A stretch of DNA of 64,000 nucleotides from Symbiodinium sp. CCMP2592 (taxonomy: Eukaryota; Sar; Dinophyceae; Suessiales; Symbiodiniaceae). Each line of letters begins with the position of its first letter. The stretch's first letter is position 1. The DNA is taken from contig CAJNDT010003802.1 in the NCBI GenBank assembly GCA_905221615.1, positions 275,960 through 339,959 on the forward strand, written 5' to 3'. Under the pieces are notes generated by a model that was given only the letters and a program-made list of their open reading frames with translations, ran no database searches and was not told the DNA's origin. This document shows, piece after piece, positions 1 to 64,000 of the stretch. The translations under genes were made by a program, and so were the position numbers.

Positions 1-190
1 GCTGATCATACTAATAATACTGATACCAAGAAGACAAGAGCTTATTATTATTAGTAGTGTTAAAACCTTATCATAAACCGGAACAGTAAGACTAAGGGAT
101 GTCGGCTCCCTAAACTCTACACGCAGGTTTCGGGTTTGTTTTTCTAGGGAGTTGACGCTGCAGTTGAGAGTTCAGGAGAAGAATCCAGTC

Positions 191-196
191 GCAGTC

Positions 197-249
<53 letters not shown>

Positions 250-343
250 CGTAGTCGTAGTCGTAGTCGTAGTCGTAGTCGTAGTCGCAGTCGCAGTCGC
301 AGTCGTAGTCGTAGTCGTAATGGTAGTGGTAGTGGTAGTGGTA

Positions 344-414
<71 letters not shown>

Positions 415-600
415 GGTAGTGGTAGTGGTAGTGGTAGTCGTGGTAGTGGTAGTGGTAGTGGTAGTCGTAGCAGTAGTATTCGTCGTGGTAGTGGTAGTGG
501 TAGTAGTAGTTGTAGTGGTAGTAGCAGTAGTAAGAAAATACTCATACTAGTCGTGGTGGTGATGGTGGTGGTGGTCGTCGTCGTAGTCGCTAGTAGTGGT
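191..600. repeat. Degenerate CGT/AGT/GGT trinucleotide array
   Basis: About 400 bases of GT-centred triplets (AGT, CGT, GGT) with short blocks of each variant, such as a pure AGT run near 200-250 and alternating GGT/CGT near 350-415. All frames therefore translate as homopolymers (poly-Val, or Leu/Pro/Arg on the other strand), so the ORFs here are not credible genes. The block structure suggests slippage followed by point change and re-expansion. Confidence 0.95.
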
Positions 601-1486
601 GCTAACGGTGCCAAGTTTCATCTAGGTAGTGGTCGCACTCACAGTAACGGAAAGCAACGCAACAATGAAACTCGCAACAGGACAATTTCGTACTGACGAT
701 GGTACGGGTGGTTTGAGAAACTGCAGGACTTGGCCAGGCTCACCTGGTAAGATTAGAACATCGCGGTAAGATGCCCTCCCACATCGAGAGTGGAGTGCTG
801 AGTAAGCTTGGAGTACCAGGCTTCCGGCAAAGTCGTGGTGCCGTCTACTGCATCTTCCGGGACGGTTCTTTACTCCAAGGCCTCCAAGTCGACAGCTCCC
901 AATGCGCAGAATGCAGAGAAATCAGTGCTGACGTCTCCTGACAGGGTGCGCTCTGCACTCGCTTCCGACAGAAGGATGCCTCGGCCGAGAGGCGTCTTTC
1001 CGTTTCCGTCGTCGCCAGCTGCTCTTTCCCAAGCGGAGGCTGGCGGAGGCCGCAGAACTTCTGCGATCTGGAGGCCACTTCGAGGCCCGACAAAGGGGAA
1101 GTGAGCCTACAGGAGCCACATTTGAAGCTCTCCGGTGTCAGCGGTGTCAGGAGACGCTCAGTTACACAACTGCCTTGCGAAACTGCCACGGGCTGAGACC
1201 AGTCCGGGTTCCAGTGACGGGAGTGGGTCCTCGTATTTCTCAGGCGAACACGGCCATCACTGGGAATGGGTGCGGAGCTTAGATCAAACCACAACAAGAC
1301 ATGATGTACAGTATATATATATATATACATATTCATAACAGTAAAGATAATAGTAATCATAATGATGATGATAATAATAATAATAACTCCGTTCCTCGGC
1401 GCATCTTGGCGTGTCGCCCTGCAGCAGGCTCTGAGCCTCCTGGGAGAGATGACGGGGCGCAGCGCAGGACCCCGAGCTTCATCCCA
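601..1486. other. No recognisable gene; short AT and TAA microsatellite
   Basis: Overlapping ORFs on both strands show no motif or compositional sign of coding. A short (TA)n tract followed by AATGATGATAATAATAA-type sequence sits at about 1308-1386. Nothing else was recognised. Confidence 0.5.
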
Positions 1487-1594
1487 AAGGCTCCATGTAC
1501 CCATATAGTAGGTACTTAGGGTTTAAACTTTTAAGTAACTGTATAGGGACCCCTTTAAGGCCTAAGTACCTACTATATTAGCACATGGAGCCTT
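1487..1594. mobile_element. Foldback element, family 4 (palindromic, 108 bp)
   Basis: The left arm (1487-1520) starts AAGGCTCCATGT and contains ATATAGTAGGTACTTAGG. The right arm (1561-1594) is its reverse complement with a few changes. A loop of about 40 bases includes TTTAAACTTTTAAG. No coding capacity. A target-site duplication is not clear (flanks CCCA and AGGG). By structure it is a MITE-like foldback element; assignment to a transposon superfamily is not possible from this copy. Confidence 0.75.
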
Positions 1595-2370
1595 AGGGCA
1601 TGGCATCTCCTCCTACCGCAGATGCCAAGTGCAACGCAGAGCATTTAGCAATTTAGCATCTCAAGCATGAGCTTACAGCCTTGAAGCAGAGGAGACGAAG
1701 CAGAGCGACCGACACAGCTGCACTGCGTGGTTCATTAAGGGGTTACTGGTAATCGAAATCCTGTCCCACATGGCCTCTCGGCACCCGTGCAATGGGAGCT
1801 GCCGCAGCCTCGCTATGCATGGATGCATGGGGCCCGTGGCCAAAGAGAGCCTGGAGGCCCGCAGGTCCAGGTCCGCAGGCCCTTGCTGCCTCAGCAAGCA
1901 GAGCCTTTTTGGCAACCTTTGCAGGCTTCTCGATGCCGTGAAACCGAACTGGTTCTGGCCGGCCCTGCTGGGCGCATGTCTTGGCTGGAGAGCGTACAGA
2001 GGGGCGTTGGCTCCCCGGCAGAAGACGCCTCTGCAACCTGATGCTTCACTTCCCCAATAATCTTCGACACAGAGCAGCCTTTTCTGTGGGTCTCGATCCG
2101 GCAGCCCGAGCGCTGACACGCTCACAGCCCCGAAGACTCTCCCTGATCCGATTGTCCTGAAAGCTTGAATGGCTAAGTTTTTCCTTGTCAACGTCTCAAC
2201 CCGCCTCCTCAGGGTCGGGCGCCCGTGCCTGATGAAACTCGACCGTTGCAGGCGCGCTGTATCGCAGCTTTCGATGTTATTGAGTTTGAGGCCTGCCCGA
2301 TACTGCCCCTGACAAGGTCGAAGAGGCCTCTCCCAGCGGATCTTGCGAGTGCCCTCTTCATATCTTTGAC
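1595..2370. other. Gene-poor leader region upstream of the ankyrin ORF
   Basis: ORFs occur on both strands but none has a recognisable domain. The minus-strand ORF across 1673-2410 is Arg/Leu/Ser-rich in the way expected of antisense GC-rich sequence. No promoter motif is identifiable; dinoflagellate genes generally lack a standard TATA box. Confidence 0.4.
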
Positions 2371-2985
2371 ATGATCTCCCTGGAGCCAGCAAGCGCGTGT
2401 CTACTATCAAGCCTGGATTTTCTTGAGGCTTGGATGCTGCGAGCAGTGTGCCGTCAGATGCAAGACTCGCTCAGCGAGAAAGCCATGTTGACCAGAGCGC
2501 CGGAGATGCGGGTGAAGATCTCCGAGGACAGTCGGAACTTAGCCACAACTGCGGAGATATTTCTGAGTGTCCTGGCCTTTCCTCAACTCCTGGAGCAAGC
2601 AGATTGTGCCGGGCAGACCCTGCTCATGCGTGCAGCCCATCTTGGAATCCCCAGGCTCTGCAGGGCCCTGCTGGCTGCCAAAGCTGCAGTCGATGCACGT
2701 GGGGGCAACGGATGGACGGCCCTTCACTATGCGGCCACCGGTAAGTCGTCAGAGACGTGCCAGCTGTTGTTGGACCACGGTGCCGACGTAGAAGCACGTT
2801 CGCGTGATGGTCACACGCCCTTCTACTACGCCTATCGAGCTGGCGATGAGAAGTCGATCATGGAAGTGCTCCATGCTCGAGGGGCCCGGCCTGACCTGCG
2901 GTCGCAGAATGCCTGTGGGACTGCTGACTGTGGCTACCTGAGATATTCGACAAAAAGGGACCCCGTCACTACCACAAGCACATGA
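2371..2985 (+). CDS. Ankyrin-repeat protein, intronless ORF (204 aa)
   Basis: Three consecutive ankyrin repeats are visible: residues about 79-111 (AGQTLLMRAAHLGIPRLC...), 112-144 (NGWTALHYAATG...LLLDHGADVEAR) and 145-177 (DGHTPFYYAYRAGDE...). Each has the G-x-TxLxxAA turn and helices, and the second is close to consensus. The first 78 residues hold a hydrophobic segment with Ser/Leu/Ala but no named domain. The ORF opens with ATG. The last ~25 residues (CGTADCGYLRYSTKRDP...) are not ankyrin-like and may be intron or 3' sequence read through. Ankyrin repeats mediate protein binding, so no specific function can be named. It stands alone, with simple repeat downstream. The three repeats are firm; full gene extent is uncertain. 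Confidence 0.8.
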   Translation: MISLEPASACLLSSLDFLEAWMLRAVCRQMQDSLSEKAMLTRAPEMRVKISEDSRNLATTAEIFLSVLAFPQLLEQADCAGQTLLMRAAHLGIPRLCRALLAAKAAVDARGGNGWTALHYAATGKSSETCQLLLDHGADVEARSRDGHTPFYYAYRAGDEKSIMEVLHARGARPDLRSQNACGTADCGYLRYSTKRDPVTTTST

Positions 2986-5900
2986 TTCGGCAGATTGTCA
3001 TACATCGTGCAGAATTCTTTTGGCGGAGTATGCACATCCACACAGAATACACACGGCAAAACCAAACTTGCCCATGCATTCGTATGTAAGTGTTCGCACA
3101 TACATGCACGCGTGTATGCATGTATACATGCATGCAGGGATGTATGTACAAAAGCACGGAGGTAGGTAGGTAGGTACGTAGCTAAGTAGTTAGGTTTGTC
3201 TGTATGTATGCATGCCTGACTTCATGTTTTTTCGTGCCAGCTCAATTTTAACTTCATGGCTTCGTTAGTACGTAAAGAATGCTGCAATTATGATACTGGC
3301 GTTAGAAATTGTTTACACAACAAACTCGGCATGTCTCCATGTCAACTTTGTTTTACCCTTGATCTTGTCTCATGCCTGTGTATTGAGTTGCGTAATTACC
3401 GTTGGTGCGTGCGAGGCTGTGCAATGTACAGAAGTTTACTTGATGTGTGGTGTGATGTGACTTGGCAACATGTCATGCTACGTCGTTTCAGCGATATCGC
3501 GGGGCATGTCGTGATATTCCCTTTCTAAGCCCTACCTTTTTTGCCCCCGCTGGATCACGTTATCTTGGACCCTGCCTTTCGTCATGCCCTCAACTCAAGG
3601 CCTTTCACAGCCCTAAGCCCTGAACCACTGAGGTAGAGCAGGATGTGGTGACCTTCAATGTGGCCATCGCAGTATCGTCCTCGGCCTGCTCGAAGATCGA
3701 GCAGACGAAGGGTACCCTCTAACAACACAGAGCGCCTCAACCAGAGAGGGGCTGAGGCAATGTAGTCAACGCCAAGCTGCGGGAAACGATCCCTCAAAAA
3801 TTGTCGCAATCAGGTTGGATAACACAATCTATAGGTAAAACGAGTCTCAATATGCGAATGGCCACAGGAAGACTGCATATTCAACATGAAAGCTCATGAG
3901 AGTAGCTGCATAAGAGCAAGGCTACGGCTACTCCTTGTGATCCAGAGCTTCGAATACCGAGGCTCTGGGCCGAGGCCAGCAGTGGGAGCGGTCCCTTTGC
4001 TTGTCCGGCGCCCGTGTCACGGAGTCGGTTTTGGGTGTAGGGCTGGGGGTGTTTGGGGACTGCCGGGAGCCATCGCTTGTCCAATCCGACCCCTCCGAAG
4101 CTTCGAGTGGTTGCAGGATGCATCTGCATACCAAGGCTCGATGGCATGCCAGCTGCCAACATCGAGCCTGATTTCGAGACCTATCAGGCCTGGCCCGTTT
4201 GAGCTGAAGGGGCTGCTCATGTCATCGCGCCCTCTGAGTGCGAGCGAGCCACTACAAGATTCTGCGTACATCCTTGCACCACTCACTGATCCCAAGAGCG
4301 GTTAATTATATCCAACAAAACTGGAAGCCAGAGGAGACGTCAAGATCAGAATTCCCTTCCTCCGTTTTTCTCAGAGACGTCTCAGGCGCTTTCCCTGGCT
4401 TGCAGTCGAAACGGTGAGTGGGAGAAGGCCTGGTTCCTAGACCCTTTCCAGCTCCAGGACTTGCATGCGGCAGAGAACGACCAAAGACCTGCCACGACAT
4501 GATGATACATGTTTGATATACAAATAGACGGATAGGATGGATGGGTGGACAGTTAACTGCAGATGCAGGTATAGCTAGGTAGTTCTCCGTGTACAAGATC
4601 GCAATTGCACATTCTATACACTCGGCCTCAGATGAAGATCAAGCAAGATCATGAGCCTCAGCCCTGAACACCAAAGTACTGGGTTCTTCACTCTTTACCA
4701 AACGGAAACCAGGTTATTTGCTACAGATCTTAATCAAGGAAACCCAAAACCCAACCTTAAGAATAACCAAGAGTACCAGGCCCTCACCTTCTTGGCCACG
4801 GCGCAAGAGCTCGAGCCCTGGAGCCCTGAAAGTTTGAGACTTCGGGGGCTTTTGAAAGCGTCTGCTCAGGCTCGGGGTGGCAAACAGCGAGTCCTGGCAC
4901 ATCGGCATGATGGCCTGTGTCGGTGGCTGAGGCTAGGGAAGGCGAGGGAGCGAGGCTCGCAAGCAAGCGAGCAAGAAACAGCGCAAGAGAAGGCAGAAGA
5001 GAGACAGAGAGAGAAAGAGAGGCTTGCGGAGGGGTTTACAGCTCTTGTCCTCTTGTCCGAGTGCAAGCAAGAGAAAGGCTTATGCATCAGCTTGTCGTGT
5101 CTGCGATTTTGGTATATTCGTGACCTGTGTGTCGGAGTGTTGCACTTGTCTTTTCAAACTTGTCTTGAGTGCCTGATTGCAACATTTTGGCACCCGCAAC
5201 AGTCGGGGCGCACAAGTGCCCGGTGAGGGGGGAAATCCCTCACTACAGCCCTGGCGAAAGAAAGACTTATGATTCACGCATGTGTCAGCGAAGACAATGG
5301 GGGGACTTGTGTGATAACAGTTTTAATGCTATGAGTATGTCCTGGCAAAGCACAAAAAACCCTTTGTCAGTTGTCACACCCCCGCAAGGCCCCAACAAAC
5401 AACGGGGGCCCATGTGGCCGGGGGATTTCGCACAGGACGAAGAAGGCTTTCGAGGGGATATTCTTAACCGTGCCTCCTCCCCCACATCCGAAAATGGAAC
5501 CGGAGATACGTCCAAAACAGCGTGGGGCAGAGATAGCGGCTCAGGGAGCATGAACAGGGACTTAGATGTGTGTGTAGAGGCCGCTCTGGCGCCGAAGAGA
5601 ATGAACGTTATGCGGGCTGCCTCCCCATACACGTTCCGGGAACAAAAGGAAGAACACAACAATCTATAACTATCCGTCCATCCATCCATTCCTCCCTCCA
5701 TCCAGACATGCATGCATGCATGTTTGTCCATGGTGTGATAGCTCATCATCGCCAGTCGTGGTGCTTGCTTCATTTTCTGCCTCCGCTTAGGCCGGAGCTG
5801 GCGCTTGGGAGGTCGCGGCAGCATCCCTTCCGTTCTGTGTCTTGAGTAATCATCTTGGGTTTGGCGTGGGATATGCTGCTGTCAAGGATTTACGAGCTGG

Positions 5901-6334
5901 TGCTAGGGCTTCAGTTTGCATGGGGTTGGGGGTAGTGCGCCTGGGGGGTTTTGAGAATGAGGTGAGGGATTTTGGTGTCACCATTTTTCGGTTTCCTGGT
6001 TCAGGTTGCAGGGCGTTTAGGATTTGAGTTGTGATTCAGAGTGACTGTTCCACATCTCGTTCCGCCGTTCAGGGATCGGAGTTTTCAGGCCTTGACGGCC
6101 TGGGCAACTTGGGTGTTTTAATCGGTGTTTACCTATTGTAGACCCAATAAACTCTTGCACTATTAGTGTACAAATATGTTTCTGACAGATCAGATCCCTG
6201 CAAACGGAGCTTTGCATTTGCAGGCAACGCTGGAGATGCTGGAGTGTGCAGGCACCCCGCAGTCTCCGCCGCTTTGCAGCACTGTTCTCAAATAAGCCGG
6301 GTGGAAGCCGCGTAACTCGTGCCAACCAGGAAAG
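2986..6334. other. Gene-poor stretch with tetranucleotide-type repeats
   Basis: About 3.3 kb without a recognisable gene. A degenerate ATGT/ATGC/GTAG tract runs about 3055-3225 and a short ATCC/ATGC tract lies at 5676-5735. An ORF at 4651-5226 contains a Glu/Arg/Lys-rich low-complexity run but no domain. Purine-rich AGAGAG sequence is at about 4990-5025. Nothing else is supported. Confidence 0.45.
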
Positions 6335-6765
6335 ATGTCTCCCGCGATCTCATGTGCTACGGAGTCGCGCTGTGTGAAACTCAGACCTCGAGCTCGTGAC
6401 TGCAGTGCACTCCCGCATTCGCCAGCTTTGAAGTCGGTCGCAGACCTTCGGAGGTACGCTTGTATGGAAGCAGGCCGCTGGCCGCAGTGCCTGTCCCTGC
6501 TTGAGCAGATGCGCTTAGATGAGGCCGGTCATGACGTTGTATCCTAGCCGGAGTCATGTCTAGGATTCGGGGACGACCCTTAGTTCAACTCCCAGAATCA
6601 GCTTTGGTTGCTTTGAGTCAGGTCGAACCCGACAGCATTGCGCTGGCCTGTGCAGCTCAAGCCTGCCGCGATGGCAGGCCCGCCGTTCTCCAGAACCTTC
6701 GTAGCCCTCGTTCCCGGGCGAGGGCTCTCGGTCGCTTGTCTGAGGAACAAGCGGGCTGCAGATGA
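6335..6765 (+). pseudogene. PPR-type repeat fragments (broken or intron-split gene)
   Basis: The ORF at 6335-6547 ends with a PPR-like helix pair, ACMEAGRWPQCLSLLEQM followed by GHDVVS, the pattern that normally continues into a Tyr-containing next repeat. It stops at TAG instead. In another frame from about 6616 the sequence reads QVEPDSIALACAAQACRDGR, a second PPR-like helix. PPR proteins bind organellar RNA and are very numerous in dinoflagellates. The frame change and the missing sequence between the two pieces mean either an intron of about 65 bases with unrecognised borders or a decayed gene. I favour a fragment. Sequence from 6766 to about 6990 stays open in one frame but is unrecognised. 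Confidence 0.45.
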
Positions 6766-7852
6766 GATCCAGGACGAGATGCCAGGCTCCCAGACCCTTC
6801 GAGAGTCCGTCTCGGCACGTTTCAGTGGCCGAGCGTGGAAACTGAGGCGCCAGCGCAAGCTCGACTACAACGTTGCCGAGGCAGAGTGCTGCAGCGGCTG
6901 CGGGTTCACCAGCGATGACCGACGAGAAAGGAGGAACGACGGCTGCGACAAGCCGATAGTCTTAGCGCTGCCTCGCGCTAGGTCCTGAACGAGGCCACCC
7001 TCGCCGTGGACTTCCCGGAGGCAAAGTGGAGACTGAGCCACCTCGAAAGTAAAGCCTTTCCACAGCACTGATTCTATCGTTCCTGTCGCTGATGAGGGTA
7101 ACTTGTCATTGCTCCGGAAGGTGCGAAGTCCGGTGCCCCTGGGAGCTTTGAGGTTTGACTCTCGATTTTTTGACGTTTGAACGCCTGTCTGCAGCGTTTG
7201 ACCAGCGTGTCCACTGCCTCGTCAGGCCCATGGCGCAGAAGGAAGTGCAGCTCTTCAAGTGGATCAGGCGCCATGGGGGGATGCCCGCTCTGCGCTTGTC
7301 GTCGACGAACTAAAGTCACGGATGCTCGCCCGCCCCTTTCGTTTGCATACTTGGGGCTCCTTCTTGCGAAGACGTAGCGCAGGCAGCGAGCCACTCCCGG
7401 AGACGTGCAGTCCGTGATCAAGGTACGTAAGAAAACTGGAAACCTCAGCTGTGTTTCCCAGCAAAGAAGAGAGTTTCAGTCTCCACAGGTCATCGAAGAG
7501 TTTGCAGAGGAGCGGCTCTCAAGTCTCCTCCGGATGAGACTCCCCGTTACCGCAACTCCCCGAAGCAGGAGCGGAGCTGGCTCAAGATCCAGGGGGAGCA
7601 GAAGAAGGAGCTTCTGGAGGTTCCGAAACTCCAAACCCCGAACCCTTCCGTAAACCCCAAACCCCAAACCCCAAACCCTAAGCCCTAAACCCCAAGCCCT
7701 AAACCCTAAAGGCCCTAAATCATGATCAAACCCTATAAGGCCAAATCTGAGATCCTGAGAGCCGAGGCGACGCTGCGGCCCGAGGACCGCATCGTTGAGT
7801 TCGGTTGCCGGCACCTCGGAGTGCGCACAGAGCCGAACGCGTGGCCATGGGG
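6766..7852. other. No assignable gene; decayed CCCTAAA tract at its end
   Basis: Several short coding-like patches exist but no domain is recognised. One is a minus-strand stretch around 7150-7270 beginning MAPDPLEELHFLLRHGPDEA. Another is a plus-strand patch around 7530-7640. From about 7640 to 7720 the sequence becomes CCCTAAA/CCCCAAA/CCCTAAG-type degenerate telomere-like repeat. Confidence 0.4.
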
Positions 7853-7955
7853 GGGAGTTTCCGAAAATGTGGGGAAATCTATTTTGGGGGCTCTTGTAAT
7901 ACGGATCCTATTGTTTAGGGTACTATATTAGGGTCCCCTATTTTCGGAAACTCCC
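7853..7955 (+). mobile_element. Foldback element, family 1 (103 bp)
   Basis: Terminal inverted repeats GGGAGTTTCCGAAAAT (left) and ATTTTCGGAAACTCCC (right) are exact complements over 16 bases. The interior carries the family block GGATCC...TTTAGGGTACTATATT...GGGTCCCCTATTTTC, also found at 39640 and 52014 and, inverted, at 23324. No ORF. The flanks share only ATG, so any target duplication has decayed. Confidence 0.85.
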
Positions 7956-8427
7956 TATGTGGGCTCAGACTCAGACTCGGATGTTATCCCAAAGAGCTTC
8001 CGAGGTTACGTCGGCTACTCCTCCATGGTCATGGCGCAGCGATTACGCGAACTCGGAGGGCGTGGCAGCGTGCAGTGCCGAGATGTGCCCAGTGAAGCAA
8101 ATGTTTCGTCGCAGAAAGGGCAATAAAGTATCCAGCCTACGGAGGAGTAGCTGAAGATGTCTAGTGTCGAGCAAGGTCACCACATGCGAAGTGGATGCGG
8201 CCAATGCGTACATCGCCCGTGGTGGTCTTAGTAGGCTTCATAGTAAGACTTTCGCAACGGTACCCCCTTGTGTAGTAACGGCTTCTCGTACGCCTTGTAG
8301 TAACGCTGGAAGAGGCCCACTGAGCCACAGGATTGGAGTGCAGGAGAATGTAGGCACAAGAGGGCATTGAGCCTGGACAGGAAGGATTCCAGCTTCCAGG
8401 ATTCTGCAGCATGCTTCTGCGATCCAG

Positions 8428-9131
8428 GTGGTGTGCTGCAGTTTGCTGGAGTGGAGGGGGAAGTCCAGGTGCGGGTGGGGTGCTGCTGCCACGTTTTCTG
8501 TCAGGCATGAAGAGAGGGAATTCGGTCATTGGCTTGCAAATTTTATGATTGCCCCTTCAACAAAAGTGCAGATGGGATTCACACGGAAGTGCTGTTGCAC
8601 AGCTGTTCATGCCGCATTGCATTCCAGGTGTGCCTGCGACTGGGTGGCCACTGGGCAGCTGGGCACCATTGACTTCCTGCTCCTGGACACGGGGCAGTTC
8701 GTTTTCGGTGCACTGCCACATGTCGCCCGAAGAGCGACAGCTGCAGGACCATCGGGGCACGATCTACCATGAGGCGCTTGCAGGGCCTGGCCCTGTATGT
8801 GCAGCGCAAGAGATTGTGCCACCTCCTGTCACGAGGACCTTCACGCGGCTGAACCTAGCCTTTCCGAGACGGTCCCGCACCGACTTGTCCATTACTGGCT
8901 CTCGTTTGCCCTATCTTCCTTGTAAGAGTGCTTCTTCATGTCCGACCGAGGCTATCGTTTTTGCAGATAACGTACTGTACCCGGGCGCTCCGCACGAGAC
9001 CCAGGGAATGAGGTTTGAGCTCCTCGCTGGAAAAACGGTGCTGCTGCAAGTCTTGCGCCAGGTTGTTTTTAAATTACATCGACGTCCAGGGCTACGCCAT
9101 AGAAATCCACGAGCTCAAGGCGTGCCCAGCA
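8428..9131 (+). CDS. Possible catechol O-methyltransferase-like gene fragment
   Basis: Around 8956-8994 one frame reads VFADNVLYPGAP. This resembles the conserved ADNV-x-x-PGAP segment near the C terminus of animal and algal catechol O-methyltransferases, which move a methyl group from S-adenosylmethionine to catechol hydroxyls. Upstream, in another frame, TIDFLLLDTGQF (about 8670-8705) could match the family's acidic metal-binding strand, but the following residues do not fit. A coding-like exon, DVQGYAIEIHELK, ends near 9131 before GGTAAGT, a good splice donor. The pieces lie in different frames and exon borders could not be fixed. The call rests on one short motif and could be wrong. Span limits are approximate. 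Confidence 0.3.
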
Positions 9132-9644
9132 GGGTAAGTCATGGGATTGTTAGAAAAGCTCGGCTGGTGCAGCCTTGCAACCTTGCATTGCGACTGGGCC
9201 CCTCGATCAAAGAGCGATTCACGAACCCTGCTTGTCGTGGCAGATGCAATGCTCGTGAAGTGCAGGAGTTCAAGCGACCTGACCTTGATGACTGGGTTCC
9301 TGCCTCGGTCGGGTAGTTCTCAGCCCGTTGTAGATTCCCGTCGAGTGCCGTCAGGTGGTGATTTGCAAGCCACCCCCTCCCGAGAAGCGAAAGGAAATGC
9401 CAACGTCTCAGGCATGGGCAGTTCTCTGAACTAGGGTGGCTTGAGTCTTCTCTATGCCCTCCTTCTCAGAAGAGGCAGGATTTACTTCTGGGGATCCCAA
9501 ACAGGACCTTAACTTAGGAGGCTGCTCATGGGATGACTGGATCCGTGATGTCAGCCGAAACAAGGCCGGAGTCAACTCCACCGGAGCTGCGACGTCTGTC
9601 CGCCGAGGCCGACTCTCTTCCTGCAGTTCTTTTGAAGCCTTCGT

Positions 9645-9745
9645 CTTACCTTTGCTTAGTAGGGAATGGAGGAATGGGGTACAATATGGTACAATTATGA
9701 CTACTATTACTACCATTCTTCCATTCCCTACTTACCAAAGGTAAG
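9645..9745. mobile_element. Foldback element, family 3, with TCGT target duplication (101 bp)
   Basis: The arms start CTTACCTTTGCTTAGTAGGG and end with the complement CCCTACTTACCAAAGGTAAG. Pairing continues inward over GAATGG and most of the next 12 bases. The element is flanked by TCGT at 9641-9644 and TCGT at 9746-9749, a 4-bp target-site duplication. The right edge ends GGTAAG, which with the duplicated T gives GTAAGT, a splice-donor consensus. Related copies lie at 29508 and 32853. Confidence 0.9.
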
Positions 9746-9970
9746 TCGTGCGGTCAAGCGTACATGCTATGTGCTGCCATGCATGCATATGCAACTTTTC
9801 CAGGCGATTCTTCCTTGCTTTTCCCTTTTCTATTGCGATTGTGTGCCTTCTCCTTTTGTATGTAGATGTATATATGTACATATTTCATGTACAACCCGTT
9901 CGATGATGTACACAATACTATAAGTAGTGAGGATACGTCTTAACCCCAACCTGGAGAGCCTTTAATGCTT

Positions 9971-10042
9971 ACAAAAGGCTTTAGTTCAAGATCGTGCAGT
10001 GAGATACTGACAAAAGGCTTTAGTTCAAGATCGTGCAGTGAG
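9971..10042. repeat. Tandem duplication, period 39 bp
   Basis: The sequence starting ACAAAAGGCTTTAGTTCAAG and running to GTGCAGTGAG occurs twice, the second copy beginning 39 bases after the first. The two are identical over about 33 bases, indicating a recent local duplication. Confidence 0.9.
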
Positions 10043-10119
10043 CGCCGCGAGGTGGATGCTATCTCATGGCGCAGTCAAGAGCAGTCCGGATCTCGGAAGG
10101 AAGCTCATAGGAGGCCAGG

Positions 10120-10195
10120 TTATATATATATATATACTTAGAATAGGGTTTTGGGGCCCACTCTACTATAATTATGATAACAGTATCGGTAATGC
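10120..10195. repeat. TA microsatellite beside an element-like AT-rich block
   Basis: A (TA)n tract at 10120-10137 is followed by TAGGGTTTTGGGGCCCA and TATAATTATGATAA. The same combination recurs at 56893-56930 (TAGGGTTTTTGGGCCCA...CATAATTATAATAA), so this is probably a remnant of another short dispersed element. Its ends could not be defined here. Confidence 0.5.
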
Positions 10196-11190
10196 ATGAC
10201 CTAACAAATACAAATCGAGTTTCATGCGGGTTTCGTGACCCGGTCTTAGTGGATTGAATGGGTTTATGGGGCTTGGCTCGGATCAAGAGAAATCTGGCAT
10301 CCATACGGCCAGCTCAACCGCCTTAAAAGACCCTTTCGGGGCTTTGCAGTCAATTTAATGGTTGCTACCTGTGTTACCTGCATGTCTTTCGTCCATCTTG
10401 ATGTGCTCATGAAGGGGGCTGTAAGTACTGCACAGCTCGGCTTTCGGCTTGCTCTGCGCCTTTGTTTGACATTCGGCGGGTTTCCCACATCCCGAAGCTA
10501 TGTTCCGCACACTCTTGGTCATGTGGGTGCTGTTTTGGCACACGCTGTAAGGCAAAAGCTACTGATGGCGTTTCCGGAGCTATACACTCAACACTTTTCG
10601 TGATCTTGGAGTGGCAAGTCGGCATCCTGTATATTGACCGGTTACATGTGTATATGGGTGCATACCTACATATTTACATGGTGTAAGCAGACACGTGTTG
10701 TGTCTGCAGTTTGGCAAGCGCCATGCAGGCATTTGTTTAACTTGATGCAATGCAAGCGAAGAAGTTCCGCCATTCTTGATGTATGCATCCCTTAACCCAA
10801 AGCCTATGCGGATGTGTCCCTGAAGGATGGTTGACTGGGTGTCATTCCAGCCTGGCGCTCAGTGTAAACGCAGAGCTCAGTAGGCGTCGCTGATTTGTCC
10901 TGGAGACAATGCTAAAACCTGTGTTCCGGATTCCTCTTAGAGGATGGAGAAGGCGCTCAAACAACAACACCCAAGCCTCAAACCCTAAACCCTGAACCGC
11001 TAAACCCCAACACCCAAATGCCAAACCCCAAACGCTAAGTCGTATACCTCGAACCCCGGAAAGAGCCCCAAACCCAACTGAGGGATCGCTTGAAGCCCGT
11101 GTTCTATGCCTGGAAAGAGGAGCGAGGGCTCTGAGCCAGAAGGTTCCGGCTGCCGAAGTGAGACATCCCCCCTACAGAGTCAGTATACCA
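10196..11190. other. No recognisable gene; decayed CCCTAAA tract
   Basis: No domain was recognised in any frame. Telomere-like CCCTAAACCC/CCAAACCC sequence occupies about 10980-11075. Confidence 0.45.
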
Positions 11191-11194
11191 CAAT

Positions 11195-11450
11195 GTACTG
11201 TATATATATATATATCTATATCTATATCTATATCTATATCTATATCTATATCTATATCTATATCTATATCTATATCTATAACTATATCTATATCTATATC
11301 TATATCTATATCTCTATATATCTATATATCTATATATCTATATATCTATATATCTATATATCTATATATCTATATATCTATATATCTATATATCTATATA
11401 TCTATATATCTATATATCTATATCTATATATCTATATCTATATCTATATC

Positions 11451-11485
<35 letters not shown>
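11195..11485. repeat. AT-rich microsatellite: (TATATC)n, (ATATATCT)n and (TA)n
   Basis: The tract starts as (TA)n, changes to a hexamer of TATATC type until about 11310, then an octamer of ATATATCT type, then returns to (TA)n by 11450-11485. Such AT blocks melt easily and may form cruciforms. The Ile/Tyr-rich ORFs that cover it are artefacts. Confidence 0.95.
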
Positions 11486-13120
11486 GTCCTAGGCCCTAAA
11501 GTGAAACTAAACACGCAGCATGCTCCGCTTCTGCTCCCAACACTCATGTTAACGATTTCTCAGTCGGCAGCGCTTGAACCCAAAGTAGCTGGCCAGAATC
11601 CGACCGGAAGAGATGCACGCGCTGTGCAAAAAGAGCTGAGTCTTGATTCGCCACTGCCAGAAAGTTAGTTAGTAAGGTATATAGTTATGTCGCTACCATC
11701 ATCGAGAATCGAAAGACTAATAACAGCAAAGCAGGAGGAAGCCTGGAAGTAGCAATGAAGATCATGCGAGCAGGCATGAAGTTGAAGCCCGGGCGGATTC
11801 AGATTCCTAGAGATGTCCGTCAGCTTCTGTTGACTAAATCCATGCAGGTGGGAGGCTCTTGGCTGTACTGAACCAAGGGGGCAGGCTAGCCGTCCCTGCC
11901 TCCACCTGGAATCAGAGTTAGGGTCAAGCCCCACTGCAAGCTCTTATCCCGGAGCACGAGGCCGCAAACCCTAAACCCCAAACCCCTGAACCCCAAACCC
12001 CAAACCCTACATGCGTAGCTGGCATAGCCTGCTTTGACCGGAAGTCCGGCCAGGCTCTCCCCAGAAGCTTTGCGTCTCGGAAGGCCCGGCACTCAACCGG
12101 CGCGGACGTCCTTGCTTCCATCTTCTGGCTGGCATGCTGTAATTGATATTGTGGGAGATCAAAACACGGCGAGATCAAGAGATCATGTCTAGACACTCTC
12201 GCATGATCATCTTTGCCAAACCAGTGAACTGTTACATTGCTTTGTGAGGTCTGGCTCTGTCAGCCTCTGCCGCCACTGCTGACGGTCCACATGAAGAGGT
12301 GCCAACGGGAAGCCTCTCAACATCAGATCACGGTCAACGACTTGCTGGACGGATTGTCCTGCGTGTTTCTCAACACATAAGCCTAAGACGAAGCCTGAAA
12401 TTGACAGATTCCGGCGCAGCGGCGCCAAGTTTGAGAAGAACGGCAAGCATGTGACGCTGCCGTGGGCCCAGCCATGACGGGGCAGTTTTCCAACGTGCAT
12501 CGCCAGCTTTCTTGATGACCTTTGGGGATCGACAGGTGTAAATCTCTTCATAGCAGAGTCTTGCGCAGGCCGGCTGTTCTGGATCTCAGCGACTACCTTT
12601 TGACAGAGGATGAAAATCAGCGTCTGCACAGTCGAAATGTTGGAACTGTCAAGTTACAGCAATCTGTCGCCAACGCACTTGCATGTGCGTGGGGGTGTAT
12701 CTGTGGTTCCGAGCTATTAGCGGGACTCCTGGGCGAATCCCAGCCACTGTAAAGTTGACAGAGTCCCGATTCAGCAAAGATGATGATCGTTATGATGCAT
12801 CCTGCCACAAACTCTTCAGATCTTCATGTCAAAGCCGCCGTGAGCATCCAGACTAGTCTCGCGATATTGGGTACGCTCCCAGCGAAGCCTTTCGTGTGCA
12901 GCTAGGAGACATGCGGACGTTTGCGACCTCACCTGGCCTCTGATTGCAAGGAGCATCGTTGCAGGCATGTAGCGTCCCGTAACCCCTCAACCGTTTACCC
13001 TACCGAGTTGATAGTGTCCAGCGGGTTCCCCCCAAACTATGCTCTTTGCAGGAGTTGATCTGCAAGTCGGAGGGAGGCTCGCGGTTCGAGGCACCCGCTG
13101 CTCCTGACAACGACTAACAA
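11486..13120. other. No recognisable gene; interstitial CCCTAAA/CCCCAAA at about 11965-12010
   Basis: About 1.6 kb with no supported gene. The minus-strand ORF at 12207-12629 has no recognised motif. A short telomere-like tract (CCCTAAACCCCAAACCCCTG type) lies at about 11965-12010. Confidence 0.45.
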
Positions 13121-13215
13121 AAAGTAGAAGTGGAAGTGGAGGTGGAAGTAGAAGATATAGTCGTAGGAGTCGTAGTAGTCGTAGTCGTAGTCGTGGTAGT
13201 AGTAGTCGTCGTCAT
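13120..13215. repeat. GGAAGT then CGTAGT triplet-type array
   Basis: A short purine-rich GAAGTGGAGGT stretch passes into CGTAGTAGTCGTAGT repeats like those at 191-600. Apparent Val-rich ORFs across it are not genes. Confidence 0.85.
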
Positions 13216-13532
13216 GGTTTCTCTTCAGTCTCGTCGTCTTCTCTGTGACAGATCTACGGCATCTGCGTGCACAAGGGTGGCTCACTGCAGCTGGAACCTC
13301 GGTCCGGATCTGTTTCTGGTCTAATCAGCTGGGGTGATGGCCACCGCACCTTCCAATCTGCAGTGCATGGTTTTCGTGTGTTCGGAGCTGGAGGTCCGGG
13401 CATTACATCGCGCTCTGCACCCAGCTTCTTCAAGCAGCCGCCCATCTCTATGCCAATAAACTTGGGACTCTTGCAATGACCCAGAATAGTAGGGTCCTTA
13501 TTCTCACGATCGTGCTCACAAGTTCAAGAACT

Positions 13533-13551
13533 CCCCCCCCCCCCCCCCCCC
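13533..13551. repeat. Poly-C tract of about 19 bases
   Basis: An uninterrupted C run follows AAGAACT. On the opposite strand it is poly-G. Length may be affected by sequencing error. Confidence 0.85.
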
Positions 13552-13664
13552 GGCTGTCGGCAAGGTTCATCAACGTGGGCCCGTCACTCGCTGAGGAGGA
13601 GACCAGACTTCGTGGAGGGTGGTCGATTGCCTTTTCAGGGAACGAAACCCCAACATCCGAAATA

Positions 13665-14560
13665 TGCTAAACACCCAAAGCTCCAAACCCCCGAGCCCTA
13701 AATCGACGCGACCTGCCCCATACACTGAGCTCCGAACCCCTCAACCCGATAAGCCCTATAAACCCCAAGAGCCCTATGAACCCTTAGATCCCCTCAAGCC
13801 CCAGAAGCGCCATAAACCCCAACAGCCTTACAAGCCGTACGAGCCTCAGTAGCCTTACAAGCTCTATAAGCCTTATCAACCCAAGAAGCTCTATGAGTGT
13901 TACAACCATTATAAACTCCATGATGCACCGTAAATCCTCAACCCAATGCACCCTGCAACCCTAGACCTCTAAGCCAGGGTGCAGTGGCTTCTCGGATTTT
14001 AGGGGTTTGGTCCTGTGAATTCTAAAACCTTAAACCCCCCTAAGCTCTCCCAGACTCTAAACTGTTATTAAAAACCCGAAGCAGAAGTGGTACGGCGCCA
14101 GCGACACGCACGTTTGGAGCTGCTCCCGGTCCGAAGTCTTGGAGGCCACGGTTTAGGGTTTAGGGTTTAGGGTTTAGTTTGGGGTTCTAGGGAAGTTTAG
14201 AGATTTTACTTTAGGAGGGTTTAACGGAGTTTAGGGTTTTTGGTTTAGCGGAGGTTTGGGCTTGTTGGTTTAGCGGAGTTTGGGTGTTTAGGGTCTTAGG
14301 GGAGTTTGGGGTTTGGGGTTTCGGAAAGTTTAGGGTTTCAGGTTTAGGATGATTTAGTGCAGTTTAGGGTTTTGGGGTGACGGGACTTTCGGGTTTAGGG
14401 TGTCAGAGATTTAGGGGAGTTCAGGGTGTTTGGTTTGGGGGAGTTTAGGGTCAGTACCCGGAAGGTTTAGGGTTTTCCGGGTTCGGGTTTTCCAGGCTTC
14501 CAGATCTTAGGGCGTTTAGCGTTTTGGGGTTTAGGGGAGTGGAGGATTTCGGGGTGGAGC
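13665..14560. repeat. Decayed telomere-like blocks in opposite orientations
   Basis: From about 13665 to 13985 the sequence is a decayed CCCTAAA-type repeat (CCCTATAAACCCC, AGCCCTATGAACCC, and so on). From about 14148 to 14560 it is TTTAGGG-type, beginning with four clean units and drifting into GTTTAGGGGAGTTTGGGG. The orientation flips across about 13990-14140. This is an inverted pair of interstitial telomere-like arrays, perhaps from end-joining or repeated insertion of telomeric DNA. Confidence 0.85.
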
Positions 14561-14724
14561 AATGCGGGGCGACGGGATTTGTAGCGCTTCTACTGCAAGG
14601 GTGCCTGTGCATAGAGCGCAGTGTTACGTTCCCTGCATAAGATGTCTACGAAACCTTAGCTACTTGCAACAGAGCTTGCCGAATTGCAAGTCGTATGTCA
14701 GGAGACGTCTGCCAAAATGGCTCT

Positions 14725-14740
14725 GCCATTTTGGCTCAAG
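14725..14740 (+). promoter_or_regulatory. Dinoflagellate spliced-leader (DinoSL) relict
   Basis: GCCATTTTGGCTCAAG is an exact 16-base match to the 3' portion of the 22-nt dinoflagellate spliced leader (known consensus: CCGTA, then this sequence). The leader's own AG at positions 5-6 is the usual re-splicing site, so relicts are commonly truncated to just this portion. By chance a given 16-mer would be expected about 3 times in 100,000 such windows. It lies 68 bases before the ATG at 14809, where an mRNA-derived leader would be. A reverse-complement stretch GCCAAAATGG (14711-14720) just upstream makes a short hairpin with it. Confidence 0.85.
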
Positions 14741-14808
14741 ATCGTGGACCGTGGGTCCTTCAAAATTTGTAACCTTCGCTCCGGCTTTTTCTCTCGCGAC
14801 CGTCGATC

Positions 14809-15303
14809 ATGGCACTCACCCCCGTTGCTAATGTCGATGATGTCCTTGCCTCCAGCATGGAGACGGTTGAGAGCTTGGTTCCCCCTCGTGACACAGGGGA
14901 CAGTGATCCGGAATGGGAGAAGCCGGATGATGATGTGGCCTTGGCCCGTGCTACCCTGGCACACAATCTTTCTGCCCATGAGGATGAGACGGTGAATTCC
15001 ATCCTGACCTCCTTCACGACTTTGGAGGTGGACGAAACTGCCTTGGACCTGCGGCTCCAGGAAATGGATGCGGCCATGGCACGTTTGTTGACCAAGGGCA
15101 GCGAGAAGGTGGTTGTCAAGGAGGAAAGTCAGCTGCCAAGCGACATGGCTGCTAAGGCCCGCCATGAGGACAGCCCAGCTGTAGCCATGGACACGGACCC
15201 TGTCGGCTCCCATATGGAGACCACTACCGAGATGGACACCTCGGGCCCTGAGGTGCCAAAGTCTTGGAAGGAGGCGTGGGTCATGCTTCGTGCAAGCAAC
15301 TAG
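14809..15303 (+). CDS. Acidic protein of unknown function, likely retroposed gene (164 aa)
   Basis: An intronless ORF opens at the first ATG after the spliced-leader relict, with a 68-base putative 5' UTR, and ends at TAG. The protein is acidic: N-terminal VANVDDVLASSMETVESL, then a DPEWEKPDDD cluster, a helical stretch LDLRLQEMDAAMARLLTKG around residues 79-98, and a Met/Thr/Glu-rich tail ending SWKEAWVMLRASN. No known domain was recognised, nor a signal peptide or membrane segment. The relict shows that this locus passed through a trans-spliced mRNA and was re-inserted as cDNA. Whether it is expressed now is unknown, but the full-length frame argues for recent insertion or continued function. 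Confidence 0.65.
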   Translation: MALTPVANVDDVLASSMETVESLVPPRDTGDSDPEWEKPDDDVALARATLAHNLSAHEDETVNSILTSFTTLEVDETALDLRLQEMDAAMARLLTKGSEKVVVKEESQLPSDMAAKARHEDSPAVAMDTDPVGSHMETTTEMDTSGPEVPKSWKEAWVMLRASN

Positions 15304-15806
15304 ATGCAGCTACATGTCTGAAAAAGACTGCTCCAATGAATATTCCGAGAGTAGCGTGTGTTCACTCAGATTCGATTCTTTCATGTGTCGCGGGCAAGAG
15401 CCGCGCTGAGAACAAGAATGAGAAAGGGCAGAATTGGAAATTGCACATATGTCACATATGGCACAAATGGGCCCCACGCTGCAGGCCCAAAGAGCTCAGG
15501 GTCTCCATGCGTCGGGCTCTGAGATGGCCATCTTTGGGCCTTCAGATGCCGTGGTCATCTGTAATCGTTCTCATCGTTTTAATTGTCAGCAATTGCCATT
15601 GTTAGTCCAGGCCACAGGCCCGGCCATGTGGACAAGTGGCCTCCCCCCAGGCCAAATGCGGCGGCACAGCGAGGTGGGAGCCTTAAGCAACAACACCAGC
15701 AGCAACAATAACCGGCCCAGGGCTGGGTCCTCGGTAAGACATCTTGGGCACCTCGCATCTTCAAGCTTTCAAGCGACGTTGAAGATCAGTTTTTTCGCGT
15801 TGTGCC

Positions 15807-16700
15807 ATGGAAATGGCAAGCATGGGATTTCCAAACCTGCCTCGTGCTGGCGCGTATTGCCCGGGTGCAATCCAAAATGGCCCCATCAGCCTGGCACAGG
15901 CGCACGTGCTGTGTGGCTCCGGGCCAGAGCTGAGCTTTCCGAAGGCGATGATGATTGGGCGGCCACGCCCTCGCGTCATGAAGGGGTTCAGCAAGCCTCG
16001 CGTGGTGGAGGAGCACAGCAAGGCTGCAGTGGCTGCGGGCGCTCGCGTCATGAAGGGGCTCAGCAAGCCTCGCGTGGTGGAGGGGCACAGCAAGGCTGCA
16101 GTGGCTGCTGGCGCTTCAGGCGTACTTTGTGTCCTACTCGTTCTTTGGAGGTCCATATGGCAATGTGAAGAAGCACGAGTCCAAGAGCCGACTTCCAGTT
16201 GGGGACTTGCAAGCCTCCGACTTGCATTGCGGCGCATCAAAGAAGCACAAGGATTACCAATTTTGGAGGATGCGCTTGATTTAGAGGCACAAGAAATGGC
16301 CAACGAACCCGGCATGGTAGCCTTTGCTGGTTTGCGGGGCTGGGGCTTGGGCTGGCTTGGGCATTGGGTGCTTCAGTGCGGTGCTGCGGTCACGCTTTGG
16401 TTTACCCACGGCGTTCTGGTCGACAGCATTGGCTCGCTAGGGTCCGGAGCCGGCACCCGCGTGATGCAGGCCATTATGTCGTGGGCACGAGCACTCGGGC
16501 GCCAGTACGTCATCCTCCAATCCCTCCCGCAGTCTGTGCGGTTCTATGAGAAGCTTGGTTTTTTCGCGCTGAAAGGTGCGGCGAAGGTTCGCCGTGCCAG
16601 GGTGAAGATAGCCATGAAGTTTTGGGAATCGCGCCTCCAAGCCCCCGCCGCTGTCCCTGCAGAGGAGCGCAGAGCTCGCAAAAAGTTTTCTGAGTTGTAA
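15807..16700 (+). CDS. GNAT-like N-acetyltransferase domain ORF (297 aa)
   Basis: The C-terminal half looks like a GNAT fold. Residues 205-220 (VDSIGSLGSGAGTRVM) fit the acetyl-CoA-binding motif A loop (Q/R-x-x-G-x-G/A), followed by the helix AIMSWARALG. SVRFYEKLGFF at 243-253 is the classic motif B N/S-x-x-FYEKLGF. GNAT enzymes transfer acetyl from acetyl-CoA to amines; the substrate cannot be named. The N-terminal half is unusual. Residues 56-103 are a tandem 24-residue duplication, and a hydrophobic stretch (GVLCVLLVLW, 105-114) follows. The expected N-terminal GNAT strands before motif A are hard to see, so the true start may lie inside or an intron may be read through. It is about 500 bases downstream of the 14809-15303 ORF on the same strand. 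Confidence 0.6.
   Translation: MEMASMGFPNLPRAGAYCPGAIQNGPISLAQAHVLCGSGPELSFPKAMMIGRPRPRVMKGFSKPRVVEEHSKAAVAAGARVMKGLSKPRVVEGHSKAAVAAGASGVLCVLLVLWRSIWQCEEARVQEPTSSWGLASLRLALRRIKEAQGLPILEDALDLEAQEMANEPGMVAFAGLRGWGLGWLGHWVLQCGAAVTLWFTHGVLVDSIGSLGSGAGTRVMQAIMSWARALGRQYVILQSLPQSVRFYEKLGFFALKGAAKVRRARVKIAMKFWESRLQAPAAVPAEERRARKKFSEL
15971..16114. repeat. Tandem duplication of a 72-bp unit inside the GNAT-like ORF
   Basis: Two units (15971-16042 and 16043-16114), each starting TCGCGTCATGAAGGGG, differ by only a few bases. The period is 24 codons, so the frame is kept. This suggests recent duplication tolerated by, or part of, the reading frame. Confidence 0.9.
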
Positions 16701-17283
16701 GGCATTGTAAGGGCCGAATTAAATCACAAGGAAGCCACGTGTCTTCCTAGTTCCGTTTTGCCTGGAAAGCTAGCTCCATGATTGCTTGCAAGTCTTGAGC
16801 CGCTTCATGCCACTTCCAGGGGGATCGAAAACTAGCTGCATGTTGCTTTCACATGTTGCTGTCAAAAACTTTGCAGGACATGGAAACTGTGGCGCAGGAG
16901 ACTTTGGAGTTCGTGTCCTGTGACTTCAGCGAGCCTCATTTCCGATGGGTGTAGCCGAAGTTTTCAATGGGGCCATTTTTCATGCCGGCGCTTTTGGCCA
17001 ACTGGAACAGCTGCCGGCAGGCTCCGCCTACTGTAAGGTGCCGCTGCATTATTATCACTGTTGCAAGACTGATTATGACTACTTTAAATTATTTATTACA
17101 CGTGGATTATTAAAAACATTTTTTGTGTACTGTTATCATCGTTGTCTTGGTATTCAACCCTACTGTAGCCGTAGCCTTGAAAACCTGAACCCTAAACTCT
17201 AAACGCTGAGCCTTAAACCCTGAACCCTAAGATCTAAACCCTAAACCCTCAACCTTTGGAATAAATGACCGAGGCGAGATGAG
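16701..17283. other. Intergenic, with CCCTAAA tract at about 17177-17252
   Basis: No gene was recognised. Degenerate CCCTAAACTCTAAACGCTGAGCC-type sequence ends in two clean CCCTAAA units near 17240, immediately before the RCC1-type repeats. Confidence 0.5.
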
Positions 17284-17760
17284 CACACCTGCGCCATCCA
17301 AACTGACGGCCAGCTAGTGCGCTTTGAACGCAATCTTGAGGGCTAGTGCTCCGCACCTCCGGGCTTGAGAGCAGTGATCGCCGTGGTTGCAGGAGGTTGG
17401 CACATTTGCGCCCTCAAAACTGATGGGCAGCTGGTGTGCTTTGGATACAATCACGAAGGCCAGTGCGATGTGCCTCGGTGCTTGGGGAGGGCCAGCTGGT
17501 GTGTTTCTGGACAGTTGGTTTGGCAAGTGATTTGTGCCTCCCGGCTTGGCCGCGGCCGCAGGCTACCGCCACACGTGTGCCGTCAGAGCTGATGGCCAGC
17601 TGGTGTGCTTCGCACAGAACGACAACGGCCAGTGCGATGTGCCTCCGGGCTTGGGAGAAATGGTGGCCGTGGCCGCAGGAGTTTATCACACCTGCGCCGT
17701 CAAAGCTGAGGGCCAGCTGGTGTGCTTTGGAGACAATCGCTTTGGCCGGTGCGCAGTAAG
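17284..17760 (+). pseudogene. RCC1-type (regulator of chromosome condensation-like) repeat pseudogene
   Basis: Repeated units with the pattern HTCA(V/I)-x-x-DGQLVCFG-x-N-x-x-GQCDVPPGL start at 17284, 17401, 17571 and 17688. Spacings are 117, 170 and 117 bases, so the unit is 39 residues. This is the short RCC1-like beta-propeller repeat, with Gln-Leu-Val-Cys-Phe and Gln-Cys-Asp-Val-Pro blocks. The first copy has an in-frame TAG at 17344-17346. The 170-base interval is one unit plus a 53-base partial copy, which shifts the frame. The array ends abruptly at 17760, and no propeller can be completed from four units. These breaks support a pseudogene or fragment, though an intron-split gene cannot be wholly excluded. 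Confidence 0.8.
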
Positions 17761-18955
17761 GACAAACAGCAAATGTGGATGATTTGATTGATCGCTGGAT
17801 CGATCGATTCATTGATTCACTGAGTAGGTAGTTATTTGGATGATTCATTGACTATTTGATTCGTTCATTGATTGAGTGTTGATTGATGCTTATGTCATTA
17901 TGTTGTGCAAAGAGGCCAAACACCGAACAAGAATCGGCATGCTCGCTCAGGGCACGAACGTTGCAATAGTGCGTTGTGTTCCAGAAACGTCGAGCATCCT
18001 GCCGCAGTTTGTTCTTTGGTGGCGAGCACGCTGTGCATACCAGTGTTTTCGGCATGCTCGCACAAGGCATAAGCGCTTGTACAGAAACGTGCAACATCCT
18101 TCTGCAATATGTCGTATTTAATATTGTAAAGCGGCAACGCGCTGAAAATACCACTGTTCTGGGCAAGGTTGCCATTCGAACCGAGTCCCACCCCACCACA
18201 CCACCGCACCCTAACCCCAACCCCACAGAGTCGTCCGAAATGTCCTGAAAAGCACGAAAACCAGGAAAGTACTACAAAGGTCCTGTGACACGAGGCCCAT
18301 AGTATTTGGAACAGGTCTTTCGGTATGTCTCTTTCGGTTTGTTTGTCGAGGCACAGGCCTACGTCGCCTTCTACCGCAAGATTGAGGCTCTCGGACTCGC
18401 TGCCAGTCTCCATGCTCTGACACGGATAGTAGTTAGCGGGGCTTGGAGTGTAGGAGTTGGGTCAGCATTTAGGGAAGTTTAGGGCTTGGAAGTTTCGGAG
18501 TGCTTGTTTTGAGGTTTAGGGTCTGGGGGTTCAGGATTCAGTTCACCAGCTACTAGCATGTGTCTCAGCCGCCATTTCTGATAACCATTAGAGTACGAAG
18601 CACAGTACAGGCACCAATGAACTGCATCAGGAACCGAATGCATTCGAAGAGGTTGAGGAGAATGCGCAAGCTGACTTGGATGGAGAGTTACCTCCCGAAG
18701 GGAGCACAGATCAAGAAGATCTGGACGCATAGCTTCGCGACCGGAAGGCTGGTTGCAGCTTTCGGCATCCTTTCCACGGGACCGCCGGCTCTTGTGAAAA
18801 CATGTGCTACGCGCAGCGATTCAAGCGAAACTCGGCTCAGTCACCGCGCCGGATGGCATCCTCTGCCAGGATTTTAAGAATTTCTGAGAGAACTGGCTCA
18901 AGCAAGACAAACATGCACCAGAACCCGGAAATCCCTTCTGGCCTTGCGTCAGAGC
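17761..18955. other. No recognisable gene; ATTGATTGATT tract and decayed TTTAGGG
   Basis: A GATTGATTCATTGATT-type tetranucleotide stretch runs about 17775-17890. TTTAGGGTCTGGGGG-type telomere-like sequence lies at about 18470-18540. No coding signal is convincing. Confidence 0.45.
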
Positions 18956-19480
18956 ACAAGAGTATCTTCAAGCTCCACTGACCCGCAAAAAGCAGCTTTT
19001 TCTGGCTTGTGCCATGTTCGGGCCCGGCGAGCCGGAAATGCCATGGGATAGGGAGGGCCGTGGCTTGGGACAGCATGCCTGGGTACAGGCCGAAAAGCTC
19101 GGGCTTTGTGGCGAGCGCGCGATGCACCAGCTGGAAGACACCAGACTGTGAGGAGGCGGCTCTGGGCAGCTACTTGGATCCGACGAAAGATCCGCCTTCG
19201 GAGCTGATCCTCACCGAGGATGTGCGGAGGCTTCAGGACGACCTCCTGCTCCGCTTTGCCGAGCCTCCGGCCGAAGCGCCTACGTGGTCCCGCCTGCGGG
19301 ACCAGCGGAAACCGCCCGCCGAAGGAAGCAGCCCGAGAGGGCCCGGGCCGATCCCTTCGAAGCTTTGCCCCACAAGATCCGGCTTGGAACATGCAGGACA
19401 GCCCTGGGGGTGGCAGTAGATCACTAGACGGCAGCAAGGGTGAAGTATTTCGTAAGATGAGTACTGAAGAAGAAAAGATA
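18956..19480 (+). other. Coding-like patch of unknown identity
   Basis: Two adjacent frames look more like protein than their surroundings. One reads LTRKKQLFLACAMFGPGEPE and on to GLCGERAMHQLEDTRL (about 18976-19151). The next, in another frame, contains GSYLDPTKDPPSELILTEDV and RRLQDDLLLRFAEPPAE (about 19165-19280). They may be exons of one gene, with the frame change hiding an intron, or a decayed gene. No family was recognised. Confidence 0.25.
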
Positions 19481-19819
19481 AGATAAGCCTCTGAGAGGAG
19501 AAGCCTTCAGGAATCTGGCTTCCATGACCTTGTCGAGCACTGAGAGGGCAGAGGATTCTCCTTTCCGATGGGTTTTTCGGCTCCTCGCTGCCCTGCGATG
19601 CTCTGCGAGGTGTCAGGATGCCGGCGCCGGCGGAACTGACGAGCAGCCGGTCGAGGACACTTGGCGGGCGCCAGGTCCTACTCCTACAGTAGCGGTTCGT
19701 CACGCCCCCTGCCCCACGAGGAAGAAGACGAGCAGAAGCGTCAGCACATGCATCAGGTGATGATGCAGGCGCCAGTTCCTGTAAGAAGATCTTCGTGGCT
19801 CTTCCCATGGCACGCTGAG

Positions 19820-20300
19820 CCTCCTGGCAGGTGTTCACCTGGCTTCAGGACGACTACTGCGGCACCACCTGTGGGCGCAGCCGTCAGGCAGCCTACAGGG
19901 AAGGCCTCGGCGCCAAGAAGAGGATGCAGATGAAGGCGCCCGGGGGGGGCCAGGGTCTTCAGATGGGGCCAGGGTCTTCAGATGCTTTCAGCCTTCCGTG
20001 TAACGGTCTCTCCTGTTGGGTAACGTTAGGACAAGAAGAGCAGAGCAGCAGAGCAGAGCGCAGGCAGCCCTCCAGCTGCAGCCTGGACTCAGAAACCCCC
20101 AGCGCCGCCGCGGCAATGCTGTGCCTTCCACCGCGCGGGTGGCAGCCATCGCCGTTTTACGGCAGCTCTTCCCAGAGCACCGCTTCGAAGACCGCGAAGT
20201 CCGTGTGGAGGTGGCGAGGCAATTGCAGACAAGCGACGCTGACTTCAGGTTTCCGCGGCTTGAGGCATCAATCTATGGCCGTGGTTCTCCTATGAGCTTG
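19820..20300 (+). other. Coding-like patch of unknown identity
   Basis: After GGCAG at 19830, one frame reads FTWLQDDYCGTTCGRSRQAA and continues Lys/Arg-rich. A second frame around 20130-20290 reads VAAIAVLRQLFPEHRFEDR. A short direct repeat (GGGGCCAGGGTCTTCAGATG type, 19947-19982) separates them. No family was recognised and no gene model could be built. Confidence 0.2.
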
Positions 20301-20487
20301 TGCTGCGGCGCGGCCGTCCTCACATTCTTCGATGTGATCTGCGGGGTGTGCGTGATCTGCTTGAAGTCAACCTGTGCCTTGCTGGCAGCCCTGGAATTTC
20401 AATTGCAGGTCTCTGCCACTTCGCACATCTTCGGAACATGTGGGAACCTCCTTGGCAAAGAAGCTGAAGCCCAGTCGATCGTAGTAG

Positions 20488-20570
20488 GTACATATAGATA
20501 TAGATATAGATATAGATATAGATATAGATAGATAGATAGATAGATATATATATATATATATATATATATA
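20488..20570. repeat. ATAGAT / TAGA / TA microsatellite
   Basis: An ATATAGAT hexamer-type run passes to (TAGA)n and then (TA)n. Confidence 0.95.
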
Positions 20571-20794
20571 GAGGTTTGCCTTTGAAGCTCCGCCGAATCC
20601 GAGGCGAGGCGCCGGCTCTGGAGCTGCAGCCGCTGACGGAGGCGAGTCGCCTGAAGCTCTGGGGCCACTGGCGCCTCAGCCGCTCCTACCGGTATCGCCC
20701 CAGAGCAGGGCCTTTGTGCTTTGGGTTGGGGGAGGCTCCATCCTGGGGCCTCAGGGCCTAAGGTACTACAAAGTAGTATGCAATAAACCTCTGA

Positions 20795-21010
20795 ACCTTC
20801 AACCCTAGACCCTAAACCCTAAACCCTAAAACCCTACTAAACCCTAAACTGCTAAAACAGGGGAGGGGCCTCTGAATCGGGCATCTTAGGATCTCCCTGA
20901 GCGGCGGGGTCTTGCCGAAGAGCAGGCCGGGCCTTTTCTGGGAGCCCAGGGAGGGGGGTTTAGGGTTTAGGGTTTAGGGTTTAAGGTTTAGGGTTTAGGG
21001 TTTAAAGCAT
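20795..21010. repeat. Interstitial telomere-like repeats in both orientations
   Basis: CCCTAAACCCTAAA units at about 20808-20850 and TTTAGGG units at about 20957-21004 face each other across roughly 105 bases of unique GC-rich sequence. Four or more units on each side are clean. Confidence 0.95.
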
Positions 21011-21094
21011 TATTTTTCATGTTTTCGGGGGTCAGGTATGAGCCCTTAAAGGAACCTTAAAGGCATTCGCAGAGGATCCTGAGGGCTTGAACAC

Positions 21095-21475
21095 CGTGTA
21101 TTATGGTATTCTAGTATTCTGGTATTATGGTATTATGGCATTATGGTATTGGCATTATCGTATTATGGTATCATGGTATTATAGTAGAATGATGTAATGG
21201 TATTATAGAATTATAGCATTACTGCATTATGGCATTATAGCATTATAGTAGTATAGTATTCTAGCATTATAGGATTATGGTAATACAGTTTATCGTATTA
21301 TAGTATTATATAGTATTTTATAGTATTTTATAGTATTATATAGTATTATATAGTATTATATAGTATTATATAGTATTATATAGTATTATATAGTATTATA
21401 TAGTACTATATAGTATTATATAGTACTATATAGTATTATATAGTACTATATAGTATTATAGTATTATAGTATCGT
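21095..21475. repeat. AT-rich satellite; core of 10-bp TAGTATTATA units
   Basis: Degenerate GTATTATGGTATTATAG sequence from about 21095 becomes a regular 10-bp repeat (TAGTATTATA, with TAGTACTATA variants) between about 21311 and 21460. The same kind of sequence recurs at 26815-26897. Confidence 0.95.
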
Positions 21476-21601
21476 ATGGGCCTCGGTCCTTCTCGGCGTT
21501 GCGAGGCCCCCGAGCCCGGCAAGGACGAAGTTCTTCCCCACGAGTCAGGCGGAGGCGGGCAAAGTAGCAGTATGGTATTTTTAGGGTTTAGGGTTTTAGG
21601 G

Positions 21602-21965
21602 TATGTAGTCACACTACAGTATTGTAGTAGTATCCTATTATGTAGTCACACTACAGTATTGTAGTAGTATCCTATTATGTAGTCAAACTACAGTATTATA
21701 GTAGTATCGTATTATGTAGTCACACTACAGTATTGTAGTAGTATCCTATTATGTAGTCAAACTACAGTATTATAGTAGTATCGTATTATGTAGTCACACT
21801 ACAGTATTAGTAGTAGTATCCTATTATGTAGTCACACTACAGTATTGTAGTAGTATCCTATTATGTAGTCAAACCATAGTATTATAGTAGTATCGTATTA
21901 TAGTCAAATCATAGTGTTATAGTAGCATCGTAGTAGAGTCAAATTAGAGCATTACAGTGGTATAG
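21602..21965. repeat. Satellite with 37-bp unit, each unit containing a small palindrome
   Basis: The unit starts TATGTAGTCACACTACAGTA and repeats with a 37-base period, about eight to nine copies with decay toward the right end. GTAGT-CAC-ACTAC inside each unit is an inverted repeat, so single strands could fold into a row of hairpins. Copies alternate between CACACTAC and CAAACTAC types, suggesting higher-order amplification of unit pairs. Confidence 0.9.
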
Positions 21966-22802
21966 TATTCTGGTATGATGAACTTTGGAGTCAGAGCTTT
22001 TGGGGAGGGCTCTCAGAGGGCCGAATTCCGAATGAAGCTTCGAGGATGACTGGCTGCCACGCGCTTCAGCCATGGCTCTGCTGGCGGAGAAGGTGCCGCC
22101 GCTCGGATCGGAAGCCTTTGTTCTCGGGCTCCTAAGACTTGACGGAAGGAGCAGCGGAAGCCAGTGCACGTGGACGTGGAGCTCAGCAGTTCGGCTGCAA
22201 GCACAAGCACCGGTAGAATGAAGAGATGGGCGTAGCAAGTAAAGCGATTTTTCTCAAACCAGGACAGCCGCAGCCGACCCCTGACTTCGACGAGAGGCAA
22301 GGCTTGTTCACAGCTTGTGATGCAAAAGCAGCAAGCTTAGCACTTGGCGAGCTGAAGACCCAAGCCCGCACGAAAGTATGCAAGCAGCTTGCTTGAATGG
22401 CCAATCCTCCTCCCAGCAACACCCCTTTCAAAGGTCCGTGTGCCCAACAGCCTACATGCGGTCCCCTCGAGCTTTTTTGAAGGATCCCTATGCCGTTCAG
22501 AGCCCTCTGGCTGCCAAGTGCCAGGAGCATCGCTGGGTCGGAACTCGTCGAAGCGACTGAGGCGTTGACGCAGGCCGGAAACCCCGAAAGCCCAAGTGAA
22601 GGGGGTGCTGACACCCTAAACTCCCGTAGGTGAGGCACTTAAAAAAAAAAGCTTGACAGGGCCCAAAACAGCCCCACGCCCTCGGCAGAAGCAGCCCTTC
22701 AGCAAAAGAAACCCCGAGAACCCCTAGTAAGGAGCCCTTACTTGGAGCGCTTAAAGGGCTCTGACGGCTCGATAAAGCGCTTCTATACGTGTATACATAT
22801 AT
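21966..22802. other. No recognisable gene
   Basis: Minus-strand ORFs across 21939-22638 lack recognised motifs. A 10-base A run lies near 22640. Confidence 0.4.
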
Positions 22803-22902
22803 GGGTGGCTGTCAAAATTATGGTCCCTGTTTGGGTCCTCAGTATACTACGGCACCTAATATTAGGGCACCCAAAACGGGACCATAATTCTGACAACTAC
22901 CC
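22803..22902. mobile_element. Foldback element, family 2, with ATAT target duplication (100 bp)
   Basis: The left arm begins GGGTGGCTGTCAAAATTATG and the right arm ends with its near complement (CATAATTCTGACAACTACCC). Pairing extends into GGTCCC/GGGACC and TTTTGGGT/ACCCAAAA. It is flanked by ATAT at 22799-22802 and 22903-22906. It sits in an AT microsatellite. The sister copy is at 52675. Confidence 0.9.
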
Positions 22903-23323
22903 ATATGTGTATGATTAAATAAACATATATATATATATACATATATATATATACACATATTTATATATAAGGGGATGAAAGGGATTCCTTCAAGGGAACC
23001 CTGCTTCTCTCAGGCTCAGCTCAGCCTTGAAGGCCTCGCAGTCTCCACGGGGCCCGAGGTGGAGGGCGCATCGGCCGAAGAAAGCAAGGAAAGAGCAGGC
23101 CCAGGGCGGCCTTTTTTACATAACTTTTGAGGGTTTTGGCGGTTTTAGGGGTTTAGGCTTAGGGTTTTGAGGGGTGTGGTATCTTTTTCCAGAGATCTAA
23201 AGTTGTTGGGGGTTGCAATATTCTCAGCCTGTTTAGGGGTCTAGGATTTTGAGATTAGGACCTCGACGGGGACATAGGGGAGATTCATAGTGGACGTTAC
23301 TGCGAACCATGCCGAAGCTAGCT
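22903..23323. other. AT microsatellite and TTTAGGG-like sequence, no gene
   Basis: ATATATAC-type sequence is at 22915-22970. Decayed TTTTAGGGGTTTAGG sequence is at about 23125-23180. No gene was recognised. Confidence 0.5.
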
Positions 23324-23432
23324 GGGAGTTTCCGAACATAGGGGACCCTTTTATAGTACCCTAAATAGAAGGATCCTTCTTGTAAGGACTCCAAGGGATA
23401 AGGTACCCCCCTGATTTTCGGAAAAAGCCCCC
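23324..23432 (-). mobile_element. Foldback element, family 1, inverted orientation, AGCT target duplication (109 bp)
   Basis: Ends are GGGAGTTTCCGAACATAGGG (left) and TGATTTTCGGAAAAAGCCCC (right). The interior carries GTACCCTAAATAGAAGGATCC, the reverse complement of the family 1 core, so this copy is inserted opposite to those at 7853, 39640 and 52014. AGCT flanks both sides (23320-23323 and 23433-23436). Confidence 0.85.
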
Positions 23433-26400
23433 AGCTGGCCTCAGGCAGCAGCGTGCAGGCTGGGGAGGACTCCCTGGCAGATCCCGGCTCGGACCCCTCC
23501 TTCGGCCCGCAGCCTGTTTTTCACAGGCAGGGCTCCAAACCAGAAGGCCTGAAACCCTAAACCCAAACCCTAAGGCAGGACCTTCAGCCCAAAGCCCGAA
23601 GCCCCTAAAGGCTTTTAGGCTTCCAGGCCCAAGGGGGTTTCGGAAGAAACCCTAAACCCTACACCCTAAAGTTTCTCGAACGCTCCTTTTTTGGGAGGCC
23701 GGCTCCCTCAAAGGAGGCTTGGCGCGCGCAGCCCGTGACCGACGGACAAGCCTCGCTCCTGAAGTCGAAGTTGGAGGAGAGACAAGAGGCTTCATATACA
23801 TACATATATATATATATAACTATATAATGATAGTATAATTATGTAATGATAGTATAAGTATATAATTATGGTATAATTATGTAGTTCACACTCGTCTTGC
23901 TAGGAACGGTACTGCTTCAAATTGCTGTTGGCAGTCTTACGGTTGTGGATACTACTCTTGTTTTTCTGTCATTTCTATTGCCATCGTAGTTTCGCAAGGT
24001 AGTTACTTGCAGTCTCTGGGCTCTCTGTCGGCCGCCTGTAGCCAGGAGCTCTACATGGAGCAGCGGTTTGGCAAGGAGCTCTATATGGAACAGCGTCTTG
24101 GACGTCTCAGTCTTCGTGCAAATCCCAGCCACGAGAACTTGACGACCCAGCTGGCTGGCTCACACCGGCCCTTCCGCGCAAACAGAGCCCCGCGAGACGG
24201 AGTGGCAGCCGCTACACAGACGGAAGACCTCTTCTATCTGACCAGCGAAGACGTTGCGTTGCCCGATGCCTCGCCAGATGCGGCTATGCAGCACAGGCCT
24301 GGGTGGGGAGAGCACCCGACAGCTTTTCCAACTCATCGTCCCTGACATTGGACTAGGTGTCCGTCCAGCGACCAGCTTCGGGTACACAACCCCTGTCTGT
24401 TCATGCTTGAAGCTGCTTCATGCGTTAGGACGACTTGTTGTTTACGGGACACTGCCCCTCCTGTAGTTTGCAGAAGCCTACAGAAGTCAGCCGTGACTAG
24501 GCCTGAGACTGCGCGCAGCTCCAGGAGCGCCACCGTGACGAGGCTCTCCTGCGGATACCTTCAGCTGTTTGCATCGCAGTTTCACATCCATAATACATGC
24601 ATGTTTAAAGCTCAGCGGTAGCTTGAACAAACCTACTAAGATCCCTGGCCAGTGCACGAAGATCCCTGACGAGTGAGGTCTTCGCCGACCATGTCCCGAC
24701 CGTGGCTTGGCCTGATGATGCTCCTACAGTCCTTTTCCCCTTGGGCTCCGGCTCCTATTCCTTCCCTCGCCCCTCCGAACTGCCACCGCACGCACCACAT
24801 CCACCACACTCACCACACTCACCACACGCACCGCACCCACCATGCTCCTGCTACTGCTGCTGTACTTGTACTGGGCCACAGTCTGCAAAAAAGAATCGAA
24901 AGAACACAACAATGACAAACACGACGGACACAAGTCACGAGCAGGGCGGCCATAGTCGGCAAACAGCCAGGCCACGGTCAGCAAGCGGAACGGCGACGCA
25001 CGAACAGTCAAAAGTCGAAAACCGCAACTTCCAGAACACAAGCAATAAGATCAAAACCGCAGCCTACATCCCATCGCGCACAAGCTCGCAGCCGCGGCGG
25101 CCCAGCCAAAGTGCTCTCATGGAGGGTTCCATCAGCACACTTTCGGATTTTCGCATTTGTAACAAAACCCGGGAAACCCCAAACTCCTCTAACGCAGAGG
25201 ACGTGCATGCCCAAATCCGGCATCGCCCGCCGGCAAGTTACCTGTACTCTAGTAACTATAGTAAGAATGAGATCTGAATTTTTCTTGTTTGGGAGCTGAC
25301 GGCAGTCGACAGCGCTGCAGAGAAAGATGCGCCCCCCCTTCCGTGGCATCCAGATTGGACGGTCAAGACTCAGGGCAGGAACTGTAGCAGGCTCCGTTGC
25401 AGCAGCCTGTTTCCATGGGCCACAGCACAGCCATGCAGTGCAGTTATGTTGAGATGCAGCGGATCATCAACCAGCGTCTACATATCGTGAGTCCATGCCC
25501 AATCATATTGCTGGTGGCCTGGTGGGTCGCTCCACAAAGGCACTAAGACAATGCCTGGAGAAAGCAACGTCCTTGTGTGAAAGAGAGTGAGAGACTGAAG
25601 TGGCGGCCACCACTCGTTCTCCTCTGCTCTATGTTCCTGTTCCCTCTGGGGCAGTCCGGCTTGAGATTGCTTGGTTGGTGTGCTTTTGCCAGGTCGTCCT
25701 CCCCCTCCCGGCCACGATCTGCGGGCCCAGGAGAAAAAGCTTTGACAAGTTTGGCCTCACCTCACACTTGGTACCGTATCCTTCGGCATTCTGCGGCTCC
25801 GCACGTGGAAACTTCACAAAGCAAGCCCTGCAGGAATGAGGTTGCCCTGGCCTTACTGTTCCGTGCAACTTTGTTGTGGAGGGCAGGGCGATTCATCATG
25901 CTCGTTCTCCGTATAAGGCAGCCGCGACCGACTCGCGAGACGAGAAGCTCAGGCACACGAGGGAGGTGTAAGGTGCGCGAACGGCTTCGTGATACTGATG
26001 GCAGTGGTGTTTCTCGATCATGGCGTTCTTGGTGTTCGTACTGGCAGCCATCATGATGAGGACGATCGGACCCTATCTTTAAGTTAATTGCCTGGATGTG
26101 TTGCATCGCCCGATGCCGCTAGTTGTGAAAGGGCACATGCCCAAGACAGTCAAAACGAGCATGTAACTACAGTAGATTGCTGTTGAGTTCACTGGGTCTC
26201 ACCATTCGCACGGCTGGAGGCAGAACTTCCGTGGACGCTGCGGGCGTCGCAAGACCTGCCTGGCGCTCTGCTTGGGGTTTCGAGGCAGACCGAGCCCAAG
26301 AAAGCGGGCGGGGCCACGCCTGGTGCTTTGCAACCTCAGGTCACACGGACCATCTTTGGGTGTCGGCCCAAAGGGACTGCCCACCAAGGGAGGCCGCGAA

Positions 26401-26695
26401 ACCTGCCTTCAAACTCCCGAGGCGGCACCTCGGCCAGCGCTGGCGTGTGCTGCCGCCCAAGCATGTGAGGCAGGATTTTTTTGGGGTTGCACCAGGTCGG
26501 AAGGGGTTGGCCTTTGCCCTTCGCCGCAGTCATAGAGGAGTTTTGGCGTAGGAAGGTGATGCAATCTTTTTCAACGATGATTTTCCTTAAGGGTCCTCGG
26601 GTGTACCGAAAGCCTCTCAGCACGGGGCGATTTCCTGCAGTGCTTCGAGACCGTCGTTTGCACTTGATCACACCGTGAGCTTTACACTCTGGCAC
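23433..26695. other. Gene-poor; telomere-like, AT-rich and CCACACT tracts
   Basis: CCCTAAACCCAAACCCTAAGG-type sequence is at about 23553-23670. TATATA with ATAATTATGTA repeats is at 23798-23885. A short duplication, GGAGCTCTA(C/T)ATGGA(G/A)CAGCG, occurs at 24046 and 24076. A CACCACACT heptamer-type tract is at about 24790-24840. ORFs between 24000 and 26700 overlap on both strands without a recognised domain. Confidence 0.45.
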
Positions 26696-26699
26696 TGCG

Positions 26700-26897
26700 G
26701 ATCCTAAACCCTAAACCCTAAACCCCCCGAAGGCCTCATCATGCCAACCTTCCCTCCGTCTTGGTCATGGCGAAGACCCAGCGACAGGGGCGCTGACCAA
26801 GGCGCGCCCAGATCATTATGGTACTATGGTATTACAGTATTATAGTATTTAGTATTATGAATTATGGTATTATAGTATTATAGCACTATGGCATTAT
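26700..26897. repeat. CCCTAAA units and TATTATAG-type AT repeat
   Basis: Three clean CCCTAAA units lie at 26704-26727, and a TATTATAGTATTA-type stretch at 26815-26897 resembles the satellite near 21.1-21.5 kb. Confidence 0.85.
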
Positions 26898-28200
26898 ATA
26901 AGCTGCGTACTTCTCTTGCACCAGAGAGACTGGAACCAGGGCGAAGCAGACCTGAGATGCTTTGAAGACGATCCCCAAAGATGGGATTTCGAATTCGATT
27001 TCCGCACCTCCTAGTAGGGTTTTCAACTATCGTTCCTTTTGGGTTTCCGGCGCTCATGGGCATTGTGCGAAGTACGGCCCCACAAAGCGGACCCAGCCTC
27101 TTGACCGCTGCATGCAATCGCGTCGCAAAGCTCGATGGTCAGCGCTGTTGTGTCTCGAAAAGGATGGACGAAGTCCTGCAGCGGACAGACGTGATGCAGA
27201 GACTTTCGTGTGCTTGCGAGTCCTTGGGCTTCATTGCCATTCCGCTTCCAAAATGCTGTACTTGAAAGCATGCTCCTGATGTTGATCATTGGGAAGGGTC
27301 TTCATCAAACGTAACATACTCAAGCCGACGTAGGCTGAGAAGCAGGAGCCAAAGCTAGCCCCGGACAGCAGCCTTCTGATTGCCTCGCTCTCTTCGCCGC
27401 TGCTCAAAAGTCTTTGATAGACGTTCTGCTTCTCAGCTGGGCTTTGGGGTTTCTGATGTGCTTTTCTGAAGCCGGATAGCGCTGTACTCCAGACTTCGCG
27501 AAGAGCGGCGTAATTCACATCACTTTTCGGTGCTTACGCCTTCATCTCACAGTTGCAGCAGACATGGACATTGACACGCAAGCAGACTCTGCCTCTGCTG
27601 TGCAGTGCTTGGGCACGATTAGGTCTGTGATGGCAACCTGCCCGTAACAAGGGCATCTGGCGCCCGAGAAATGGCGGATGTGATGTGCTTAGGGCACGTG
27701 TGTTGCAGTACCAAGGGCGATGAAGGAGGGGGATACGGCGCGGGTTGGAACTCCGAGGATCCTGCCGTTCAAGGCAGCTATGAAACTTTCGGTCCATCCG
27801 AGGCCTACGTGCAAGGCTCCTGGGGCAGAGGCCCCGAATATCCGCATGCTCCGGCAAGGAGCAACATCATGGCAGCTCCCTCAAATCAAGGCTTTCGGTT
27901 CAGAGTCTTCCCGTGGTAGAAGGTCGACAGTTGTGACGAGCACCGCCGTGATCGGGCCGGAAGATGCCCCGCTATCAGAGGTGGAACCCATGCAGACGGT
28001 GCTCACGAAGAAGGTGAACTGGGAAGCCCGGGTCTCAGAAGGAGTCCAAGCTCTGCTCAGGAGTCCAAGCTCCCTAAGCTGAAGCCCAAACACTCCTGAG
28101 CCCCGCAACCAGAATCTACAAGGTGCGCTCCCGTGCCGGTGCCCACGAAGCCATCCAGCGCTGGGCAGCCAGTGTGCCGTCGTCAGGGGCTTGGATTAAG
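26898..28200. other. No recognisable gene
   Basis: Overlapping short ORFs on both strands. The plus-strand sequence 27671-28082 is open in two frames and coding-like in composition, but no motif was recognised. Confidence 0.35.
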
Positions 28201-28224
28201 CAGCCGGAAATGAACTGTGTATGC

Positions 28225-28910
28225 AAATGCCAACACGTACATACTGTGACACATGCGTATGGTTGCATGTGCCGTTTAGAGTCTATCTATCTATCTATCT
28301 ATCTCAATCTGTGTATATGAATTTATGTATCTTTTGCATGTTGCAAGTGTTGTATGTGTGCAACATAGTTGTGCATGTTGTCTGTGTCGTACGTGTCGTA
28401 TCCGCATGTATGCGCGTTATGTGTTGTGTGGGTTGTGTGCGGTGAATGTGCTGTGTTCGTGCTGTGTTTGTTGTATGTGTTGCATGTGTTGATGAAAGTT
28501 GTATGTGTTGTGCGCATTGTCTGTGTCGCATGTGTTGCAGGTGTCCTATGTCTTGTAAATGTTGTAAGGTTGTATGTGTTGTATGTATATATGCACGTCT
28601 GCACGTGCGCGTTTGCGTGCCGGCCCGGCCGCAGACCATCACGCGCACATGCGTGCTAGCATGCGAGCAGGTTCATATGTAGGCACAGATCTACACAGAC
28701 ACGTGCATAAACATATCTCTCTAACATACTGTTATACATATGTACATATATATAAACAGTATATACACACAAGCTTGCGTATGCACATTCACTCATCCAT
28801 CCATCCATCCCTCCCTCCCTCCATGCACGCATGCATGCACGCACGTGTACGCCCATACATACATACATACGTATGTACATACATACATACATACATACAT
28901 ACGCGCGGCA
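28225..28910. repeat. GTGTTGTATGTG, CATC and ACAT repeat field
   Basis: TATC runs (28280-28305) are followed by a long degenerate GTTGTATGTGTTG-type stretch to about 28600, then TCCATCCCTCCC (28793-28822) and (ACAT)n at 28857-28902. His/Thr/Cys-rich ORFs across it are artefacts. Confidence 0.85.
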
Positions 28911-29507
28911 CGCGTCTTGAATGTTCACAGGGTTCTGTGTGCACTGATATACTTGCGCTTTTCTCACAAATCAGTACATATGTGTGTTTACGTGTACTTG
29001 TGCTTTGTTTTTTGTGTTGTAAGCACTGTAAGCATTACAGGGTTCATGCCAGCATCCTTTATGTCCGAGATCCGTCTGTGTTGCACCGCTTGTTGAGCGG
29101 TAGATTTCGTCTGCCAAGGCGACGGGTACCCTTTGCTACTCTGGGCCATCGTGCCAGCACCTGAACTTCTTCGGATATGACCGTCCGACAAACAGTGCAT
29201 TCGTGAGCTTCCGGCGCCTGGCAGGAATTGGGAACAGAGCCTGCAAAAATCGAGCGTAGAGTTTGAAGTCTGTAGGTTGCTGCATTGCTTTTCAGGTCAC
29301 TGGGGAGTTTGCTCCTCCTGTTCCCAATGAGATCAGGTCGCTGAGCCCTCGGCTTCCTTTTGCACAGAGCTCTAAACTCTGAGCCCTGAGCCTTCACAGG
29401 CATCTCGTCCGTGCTGCCTCAGCTCCTCAGCTCGATTTCAGCCAGCTTCTCCGAGAGCTGGCGGCCCAGTCTCGAGGTTGGAGCTGCCAGCGACGCCGTC
29501 GTAGAAG
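28911..29507. other. No recognisable gene
   Basis: Nothing was supported beyond short ORFs without motifs. Confidence 0.4.
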
Positions 29508-29598
29508 CTTACCTTTGGTTAGTAGGGAATGGAAGAATGGTAGGAATAGAAGTTATAATTCTACCCCATGTCTGCATTCCCCACTAACCAAAGGCAAG
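29508..29598. mobile_element. Foldback element, family 3, with GAAG target duplication (91 bp)
   Basis: The left end CTTACCTTTGGTTAGTAGGG matches the family. The right end is CCCCACTAACCAAAGGCAAG, complementary except one or two bases. It is flanked by GAAG at 29504-29507 and 29599-29602. The interior is about 35 bases of AT-rich sequence. Confidence 0.9.
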
Positions 29599-32560
29599 GA
29601 AGTTAGCAAACCATGACGTGGCATGTTTGTCGAACCCGTGCATTAGAGTCAGATGGCACCGAGGCGCAGACAGATTCACACACTTCAGCGCTCGCAGCAG
29701 GCTCTTCACGCCGCTTTGCTATTAGTGTTGTTGTTGGCGTTGTTCTGCTTTTCTCTCTCTCTCTCTCTCTCTTTTCATCTCCCCGCAATCTTACCCTAGC
29801 TGGCAGCAGAGTTTGGCATCACGCAAATCTTGAAGCAATGCTCAATGCTCAGGCTTATAAGGCCAGCTCGACATTAAGATCTGAAGGATCTGCAGAACCA
29901 TGAGCTTAATACTTAATGGGCCACACGTTTCTGCTTCTAGAAGCTTTTCACTGAGTGTGGCATGCAAAGCATGCTTGCACCTGCTTAGAACAGTAGAACC
30001 CGTAGCTCTGCGCGTGAGAAGGTCTGAGCGTTTAGCATCTGTTGGCCTCGCCTCGCATTCACAGCTAAAGATGGCTGCCTGCACCAAGCTAAGTCTAAGT
30101 GAAGCGAGGTCGTGGTGTGCTCAGACTTGAAGCATGTGCTTCGACAACGGCCCAGCATCAGAAACAAGGACATGGAATAGCTGCAGAAGTTAGACGTTTC
30201 TTGGTCTAATGGTATGCTGCGCAGTTGGCAGAGCTCAGGCAGGGGTGCACGTCTTGCGGGACGGCGGTGGCAGCATTGGTTCAAGAGCCGTTTGCCATCA
30301 TCAATCAAATAGCAAGCGGTTGGCACGGCTGAAGACTCGGCTCAACGTTACCCACAACCCACCCCGATCACGCGTTGAGCCCTCAGACCCAGCCACCCAA
30401 GTCCCGCTCCAACGAAGCTATCTTGGCATGGGTGCCATACGACTGAAACCACGAGAGCTCTGCGGAAGGGCGCCGATGCCAGCTGGATAGCCCCATGAGC
30501 ATAGCAAGCCCCGTGTGCTTTGCTCCTCGGCCGATTTTCGGGGCTTCTGCTTTGCAACCCTTCAACGGCTCTGAGAATTTTTTTCGGGGCCCCAAGGACA
30601 TATTGGATTTCCATGGACTGGACTGGCCTTCGGCCCAGGATGCAAGAGCGAAGGGAAGTCCAGGTGTTGTTGTGCCTTGCTGAGCTGAGGTATGCTGTTT
30701 CCACGAGGATAGCATCCATCCTTGCGCAGAAGGGGTTCTGCTTCGTGCAGGGCCCTGTGGACCAGGCCATGTTTTGGTCCTGCTCGGCCGACACTTGAAC
30801 TCTCCTTGCCCTGCAAGGAAGACAAAACCAAAGCACGCGAGGAGGCCCATGCTCGCGCCTAACCACCCATCGTGGTGTAGTAAAGCTTGCCGCCATTTAT
30901 CGACAGGCTTCTCTCGGAACCGAGTTAGGAGAGGAGCGCCTTGATGCCCGCGCGCAGCATTTGGCTTGTACCTTCCCATGCTTGGCTTCGTGAAACCCAG
31001 CCCCAGCCTTCGAACTCCGCATCGCCAGCACTAGTCTTAAATATGCAAAAGTCCCGTCCCGGTAGTTCGGCTCTCGGATCACGGCAAGCGTGCTTGCATG
31101 GTGCCCTTCCTCCAGCCGGGATCTTGGCCAAGCACTGGTGCAATTATTGACATGCTGGTTGGGTCTGATATTGGTTATTAGTAAGTATCAACACTTTGAC
31201 AAGCTATAAGACACATGAATACGGTAGTGCTAGCGTGAACAACAACCGCAGTAATAGCGATAACAATGTTAGTGATAGTGAGAATAATGCCGGTGAAACC
31301 AAGAGTGGCTACACTACCAACCGCACTAGCCGCAGCAACAACAGCAGCAACGACAAGGATGTTGAATCTTATTGACAGAACGGCAGCAGCAAGAAAGCAA
31401 TGCGAGCAGTAATCGTCGCATTGATATAGGGTTTTGAAGAATCATCGTAGATGCACGCATGCAGACGGGCTGCTTGGGGGTTAGGCTTTAGCGTTGCGGG
31501 TGTTCTGTTTGCATGAGAAGCTGCTTTGGCCGCCTACGATGGCTTCGAGACTCATCTGAGCTCAGCAGCGCTAAGTCGGTAGTTGGTCAGCGAATGTTCT
31601 GCAGGGCCCCTCTGAACTCCAGGCCCTTGTACCTTGGACTCCGCGAAAGCTGAAGCGTGTCCTGAAGGTAGTAGGCCACTGCAGCTTCCCGACAACAGCA
31701 TTGCATAAGCTTCGTAAGAAGTAGTTCGGACTTAGAGACAGAAGCAGTAGAAACTTATGAGGCTCCATAGTCCGAGAACAGGTTTAGCATACATGCAGGA
31801 GGCTGCTCGTAGAGACCATTTCCATGGAATTACAGGTCTGGTTTCAAGCCTAGTTGGTGCTGGGCGCTCTGGGCGTAAGGCTCACGACGATGTATGTATG
31901 TATGTATGTATGTAAGTAATGTAAGTGCGTGAAGATACATATAGCCGTAAAGAAGCTCCGCGACAGTTCCGCTAAAATGCCAGCCCAAGGACAACACTTC
32001 CGTGTGGACATTCGGCCGTTTCAGGTATGGGGAATGTCGAATAGCCACCATATAACATAATGAAATGGAGGAAGGAAGAATAGAACATGACCTCACAGAA
32101 TAAGTTATAGTGTAGCATACTATTCTAAAGCGCAACATACAAGCATGTATCATAACATGTTACATGGTCAAAGAAAGTCTAATATGACATGATACAGTAA
32201 TAGCACAGGACAGAGCTGTTTTCTGGAAGTCAGACCTTCCTGCCCTGAGGCTCAGTGAGGCGAACGCGGCATCCCGAAAATGCTATTTGCCTGCGGAAGG
32301 CTCGGAGTGGTGGATCTATTGGCTGGAGCGTCAGTTCTGCCCCTAAGAGCCACTCGTTTCATTGCAACAGGAGGGGACCAGGGCCAGCATCAGCTTACTT
32401 GTGGATGATCCTCGTGGCCGCTAGTTGATGCATATGAGTGAGTTTCCATGCAGATGGAATGGGAGGCGTCCTGGCCATCGGGCGGAATGCAGACTGTCAC
32501 ATTGTCTGCGTCGCCCTCAATGGGCTGACGCTGCAGAATGCACAGTCCAGTACTTGCAAA
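29599..32560. other. No recognisable gene in about 3 kb
   Basis: A (CT)n tract lies at 29754-29773. A short AATAACAATGTTAGTGATAGTGA-like stretch is at about 31230-31300, with AGCAACAACAGCAGCAACGAC-like sequence at 31330-31360 and a GTAT run at 31890-31915. Minus-strand ORFs at 30348-30979 are long but carry no recognised motif. Spurious antisense frames are expected in this GC-rich segment. Confidence 0.4.
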
Positions 32561-32561
32561 A

Positions 32562-32692
32562 CATGTATGTATGTATGTATGTCTGTATGTCTGTATGTAT
32601 GTATACCGATATGTATATATCTATATATGTATGTATGTATGTACGTATGTATGTATATATATATATATATGTATACATGTACATACATACAT
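32562..32692. repeat. (GTAT)n / (TATA)n microsatellite
   Basis: ATGTATGTATGTATGTCTGT passes to (TA)n and ends in ACATACATACAT, so the tract partly inverts on itself. Confidence 0.95.
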
Positions 32693-32852
32693 AAGAGGCT
32701 TTGCGTAGGTATAGCAGCTAGCGCATATTCCTGCCTGTGTACTTGGTTGTACACACATTGATACATGTAATCCACCCTGATTCTCAACTCGAGAGAGCAC
32801 TTTCCACAGGCCAAAACCAGGCCATTAGTGGCCGGCCGCTGAGCAAGCTTGC

Positions 32853-32965
32853 CTGTCTGGTTCTTAGTAGGGAATGGGGGAACGGGTTATGGAGACTATT
32901 ATTGGGAATTGTAGTAGGGACTGCTATGGGATCCGTTCCCCCATTCCCTACTAAGCGCCAGACAG
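32853..32965. mobile_element. Foldback element, family 3, near-perfect arms, TTGC target duplication (113 bp)
   Basis: The 33-base arms begin CTGTCTGGTTCTTAGTAGGG and end with the complement. They differ at two positions only, near the TTC/CGC site. The element is flanked by TTGC at 32849-32852 and 32966-32969. Its first bases differ from the 9645 and 29508 copies (CTGTCTGG instead of CTTACCTTTGG), but the core TTAGTAGGGAATGG is shared. Near-identical arms imply recent movement or arm homogenisation. Confidence 0.9.
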
Positions 32966-33956
32966 TTGCAGTCAGGACGGCTCGTGAGTTCCTGACTCCT
33001 GGTCAACTCCTGCCCGGGGTTCTCAGGAAAGCACTGTGTTCTCCATTGCAGACGGTCCGAGCCCAGACCATGGAAAAGGCCGAGGTTTGAAGGAAGCACC
33101 GGAGCTTTTTTCAGGAATCACGCGCCCTCCGTCGAGGACTTCAGCACGCCACCGCCTTGGCCACATGCTTGTTCATTCCAGGATCCTGATGCAAATTGTA
33201 CGACATCTGGGGTTCTGACATTTGGAACATGCGCCCTTCGGTATAGCAGGGCCTCCCTCTGAGGAATGGCACATTTGTCAACGGAGTTCGGCTGCGACGA
33301 GGCCCAAGCACGCAGCCAAACATTGCGACAGCATCTAGGAAGGCTGCGCTAACCGTGTGACCAGAAAGGGTTACGATACTTGTAAGGGTTTCTTATTTGG
33401 GTCACTACAAGGCTACCATAAGGGCCTCCTGTTTAGGGTGGCCAGAACACTAAACCACGAGGGTAATGAAGAAACGGAGAGGTCAAGAGCAGGAACTTCG
33501 AGACGGCGACTCCGTCACACTGGCGCCTCCTCTGGGTGAGTTCCTTAGAGATGTATGTGTCATATCCATTTTTTTAGGGTTTAGGATTTAGGCGTTTAGG
33601 GTCCATGAAAATGGCAGTTTTCGTTGTGAGATTCATGAGCGAATCTGAGTTTGATTGTCTGAGATTGAAATTGGTGCTGAGGCCCCCTGACCTTCCAGCT
33701 GTTCATGGAGGCTCTTTGACATCTCAGAAGTGGCAGCCCTGAACCCTTATCGGAAAAGAAACCTCAAAACAACCCTAAACCTTAGTCCTAAACGCTAGCA
33801 CTGGTAAAGACTCCGACCATCTTTGTCTCAGGCCAGAGAAAGCAGGCAGGGCCTCCGACGATCGGGTCCGCCCAGCCAGATGAAGCAGCCCGAAGGAGAG
33901 CAGAAGGACCAGCCGGGCAGTCAGGCCAGCCTTTATCATGGACTTCACGTCGACGG
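32966..33956. other. No recognisable gene; TTTAGGG-like and CCTAAAC-like traces
   Basis: TTTAGGGTTTAGGATTTAGG sequence is at about 33571-33602 and CCCTAAACCTTAG at about 33772-33795. No coding region was recognised. Confidence 0.45.
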
Positions 33957-34560
33957 GTGTGTGTGTGTGTGTGTGTGCATACCTTTGTGCATATATACAT
34001 ATATGTATATACACACATGCTGGTTTTTACTTGTCCATCTGGTTTGAATATATATCTATATGTATGTATGTATGTATGCATGTATGTGTCTATGTACACT
34101 TACATATGTATGCATGTATGCACGTATGAATTTGCATGGATGCATGTATGTATGCATATGTGTATGTACGTATGTATGTATGGTGCATGACTGTGCATGT
34201 TTGTATGTACATATGTATGTCTGCATGGTGGATGACTGGATCGGTGGATGGGTGGCTGTATACATGGATGAATGCATGGACGGATGGACGGATGGACGGA
34301 TGGTCGGATGGACGGACGGACAGACGGACGGACGAACGGACGGATGGATGGATGCATGGACGTCTGCATGAGCGTCTGCATGTTCGTATGCAAGTATGTA
34401 TGCATGCACTTATGCATGTCTGTACTTATGTCTGTATGTGAGTCTGTGTATGTGTGTATGTAAGCGTGCAGGTATGCATGCATGTATGCATGTATGCATT
34501 CATGCAAGTATGTAGGTATTTGTGCATGTGCATGTATTTTTGCGTGTTGAGATGCATGTA
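33957..34560. repeat. GT, GTAT, GGAC and GTATGCAT repeat field
   Basis: (GT)n at 33957-33978, then about 550 bases of GTATGTATGCATGTAT variants with an internal ATGGACGGACGG block (34255-34350). Cys/Met/Tyr or Trp/Asp/Gly-rich ORFs on + and His/Thr-rich ORFs on - are artefacts of the repeat. Confidence 0.95.
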
Positions 34561-35190
34561 AACTAAATGGCACTCTAAGATAGTAAAATGTTACAGAATG
34601 CTATGACATACAATACTGTAAAGTCATACAGGATACCTTTCAAAATTATAACAGAACATAATATAGTATGGTACAGCATAAAATACTATAGCAGAGGCTA
34701 CACTGGTATAACAAACTGACTTCAATGTAATGTAACACGACCCAACATAGTATAGTGCACGATAGTGTTTTGTTGCATCATATTGCATTATAAGACATAT
34801 CATGCCACTCCGTTTTATCATATCATATGTTGCGATACTGTATCATCTCATTTTCTCTTAAAGGTGTATTGCAGCATACCGCATTATGTTGGGTTGTGTT
34901 GTTGTGTTGTATTGTGCTGCAGAATATTGTATTACTCTATATAGTTCGCTACACTTTGCTATATCAAGCCTTCCTACAGTATACCATGTGTCATCATCCT
35001 ATAGTACATGACATGGTATTGTATGTATCACACAATATAATGTCATATTGCATTCTACTGTACTGTGCGATCTTGCATTACTTTATACCATGCATATTGC
35101 TTTGTGTGGTTTCTTTCTGTTCTATACAGTTTGACTGACTATATGCTGCTGACACGGTATATCCGATATTTCATGTATCAACAGTGTACT
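34561..35190. repeat. AT-rich degenerate TATAGTAT/CATAT sequence
   Basis: About 600 bases rich in ATAGTAT, CATATTGCATT and TGTATTGTG words with no clean period. Similar sequence occurs at 54440-54690 and 57800-58160, so it is probably a decayed, dispersed AT-rich satellite family. Confidence 0.55.
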
Positions 35191-35524
35191 TGTTATGCAT
35201 TCCATCACACAGAAGCGGACTCGACCTGGCTACGAGGCAGCAGATGCCTCCCACTTGCACCCTCGGCCCCGCACTTGGCAAAGTCCAAAAAGAACTCCCG
35301 GAGCTCGCTTGAAACTGAGATCACCTCCGGCCGCATTCGCTCCTCCAGTGGCAGCACGTGTGCCTTCAGGCTCACCAAACTCGTCCATTATGTCACGGCA
35401 GCAGGGGTGTGATTGATGGCTTTCTTATGATGGCATGTCTCCTTGAGGTGCGCCTGACACTGAAGCAGAGCAGCACCTCGCCGACGGCACTGCCGCAGCT
35501 GCCAGTTCGAGAGACATCGCTGAC

Positions 35525-38234
35525 ATGGCTCAGACGGGGTCGCACCCGGCAGAGCCTTCGCAAGGCAGTCGGGCCATGCGAAGCGGCTTGTCCGCGACAG
35601 GAGAGATGCAGCCTCTGGCATCGCAGCAGACACCCTTAGACTTAGATGCGGAAGCTTTGCTTACAAGATGCTCCCGGTCACGGCCTTTGAGACTCGAGGA
35701 CGAGGATGCGGGCAGGATGGGATCGCCGCGTCCGCGCGGCAAGCGGCAAAAGCTCTCTGAGAGCCCGAGCCCGTCGCGGCTGAGAGGCCAAGCTCTGCTT
35801 CAGTGGCTCTGGAAACGCCGTCTGGACAGAGGGGTTGACACTGCAGGCAAAGTGGCGGAAGCATCCGGTGGTGCTGACATCGAGTCTGTTGCAAAGCCCA
35901 TCCGCAATGCGAAACAGCTGCTGCAAGAACAGCTCAAGCAGTTCAAGCAGCTCTTAGAGAACCGGGAGAGCCCCGAGACTGAGTTTGGGCTGTCGGCTGC
36001 ACCAGCTGTGGTGGCCACAAGACCATATCGCAAGAACCAGAAGGCACCGTCGGAAGGCGGCACGGTTCTCCTGCCTCCCACGTGCCTGCAAGTCGATGCC
36101 GTGCTCGGTGCGGAAGCGACGGACGCCTGGGACAAAGTGCAGCGGAAGGTGCTCCTCGAGGCGAAGCGCGCGGAGCGCCGCAGCGCCCAGGCAGCCAAGG
36201 CCTCTCCGAGCGGCGCTGCGTCCTCCTTTCTTCTGCCGTGGAGGAGCCTGGAGCTGTCCTTGGAGGCTTCCTTCTTTCAGAAGGCTCATCTGCAGCTCCA
36301 AAAGCGCTGTGATTTGGAGCCCGGTCGACGAGTGCTGATGCGACAGCTCGGTGGGCAGCCGACGGCGGGTCTCTTCGAAGACCCAGCCGCAGGCTCGGCG
36401 ATGGCCAGCGCGGCCCTGAACGCGGCTCTCGTGGGATTTTTGCCGGCCGAGAGCACCGGCAACGAGTTCCAGGCTGCGACTTTGCTGCCGAGCAAACGGA
36501 GCGGTAGCCTCGCAGAGCTCCTGGAAAAAGCTCGGCCGGGGCTCCTGGGAAGCTGGCATCCAGTGGGCCCCGCCGCTTCCCTGGCTGTGCCCACTGCTGC
36601 GGGATGCAAGGATGCCCTCTTATGCACACGACTCTTTCGGGACACCTGCGTGGGCCTTACCAGCACATTTGCGGGGCGCATGGCAAGAGAAGGGCTCACA
36701 GAAGATCAGCCCTTGGCAGCCTCTGGTGGCCAGGAGCACTGTTTCTGCAACTTCTGTTCCGAGTGGCTCTCCCGCAGCAGCAGCAAGTCGCATCAGTGCC
36801 AATCGCATGTGGGCAAACCACAGGCGAAGACAGCGAAGCCGCGACTGAAGATCTTCCACCAATCCTGGGATGGACTCGAGCTCCGACTCTCCTTCCAGCA
36901 CAGCCGGCAGACAGTGGAGATTTCCTGCGATGCCGTCCTTGAGAATGCTTTCAAGCGCCTGCTCTGGCCCCAGGTGTGGGAACCGAAGCAGGTAAGCAGC
37001 AGCTGGCGTCTGACAAAGTCTCAGAGCGAGCCCTGCCAGAGCTCTCCCATTCGGAATTTGAGCCTCAAGGTGCCCTATGAGAACCTGGGATCTTGTTAAA
37101 GGATGTATTTTAAGTTACCCCAATAAGGAAACCTTAGCCTTATTACTTACTGTAGATCCCTATCATAGTACCTGTAATTCCATTCCTAAACAAGAACCCA
37201 GGAACTTGGCGCAGCCTGGCCGGTTCCTCCTCTCCTCGTCTCAACTGGCCATGCTGGGCTGGATGCGGCGGCAAGAGCGACAATCTGTCTTCAAGTCTCA
37301 GCAGACCATCCGTCAAGGCCTCTGCGAGGTGCACCGATAGCAATAGGAGGAATGGGTAGATTCGAAGAGTTCTCTTTTGGGGCTTTCTAGTCCACGGCTG
37401 AGCCGTCTGACTTGAGCTTCACCGTTGACGTGTCTGTTCTCGGTATAGCTGGACTTCGTGGCCTAGTTAGCTACTTGTTTGTTGTTGACCATTCCCTGAG
37501 TGCTTTCCCTGAGACGGATCTAGCGCTGGAGCTGCAGCTTACTCGCGAGTTTGAGTCCTCTGGTGGCCTCGTCCTCACCAGGGGCCCGAACGAAGAGCCC
37601 TACTTCGACCGGGCCGTGGCGACCTCTGTGCTGGCCCTGACGGAGGATAGTGAAACTGCTAAGCCAAGTCCGATGCTGAACAAGCGCAGGTGTCGTCTTG
37701 AAGCCACGGGCACGCTCATCCTCGTACAGCAGCAAAGTCTCCCACATTGGCAGCAAGCGTTGGAGGCCGCTCCGCTGTCGCGGCGGCGCGTGGTCATCAT
37801 TGCCAACCAGCGCAAGATGCGAAGTCTCACAGTCGCCGAGGTCCCCCATCGTAGGAGCTCGCTGCGCGCATCATGTTTGCCTTGTGGCTTGTGCAAGATC
37901 GAGCCTTGTTCAGGTGGTGGAGGCTGACCTGATCTTGGTGTCCGTGCAGCTCTTCAGTTCAGAAGCGTATCAGCGCCACTTCGACAGCCTCTCGAAGCCC
38001 GGACTACAAGTTTGGGATGCGTCCTCACTGCAGAAGCGGATAGATACGGTGCAGGGCCAGGGAGACTTGGAGCCAGAGGATCTGTGCCAAGACGTTGAGG
38101 GAAGCTTTGAGCAGGGTGACCTGGTTACGATCCACGGACTCATTGCGAAGGCCCACCTCAACGGTCGCCGCGGCCAGTTGATCGGTTGGCAGGAGGACGC
38201 TTCAGGGTTTTGGGGCGTAGCATTTAGGGTTTAG
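35525..38234 (+). CDS. SNF2 / Rad5-SHPRH-like protein, N-terminal half, four-exon model
   Basis: Model: exons 35525-36991, 37215-37328, 37391-37840 and 37914 to about 38231, all joined in phase 0. Introns have GT-AG ends (223, 62 and 73 bases; the first donor is GTAAGC). Exon 1 (489 aa) has basic KRQK, a helical stretch IRNAKQLLQEQLKQFKQLLE (126-145) and a Cys/His cluster HCFCNFC...HQCQSH (405-428) that could bind zinc. Exon 2 has SSQLAMLGWMRRQE, like the HQ-x-x-AL-x-WM segment before SNF2 motif I. Exon 3 has SSGGLVLTRGPNEEPY where family members have GG-x-LADEMGLGKT, so the Walker Lys is missing. TLILVQQQSLPHW fits motif Ia, and exon 4's EADLILVSVQLFSS the next strand. A GDLVTIHGL...LNGRRGQLIGW segment resembles a small beta-barrel module common in algal proteins. 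ATP hydrolysis seems unlikely. The C-terminal half is absent here, but see 50174-51700. Confidence 0.6.
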
Positions 38235-38245
38235 GGCCTTAGGGT
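38212..38245. repeat. Short TTTAGGG tract overlapping the end of the SNF2-like frame
   Basis: TTTAGGGTTTAGGGCC closes the reading frame (stop at 38232-38234). The telomere-like insertion may have truncated the gene, or it may lie in an intron. Confidence 0.7.
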
Positions 38246-38284
38246 TCTGGATGGTTGTCCAGAGTAGAGCTGGACCTAGCCGAG

Positions 38285-38410
38285 AGCAGCACAAGCGGCA
38301 CAAGCAGCACAACAACCCAGACAACAACCCAGACAGCAGCAATAGCAACTGCTATTGCTGCTGCTATTGCTGCTGCTTTTGCTGCCGCTATCGCTGCTGC
38401 TATTTCTTCC
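38285..38410. repeat. CAA/CAG then TGC triplet-rich stretch
   Basis: Alternating ACAACCCAGACAACAACC and GCTGCTGCTATTGCTGCTGC sequence with an inverted relation between its halves (AGCAGC against GCTGCT). Confidence 0.8.
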
Positions 38411-38849
38411 TTTCTGCTTGTAGCAACAATGGTGTTAGCACCTCACAGCTAACAGCCAGCAGCTTCACGAGTCATACTGGAGGACACGGGGCGCTGGTCC
38501 TGCTTGCTGGAGCCATCGAAGTCACCCAAGGTACCGAAGTCCACAGCCAAGAGAAAGAGGTCCAGTCCTGAAAGCAGCGAGGCTCAAGATAAAGAGTTTG
38601 AGCAAAGGGGCTTAGGGGTTTGTGTAGACATTGGGCTCTAGGGCGGCAGGCGGAGTGGTGGAGAGTTTGGGGTTCAGGGTCTAGAGCTTAGCGTAATTTA
38701 ATCAGAGGGTGTGCGGCCCCATGGGTGAGGCGGCCAACTCATCAACGTCCGCCCCTGCAACTTGAGGGCACTGCGGCCAGGACCGGAGTTCCCAAGAAGC
38801 TATATGATATCTGTATATATGTATGCATGTGTGTGTACGCACGTGTATA

Positions 38850-38880
<31 letters not shown>

Positions 38881-39639
38881 CGCATATGTGTATGTTTTTT
38901 CTTTATAGCTTTGGGTGAGATTTCCGGTGCTTGTTTCAGCAACTTTGGGCTTCCAGATCGGGGTTGCGAGTTTGGTAGGGATGAAAGATCCAGGTTGCGG
39001 GGCTCTAGGTGCCGTTTTCGGTGAGCGCATCGGGAGTTGTAGCCTATCGGGCTTCGGATGCTTCGGATGCCAAGCATGGACCATTCAGGGTTGCCCGGTT
39101 TTGCGGTTTTGCCGCAGCCCCCAGACCCTTCAAGCGAACACCTCAACACAACTGCACTCTTCCGACCAGCCCAAACCTGCAAATCAGAAGCCCTGAAGCC
39201 TAAATGCCAAGACTAAAACGTCTCGAGCCGACAACACTCTACAACCCTAAGGGCTTAAAGGTAGCTTGACATGTGGCGTTAGACTGTGTTCGGCTCTTTT
39301 CGTCTGCTGGTGCACCGCATTGGGATTGGCTGCTTCACGAGCTAGAGTGTTTAAGTGAGGGCCAGTAGTGGAGTAATGCGTGGTGTGGCGGTGAATCCCG
39401 CTGGTGCTCGCTGTTCGGAAGCCTCAGCCTAACCAGGCGTTCCGATGAACACGAGTGGGCGAGAGGAAAAGGGGCCGTAAAAGAAAAATGAGGGTCTGGG
39501 GTTAAGGGTTTTAGGGTTTAGGGTTTAGGGTACATAATGTTCGATCCACACGCTAGATCCAAACGCCTCCGAGAAATGCCAGGAGTTCGAAAGGCCTCGC
39601 CGCGAAAGCGGCTCGTGGAGACGCCCTTGAAGGCTGTTT
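38411..39639. other. No recognisable gene; (TA)n and telomere-like traces
   Basis: (TA)n lies at 38852-38880. TTTAGGGTTTAGGGTTTAGGG-like sequence is at about 39508-39532. No coding region was recognised. Confidence 0.45.
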
Positions 39640-39743
39640 GGGAGTTTCCGAAGATTGGGGGTTACCATATTTCTGGGGTGCTTATAGTGAGGATCCCACT
39701 GTTCAGGGTGCTATATTCGGGTCGCCTATTTTCGGAAAACTCC
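39640..39743 (+). mobile_element. Foldback element, family 1, with CTGTTT flanks (104 bp)
   Basis: The left end is GGGAGTTTCCGAAGATTGGG and the right end CGCCTATTTTCGGAAAACTCC. The interior GAGGATCCCACTGTTCAGGG fits the family core. CTGTTT is at 39634-39639 and again at 39743-39748, a 5-6 bp target duplication depending on where the element is taken to end. Confidence 0.85.
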
Positions 39744-41740
39744 TGTTTCACCTTGGGATTTCAGATAGAGGGTTCAGGGTTTTAATGATTGGGGTATAGG
39801 ATTGAAGACGTCTGTGCTTTTTACGATGGTCTTCTCGATTTCCTTGTTAGATATACCTATCGACGTACAGAAAGTCGCTATTCCTGGTGTGAGCGTAACA
39901 TTTTCGGGATCCTATCATGTTGAAGTTTTCTACAGGGGCTTCGATCAGGGAGCCGTGTACACGAACTCCACATCGTGAGTTCATGTTACGACCCACCCGG
40001 AGCCCTGTTTTCAACCACTGGTACACTCCGAGACCACAGCCCAAATACGAGGTATCAAAGTACTACGCCGAACTGCGGTCACGAGAAGATTACATGGCCC
40101 GACGCCAGGCGGGCTGTCCGAACGTAAGGCACAACCGCCGTACTTGGGGTGAAAGGCTTTTGATACCTATAGTTAACCTTGTTTGAAAATACTATACCAT
40201 GGGATTCTTGTGTCACGGTTCTACGGATCTGTGAACGTGGGTTCTTTGAAACGTGCCGCCGTGAATACGTGCTGTGCAGGTAATCTTCATAACTGTACAG
40301 TTCCTGCAATCTATGGCACCTGTCTTTCTATCCTCGAGTCCCACCCCTTGCTCGGGAGGATGCATCCGTGAAGGAGGTACTGCATCCAATGCGTGTTTCG
40401 TAGCCATTGTACTGCTGCTTATTTTATGATGCACTGCCATGTGGTGCAACGTCATGCAATGTCAGGCACAGCAGCGAGACAACACTCAAGGCATGCAAAC
40501 ATGGTATGGACAAAGATCGGTAGATAAACTGCCGGCTATGGCAGATACCAAATCGAAAGACAAGCAGACGACTGATAGCTGCTAGATCCATACATTGACA
40601 GAAACGCAGAGCAAGTAGACTGGCCGAAAGAACTAAACCAACGGGCAGGTGGAGTTGGAGCGGCACACCTTCCGCCTCGTGCAGCAGGTGCGGAGGAGTT
40701 ACTCGCTGCATGTTCGATGAGATGAAATATCCACAGGAGACATCTCGGGGGTTCCCTTCAACTTTCGGGCCTCATGAGAAATGATCCCTATCCGGTCGAT
40801 TAAGCCATACGTTTACCTTCGTTTCCTCAACGTTTGAGATGCAGCTGCAGGCCGTGTCCACGGGCTTGTCGAAAGCAAACGAGGACCGACCGACGCAATG
40901 CCTGTTTCTGACCGCACTCCGTTTCCTTGCGACAGACTGAGCTCTCATGGTTTGCAGAAGAGGTCAAAAAAGAAAAGATGAAAGATCGAGCTGCATCGCT
41001 TACAGGTTGTCAACTTTCCGCTCTGCTGAGATCCTGTTTCTAGCCTCAGGAGCCCTTGGCGAACACAGAAGAGGCTGGGTGGCTTGGGGGATATCATGCT
41101 GCTTGCTTACCTTTCATGCTCGTCTGCGTCGACTCCTCTGCTTCCGCGCGATTCAGAAAGCCTTCGCGCGGGAAGGGTCTTCGCTCGTCTCATGAACCCC
41201 ACTGCAGAAAGTCCAGTGAAGGCTGCGCCGGAAGTTATGGAGAAGGTTCAGTTCCCGCTTCTCGCGTCATCTGCTTCCGAAGTCACCGGCAGCACCTCTG
41301 CAGCAAGAAGTCGTGATGACCAAGAAAGTGTTCTTTGCGAGCTCCATCAGTGCCTGCTACAGTGGTGCTCTTACAGGTAGCATCAAAAGTATCAGCATGA
41401 CGTTTCGTGACTTCTCTGGACGCACTGTTGTAGTGCTCCAGTCGCGTGTCTGTGTCAGGTCCCGCATTGCTGGAGATGTTCCGCTTTAGACGCCTGGTGA
41501 TTGACGACTGCCACCTTATGGCAAGGCCCACGGGGAAGAAAGCCTAGAAGACCCATGTCTAGCGCTTGTAGAAGACTAAGCCTTAAACCTGTAATTCTCC
41601 CGAAACCGCAAACGACAGCCGGACTCGAACCAAGAAACGGCGAGCTCCTCACACCCTTCGGGGTGTAGCCTCGGTGTCCCGCAATGTTGGGGTCCTAAAC
41701 TCCCCCCTCTTGAGGGTACAGGGGGATGTAGGCCCATGGT
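39744..41740. other. No assignable gene
   Basis: A frame across 41084-41380 reads SLRAGRVFARLMNPTAESPV and looks weakly coding, but no family was recognised. Elsewhere short ORFs on both strands overlap. A B-box-like GGTTCGAGTCC (minus strand, about 41622-41632) was examined and not accepted as a tRNA. Confidence 0.35.
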
Positions 41741-42700
41741 TTAGGCTTTAGGTTTTGGGGTTTAGAGAAAGGTTCAGGGTTTAGGCTTTAGGTTTTGGGG
41801 TTTAGAGAAAGGTTCAGGGTTTAGGCTTTAGGTTTTGGGGTTTAGAGAAAGGTTCAGGGTTTAGGCTTTAGGTTTTGGGGTTTAGAGAAAGGTTCAGGGT
41901 TTAGGCTTTAGGTTTTGGGGTTTAGAGAAAGGTTCAGGGTTTAGGCTTTAGGTTTTGGGGTTTAGAGAAAGGTTCAGGGTTTAGGCTTTAGGTTTTGGGG
42001 TTTAGAGAAAGGTTCAGGGTTTAGGCTTTAGGTTTTGGGGTTTAGAGAAAGGTTCAGGGTTTAGGCTTTAGGTTTTGGGGTTTAGAGAAAGGTTCAGGGT
42101 TTAGGCTTTAGGTTTTGGGGTTTAGAGAAAGGTTCAGGGTTTAGGCTTTAGGTTTTGGGGTTTAGAGAAAGGTTCAGGGTTTAGGCTTTAGGTTTTGGGG
42201 TTTAGAGAAGGGTTCAGGGTTTAGGCTTTAGGTTTTGGGGTTTAGAGAAAGGTTCAGGGTTTAGGCTTTAGGTTTTGGGGTTTAGAGAAAGGTTCAGGGT
42301 TTAGGCTTTAGGTTTTGGGGTTTAGAGAAAGGTTCAGGGTTTAGGCTTTAGGTTTTGGGGTTTAGAGAAAGGTTCAGGGTTTAGGCTTTAGGTTTTGGGG
42401 TTTAGAGAAAGGTTCAGGGTTTAGGCTTTAGGTTTTGGGGTTTAGAGAAAGGTTCAGGGTTTAGGCTTTAGGTTTTGGGGTTTAGAGAAAGGTTCAGGGT
42501 TTAGGCTTTAGGTTTTGGGGTTTAGAGAAAGGTTCAGGGTTTAGGCTTTAGGTTTTGGGGTTTAGAGAAAGGTTCAGGGTTTAGGCTTTAGGTTTTGGGG
42601 TTTAGAGAAAGGTTCAGGGTTTAGGCTTTAGGTTTTGGGGTTTAGAGAAAGGTTCAGGGTTTAGGCTTTAGGTTTTGGGGTTTAGAGAAAGGTTCAGGGT
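41741..42700. repeat. 40-bp minisatellite, 24 copies, nearly identical
   Basis: A 40-base unit beginning TTAGGCTTTAGGTTTTGGGG and ending GGTTCAGGGT repeats exactly 24 times over 960 bases. The only difference seen is A to G at 42210. The unit is made of TTTAGGG-like words, so it probably grew out of a telomere-like array. One strand is G-rich and almost free of C (three or fewer per unit). The near identity means very recent expansion or strong homogenisation; assembly collapse could make the true copy number higher. Confidence 0.98.
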
Positions 42701-44710
42701 TTAGGCTTGAGGCTTTAGGGGTTTAGGTGGGGTGCCCACGTCGCATTGCCGCCAGGGCCTTGGGGGAGCTGGTGTCCAGCCGTAGCTCCCACAGTGGTGG
42801 CTTGAGCCAGTACCTGGGCAAGGCCCTCCGGCTCACAATGACGGAGGACCAGGGCGTACTACATTATGCCATAATGTAATTCATTATACCATGTTATACT
42901 CCATTGTCCTATATCTTGCTGAATTACACTAGTCACTAGCTTGTACGGAGTGATGCCTACGAAGATGGGGGGGGGGGGGAGTTGCATTGTCAGATATGCT
43001 ATATGCTATGGTCATGCCAAAGGTGGTTGAACATGATTCTCGCTGCTGTTGATGTGTGACTCCTTCCGCTTAAGGCTTAAGTGCCATAGCCGAAGCCATT
43101 GAGGGTCAGCTGCTCGCTGTGAGGTGGCGCCGCTTTATGCCGTCCATGCCATCGAAGCCCACGCCCGTTGGGGCATCGCTCCCCTGACGCTTCTCGGTAG
43201 TGTGGATTGAGATGTCGGAGGGTGCAGTTGTGATTCGGGTGTCTGTAAGGTCCGTCACTTGCAATGAGGGGGTGTCTGACGACGTGGCGCCGTCGACACC
43301 TCAGCACTCGTGATTCCACCTCCACGGGGCTCTTTCTTATTCGCTCAAGGATGGCTTCCTTGCTGGGGATACAGATCCCTTGGTGCGACCACCTTGAGGC
43401 ATCCGAAGCACGGGCTGCCTTCATCCCCCGAAGCTGGAACTCTTAACCTTGAGCTGTACATCTCGAGCTGCTATTGAAGTGGTGTTGTTCTGCAAACCTG
43501 GCCCAAAGGCTCTTCCTAACTAGAAATTTCTATAGAGGCTTTTGGAGGCTAACTCAGCTGAAGGAAGAGAGGGCCCGCCCGAAAAACAACAAAAAGACAC
43601 ATTTCCAGCTGCCAGCAAACTCGAAGTTGGCGGGGAGCTGACGAAGGATGGCTTGTACCTGCCAGGCCAACCGCTTCCTGGAGAGCCACGCGACAGCGGC
43701 AGAGGACTGTCATAAGCGAAGGGCAACGTTGGCCCTGGAGCGCAGCGACAATGCCGACGGTAAATGTGACTGTTACAATGATGTAAGTGAAGGTGAAGAG
43801 TAAGATGCTGGTTGAGATTGAGGGTAGCATCATGTTCAATACAGTTCATCATCAATTAGCTAAGGTCGTCGTCGTCGTCGTTTCCGTCCCTTGCTGTTTT
43901 GCGAAGGCTTGCGTTGAATGGCAGTCGTTTTGGTTCAAGGGCTCTGCAGCCCAAGCGGTGGCTCTGGTACAGCTGGTCATAGCCTGCTGCCAGAATGCGC
44001 CGCAGCTGCACTACGCCTCTAAACGGCTGCTCTGCGTGGATGTTGGTGCCTCTTTAAGGTTTGGTGGCCTCTCGCGCTCGTTGGGCCAGGGCGTGCCTGC
44101 TCCTGAGCCTGCTTTCTTGCAAGCTTCGCCTTAGCCACGCCTCCGTCCGGCAGGTGGTATTTCAACTCAGACCTCCGGTCTCCTGTCCAGGATCCGCCAC
44201 CTCTTCGTCCCATTTTGTGCCCCCTCGCCTGAACATCAGCTAGTCTCGTCATCTCTTGTCACCCTTGCCCAGGTGTTGGAATCAAGCGCCCATACTGGAA
44301 GGTCTGCTGTAGCTGCCCCTCTGCCTTGCGACCTTCTTCCCGCTCAGACTTGGTTTCCTACGGGGTCCCGTCGTTTGACGCTGTCACCTGTCTTCTGCCT
44401 CGTCTCGGTGGTATCTCTGCATGGCATGGTATGGTCATTGTGTTACATAAACGAGCTCGAACGGATCACTGTCCATTTTTGTGCGTCGACCCTCAACACG
44501 CATTGATGCCTTTGACATGAAGACCCAAAAAGGATAACAGTCACTCAGGCGACGTGCTGCAGGCAACGTCGCCAGACAGGCACGGAAGATTTCCTCTCTC
44601 GACGCTCTGCCCGTTGATAAAGCGCCTGTGGGTTGCAAGGCTGCTCGCACTCCAATGGCCATGGAGGAGCCTTTTATCTGACGCTGAAGTCCACGCTCTG
44701 TTCTGCACAC
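42701..44710. other. No assignable gene
   Basis: A partial minisatellite unit with altered sequence ends at about 42725. A GGGGGGGGGG run lies near 42969 and (GTC)n at 43868-43880. ORFs at 43077-44250 on both strands carry no recognised motif. Confidence 0.4.
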
Positions 44711-44971
44711 ATGGGGGCAAGCGCAAGCAAGTCCAAGTCCGCATCTGTCGAAGGCAACGATGCCTCAGGCTTGGATGACGAAGCCTTTGCTAAGGCAAGG
44801 CAGCATCTTGTTCCTGGGCTCAGCATTTTGGAATCAGGGGTTCAAATCAGAAAGCTGCTGCATACACTAGATCAGCAGATCTCACTGGTACCTTTTCTGA
44901 CGACATGCTCGGGAGGCCTTTCAGTGTCCTTGGTGCGTCGAGCATGCAGCAGCTGGCGGCTCCGCTGCTGA
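44711..44971 (+). CDS. Short ORF with myristoylation-type N terminus (MGASASK...)
   Basis: From the ATG at 44711 the protein starts MGASASKSKSAS, matching the N-myristoylation pattern (Met-Gly, small residue at position 6, Lys at 7). It continues with an acidic helix-like stretch LDDEAFAKARQHLVPGL and SILESGVQIRKLLHTLDQQI. Proteins with this start are usually attached to membranes by the lipid. After about residue 65 the sequence looks less like protein, so an intron probably begins there and the displayed stop (44969-44971) may not be real. No family was recognised. Confidence 0.4.
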   Translation: MGASASKSKSASVEGNDASGLDDEAFAKARQHLVPGLSILESGVQIRKLLHTLDQQISLVPFLTTCSGGLSVSLVRRACSSWRLRC

Positions 44972-46840
44972 TCCTTGCAAAAGAAGTAGTTAGTAGGCAT
45001 TTCGGAAGGTGGGTGAAGAGAACGACATGCAGAACGGGCACAGAGAACACCATGGCGGAGTCGGCGCGATAGGAAGCAACATCACCCCATAAACCCTAAA
45101 CCTCAAGCAGCCTTATCAACCTTAAGCACTCAACCCTACAAAAAAGCCCCAAATAGAAGCGAAGATGGGGAAAGAGCTCCCAGCTGAGCAGCAGGGATCA
45201 GGGGATCATCTTTGTGAACTCTTTCTTGAGGTTGGGGTGGAGGGTTTGGGGTTCAAGCCACCAAAAGCTGGGGGGCTTTGGCATCAGGGCTTCTGCAGGC
45301 AAGTCCTGGGAGTAGCAAGAAGACAGCGCCTCCATGTGACTTTTCTGGCAGAGTTTGGGGCTTAGGGCCTTTAGGGTTTAGGACTCTAAACCCTAAACCC
45401 CTAAACCCCTACACTTAAAAGAAACCCTAAACCCCTAAACCCTTACACTTAAACAAAAACCCTAAACCCAAAACCACTAGACCCTCTCAGGAAGCCCGCA
45501 ATGCCCGCGCGGCCCATGCCGCCTGTGATGGCTTCAGTGCCACCACAGGCAAGCAAGGAGGCCTGAAAGCCTTGCCGGGCCGGGTCTCTGTTTGGCATCA
45601 CCCTCCCTGTACTCCTAAGTCCCGAAAACCTATACTCAAAATCCTAAACCCCAAAACCCAACAAAAACTATAGTCGCCTGCCAGGTCCTAGAGGAGACTG
45701 CGGCGGCCACACCAACGACAGGGCTTACGGACTTGTGCAAGAAAGACTCCATGGTTTTTGAGGCAGGTTGATAGCCTATCTATAGATCGGTGATCTGGAT
45801 CTTGTAGATCCTGCAGATTGGCATCTCCTTCGTGGTGCTGCACTACCAATCCATCTTTATCGGCGTCATGCGTTGCCTGTTCCAGGCCAGGCAGGCAGCT
45901 TGTGCTCAATCGGCTTCGGCACGTGCAGCATCAGAGGTGATGACAATCCTGTCAGGCTTTCCGTCCTCTGCTGATCCTCTTCATCTTCGGACAAATCATT
46001 AAGGCTTACGGCAACTTTTGCCAAAATTAATAAAGATTTGGCACTCGGCTGATGTGTGTACTGTGCCAGTGAGCCTGCTTGGAGGCAGTTTTCTTCATTG
46101 CGGGTGCGCCGATTTGGATGTCATTCTATTCCATCTGGATGTTCGAGGTCAGCTTGCATCATCTTGCATCCGTTAGAGCGAGAACGTTTGCTGCGACTGT
46201 GCCTTACGCAAATCAATATTGTTCCTGTTCTTGAGTCGGTGTTCAAGACAGGTGATACAGTGCTGCTACGCAGCTCTTCGATGTAGCTGCAACCTGATGC
46301 TCATGATGTACCCGCCCCTGTCCTGGCAGAGCGGACGTGCATGGTGATCACTTCACCATCACATCCGCCTGCGCTTGATCCGAGAACGCATCTGGACGTG
46401 GGGTGAAGTTTCCGACACAGACAGGATCAAACAGGTTCAAAACGGCAGTTCCGAACATGGCAAGCATCGCGTCTCGGGGCGAAAGTTTCCCCGACAAGCT
46501 GAACGATCATGTGCTGTTCGAGATACGAACAAACAAAGTTCAAATCCGCTATGAGTTGTCCAGATGATCCTGATGAAAGCCCATCTTTTGTAAGCTTTCG
46601 TGTTTCGGGTTGTGCTCCGTTTTTCGAAGGTGACTTACGGACTGGCTCAGTGTGCAATCTCCTTCATCTTCATCAGAGACTCGGCGGAAGGGGCCGTGCA
46701 ATACTCGTATGTTCTGAGCCCTCTACTCAGCCGTTCCGGCATGTCCCCGCGCTCTTTCGAGGCTTCTTCTACAACAACCTTTCCTTCGCCCGGATGCGCC
46801 CAGCCTTGAGCCAAATGCTGCGCAAGCAGAAGGCAGGTTG
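44972..46840. other. Telomere-like tracts; otherwise no recognised gene
   Basis: TTTAGGGTTTAGG (45369-45385), then CCCTAAACCCCTAAACCCC-type sequence to about 45480; further CCTAAACCCCAAAACCC near 45640. A plus-strand frame at 46509-46830 contains [20 protein letters not shown] and may be part of a gene, but no family was recognised. Confidence 0.4.
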
Positions 46841-46844
46841 TATG

Positions 46845-46846
46845 CA

Positions 46847-46897
<51 letters not shown>

Positions 46898-46917
46898 TTT
46901 TTCACACATGACATTCA

Positions 46918-46955
<38 letters not shown>

Positions 46956-46990
46956 AATTTCTATATTTATATTTATATTTCTATATGTGA
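46845..46990. repeat. (TA)n microsatellites
   Basis: (TA)n at 46851-46889 and 46918-46953, with ATTTATATTTATATTTC between about 46955 and 46985. Confidence 0.95.
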
Positions 46991-47199
46991 ATACATACAC
47001 ACACACCATCCTTTTCGTATTTTTGTTCCTTTTCCTTCCTGAGCCTCCAAAGCTGAGCCCGAACCAAAAAAAGCCCGAAACCCTCGACTTGCCGCCTTCC
47101 ACAATGTGGATTCCGCCGACCCTAACTGGTAGCTAGGGGTAAAAAGGCGTACAAAAAAAAACACCCTCGACCCGGGGTGTAAGCTGAAAGCTTCGAGTC

Positions 47200-47610
47200 A
47201 GTATCCTCCTCCCGCAGCCAGCATGGCCTCCAAGATGCTAGTGATAGCAGACGGAAAAGAGGGTATAAAAAGAAGCCCGAAGACCTCCACCCGTAAGCTT
47301 TGTATCCTAAACCTCAAACCCTAAAAGTATACAAACACCCTGAAGCCCTAAACTCCAAAAGCCCTAAAGCCAACCCCCCCCGAAAGCCCTAAAGCTCCAA
47401 AGACCCCCAAGAGTCGCGCCGCGAAAGGAGAAGCTGGCGCGTGCGGCGCGCGCTCTGCTTTGAAGTCCCGGAGCCGCGTCCTCGGGTCTCCGCCGAAGCG
47501 ATTCCGGGGTTTAGGGAGGGCAAGGGTTGAGGCTCTAGAGCTTCTTGAGGGCTTTAGGGCTTAGGGTTGAGGCTTTAGGGCGGAGGGTTTTGGGGCTCAG
47601 GACCGGTGAC
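47200..47610. repeat. Decayed telomere-like sequence, inverted halves
   Basis: CCCTAAAAGTATACAAACACC, CCCTAAACTCCAAAAGCCC and similar words at about 47305-47405, then TTTAGGGCTTAGGG-type words at about 47508-47600, facing the other way. Confidence 0.6.
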
Positions 47611-48080
47611 AAAGGTGGCTTGAGGACCAAAAGAAGCTCATCAAAAGCTGCAGCTTGGCTTATTTGCTGAGTGGGAAGCACCTCCTGCCTACGGTGCCGT
47701 GAATCTCTCAGCCAAGGAGAGGCAACCTGCTTGAATGGAGACCTCAACTGAAAGGGGCCGTAGAAAAGTAGAGCACTGACATGACACTATTGTTTGCCCC
47801 TTCTCGCAGAAAAATGCCGACCACAGAAGATCTGATGTGAGACCACGTGCGTGCGCATTGGTAAGCTGCCGCGGTTTGAGCAGTACAGAGCACTTCTCCA
47901 CCAGGAGGTGGATCCGTCCGACGAGCCTCGACGAAAGGCGCGACGCGTTCGGCTCCGGTTTGCGGGACGGCACTTGGATGTGACAGAGCCGTGGAGTATC
48001 TTGGGCTCGAGCTGCTCATGTCATGAGGGCTCTTGGGGGAGTTCTGAGTTTCTCATGGAATCGCAAGAGCAAGGGACCCT
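47611..48080. other. Upstream region of the glycosyltransferase ORF
   Basis: A plus-strand frame from about 47851 reads RIGKLPRFEQYRALLHQEVD and is weakly protein-like. It overlaps the next gene in another frame after 48081, so it is either an upstream exon or chance. Confidence 0.3.
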
Positions 48081-49742
48081 ATGCGATCACAGAGATCGCA
48101 TCGTAAGCCGACGCGCAGGAAGGACGCCTACACGCAAGAAGACGACCACACCGAGGAGTCGCGGAATTCTGCGTGCTCCTGGTTCCAAAGCCACCTCTGG
48201 CATGTCTGCTACAAGCTCTCCACGTGCTGCGGCCTGCAGTCTCCCTGGCCAGCTTGGAAGCGGGTCACATCGGGGCTCTTGCTGCTGGCAGGCAACTTCA
48301 TACTTTTCTGGTACAACTTGACGATTTTTCTCCCAGCAAGCAAGCTTCCTGATCGTGGCAGTTGGAGGATTGCAGGATACAATCTGGAACGTGCCACAGA
48401 TGGGCAACTTCCGCAGCCCTTCCCATCAGCTTTGTCGGACGTGCAGCCGCGGCAGAAGCCAAGCACCCAGCTCGAATGGCCAGCACCGAGGAGACCCGGT
48501 AGACAGGTGCCGGAGAAGGCTCCGTCAGCAAAGGATCTTGGGATTGTGGAGGATGCTATAGACCAGGCAGATCGACTGATGTCTTATGCTCTCCTTCAGA
48601 ACACCACCCAAATCATTCGTTTTAGAACACGCGCATGGATGATACCGATGCTTGCGCTTGCGAAGCGCCAGGAGTTGCCCTACCCTGACAAGATTACCCG
48701 CGCAAGTCCCACACATGGTGAGTACGCTGGACATGATAATGTGATGTTCGTATCGCCTTGCACTGCGGAAGAACTGCATGCACTAGACATACCCTTCGGC
48801 GATTTTTTGTTGGAGAAAGCAGCCTTTCTGCGCATGAACTGCTCAAAGAGGCAGCAGGGGCAAAACTTGGCCTCGAAAGTCGTGGTGGTGTATATGAACT
48901 TGCGGGAGAGCGGGTATTTCGGACATGCTATCGACAACGTGCTGCCTCGAGTTTTCGCGGTTGTTGGGGGTGCCAGGCGAGCTGGACATCGGGTGTCTCT
49001 GGTGCTTCCCCCTCTCGGACGAAGGTCCATGAGCGAAAATACGAAGTTGCTCTGCAAGTTTCTCGGCTTGGAGCTGCTTCAACGAGTGCCTTTGGAGCCG
49101 CACCGAGTGGTCGGGATCAGTGGGGTTGCCGCCTGGAGCCGAGAGCTTCGTCAAAGCTTCCAGCAGGCCATCCGAAGCTCTCCGCTCCTTCACTCCCAGT
49201 CCCAGCCTTCCGTGACGTGTCGAGATGGCCTTGCACCCTTGGTGCCTGTGAGTGCCAATGCAACGCCTTCCCTCAGCTCCGCCCTGTCGCAGTGTGCGGC
49301 CTGCAACACCGGGCTACCGCTCCGAAGCGGCAAAGGCGGCAACGCGTCCTCCGCCGGGATTTTTCTTGGCCGCCACGGCGGGACCCGGAATGCGAGGCCC
49401 GTGGAGGGTGCCCTTCTCCTGGAGGAGGCCTTCCGAAAACGGGAGTTTCTTGTTTACGCAGATGCCGGCGCGGTGTCCTTGCTGGAGCTCGCGCGGAGTC
49501 TCTACGGCAGTTGTCGGCTGGCGGGCTTCTCGGGGACAGCCATGGCCAATCTGATCTTTCTACCACCAAGGGCTGCGGTGACAGAGTTCAACCCTTATCT
49601 GCTGTATGCCAACTACTGGCAGTGGTCTTATGCCTTGGACTACTGCTACTGCCAACTCGCCATTCCACAGAGCATCACCGCAGAAGAGGCTGAGGCCTGG
49701 TCCTCGAAAGCTTTGGCGGAGACGGACAGCGACGCGGGGTAA
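48081..49742 (+). CDS. GT61-family (DUF563-type) glycosyltransferase, membrane-anchored (553 aa)
   Basis: An intronless ATG-to-TAA ORF with an in-frame stop shortly upstream of the ATG. Residues 62-84 (VTSGLLLLAGNFILFWYNLT...) are one hydrophobic segment after a basic N terminus, as in type II Golgi enzymes. The catalytic part shows the GT61 landmarks in order. GYFGHAIDNVLPRVFAVV (278-295) sits where family members have the F-Y-H-x-x-x-E/D-x-L-P-R block. IFLGRHGGTRNARPVEG (427-443) fits the I-x-R arginine-rich strand. LAGFSGTAMANLIFLPP (480-496), then AAVTEFNP, fits the G-x-HG-A/S-x-L-N-x-I/L-F-x-P segment that binds the nucleotide sugar. The usual His before Gly is Ser here (FSG), and the first block has Gly-His where Tyr-His is common. 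GT61 enzymes add xylose, arabinose or GlcNAc to glycans; the sugar used cannot be told. Likely in Golgi or ER. Confidence 0.8.
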   Translation: MRSQRSHRKPTRRKDAYTQEDDHTEESRNSACSWFQSHLWHVCYKLSTCCGLQSPWPAWKRVTSGLLLLAGNFILFWYNLTIFLPASKLPDRGSWRIAGYNLERATDGQLPQPFPSALSDVQPRQKPSTQLEWPAPRRPGRQVPEKAPSAKDLGIVEDAIDQADRLMSYALLQNTTQIIRFRTRAWMIPMLALAKRQELPYPDKITRASPTHGEYAGHDNVMFVSPCTAEELHALDIPFGDFLLEKAAFLRMNCSKRQQGQNLASKVVVVYMNLRESGYFGHAIDNVLPRVFAVVGGARRAGHRVSLVLPPLGRRSMSENTKLLCKFLGLELLQRVPLEPHRVVGISGVAAWSRELRQSFQQAIRSSPLLHSQSQPSVTCRDGLAPLVPVSANATPSLSSALSQCAACNTGLPLRSGKGGNASSAGIFLGRHGGTRNARPVEGALLLEEAFRKREFLVYADAGAVSLLELARSLYGSCRLAGFSGTAMANLIFLPPRAAVTEFNPYLLYANYWQWSYALDYCYCQLAIPQSITAEEAEAWSSKALAETDSDAG

Positions 49743-50173
49743 AAAAAGTCGCGAGAGTGAGAGTTTTCCTCTGAGCGCAACGTGTGACCCAGTGCCTTTG
49801 GCCGCTACTACAGGCTCCCGAGCGTCGCGACACCGGGGGCCCAGGCTGAGATCTGAAGAAGTTTCAAGTTTCTGTGTGATGCCCAAGTAGTCCGCTGAGC
49901 CTTGTGCAGGCATCTCCGAAGAGACTCATCTGGTACACTTCTCTGTTGGGGAACGCCTCGTGTACAGTTTCCGATGTTTGGAACAGCGACATGACGGCAT
50001 GAATTGTACTGCGCTCCAGAACCTCATGCCCAGAGCTGGGAGTGGTCTCGTAGTTGCATCAACATGAAGAAGGTTTCGTTAACCCTAACAAAACCCTACA
50101 CCCAAAGCCCTACTGGTATCGTAGAAAGGTAGACAGATCTTGACCCATAGTTGGTCTCTTAACGAAAGCCTCT
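49743..50173. other. Intergenic region, no feature seen
   Basis: A short CCCTAACAAAACCCTACACCC stretch near 50080-50110 is the only repeat-like sequence. Confidence 0.5.
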
Positions 50174-51700
50174 GTGAGGCGACTTGCTGCAAAGTACAAG
50201 GCGCAACCCAAGATCAGGAAGGTCGCGGTGAGTGACGAGCAGGCCAGGATCCTTTCCTTCGCCTTCGAAGAGGGGGGGGGTTCCTCATATTCCCTGTTAG
50301 AGAAGTGTGCTGTTGTGTGTGTGTGTGTGTGTTTTTTTTTTTTTTCCGGGCCAGCTCGATGGGTTTTGACTCTCTTGTGTGAAAAAGCGGAGGCCCGCGT
50401 GCTGCTTCAGCTCTGCACCTGCGCAGACGAGACTACAGCCGGCTCTATGAGCAAGGATGCGGAGGACTACGGCGCTGAAGTTGCGCAGCTACTCTTGGAG
50501 AATGTTGTCGGTCATTGGAAGTCAAAAAGTGCAGATGTGGTGCTTGCCGATGCACAGCAAAATGACTTCGAGCTGCGACTGAAGGCCTTCAAGATTTTGG
50601 GCACCTCTGCCGCCTCTGCCTGTACTTACTGCCTTTTTATCAGCATGATTCCTCAGGGTGGTTCCTTTTTTTTCTCTCACAAAAGCATACTTTTTTGGCA
50701 TGCTTCAGGCACCTCCGTGGAAGGCTACGAGCGGGAAGTGCTCTTGGCCTGTGCCCACAGCGGCACCGAGCAGCTGAAGCTTCTCCTGGAAGCCACGGAG
50801 TCGCCGCCGGAGGCGCGGCTTCGCCGCCTGGCGCAGGCAGCCGTAGAAGGCGAAGCTCCGGCGAAGATGCCTCGGACTCGGATGGGCCCTGCTTTGGGAA
50901 AGGACCCTGACCCTACTGCGTCGAGCGAGGTGGCCACGGCCACGCTCCACAGGCCCGCGCTCGGGCGGAATGGCTGCGGCTTTTGCAACCAGATCACCGA
51001 TGAAGGACGCGAGACGCTCGCAAGGCTTCGCCTGGCCTCCGGGCGAGCCCTGGCCGCGGAGCGCCGGGCGGCCCAGCGCGTGCGCGTCGCAGGGGCCCTC
51101 GCCGCGGCGTCTGGACTGCACCATACTGTACCAGAGGAGCTCCGATCAGAGAAGGTCTGCCTCTGCTGCAAAGAGGATGGTGGCAAGCTGCTGCTTTTCC
51201 CATGTGGCCACACTGCCCATGCCGCCTGCTTGGGTCGGATAAATGGTCGTTGTCCGGACTGCCAGATTGATCTGGAGGAGGACGAGGCTGTGTTACTCGA
51301 TGCCCTGCCATCGATGACGGGAAAGAGAAGCTGCAGATTCAGCTCGAAGATTGCTGCGATTGCCTCAGAGCTGAAGCGTATCGTTAGTCGCCTCGACGGG
51401 AAGGGAACAGCACAATGTGTGCTTGTTTGCCAGTGGCCATCTGCTTTAGCGCAGTTGGAAGCAGCTATCAACGAAGAGGGCATGACGCCTCTGGTTCTGC
51501 GCGCTGAGAGTGCGGGCGCAGGAGAAGATGCTGACCAAAGAATCATTCTCCTCACACCCGACTTTGTACAGAATCTCGGCAAAGCAAGCTTGCAAGCGAT
51601 TTGGCGCGAGCGACTGCTGGCACCTTGCTCTGTGCGCCATATTCTGATCATGAACCTTGTGCACAGTCCGGCCAAGCGCCACGAGTGGGAGAGGACCTAA
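50174..51700 (+). CDS. RING-H2 finger plus SF2 helicase C-terminal-like protein (Rad5/SHPRH-like), partial
   Basis: The frame has no ATG at its left edge (the first usable codon is GTG), so an upstream exon is missing. The RING-H2 finger has Cys329, Cys332, Cys344, His346, His349, Cys352, Cys360 and Cys363 (CLCC...FPCGHTAHAAC...CPDC). It is followed by SSKIAAIASELKRI, CVLVCQWPSALAQLE and, near the end, VRHILIMNLVHSPAKRHEWE. This order matches the start of the helicase C domain after the RING in Rad5/SHPRH ubiquitin ligases (SKI...EL, KxLVFSQW, and L-x-L-x-NPA-x-E-x-QA-x-GR). The frame stops just where GRxHRxGQ motif VI should follow. These proteins join DNA translocation with ubiquitin transfer. 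Two stretches read through look intronic: a GT-rich then poly-T tract (about 50310-50345) and 50601-50708. Removing 50601-50708 (GC-AG, 108 bases) keeps the frame and gives KILGTSVEGYEREVLL. It may be the C-terminal half of the 35525-38234 gene. Confidence 0.6.
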   Translation: MRRLAAKYKAQPKIRKVAVSDEQARILSFAFEEGGGSSYSLLEKCAVVCVCVCFFFFSGPARWVLTLLCEKAEARVLLQLCTCADETTAGSMSKDAEDYGAEVAQLLLENVVGHWKSKSADVVLADAQQNDFELRLKAFKILGTSAASACTYCLFISMIPQGGSFFFSHKSILFWHASGTSVEGYEREVLLACAHSGTEQLKLLLEATESPPEARLRRLAQAAVEGEAPAKMPRTRMGPALGKDPDPTASSEVATATLHRPALGRNGCGFCNQITDEGRETLARLRLASGRALAAERRAAQRVRVAGALAAASGLHHTVPEELRSEKVCLCCKEDGGKLLLFPCGHTAHAACLGRINGRCPDCQIDLEEDEAVLLDALPSMTGKRSCRFSSKIAAIASELKRIVSRLDGKGTAQCVLVCQWPSALAQLEAAINEEGMTPLVLRAESAGAGEDADQRIILLTPDFVQNLGKASLQAIWRERLLAPCSVRHILIMNLVHSPAKRHEWERT

Positions 51701-52013
51701 CTTGATGCAGTGGGTTTCGCCCCACCTCTTTCGTCTGCTTCTTCTTCTGCTTCTTCTTGCTGTCTGTGATTTTCCTCTGTACGAAAACAACTATTCTCTA
51801 GGTGAGCAACCGTCAGTATTACCCAGACTCTAGACCTAAACCGAGCCCTAAACACTCACAGTGATGCGCAGACGGAGCGACCGTTCCTTGCAGGAAGATC
51901 CTTGGCTTGGCACGGATGGAATCCTCTCTGGGCATCGTCCCCGCAGTAGTGCTTCATCGCTTCGTCGTCCAGGGCACGGTACGCCTGCCCTCGATTCCCC
52001 TACCAACTTCTGT
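51701..52013. other. Downstream of the RING ORF; TTC-rich stretch
   Basis: CTTCTTCTTCTGCTTCTTC at about 51736-51757 could serve as an intron polypyrimidine tract before CTCTAG (51794-51800). A CCTAAACCGAGCCCTAAAC telomere-like trace follows. No gene was recognised. Confidence 0.35.
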
Positions 52014-52121
52014 GTGAGTTTCCGAAAATTAGGGGTACCTTATTTTGGGGTCCTTAGAATACACGTAAGGATCCTACTATTTAGGGTACTATATTCGGGT
52101 CCCCTATTTTCCGAAACTCCC
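52014..52121 (+). mobile_element. Foldback element, family 1 (108 bp)
   Basis: The left end GTGAGTTTCCGAAAATTAGG and right end CCCCTATTTTCCGAAACTCCC pair over about 20 bases. The interior GGATCCTACTATTTAGGGTA and CTATATTCGGGTCCCC is the best-preserved family core. No clear target duplication. The left end reads GTGAG and a TCTCACTAG lies just right of the element, so it could be spliced as an intron. Confidence 0.85.
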
Positions 52122-52674
52122 GTATCTCACTAGGTGGGACCTTGGAGCCCTAGGCCCCCGGTGCGGGATGTGCCAGGTAGAGGAGGACCTCGAGACCACT
52201 CAGAGCTGAGCTTGCTCTTGCAGCAGCTTTCTTTCTGGGTCGTTTACAGCAGAAGCTTACAGGCATGCCGCTAGGCTTAGGAACTATACAAGTCTCGTGC
52301 TGTTTCGACCGCATGCCTCACCGGTGGCTTGTGAAGACTGAAGTTCTGGCACCACTGTACAGCGCCGGCGCAGTCGACAAAACCAGCTACCTCAGACAGT
52401 GAGCGTTTTGCGTCGCCGTGCACGAGGAAGCTACACTACGTTGTAGCAGTATAAAGTTATGTCTACGTATCAATTGTCTATCTGTCTATCATCTACCGAT
52501 CTATCTACCTATCTTATTCTCCTATTACGTTTTTTTATCCACCTATCTATCTATCTATCTGCCTTTCTATACATGTGTGTACTTGCTTTTCTAATGTCCA
52601 TATCTCTACGTTTCTATATCTCGAAATCGACATACCTCGATATCACCATATTTGCGTTGTCTATATGTCTATAT
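52122..52674. other. No gene; CTAT-type microsatellite
   Basis: CTATCTGTCTATCATCTACC and related words cover about 52475-52670. Confidence 0.6.
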
Positions 52675-52775
52675 GGGTGGTTGTCAAAATTAGGGTCCCT
52701 TTTTGGGTCCTTACTATAATGCGGCACCGAATAATTCGGGTAACCTAAAAGGGACCCTAATTTTGACAACCACCC
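52675..52775. mobile_element. Foldback element, family 2, perfect arms, ATAT target duplication (101 bp)
   Basis: Counting the flanking ATAT, 33 bases on each side are an exact inverted repeat: left ATATGGGTGGTTGTCAAAAT..., right complement ...TTTTGACAACCACCCATAT. ATAT lies at 52671-52674 and 52776-52779. About 43 bases of loop contain ACTATAATGCGGCACCGAAT, similar to the loop of the 22803 copy (AGTATACTACGGCACCTAAT). Perfect arms point to recent insertion. Confidence 0.95.
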
Positions 52776-53548
52776 ATATGTATATCTATATCTATATGTT
52801 TCTCTGTATCTATGTCTATATCTATATCTATCGATATATCTATATGTCCCCTTGTTATTATGTATTTATTATATATTTACACATATATATATATATACAT
52901 AATATAGTATTAGATTTTCACAGACAGCTAGCAGTGCACAGGACTGTATAAATGCTTATGATGCTACATGTGAGGCTGCCGCGCTGAAGGCCGCAGGTCG
53001 GCTGAACCGAACCCCGGCGGAGGCTGTAGATGTCTTCTACGGGGAGGCACGTTCCGAAGCGTTCTTTTCAAGAACAACTAATATTAACAGTAATAGCAAT
53101 AGCAAGGTAATAGTAATAGTAATAGTAACCGTAGTCGTAATAGGTTTGGAAGACAGAGTTCAAGGTTTGTGTCGACGATCCTAAACCCTAAACCTCTTCT
53201 GCTGGTCCTTGGTTGTTTGCTCTGCACGCAGTTGCAGCTCCTGGCAACAGTTGTAGCCGTTAGTCGGGCATGAAACCCTGAAACTCCAAAGTCTGGGAGG
53301 CGGCTTCGGCCTGGACGTACGAAGTCCGTTCCTCTGCCGAGGTGGCCTTGTGAGGAAGGGTAGCGCTGTCGGTGTTATTTATCATCGCTGGTTGTGCTTG
53401 TACCTTCACTCGAACTAGCAATATTTATGATCGAAAGCATCACTGCGAGTTGCTTAGAAGGAACACGGTATGGGAATCCCGCAGAGGCGGATGCGGCTGA
53501 GCTGGCAGAAGATGAACAAGGCCAGACTGCAGCCGGACAGGAACATGC
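52776..53548. other. TATC/TA microsatellites and AATAGTAAT tract; no gene
   Basis: TATCTATATCTATATG and (TA)n lie at 52776-52900. AATAGTAATAGTAATAG-type sequence is at about 53083-53135, followed by a short CCTAAACCCTAAACC trace near 53180. Confidence 0.6.
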
Positions 53549-53630
53549 CCATACTGTTTTGGTGTTCCTTCTTGCAATTAATTCATAAAGGACCCCAAAA
53601 CCCGATTCTAATGATTAAGGCCCCTATATT
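53549..53630. mobile_element. Foldback element, family 5, with ACATGC flanks (82 bp)
   Basis: The right half ends ATTCTAATGATTAAGGCCCCTATATT, shared with the element at 61266-61371 apart from two bases. The inner arms ACTGTTTTGGTGTTCCTT and AAGGACCCCAAAAC pair. The outer left arm is lost. ACATGC is present at 53543-53548 and 53631-53636, a likely target duplication. Confidence 0.65.
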
Positions 53631-54440
53631 ACATGCAAGTCCCAGAGAGGGAGCAAGCCAAAGCTTTGTGCGAGCGAGGTCTACGATCCATAGATTCGTG
53701 TCGGACTCAATCGCTTTGCTCGCTTGAGGTCTCATAGGACCAGCTTGTTCACTATCCTGTGCCAATGCCTCTTATATTCTGAGGTGTCTAGATCAAATCG
53801 GCTACTGCATCGTGGCTGGCAGCACGAGGCCGTGTTCTGCAGTCCTATCGAGATCAACCTCCAAGGTGGTTTTGATGTCGCAAACTGCAGGAGCGAACTT
53901 CAGGAAATGCAGGTCTCCAACAGAGCTGTCCACGTTTGCACATCATTCCACACGTACACACCTCAGACATGTTGAAATAAGAAAGCAGTTTTGTAAACTC
54001 TTCCGTGCTCGCCAGTCAACTGAAGAGAGCCGTTCGCGGACGCTCTCGTGGCATCCTCCACCACTGTAGACTCGAGGAGGACGCTGAAGCTCGTCACCAA
54101 TCAGCTTTGCAAGGGGGCCGCTTCCCCAAATCTGGGATCATTTTCGTTGTAGTAACCCTTATAGTTATAGTAACCCTTATGATTAGCAGTTTTTGTTGCA
54201 ACCCTGATTTAGAGTAGCCCCCATCATTGTAGTTATCCTTCTAATATGTTTAGCCCCTTTTTAATAGAGACATTATGTGATTGTCTGAGAGTAAGAGTAG
54301 CCCCTGCAGTAACGCACGGAGTTCTAGCTTGCGCAGGACGAAGAGGCTCCTCCCCTCGTGGATCCCGAGCAGGCGTTGCGAAAAAGTCGGGAAGACGTGT
54401 GCTACGCAAGGAAAGGGCAGCGAGAAGTGGGGGCTACACA
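53631..54440. other. No recognisable gene
   Basis: ORFs on both strands lack motifs. A repeated AACCCTTATAGTTATAGT-like stretch is at about 54146-54185. Confidence 0.4.
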
Positions 54441-54700
54441 TAATCTTTTCTATTCCGTTCTATTATCTAATATGCTCCTATGTATTCTAGTGTAGTCTAT
54501 AATACTATTTATTATGTTGCAGTGCATCAATATCCTGTTACATTTTCTGCTATAAACAGCTATATGCTGTTTTGCTCTGCACTATTCCTTAAGTCACATT
54601 CTGTCATATCATCGTCTAGCATAACATCATCGGATATATTGCTGTAGGTATAATACTATATTACTAGTGCTCTACCATATACGCTCTCTGCCCAAAGTCA
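54441..54700. repeat. AT-rich degenerate sequence, as at 34.6-35.2 kb
   Basis: Words such as TATTCTAGTGTAGTCTATAA and CATATCATCGTCTAGCATAA without a period. Compositionally it matches the stretches at 34561-35190 and 57800-58160. Confidence 0.5.
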
Positions 54701-54819
54701 TTCGACACAGTATGCTGGGAGACCATGCGAGCTGCAAAAAAGCAACTTTGAACTTCTGTTCCGTTTCTGTTTCATCGAATTTCACGACGTGTCTCGCAAC
54801 ATCCGAGGCCTCTTCCAGC

Positions 54820-55080
54820 GGACCCTAAACCCGGGACCTTAAGCTGCCTTAATCTGAAGCCTGTTGGACACCATGACCGAAGGTCGTAGCAACGGAAATG
54901 TTCAGATTCTTCAACTCAGATGTCTCAATCCTCTCCTAAACCCTAACCCCTAACCCCTTAAGATTCTTCAATTCAGATGTCTTAATCCTCTCCTAACCCC
55001 TAACTCTTAAGCCTTAAATCCTTGAAGGCATCTCCCCTAACTCTTAAGCATTAAATCCTTGAAGGCATCTGTCTATGCCA
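54820..55080. repeat. Nested direct duplications with CCCTAAA-like ends
   Basis: AGATTCTTCAACTCAGATGT (54904) and AGATTCTTCAATTCAGATGT (54961) start two copies, about 57 bases apart. Inside the second, CCCTAACTCTTAAG...CTTGAAGGCATCT is itself duplicated (about 54998 and 55035). The junctions carry CCTAAACCCTAACCCCTAAC. Confidence 0.85.
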
Positions 55081-55980
55081 GCCATTGCTCTTCGAGGAAG
55101 GCCCACGGTGCATTTAGCGCTGCCACTGCTACAACAGTCTATAGTGTTTCACATATATATATATATATATTATGGCTATAGTATCGTAGCTTGAAGTAGG
55201 TTGTGCTGTTTCTGGTCTTCTGCATTTCGCTCTTTGATTCTCCAGGCACGTGTCTTCTCCTCATCCGTCTTTCTGCCATGATGTGCGGTATCAGTGCCAA
55301 CGAGCAGGTGGTTCTCCTGTACTACCTCGGGCCATCTCCAGCGGTGGCGAGTCCGCAGCCCGAGCGCGCTACATCGTGGAATCTCTGAGAGCCACGACTC
55401 TGAGAGTCCGACTTCGGGTGTTTGCTTTAAGCTTTAGGATTTGTCGCGATGAGCATAAATTACCTTGTAATCATGCCTTGAACAGTCTACGGTGCAAAAG
55501 GACAAGGCTGAAATCTGCAGGATCTCCGTGTGTGCGACAGCCCGAGAGCGCTGAAGCTTGAGCCCAAAGAAGCCCATGCCCCGGACTGGAAGCCCCCCAC
55601 ACACACTGAGCGCCGGAAGGCTAGAAACCACCCTCACGGCCTTGAAAGGCCCAGTGAGGGCTTGAAGATGTCTACTGCAACTGACAGGCTTGGCTCCCCG
55701 AGATGCCCCCTCGCAAGTCTACGAGGCCTCTACATGCAGTATTCGGCTGAAGGGTTTCGGGTTCACAGTCGAGTGACCATGATAACAACACCGACAGTTT
55801 CAGTAGTAGTCACAGCAGCGCTAGCAGCAACATCAAGAGTGCCAATCATTTTCTGATCACACCAATACGAACCATGAAAGCAATACTGCCAATCATGAAT
55901 TGAGCGATGTTAAACTCAGCTCTGGTACTGTTATCGGGAAGGATATCGATGCTGCTGATCATGATGGGGATGATTCTGGT
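55081..55980. other. No recognisable gene
   Basis: (TA)n lies at 55152-55171. ORFs 55203-55561 and 55530-55856 have no motif. Confidence 0.4.
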
Positions 55981-56200
55981 GATGACCAAGATGCGAAATA
56001 ACAATAATATGACGATCATGAGGATGATGATGATGTTGATGATGATGATGATGGAGATGATGGTGATGATGATCATCAACACCGCCATCGCCGCTAAATT
56101 AAATTACCCCGCCGCCATCAGCAGCAGCATCATCATCATCATCTTCCTCCTCCTCATCTTTACCACCGCCACCAGCAGCAGCACAACCACCATATCAAAA
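55981..56200. repeat. GATGAT, CATCAT and CACCGCC triplet-rich field
   Basis: ATGATGATGATGTTGATGAT (56018-56075) is followed by CATCATCATCATCATC (56129-56145) and CACCGCCACCAGCAGCAGCA. The halves are inverted relative to each other. Met/Ile-rich ORFs here are artefacts. Confidence 0.85.
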
Positions 56201-56279
56201 GCGACTGGTAGAAGTTGACCACGGTCGAGAAGTTCCGAGGTTGTGGAAGTGGGAAGAGAGCTCTTGAGCTGTAGGTCCT

Positions 56280-56702
56280 GTGAGCACTCTGGCGTCTGAG
56301 CAGGCTATGCCATTGAATGCAGTTGTATGCTTCGAGCATTTGGCAGCCCAGGCTTTCCTTCTAGATTACAGTGTCTTATCCTATTCGTGGCAGGTCCGCA
56401 TGAAAGAGGACACAGTCATCGCCTACATGAATGACGCGTGCACCCTGCTCATTGAGGCAAGGCAAGCTCGATTTTTTGCTTCACGTAGAACCAGGACCAC
56501 GACTGCTCCATGGGTAGGAATACGCAGAGCCAATTTCCTCAGCCACCTCATCATCGGCAGTATTAAGACTATTCAAGCAGAGCCGTTGCCAACCAGGAGC
56601 TGGGACCCGCTCTTATCTTTGAAGTCCGACCCCAAAAGGGGCCAGTCTGCCTGCAAGATGCGCTTCTTTGAGGATATTCTGCATGTTTGCATGGTCCTAT
56701 AG
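56280..56702 (+). other. Coding-like ORF of unknown identity (up to 140 aa)
   Basis: The frame reads MKEDTVIAYMNDACTLLIEA (from 56400), continuing RQARFFASRRTRT and later SHLIIGSIKTIQAEPLPTR. It is not made of repeats and has a mixed amino-acid composition, so it may be an exon, but no family was recognised and no splice borders could be fixed. Confidence 0.25.
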
Positions 56703-56880
56703 GACTGAACCCAAGAGAGCCCGACCCCATCTAGCGACATTCTTCCAATGGGACCGCTGAGCCTGCCTTAAGGTCGACTTGAGCTTGGAGACCAAGCTGT
56801 CGCAACAGCAGGCACCCAAGGAGCCGGGGCGTGAAGAGAGCAAGCAAAGCAGTCCTGCCCGGGCCAGACTCTAGGGGCCT

Positions 56881-56946
56881 TAATAATTAAAGTAGGGTTT
56901 TTGGGCCCATTATACCATAATTATAATAAGGAACCCCAAAATAATG
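56881..56946. repeat. Element-like AT-rich inverted block shared with 10.1 kb
   Basis: TAGGGTTTTTGGGCCCATTA and CATAATTATAATAAGG resemble the block at about 10137-10190. The inner GGGTTTTTGGG and the later ACCCCAAAA are roughly complementary, so this may be another foldback family or a family 5 derivative. Confidence 0.45.
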
Positions 56947-57799
56947 TTAGACTGCATGTCTGCGCAGAGATCTGCCGGGCCTCGTCGACTTCTCGCATTG
57001 GCTCCCAGCAACTTTACCGCGTAGTCATCGCGGATTCCGCCTGGCAGCTGTCCCCTGCGGGCTGCTGCTCTCAACCTTGCAGCCGCTCGGAAGAAGACTC
57101 GTTCACAAGGGGCCCTTCTGATGTCTTTACGTTGCTTCAGTTGCATTTTGGCTGCCCATCCGAGGCACCTTACAGCTGGCTGCGACATTAGCCGCCTCCT
57201 CTCTACTAGACAGGAGCTTTGGAGACAGAACCAGGCTTTGTGCCTAGACTTTCACCAATGAGCTCCTTAAGCACAGGCAGTGATGCTTGCGGGATCATCC
57301 AGCAAAACAGCCGTCCAAGGTAGAAGCAAGGAGTAGCTTGAGTCAGCAGCCACAGCCATCCAGTAGGGTCAGAGAAGCGGTTTCAAGATCTGTCAACAAT
57401 AAATCTAGCCCACCTCGCCTCAACTTTACAACGCTGCGGCGACACCATCGTCGTGCTCTCCGTGACTTGGCACGGACAGCAAGGCTTGACTTGCTTTCAT
57501 TGCCTTTATGAAGGGAGTGGCCATCATCACATGCTGGCTGTTGATTAGCAAGCTTTCGGCAACGTGAGGCTCTTGAGTAGTTCCTACGTAGCGTCTGCCA
57601 CAGGGGCTGTGTTCGTTTCCGTGTGTGCTTTGCAACGATACCGGGCTTCCAAGGCGATTTTACCCTCAAGTCAAGGCGCGGCGGCTTGTGAGAGCAACGA
57701 CTCTACGTACACAGTTTGAGATAATCCTGTATTGTTCACCGTGGGTCTTCTACTAAGTAGCGTGAGTATTACTGAGTGTCCGTATGTTGATTCATAGGA
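56947..57799. other. No recognisable gene
   Basis: Short ORFs on both strands, none with a recognised motif. Confidence 0.4.
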
Positions 57800-58240
57800 C
57801 GATCATCTACGCACATCATACTATGACTATGGTACGGTTATGTATTACTGAATTAAGATAGTAGTCTATTCCAGTACACGGTATTACATCATACTACATT
57901 ATGCTACACTATATCATGCTACATTTTGTCGTATCATCATGCATTATTGCATTCTACCAGACGTTGTTCGATTCTACTCTAGTCTATGGCAGTATATGAT
58001 AGTGGAATATCGAACAGTAGTGTAGTGTATAGCACAGTGTAGTGCAGCATGTTGCAATTTAGCACAGTGGAATGTCATGGCATGGCATGGAATGGCATAG
58101 CATAGTGTAGTCGGTAATCCCATCTTTACATCAGATCATGCTACGTTGCTTTAGGCTTCATAAGACTATATACTATACATATAATCATATGATATATGTT
58201 CATATGATGCATATACACATATCTGCATACGTCTAGTTCT
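57800..58240. repeat. AT-rich degenerate sequence and ATATGAT-type tract
   Basis: Words such as CATACTACATTATGCTACAC and GCATGGCATGGAATGGCATA, with no single clean period. Resembles 34561-35190. Confidence 0.55.
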
Positions 58241-58344
58241 TTGTTTGAGGACATGTTGTGCAGTTAGCTTGCCCGGCTGGCGCTGGCGGCGGCAGGATTC
58301 GTGTGGCCTTCGGCCCTGCCGATGTGCATAGGCTCGCAGTGACA

Positions 58345-58440
58345 AGCAAGGAGTTTAGGGTTTAGGGGTTTAGGGTCTAGGAGTTTAGGGTTTAGGGGTT
58401 GAGGGTTTAGGGTTTTAGGGTTTAGGGCCGCTGATCCTGC
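58345..58440. repeat. Interstitial TTTAGGG array
   Basis: About 12 units of TTTAGGG/TTTAGGGG with small changes, between GC-rich unique sequences. Confidence 0.95.
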
Positions 58441-59195
58441 GCCGAGTTGCCGAAGGCTACTGTAAAAGGCTGCAAGGCGACAGAAAAGGTTCCTAGAGTA
58501 CTATAAGCTTGCCACAAGGCTGCAAAAGCTTGCTACAAAGGTAAGTAGTGTAAGGGTACTGCTTGTATGTGTTTACGATAATGCTAGTGTCAGGCTACTA
58601 CACGGGACCCATACGAATACAATAAGCTTCCTGGAAGGGCATTTTGCAGGCGCCCGCTAAGGGAACAGTTTTCCCCTAGTGTACAGGCGACTCCAATAGC
58701 AAGCTTTCTTTGATAATTCAGAAGAAAGTAATGATAAACTAGAAGATAATTCTGCCAATTTGTAGATAAATACACTGTTTACTATTGATGCTAGAATTTG
58801 GGGGGTTTAGGGTTTGGGGTTTGAGGCTGAGGAGGAGCGAGCATTGCTTGATGCACTGATCTCCGAAGCGGAAGTGGCAGGTCTTCGTCAAGCGGCGCTG
58901 CATCAGCGCCATGGTCTCTTTTCCCAAGGCAGGGCATGACTGCTTCTGCTCCTTGTGAGTGCTGCAACAAGCAGACCTCACTTGAGAAGTCTGTGAAGCA
59001 GAGTTGGAGCTTCTGAAGAGCTCCGACAGAAAGGCATGTACTTCCTCGGATTTGGGGTTCGGGGCTTCGATTCTTCCGGTTTCATCTGAGGAGAAGGGCG
59101 GAGGGCTCAGGGTGTGAGGTGTCCCACGACCCTGGGAAAGGAGAATGGAGCCGACTTTCGGGAGAACGATGGCAAGGAGATGAGGCTTTCGCTGT
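58441..59195. other. No recognisable gene
   Basis: A short GGTTTAGGGTTTGGGG trace at about 58800-58822. AAGGCTGCAA words repeat near 58460-58530. No gene was recognised. Confidence 0.4.
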
Positions 59196-59199
59196 TCAT

Positions 59200-59325
59200 G
59201 AGGTTTAGGGTTTAGGGGTTCAGGGGTTTAGGGCTTTAGGGGTTCCAGGGTTTAGGGCTTTAGGGGTTCCAGGGTTTAGGGCTTTAGGGGTTTAGGGGTT
59301 TAGGGTTTAGGGTTCGGGTTTTTGG
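59200..59325. repeat. Telomere-derived array with a 24-bp higher-order unit
   Basis: GTTTAGGGCTTTAGGGGTTC with CAGG, a 24-base unit, occurs about three times (59227-59300), flanked by TTTAGGG units. This resembles an early stage of the kind of process that could have built the 40-bp minisatellite at 41741. Confidence 0.9.
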
Positions 59326-60455
59326 CTAGGCTTGCCTTTCTCTGATGGTTCTCAATGCCGGGTTTGGGTTGGGTATCTCTTTCGAAGTTCCAGTGCTATT
59401 GAGTTAGCCCAAAACTCCTGAAAGATCTGCAACACATTTCACGACTGAGCAAACAAGTATGACCCACATCACCACATGAGCTTTGATGCCTTCTTCCTTT
59501 CAGCCGCTGCCAAGCACAGCAACTCCAGGAGACATGAACATAGATATCATGCGAAGTATAGGCTCGAAACGAGCTGGGCTCTGTACATACGTACATACAT
59601 ACAGTGACAATTTTGACGTACATACATGCATACATACATAGGTACATGCATGCATGCATGATCATGCATGCATGATCAAGCAAGCATGCATGGACGCATG
59701 TATTTACGTATGTATGTATGAATGATCGAACACATTTGTGTTTGTGCAGAGAGAGTTCCACTATGAAGACACGCATACCAACTAGTTAAGCCTGCGCTTC
59801 AGCCTGCAAAACAGCGCATGCCTGCCTCTATATGTATATGTTTATGGCTATGCCCACGTTTCTGTATGTGTACATGTGTATGCCGTATGTGCGTGTGTAT
59901 GTATATGTGTATGTATGTGTATGCGTATAGGCATCTAAACACTCATTGCTTATTTTTGCATATGTACGTGCGACTATTTATTCGGTGGTCGGCAGAGTGT
60001 TATGATTGCAAGGCTGGCATTTGGCTTCATCGGAGAGCTAAACCTTAAACCCTACACTAAACGCAGAACAAGGCCTTTAAACAAAAGACCCACTAAACGC
60101 AGAATCCCTAAACCCCGAAACCGTAGCAGTAAGAGGCGTCATGATGGCAACGAGACTAGCAAGACGAGTGGAATCAGGCATCGCAGTCGAAATCGGGTTC
60201 GCAGGACATGGTCAGTCGCACAGGATCAAAGCAAGAAAGCATGTCGTGACATGCCTGGCAGCACAAATGGCAGAAGAGCCATCATGACAGTACTTGTACG
60301 AATTATGACGACAAGCAATAACAGCAAGAAGACGAATGTCGTAGTACAATGCTACTGTCCAGGTTTTGGTGAGTAATGGTATGCTACAAGTTGGGGGTAA
60401 TAGCAGCTACGCTCCTCCATACAGTCGCACGCTCAAACAGACGATGGTTGCCTGT
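59326..60455. other. No gene; ACAT/GCATGCAT and GTAT tracts
   Basis: ATACGTACATACATACAG and GCATGCATGCATGATCATGC at about 59585-59725; GTATATGTGTATGTATGTG at about 59820-59930; a CCCTAAACCCCGAAACCG trace near 60105. Confidence 0.6.
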
Positions 60456-60605
60456 ACATACGAACATACATGCATGCATACATACGTACACGCATGTGCG
60501 TACATACATACATACATACATACATGCATGCACACATGCACACATGCATGCATGCATACATGCGTACATGCGTACATGCATGCAGACAGACAGACACACT
60601 GACAT
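60456..60605. repeat. (ACAT)n / GCATGCAT microsatellite
   Basis: ACATACATGCATGCATACAT, ACATACATACATACATACAT and CAGACAGACAGACAC runs. Confidence 0.95.
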
Positions 60606-61265
60606 ACTTGTGCCACTTCGTTTGTGCATTTGCTTGCTTGCTGCTGTGTCGGGCCATGGTCTTGCATTATGTTTCCTCGGTCAGGGATCGACCTCCTGAG
60701 AAAGTATTCGCCGCCCTTCAGCGGGACAGAGAGGAGGGTGATGTGCGAGGCTCAGCAACCGCATGGAACAATAGCCCAGCCAAGGGCTTTCTGTTCAAAG
60801 AGCTGCTGCCAAGCTGTGGGATTCGATCCGGTAGTATCGGCATGCCTTGACTGTGCAAGGTTCGATTCTCTCAGACGCTCTCGGCGCTACCAAGAAACTC
60901 AGGCAAAGAGTTGCAGCTTCGATGGCCGCATGTCATCCCCTGAATTCGCTTCACGCTTTGGCTACAAAGATGCTTTGTCCGGTCGTTGTCAGGCCCCTAG
61001 ATTGAGAGCGGCATAGGCGAAGCATGGTTGCTTCGGAATCCCATCCCGACCAGAAGTCATATCCCGCGTGCGAGAGATTGCGACTAGAACAGAACTGCAG
61101 CAGCGAGTATGGCTTGCAAGAAGGGTTATTAACATGTCGTCCTGTGGCAGGCCTTACTCATTTCCCCAAAGTCGTTTACGAAGCCAAGTAGGTCGGAGTG
61201 TATATAAGCCGGGTTTAGGGTTTAGGGAGCCTGGAGCCCACAGAAAGCTCCGGAAGCCCACACCC
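60606..61265. other. No recognisable gene
   Basis: ORFs 60624-61016 and 61068-61268 have no recognised motif. TTTAGGGTTTAGGG at about 61213-61227. Confidence 0.4.
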
Positions 61266-61371
61266 TAATATAGGGGCCGAAGTAGTTGCTAATACTGTTT
61301 TGGGGGTTCCTTACTATAAACATAGTAGAATGGGCGAAAGCCCTATTCTAATCATTAAGGCCCCTATGTTA
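61266..61371. mobile_element. Foldback element, family 5 (106 bp)
   Basis: Ends TAATATAGGGGCC (61266-61278) and GGCCCCTATGTTA (61359-61371) are complementary except one base. Inner sequence ACTGTTTTGGGGGTTCCTTA and the right part ATTCTAATCATTAAGG are shared with the 53549 copy. No clear target duplication. Confidence 0.75.
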
Positions 61372-61464
61372 AGCCCTTCTGGAGGCGAGACGTGGTGGAG
61401 GGAAAAGAGGGGTCGACAAAACAGCGTACTCCTTTAGGTCTTAAGCCCCCATTTCCTTCTAGAT

Positions 61465-61732
61465 GCTTGAACCCTAATTATGAACCGTAAAGGGCCCTAA
61501 GCCGTAATATGGGGGTCGGAAATAACCACTAATAGGTTCTAGATGCTAGCTCAGCTGAGGGAAAGTGCCCTCAACAAACAAGTAAAGCCTGGTGCCCTCA
61601 ACCCTTGAGCCTCAGAGACCTTACACCCTGAACCCTGAAGCAGCATATCCTTGAACCCTAATTCTGAACCGTAAAGGCCCCTACTTGTAAGCCGTAATAT
61701 GGGGGTCGGAAATAACTACTAATAGGTTCTTC
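61465..61732. repeat. Two copies of a family 5-related block
   Basis: CTTGAACCCTAATTATGAAC...GCCGTAATATGGGGGTCGGAAATAACCACTAATAGGTTCT (61467-61540) recurs at 61650-61730 with few changes (CTAATTCTGAACC; AATAACTACT). TAATATGGGGGTCGGAAATA resembles the family 5 left end TAATATAGGGGCCGAAGTAG, so both may be half-elements spread by local duplication. Confidence 0.75.
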
Positions 61733-62300
61733 AGGAGAAGTGTGGTATAGCCCCACATCCCGACTCGAAAAATGCCGTGCTTATGAACCACTTTTCCAGG
61801 CCCGGGTGTGTTCACGTCCATTCTGGCAAAGCTTGCCCGCGAGCGGCGCTGGTGCGAGCCGCTGAATATCCTGGGGAAGTTCGGGTTTGCGATGGGGGTC
61901 CAGGGTACAGGGTTTAGGGTTCGGGCTTGGGTTTAGGGTTCGGGCTTGGGTTTGGGGTGAAGGGGGTTGGCGATGAAGTGTTTAGGTTTCATGGTTTTAA
62001 GGCTTTGGGTTTTGGAATCGGTGGCTTAGCAATTTTGACGACTCCTTGACCCGCGAGAAACAAAGGACGTTTACCAAAAGCAATAATCTACAAGCCCTGG
62101 TATAGTACCCTTCTCGTACCCCTCTAACCTCATTGTACCGGTATGGTACCCTTATAGCACCCTTAAGCCCTACGCCCTAAAGCCCTCCTCTGCGACAGGT
62201 GGGACGTTGATGCGGTCTTTGCAGAAATGTCGGCTCGCAGTATCAGGCCTGAAGTTCGAAAATTTCATCCATTTAGGGCTCAGGGTCTGGTTTCTTGGGG
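61733..62300. other. No gene; GGGTTTAGGGTTCGGGCTTG repeats
   Basis: TTTAGGGTTCGGGCTTGGG occurs twice at 61913-61950. GGTACCC-type words (TAGTACCC, TGGTACCC) recur near 62102-62160. Confidence 0.55.
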
Positions 62301-62317
62301 GTAGCAGTAGTAGTAGC

Positions 62318-62372
<55 letters not shown>

Positions 62373-62373
62373 C

Positions 62374-62427
<54 letters not shown>

Positions 62428-62476
62428 CAGTAGTAGTAGTAGTAGTAGTAGTTGTAGTAGTAGTAGTAGTAGCAGC

Positions 62477-62547
<71 letters not shown>

Positions 62548-62560
62548 TAGTAGTCGTCGT
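62301..62560. repeat. (AGT)n trinucleotide array
   Basis: About 85 AGT units with scattered AGC, TGT and ACT variants. All three frames read as homopolymers (Ser, Val, or stop-rich), and the complementary strand as Leu or Tyr runs. Confidence 0.98.
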
Positions 62561-62919
62561 CGCAGCGTTGTCGTAGTAGGACGAGGGTTGCTAGAAACAG
62601 AAGCAGTGGTAGCCACAATCTTTGTAACGGTATCAGTAAAGGTGCAATCACAGTAATTGCTATGGGAATAGTACCTAGTAAGCGTTATGGCCCGTAGTAG
62701 CAGTAGCAGCTAGAGTCATGACAGTTGGAATAAAAGAAGGCAGAGTAATCGTAGCTACTGGTCGAAAAGTGGCATGAAGCTGTCTCACTAACAGGAACCG
62801 AGGTACTATTGAGAACGGTATTGGTCGTGATAACAATAATAGTAACTTCGGCAGTGATAACTCAACCAGAGAAGATAAATACCTTCGGCTGCTGCCAAGA
62901 ACAAGGGAGTTCCAGAAAA
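62561..62919. other. Upstream of the PPR exons; AATAATAGTAA traces
   Basis: Short AGTAGCAGTAGCAGCTAG and AACAATAATAGTAACTTC traces. No further PPR unit could be read here, although the gene must begin upstream. Confidence 0.4.
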
Positions 62920-63918
62920 GTCCTGTGCGAGGCCAAACCGCATCCATCTGAATGCGGCCATCAACGTCTTTGCGAAAGCGAGGTGGCTTGCTGGGCCTAG
63001 ACCCACTCTTTTCTGGCAAGTCGTTGAGTTGCCATGAGTGGGTTGAGTTTAGGATTTGGCGTGTGTTAGGTTTCGAGTATAGGTAGGGTTTAGGTCGCAG
63101 CACGCCGAGGAGGCCGCAGAAAGCGGAGGAATGGCTGATTTGGATGCAGGACAATGATGTGAAGCCCAACGAGGCACACAGGAGATGAGCTACCCTTGTT
63201 CCCATATGGGAGTTTCCCCTTATAATAAGGGTCCTAAAAATTTAGGGTACCATAGTAAGGTCCTCTATTTTCGGAAACTCCCATATGATTCCCGTAATGC
63301 TTCTCAGCTTGCTGAGTGTGTTCAGGTCAGCTACAACAGCGTCATCAATGCTTGTGCACAAACTGGCTATGTTGAGCGCGCCGAGATGTGGCCAGATTCC
63401 TAGAGCTTGCGGTATGTCTAGCATCAGTGACTGTGCAGCCGCGCACTGGTTGCTGCAGTCCTTGTTCGTTGGAGAGCAAGTCGATATGCTGTCACGAAGG
63501 CTTGGGCGCATGCTGGAAGCTGGCATTCAGGCAAACGAGGCCTGAACTTGTAGCTCGTCACTTAAATGCGAATCTCAGCATCCTGAACGTCCCGCCATGA
63601 GGTCAGCTACAACAGCGTCATCAACGCTTGCGCGCAGAAGGGCCGCGTGTCACGTGCGGCCGCGGGCCGAGCGGCCGGCCCGGGTTAGGGTGTGCCGTGT
63701 GCCATCTGCTGCAATGCCGAGCCGGCAAGGAAGTGTGGCTGGAAAGGATGCTGGCTGCTGGAGTACCGGCCTCGGGTCCAGGTCCATGGAGCCCTGTAAG
63801 AGTATGTCCAAGGAGGGCCGTGGAGAGCTTCGTAAAGTTTCTTTTCACATTGACATGTTTTGACTGTGCGACCGAGGTCAAGACTGATGCCTTCAGCTAC
63901 AACAGCGTCATCAACGCC
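62920..63918 (+). CDS. Pentatricopeptide-repeat (PPR) protein, intron-rich, partial
   Basis: Inferred exons: about 62920-62982, 63110-63173, 63326-63390, 63500-63539, 63602-63658, 63730-63762 and 63877 to about 63918. Joined, they give three complete 35-residue PPR units in frame: IHLNAAINVFAKA...KAEEWLIWMQDNDVKPNE; VSYNSVINACAQTGYVERAE...MLEAGIQANE; VSYNSVINACAQKGRVSRAE...MLAAGVKTDA. FSYNSVINA begins a fourth, and the end of an earlier unit precedes them. All three sum to exactly 35 residues, which supports the borders. Introns are 127 (GT-AG), 152, 109, 62 and 71 (all GC-AG) and 114 bases (GT-AG). PPR proteins bind organelle RNA for editing, cutting or translation; the target cannot be told from this part. 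The gene starts upstream of 62920 and probably continues beyond the window. The 152-base intron holds a foldback element. Confidence 0.85.
63208..63282 (+). mobile_element. Foldback element, family 1, within a PPR intron, ATAT target duplication (75 bp)
   Basis: The left end GGGAGTTTCC and right end GGAAACTCCC are exact complements, extending to CCATAT/ATATGG with the flanks. ATAT is at 63204-63207 and 63283-63286. TTTAGGGTACCATAGTAAGG and TCCTCTATTTTC match a shortened family 1 core. It occupies half of the inferred 152-base GC-AG intron (63174-63325). Confidence 0.85.
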
Positions 63919-64000
63919 GGGGGCCTCAAATCAATGAGCAGATTCACGTCCGCGAACATCATACGCAACGGACTCGTGCAGGATTGGGGGACTTGATGCT

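Follow-up and report, generated by a model that had tools for sequence, protein, structure and literature searches.

Hairpin elements of about 100 bp in the genome of Symbiodinium sp. CCMP2592 look like new families of miniature transposons

The window, i.e., the whole 64-kb stretch of DNA that was analyzed, contains short foldback elements that a preliminary description had assigned to five families. All 13 elements listed there were found at their positions, and the seven 4-bp repeats quoted for them (TCGT, GAAG, TTGC, AGCT, ATAT, ATAT, and a further ATAT at 63208) were confirmed. Two additional Family 5 copies were absent from that list. The elements are as follows:

7853..7955, + strand: Family 1 element, 103 bp, GGGAGTTTCC...GGAAACTCCC, without an exact 4-bp repeat at its ends
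23324..23432, - strand: Family 1 element, inverted, AGCT flanking each end
39640..39743, + strand: Family 1 element, GTTT (TGTTT) flanking each end
52014..52121, + strand: Family 1 element, without a 4-bp repeat
63208..63282, + strand: Family 1 element, internally shorter (75 bp), ATAT flanking each end
22803..22902, + strand: Family 2 element, ATAT flanking each end
52675..52775, + strand: Family 2 element, ATAT flanking each end
9645..9745, + strand: Family 3 element, CTTACC...GGTAAG, TCGT flanking each end
29508..29598, - strand: Family 3 element, GAAG flanking each end
32853..32965, + strand: Family 3 variant, CTGTCT...AGACAG at the outer ends, TTGC flanking each end
1483..1598, no strand assigned: Family 4 foldback, without a 4-bp repeat; CAT on each side if the ends are taken as CCC...GGG
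53549..53631, + strand: Family 5 element, left end lost, right end ...CCCCTATATTA, folds weakly
61266..61371, + strand: Family 5 element, TAATATAGGGGCC...GGCCCCTATGTTA, without a 4-bp duplication
56872..56937, - strand: additional Family 5 copy (matched part)
10138..10195, - strand: additional partial Family 5 copy, right limit approximate

An inverted-repeat scan detected 14 foldbacks in the window, whereas 20 locally dinucleotide-shuffled versions gave between zero and two each. Eight of the 13 elements were among them, and the remaining six foldbacks are mostly simple or telomere-like repeats, which dinucleotide shuffles do not preserve. The five elements missed by the scan (23324, 39640, 52014, 53549, and 61266) were recognized through similarity to other family members. 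In a 264-kb sample that includes the window, and of which 200 kb were picked around Family 1 ends, 173 foldbacks (some of them telomere-like) were found, compared with two in one shuffle. Beyond Families 1–5, ten more families (F6–F15) were probed, among which F6 is related to F12. The Family 4 foldback had no match among the 15 family consensus sequences. Three blind 10-kb stretches contained only two foldbacks and lacked the Family 1 end even with up to four mismatches allowed, indicating that the density of elements is uneven.

The 1.098-Gb genome contains the dinoflagellate spliced leader (217 + 212 copies; none for the reversed control). The Family 1 end, searched as an exact 16-mer, occurs 12,865 + 12,857 times (25,722 ends; 0/1 for the reversed-pattern control), and the Family 3 end, searched as a 24-mer with at most one mismatch, occurs 5,531 + 5,522 times (11,053 ends; control 0). 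These counts bear out the earlier expectation of copy numbers in the thousands across a dinoflagellate genome, and neither family is confined to a single occurrence. For Family 2, 18–19 paired copies were counted in the sample. Median lengths among the sampled copies are 102.5, 101, and 96 bp for Families 1, 2, and 3, respectively. Pairings of at most 156 bp account for 46 of the 50 in Family 1, where the longest is 206 bp, and for all 19 in Family 2. Mean identity to the consensus is 92.9% for Family 1 (37 copies), 91.1% for Family 2 (18 copies), and 93.8% for Family 3 (five copies). The preliminary statement that the families do not share sequence is incorrect for Families 1 and 2. Their consensus sequences have a common core of about 60 bp (alignment score 48 vs. 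at most 28 in 100 shuffles), and they are sister families. The ends of Family 3 differ from those of both.

The 4-bp flanks of these elements were compared with permuted flanks. Matching flanks were found in 25 of 50 Family 1 copies (5.1 expected), nine of 19 Family 2 copies (3.9 expected), and eight of 12 Family 3 pairings (0.7 expected; the 12 pairings represent 11 distinct left ends, and one of the eight matches is a 200-bp outer pairing). For the same copies, 3-bp and 5-bp flank matches showed no enrichment. This table of duplication lengths upholds, for Families 1–3, the proposal of transposon-like insertion with a true 4-bp target duplication, and the copies beyond the window carry such duplications as well. 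The rule does not extend to Families 4 and 5, which lack a 4-bp duplication. An exact repeat is missing in 25 of 50 Family 1, ten of 19 Family 2, and four of 12 Family 3 pairings, for which decay is assumed. Because ATAT and AGCT are self-complementary, a single copy with such flanks is compatible with either a duplication or an inverted repeat of greater length. Family 1 flanks differ among copies and agree within copies (25 of 50), which resolves this ambiguity in favor of a true duplication. Furthermore, Family 2 copies flanked by ATGT on both sides exist beside those flanked by ATAT in the genome sample.

The left flanks of Family 1 have A in 41, T or C in 42, A or T in 40, and T in 45 of 50 copies at the four successive positions. 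The preferred target is thus A-Y-W-T for Family 1, and it is ATAT or ATGT for Family 2; Family 3 has no clear preference. Elements of the piggyBac and Kolobok groups duplicate a TTAA target, and TTAA is absent among the exact duplications of Families 1–3.

Uninterrupted relatives were found for some copies that lie within other repeats. The Family 2 copy L021:1403-1466 sits inside a copy of repeat F9, and its joined site, minus one ATAT, has no junction gap relative to several relatives and is wholly gapless relative to that in L019. For the Family 2 copy L009:3314-3413 and the Family 1 copy L010:178-279, the two flanks differ, so no bases were removed before joining; the joined site is four bases longer than the relative at the junction, as a 4-bp duplication predicts. 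Other cases are less exact: L010:4402-4502 (Family 2) and L015:8807-8909 (Family 1) have two to three bases beyond what one 4-bp duplication explains, and for L026:8023-8126 (Family 1) the alignment to one relative shows no duplication. The search for nested insertions in the sample gave no clean empty site for Family 3, where the copy L011:8673-8763 merely adjoins another repeat. For five copies in the window (9645, 29508, 32853, 23324, and 63208), the joined flanks matched themselves and two one-sided partial sequences in the genome, with no second, empty copy.

These duplications, and the insertion into other repeats, argue against the possibility that the elements are immobile palindromes kept for their fold as cruciforms, boundary elements, or hairpin RNA genes. 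Self-complementarity is near-complete, folding energies are strong, and compensatory stem changes exceed expectation in seven of eight families (32 vs. 18.3 in total, with copy relatedness ignored). The observed/expected numbers of compensatory pairs are 3/2.5 for Family 1, 6/4.5 for Family 2, 0/0 for Family 3, 7/3.3 for F6, 1/0.8 for F7, 3/1.1 for F10, 4/2.0 for F11, and 8/4.1 for F12. However, one-sided stem changes far exceed two-sided ones (165 vs. 9 in Family 1), and no Rfam match was found in the window at gathering thresholds. The compensatory excess could come from copy relatedness or from conversion between arms. Since compensatory pairs are near expectation in Families 1–3, selection on the hairpin was set aside as the main explanation, and a non-mobile origin is highly improbable.

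Families 1–3 have terminal inverted repeats, are short and without coding capacity, carry a target-site duplication of fixed length, and are dispersed at high copy number (by genome count for Families 1 and 3, and in the sample for Family 2), as expected of miniature inverted-repeat transposable elements (MITEs). With the directly observed ends, 4-bp duplication, target preference (Families 1 and 2), uninterrupted relatives of some copies, and copy number (Families 1 and 3), they are very probably MITEs, i.e., non-coding DNA transposons of about 100 bp that are moved in trans by a transposase encoded elsewhere through a 4-bp staggered cut. Such a transposase would bind the inverted ends, move the element, and join it to the staggered cut, the repair of which would generate the 4-bp direct repeat. 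The transposase, its DDE chemistry, and the cut-and-paste movement are what we infer from sequence.

In a 294-kb sample and eight 3-kb loci, an autonomous partner was sought as a pair of ends that are separated by more than 260 bp and share their 4-bp flank; none was found. Among transposase domains, PF01609 and PF13359 had no match in the genome. PF13843 also had none, but it was blank in every control genome as well, so this result is uninformative. DDE_3 gave ten matches from 12 candidates. As a positive control of the domain search, all 150 scored candidates for RVT_2 matched (5,766 at first look). The Family 1 end had no exact match in viral_contigs or genome_contigs. The Family 2 end had one in viral_contigs, and the Family 3 end had none in viral_contigs and one in a cyanobacterial MAG. 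Neither match has a partner end within the retrieved locus, and both were therefore rejected as chance rather than relatives.

Several named superfamilies, namely Sola, Ginger, Chapaev, and Academ, generate 4-bp target duplications. It is doubtful that the present elements belong to one of them, as the agreement lies in duplication length and nothing else, and these ends could be linked to no transposase. Moreover, Ginger and Chapaev elements have ends of the types TGT.. and CAC.., which do not match GGGAG, GGGTGG, or CTTACC.

A different origin may apply to Family 5, which has TA...TA ends and a 4-bp repeat in none of six paired copies. The same ends are found in the sampled families F6 and F9–F12. 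Judged by these ends, Family 5 and several of the sampled families look like a second, TA-targeting class. No convincing empty site was found among 77 joined sites of Family 5, F6, F7, and F9–F12.

The elements may also be considered as introners, i.e., transposons turned spliceosomal introns, in which the 5' splice site derives from the duplicated bases and the 3' splice site is carried by the element. The preliminary description knew of no dinoflagellate family with such ends, and no paper on these ends was found, although papers are not searchable by sequence; yet Symbiodinium microadriaticum already has introners on record that combine terminal inverted repeats with 4-bp duplications, where the example given in the relevant part of the account spans 115 bp (PMC9860276). 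The class is therefore less of a surprise than that description suggested. Family 3 ends in AG on either strand, and one of its copies (L038) lies within an apparent Q/E-rich open stretch, as read by eye. However, Families 1 and 2 end in CCC, and none of their exact duplications (ATAT, ATTT, ACAT, etc.) starts with GY or GA; thus these families supply no splice site in the published way. Among nine Family 3 duplications (the eight of the flank comparison and that of 32853), four start with GT, GC, or GA on one strand, compared with about 3.1 expected from simple base counting. In addition, none of the joined sites (0 of 36 for Family 1, 0 of 17 for Family 2, and 0 of 7 for Family 3) lies in an open reading frame above the random 90th percentile. 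An insertion that supplies both splice sites is thus not found for Families 1 and 2 and is possible at some Family 3 sites. Taken together, it is unlikely that these elements are introners.

A tentative possibility is that one dinoflagellate transposase lineage outside the searched profiles, with 4-bp staggered cuts, drives both the non-intronic swarm and the published 4-bp introners. If so, introners would be the swarm copies in which ends and target happen to permit splicing, and Family 3, with AG at its ends on either strand, would be an intermediate. With its thousands of natural insertions, the ends of which are known, and a target rule that can be measured for Families 1 and 2, the swarm offers a practical handle for finding the transposase. 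It also allows a test of whether ordinary MITE swarms give rise to introners, which have been proposed as a source of new introns.

Families 1–3 resemble known MITEs in being short and non-coding, with terminal inverted repeats, target-site duplications, and high copy numbers. The present elements fold back on themselves over about 100 bp and are flanked by 4-bp duplications, whereas the duplication is 3 bp long in Tourist MITEs and TA in Stowaway MITEs. The likeness of Families 1–3 to Sola is that of duplication length alone. The TA...TA ends of Family 5, F6, and F9–F12 recall Tc1/mariner-derived (Stowaway-like) MITEs, and this genome also encodes DDE_3 domains; in contrast, Families 1–3 do not use TA. 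Compared by description only, Families 1 and 2 differ from dinoflagellate introners in lacking splice sites of the published kind and in occupying sites outside long open reading frames. According to the parts of the accounts that describe their structure, the introners of Symbiodinium microadriaticum, Amoebophrya, Prorocentrum, and Polarella have inverted repeats and 3–5-bp or 4-bp direct repeats (PMC9860276, PMC7789003, PMC10666404, PMC11453091). The present elements share with them inverted repeats, short direct repeats, and lineage, and are close in size to the S. microadriaticum example.

All 13 short palindromic elements named in the preliminary description are found in the window (Family 1 at 7853, 23324, 39640, 52014 and 63208; Family 2 at 22803 and 52675; Family 3 at 9645, 29508 and 32853; Family 4 at 1487; Family 5 at 53549 and 61266), as are the 4-bp repeats quoted there. 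An inverted-repeat search with seeds spanning 45-260 bp detected 14 foldbacks; 20 local dinucleotide shuffles gave 0-2 apiece. Eight of the 14 are among the 13 elements, and the remaining six consist largely of simple or telomere-like repeats. The scan missed five elements (23324, 39640, 52014, 53549, and 61266), which are decayed or truncated and were identified through family similarity. Family 5 has two additional copies in the window.

The length of the target-site duplication was examined in a 294-kb sample (twenty stretches of contig C1, three stretches picked blind, and the window), to which eight 3-kb loci picked by a Family 3 end were added. Flank matches within copies were compared with those obtained when right flanks were shuffled among copies (2,000 shuffles; p floor 0.0005). 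For Family 1, 4-bp matches were found in 25 of 50 copies (5.1 expected, p 0.0005), with no 3-bp match and one 5-bp match. The corresponding values are 9 of 19 for Family 2 (3.9 expected, p 0.0010) and 8 of 12 pairings for Family 3 (0.7 expected, p 0.0005). The 12 pairings involve 11 left ends, and the eight include one 200-bp outer pairing. That pairing (locus L036, 1434-1633), flanked by CTAC/CTAC, shares its left end with an inner 91-bp pairing that has no exact match.

Duplications found at Families 1-3
Family 1 (n=25): ATAT 9, ATTT 6, ACAT 3, ACCT 2; ATAC, TTAT, CTTT, ACAC and ATGT 1 each
Family 2 (n=9): ATAT 6, ATGT 3
Family 3 (n=8): TTTC, TCAA, TGAT, TATG, CTAC, AGAA, TCGT and GAAG 1 each

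The 4-bp duplications proposed for the elements thus hold for Families 1-3 and not for Family 5, which has no excess, or Family 4, which has no exact 4-bp repeat. The same test gave no 4-bp excess for the further sampled families F6, F7, and F9-F12 (F7 has a slight 2-bp excess, 4/8 versus 1.4 expected), and a simpler flank test gave none for Family 5, F8, and F13-F16. In the window, inspection of the flanks revealed no exact 4-bp repeat at the ends of 7853, 52014, 1487, and 61266. CATGC lies both after the right end and before the left edge of the truncated 53549, which may be a chance agreement. The Family 4 flanks are CAT/CAT, provided that the ends are taken as CCC...GGG, and this element matched none of 15 consensus sequences.

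The combination of inverted ends, a duplication fixed at 4 bp, and a preferred target typifies DNA transposition in which the target is cut with a 4-bp stagger. Families 1-3 are very probably miniature inverted-repeat transposable elements (MITEs). At their size they cannot code for a transposase, which must therefore act in trans and would move them by a 4-bp staggered cut at the target. The preliminary description suggested a search for a transposase gene between the same ends; none was found, and the sample and the eight loci contain no long end pair with common flanks. Profile searches of the genome gave no matches for PF01609 and PF13359, which did match control genomes, and none for PF13843, which was likewise absent from every control genome, making that negative uninformative; the positive control, RVT_2, had at least 150 matches. 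DDE_3 had 10 genome matches, some inside long open frames, and such a transposase is a candidate mobiliser solely of the TA-ended families. Three DDE_3 matches lie on one strand at C2846:42296-49637 with a spacing of about 3.6 kb, two of them in 411-aa open frames.

The expectation of thousands of copies was borne out for Families 1 and 3 in the genome that contains the window (1,098,105,373 bases, 5,383 contigs). The 16-base Family 1 end has 12,865 matches on one strand and 12,857 on the other (reversed control, 0 and 1); since no element can have more than two exact ends, these represent at least about 12,900 elements. For Family 3, a 24-base end searched at up to one mismatch gave 5,531+5,522 matches (control, 0), or at least about 5,500 elements. 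Element density across the genome is uneven. Among the first 100 Family 1 matches listed, all on C1, 83 fall within the initial 1.66 Mb and the other 17 within the 2.04 Mb that follow, and no end among them lies at 1.66-2.32 Mb. The three blind 10-kb stretches have no Family 1 end at up to four mismatches and two foldbacks in total, versus 3-14 per stretch in the twenty from C1, all picked for their Family 1 ends.

Joined sites, in which the element and, where flanks match, one 4-bp copy were removed, were aligned to the 294-kb sample for Families 1-3, and flanks of informative cases were rechecked. Thirty-three alignments from 10 copies crossed the junction, several being telomere-like or simple repeats. 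Inside repeat F9, removal of one ATAT from a Family 2 copy (L021:1403-1466) left a gapless junction in most alignments. Where flanks differ and nothing was removed, four extra bases remain relative to the relative sequence (Family 2, L009:3314-3413, ATAT/ATGT; Family 1, L010:178-279, ATAT/ACGT). Another Family 2 copy inside F9 (L010:4402-4502) and a Family 1 copy (L015:8807-8909) have 2-3 extra bases beyond the four removed, in AT-rich runs. The two Family 2 insertions in F9 are separate copies at the same internal TATAT site of two different F9 copies. A Family 1 copy found where a Family 5-like copy ends (L026:8023-8126, ATAT/TAAA) has no extra junction bases and thus no duplication. The Family 3 copy at L011:8673-8763 adjoins another repeat. 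Uninterrupted relatives thus exist for some nested Family 1 and 2 copies. For five window copies, the joined site was found nowhere else in the genome.

Alternatively, the palindromes may be non-mobile and kept for their fold. Stem changes are predominantly one-sided. Compensatory pairs occur about as often as expected in Families 1-3 and more often, on small numbers, in F6, F10, F11, and F12, with no correction for the relatedness of copies. The summed compensatory counts and the nested case lacking a duplication slightly raised the standing of this alternative, which we consider very improbable, and slightly lowered that of the MITE reading. At L011 7491-7645, some 60 bp, in part TTTAGGG-like, break up the stem of a Family 3 element, and part of the stem is repeated.

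The families had been described as unrelated in sequence, which is contradicted by the cores of Families 1 and 2; these align over roughly 60 bp (score 48 versus at most 28 in 100 shuffles), and the two are sister families. F6 is related to F12, and F16 is in essence the same probe as F6; the pairs F1 and F12, F7 and F11, and F9 and F12 score just slightly above their shuffles. Mean identity to consensus is 92.9% for Family 1 (37 copies), 91.1% for Family 2 (18), and 93.8% for Family 3 (5).

Other features of the window are as follows.
2290-2985, long open frame, clear ankyrin-repeat match
14720-14740, + strand, spliced-leader relict, last 16 of 21 bases exact
15783-16700, long open frame, GNAT acetyltransferase match
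41738-42726, tandem repeat, 40-bp unit, 24.7 copies, 99% matches, TTTAGG-like units
48048-49742, long open frame, sub-threshold GT61 glycosyltransferase match

The relict is possibly a sign of a reinserted mRNA copy; the dinoflagellate spliced-leader motif has 217+212 exact genome matches and its reverse has none, from which the genome is taken to be that of a dinoflagellate. Telomere-like TTTAGGG sequence is widespread; exact two-unit matches number 19 in the window and 150 across 200 kb of C1 (L009-L028).

MITEs are an already known kind of element. Introners, transposons that become spliceosomal introns, have been reported to carry inverted repeats together with short direct repeats in the dinoflagellates Amoebophrya (PMC7789003) and Prorocentrum (PMC10666404), in Suessiales isolates (PMC10522408), and in Polarella according to the summary in PMC11453091. 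Joined sites had median open reading frames of 77, 75, and 73.5 codons for Families 1, 2, and 3, versus 87 at random, and the single 32853 variant site had 167; none of these sites exceeded the random 90th percentile of 211 codons. Symbiodinium microadriaticum introners likewise carry such repeats, with 4-bp duplications (PMC9860276). An identity of Families 1 and 2 with this type was rejected: unlike those introners, Families 1 and 2 carry splice sites in neither their ends nor their duplications.
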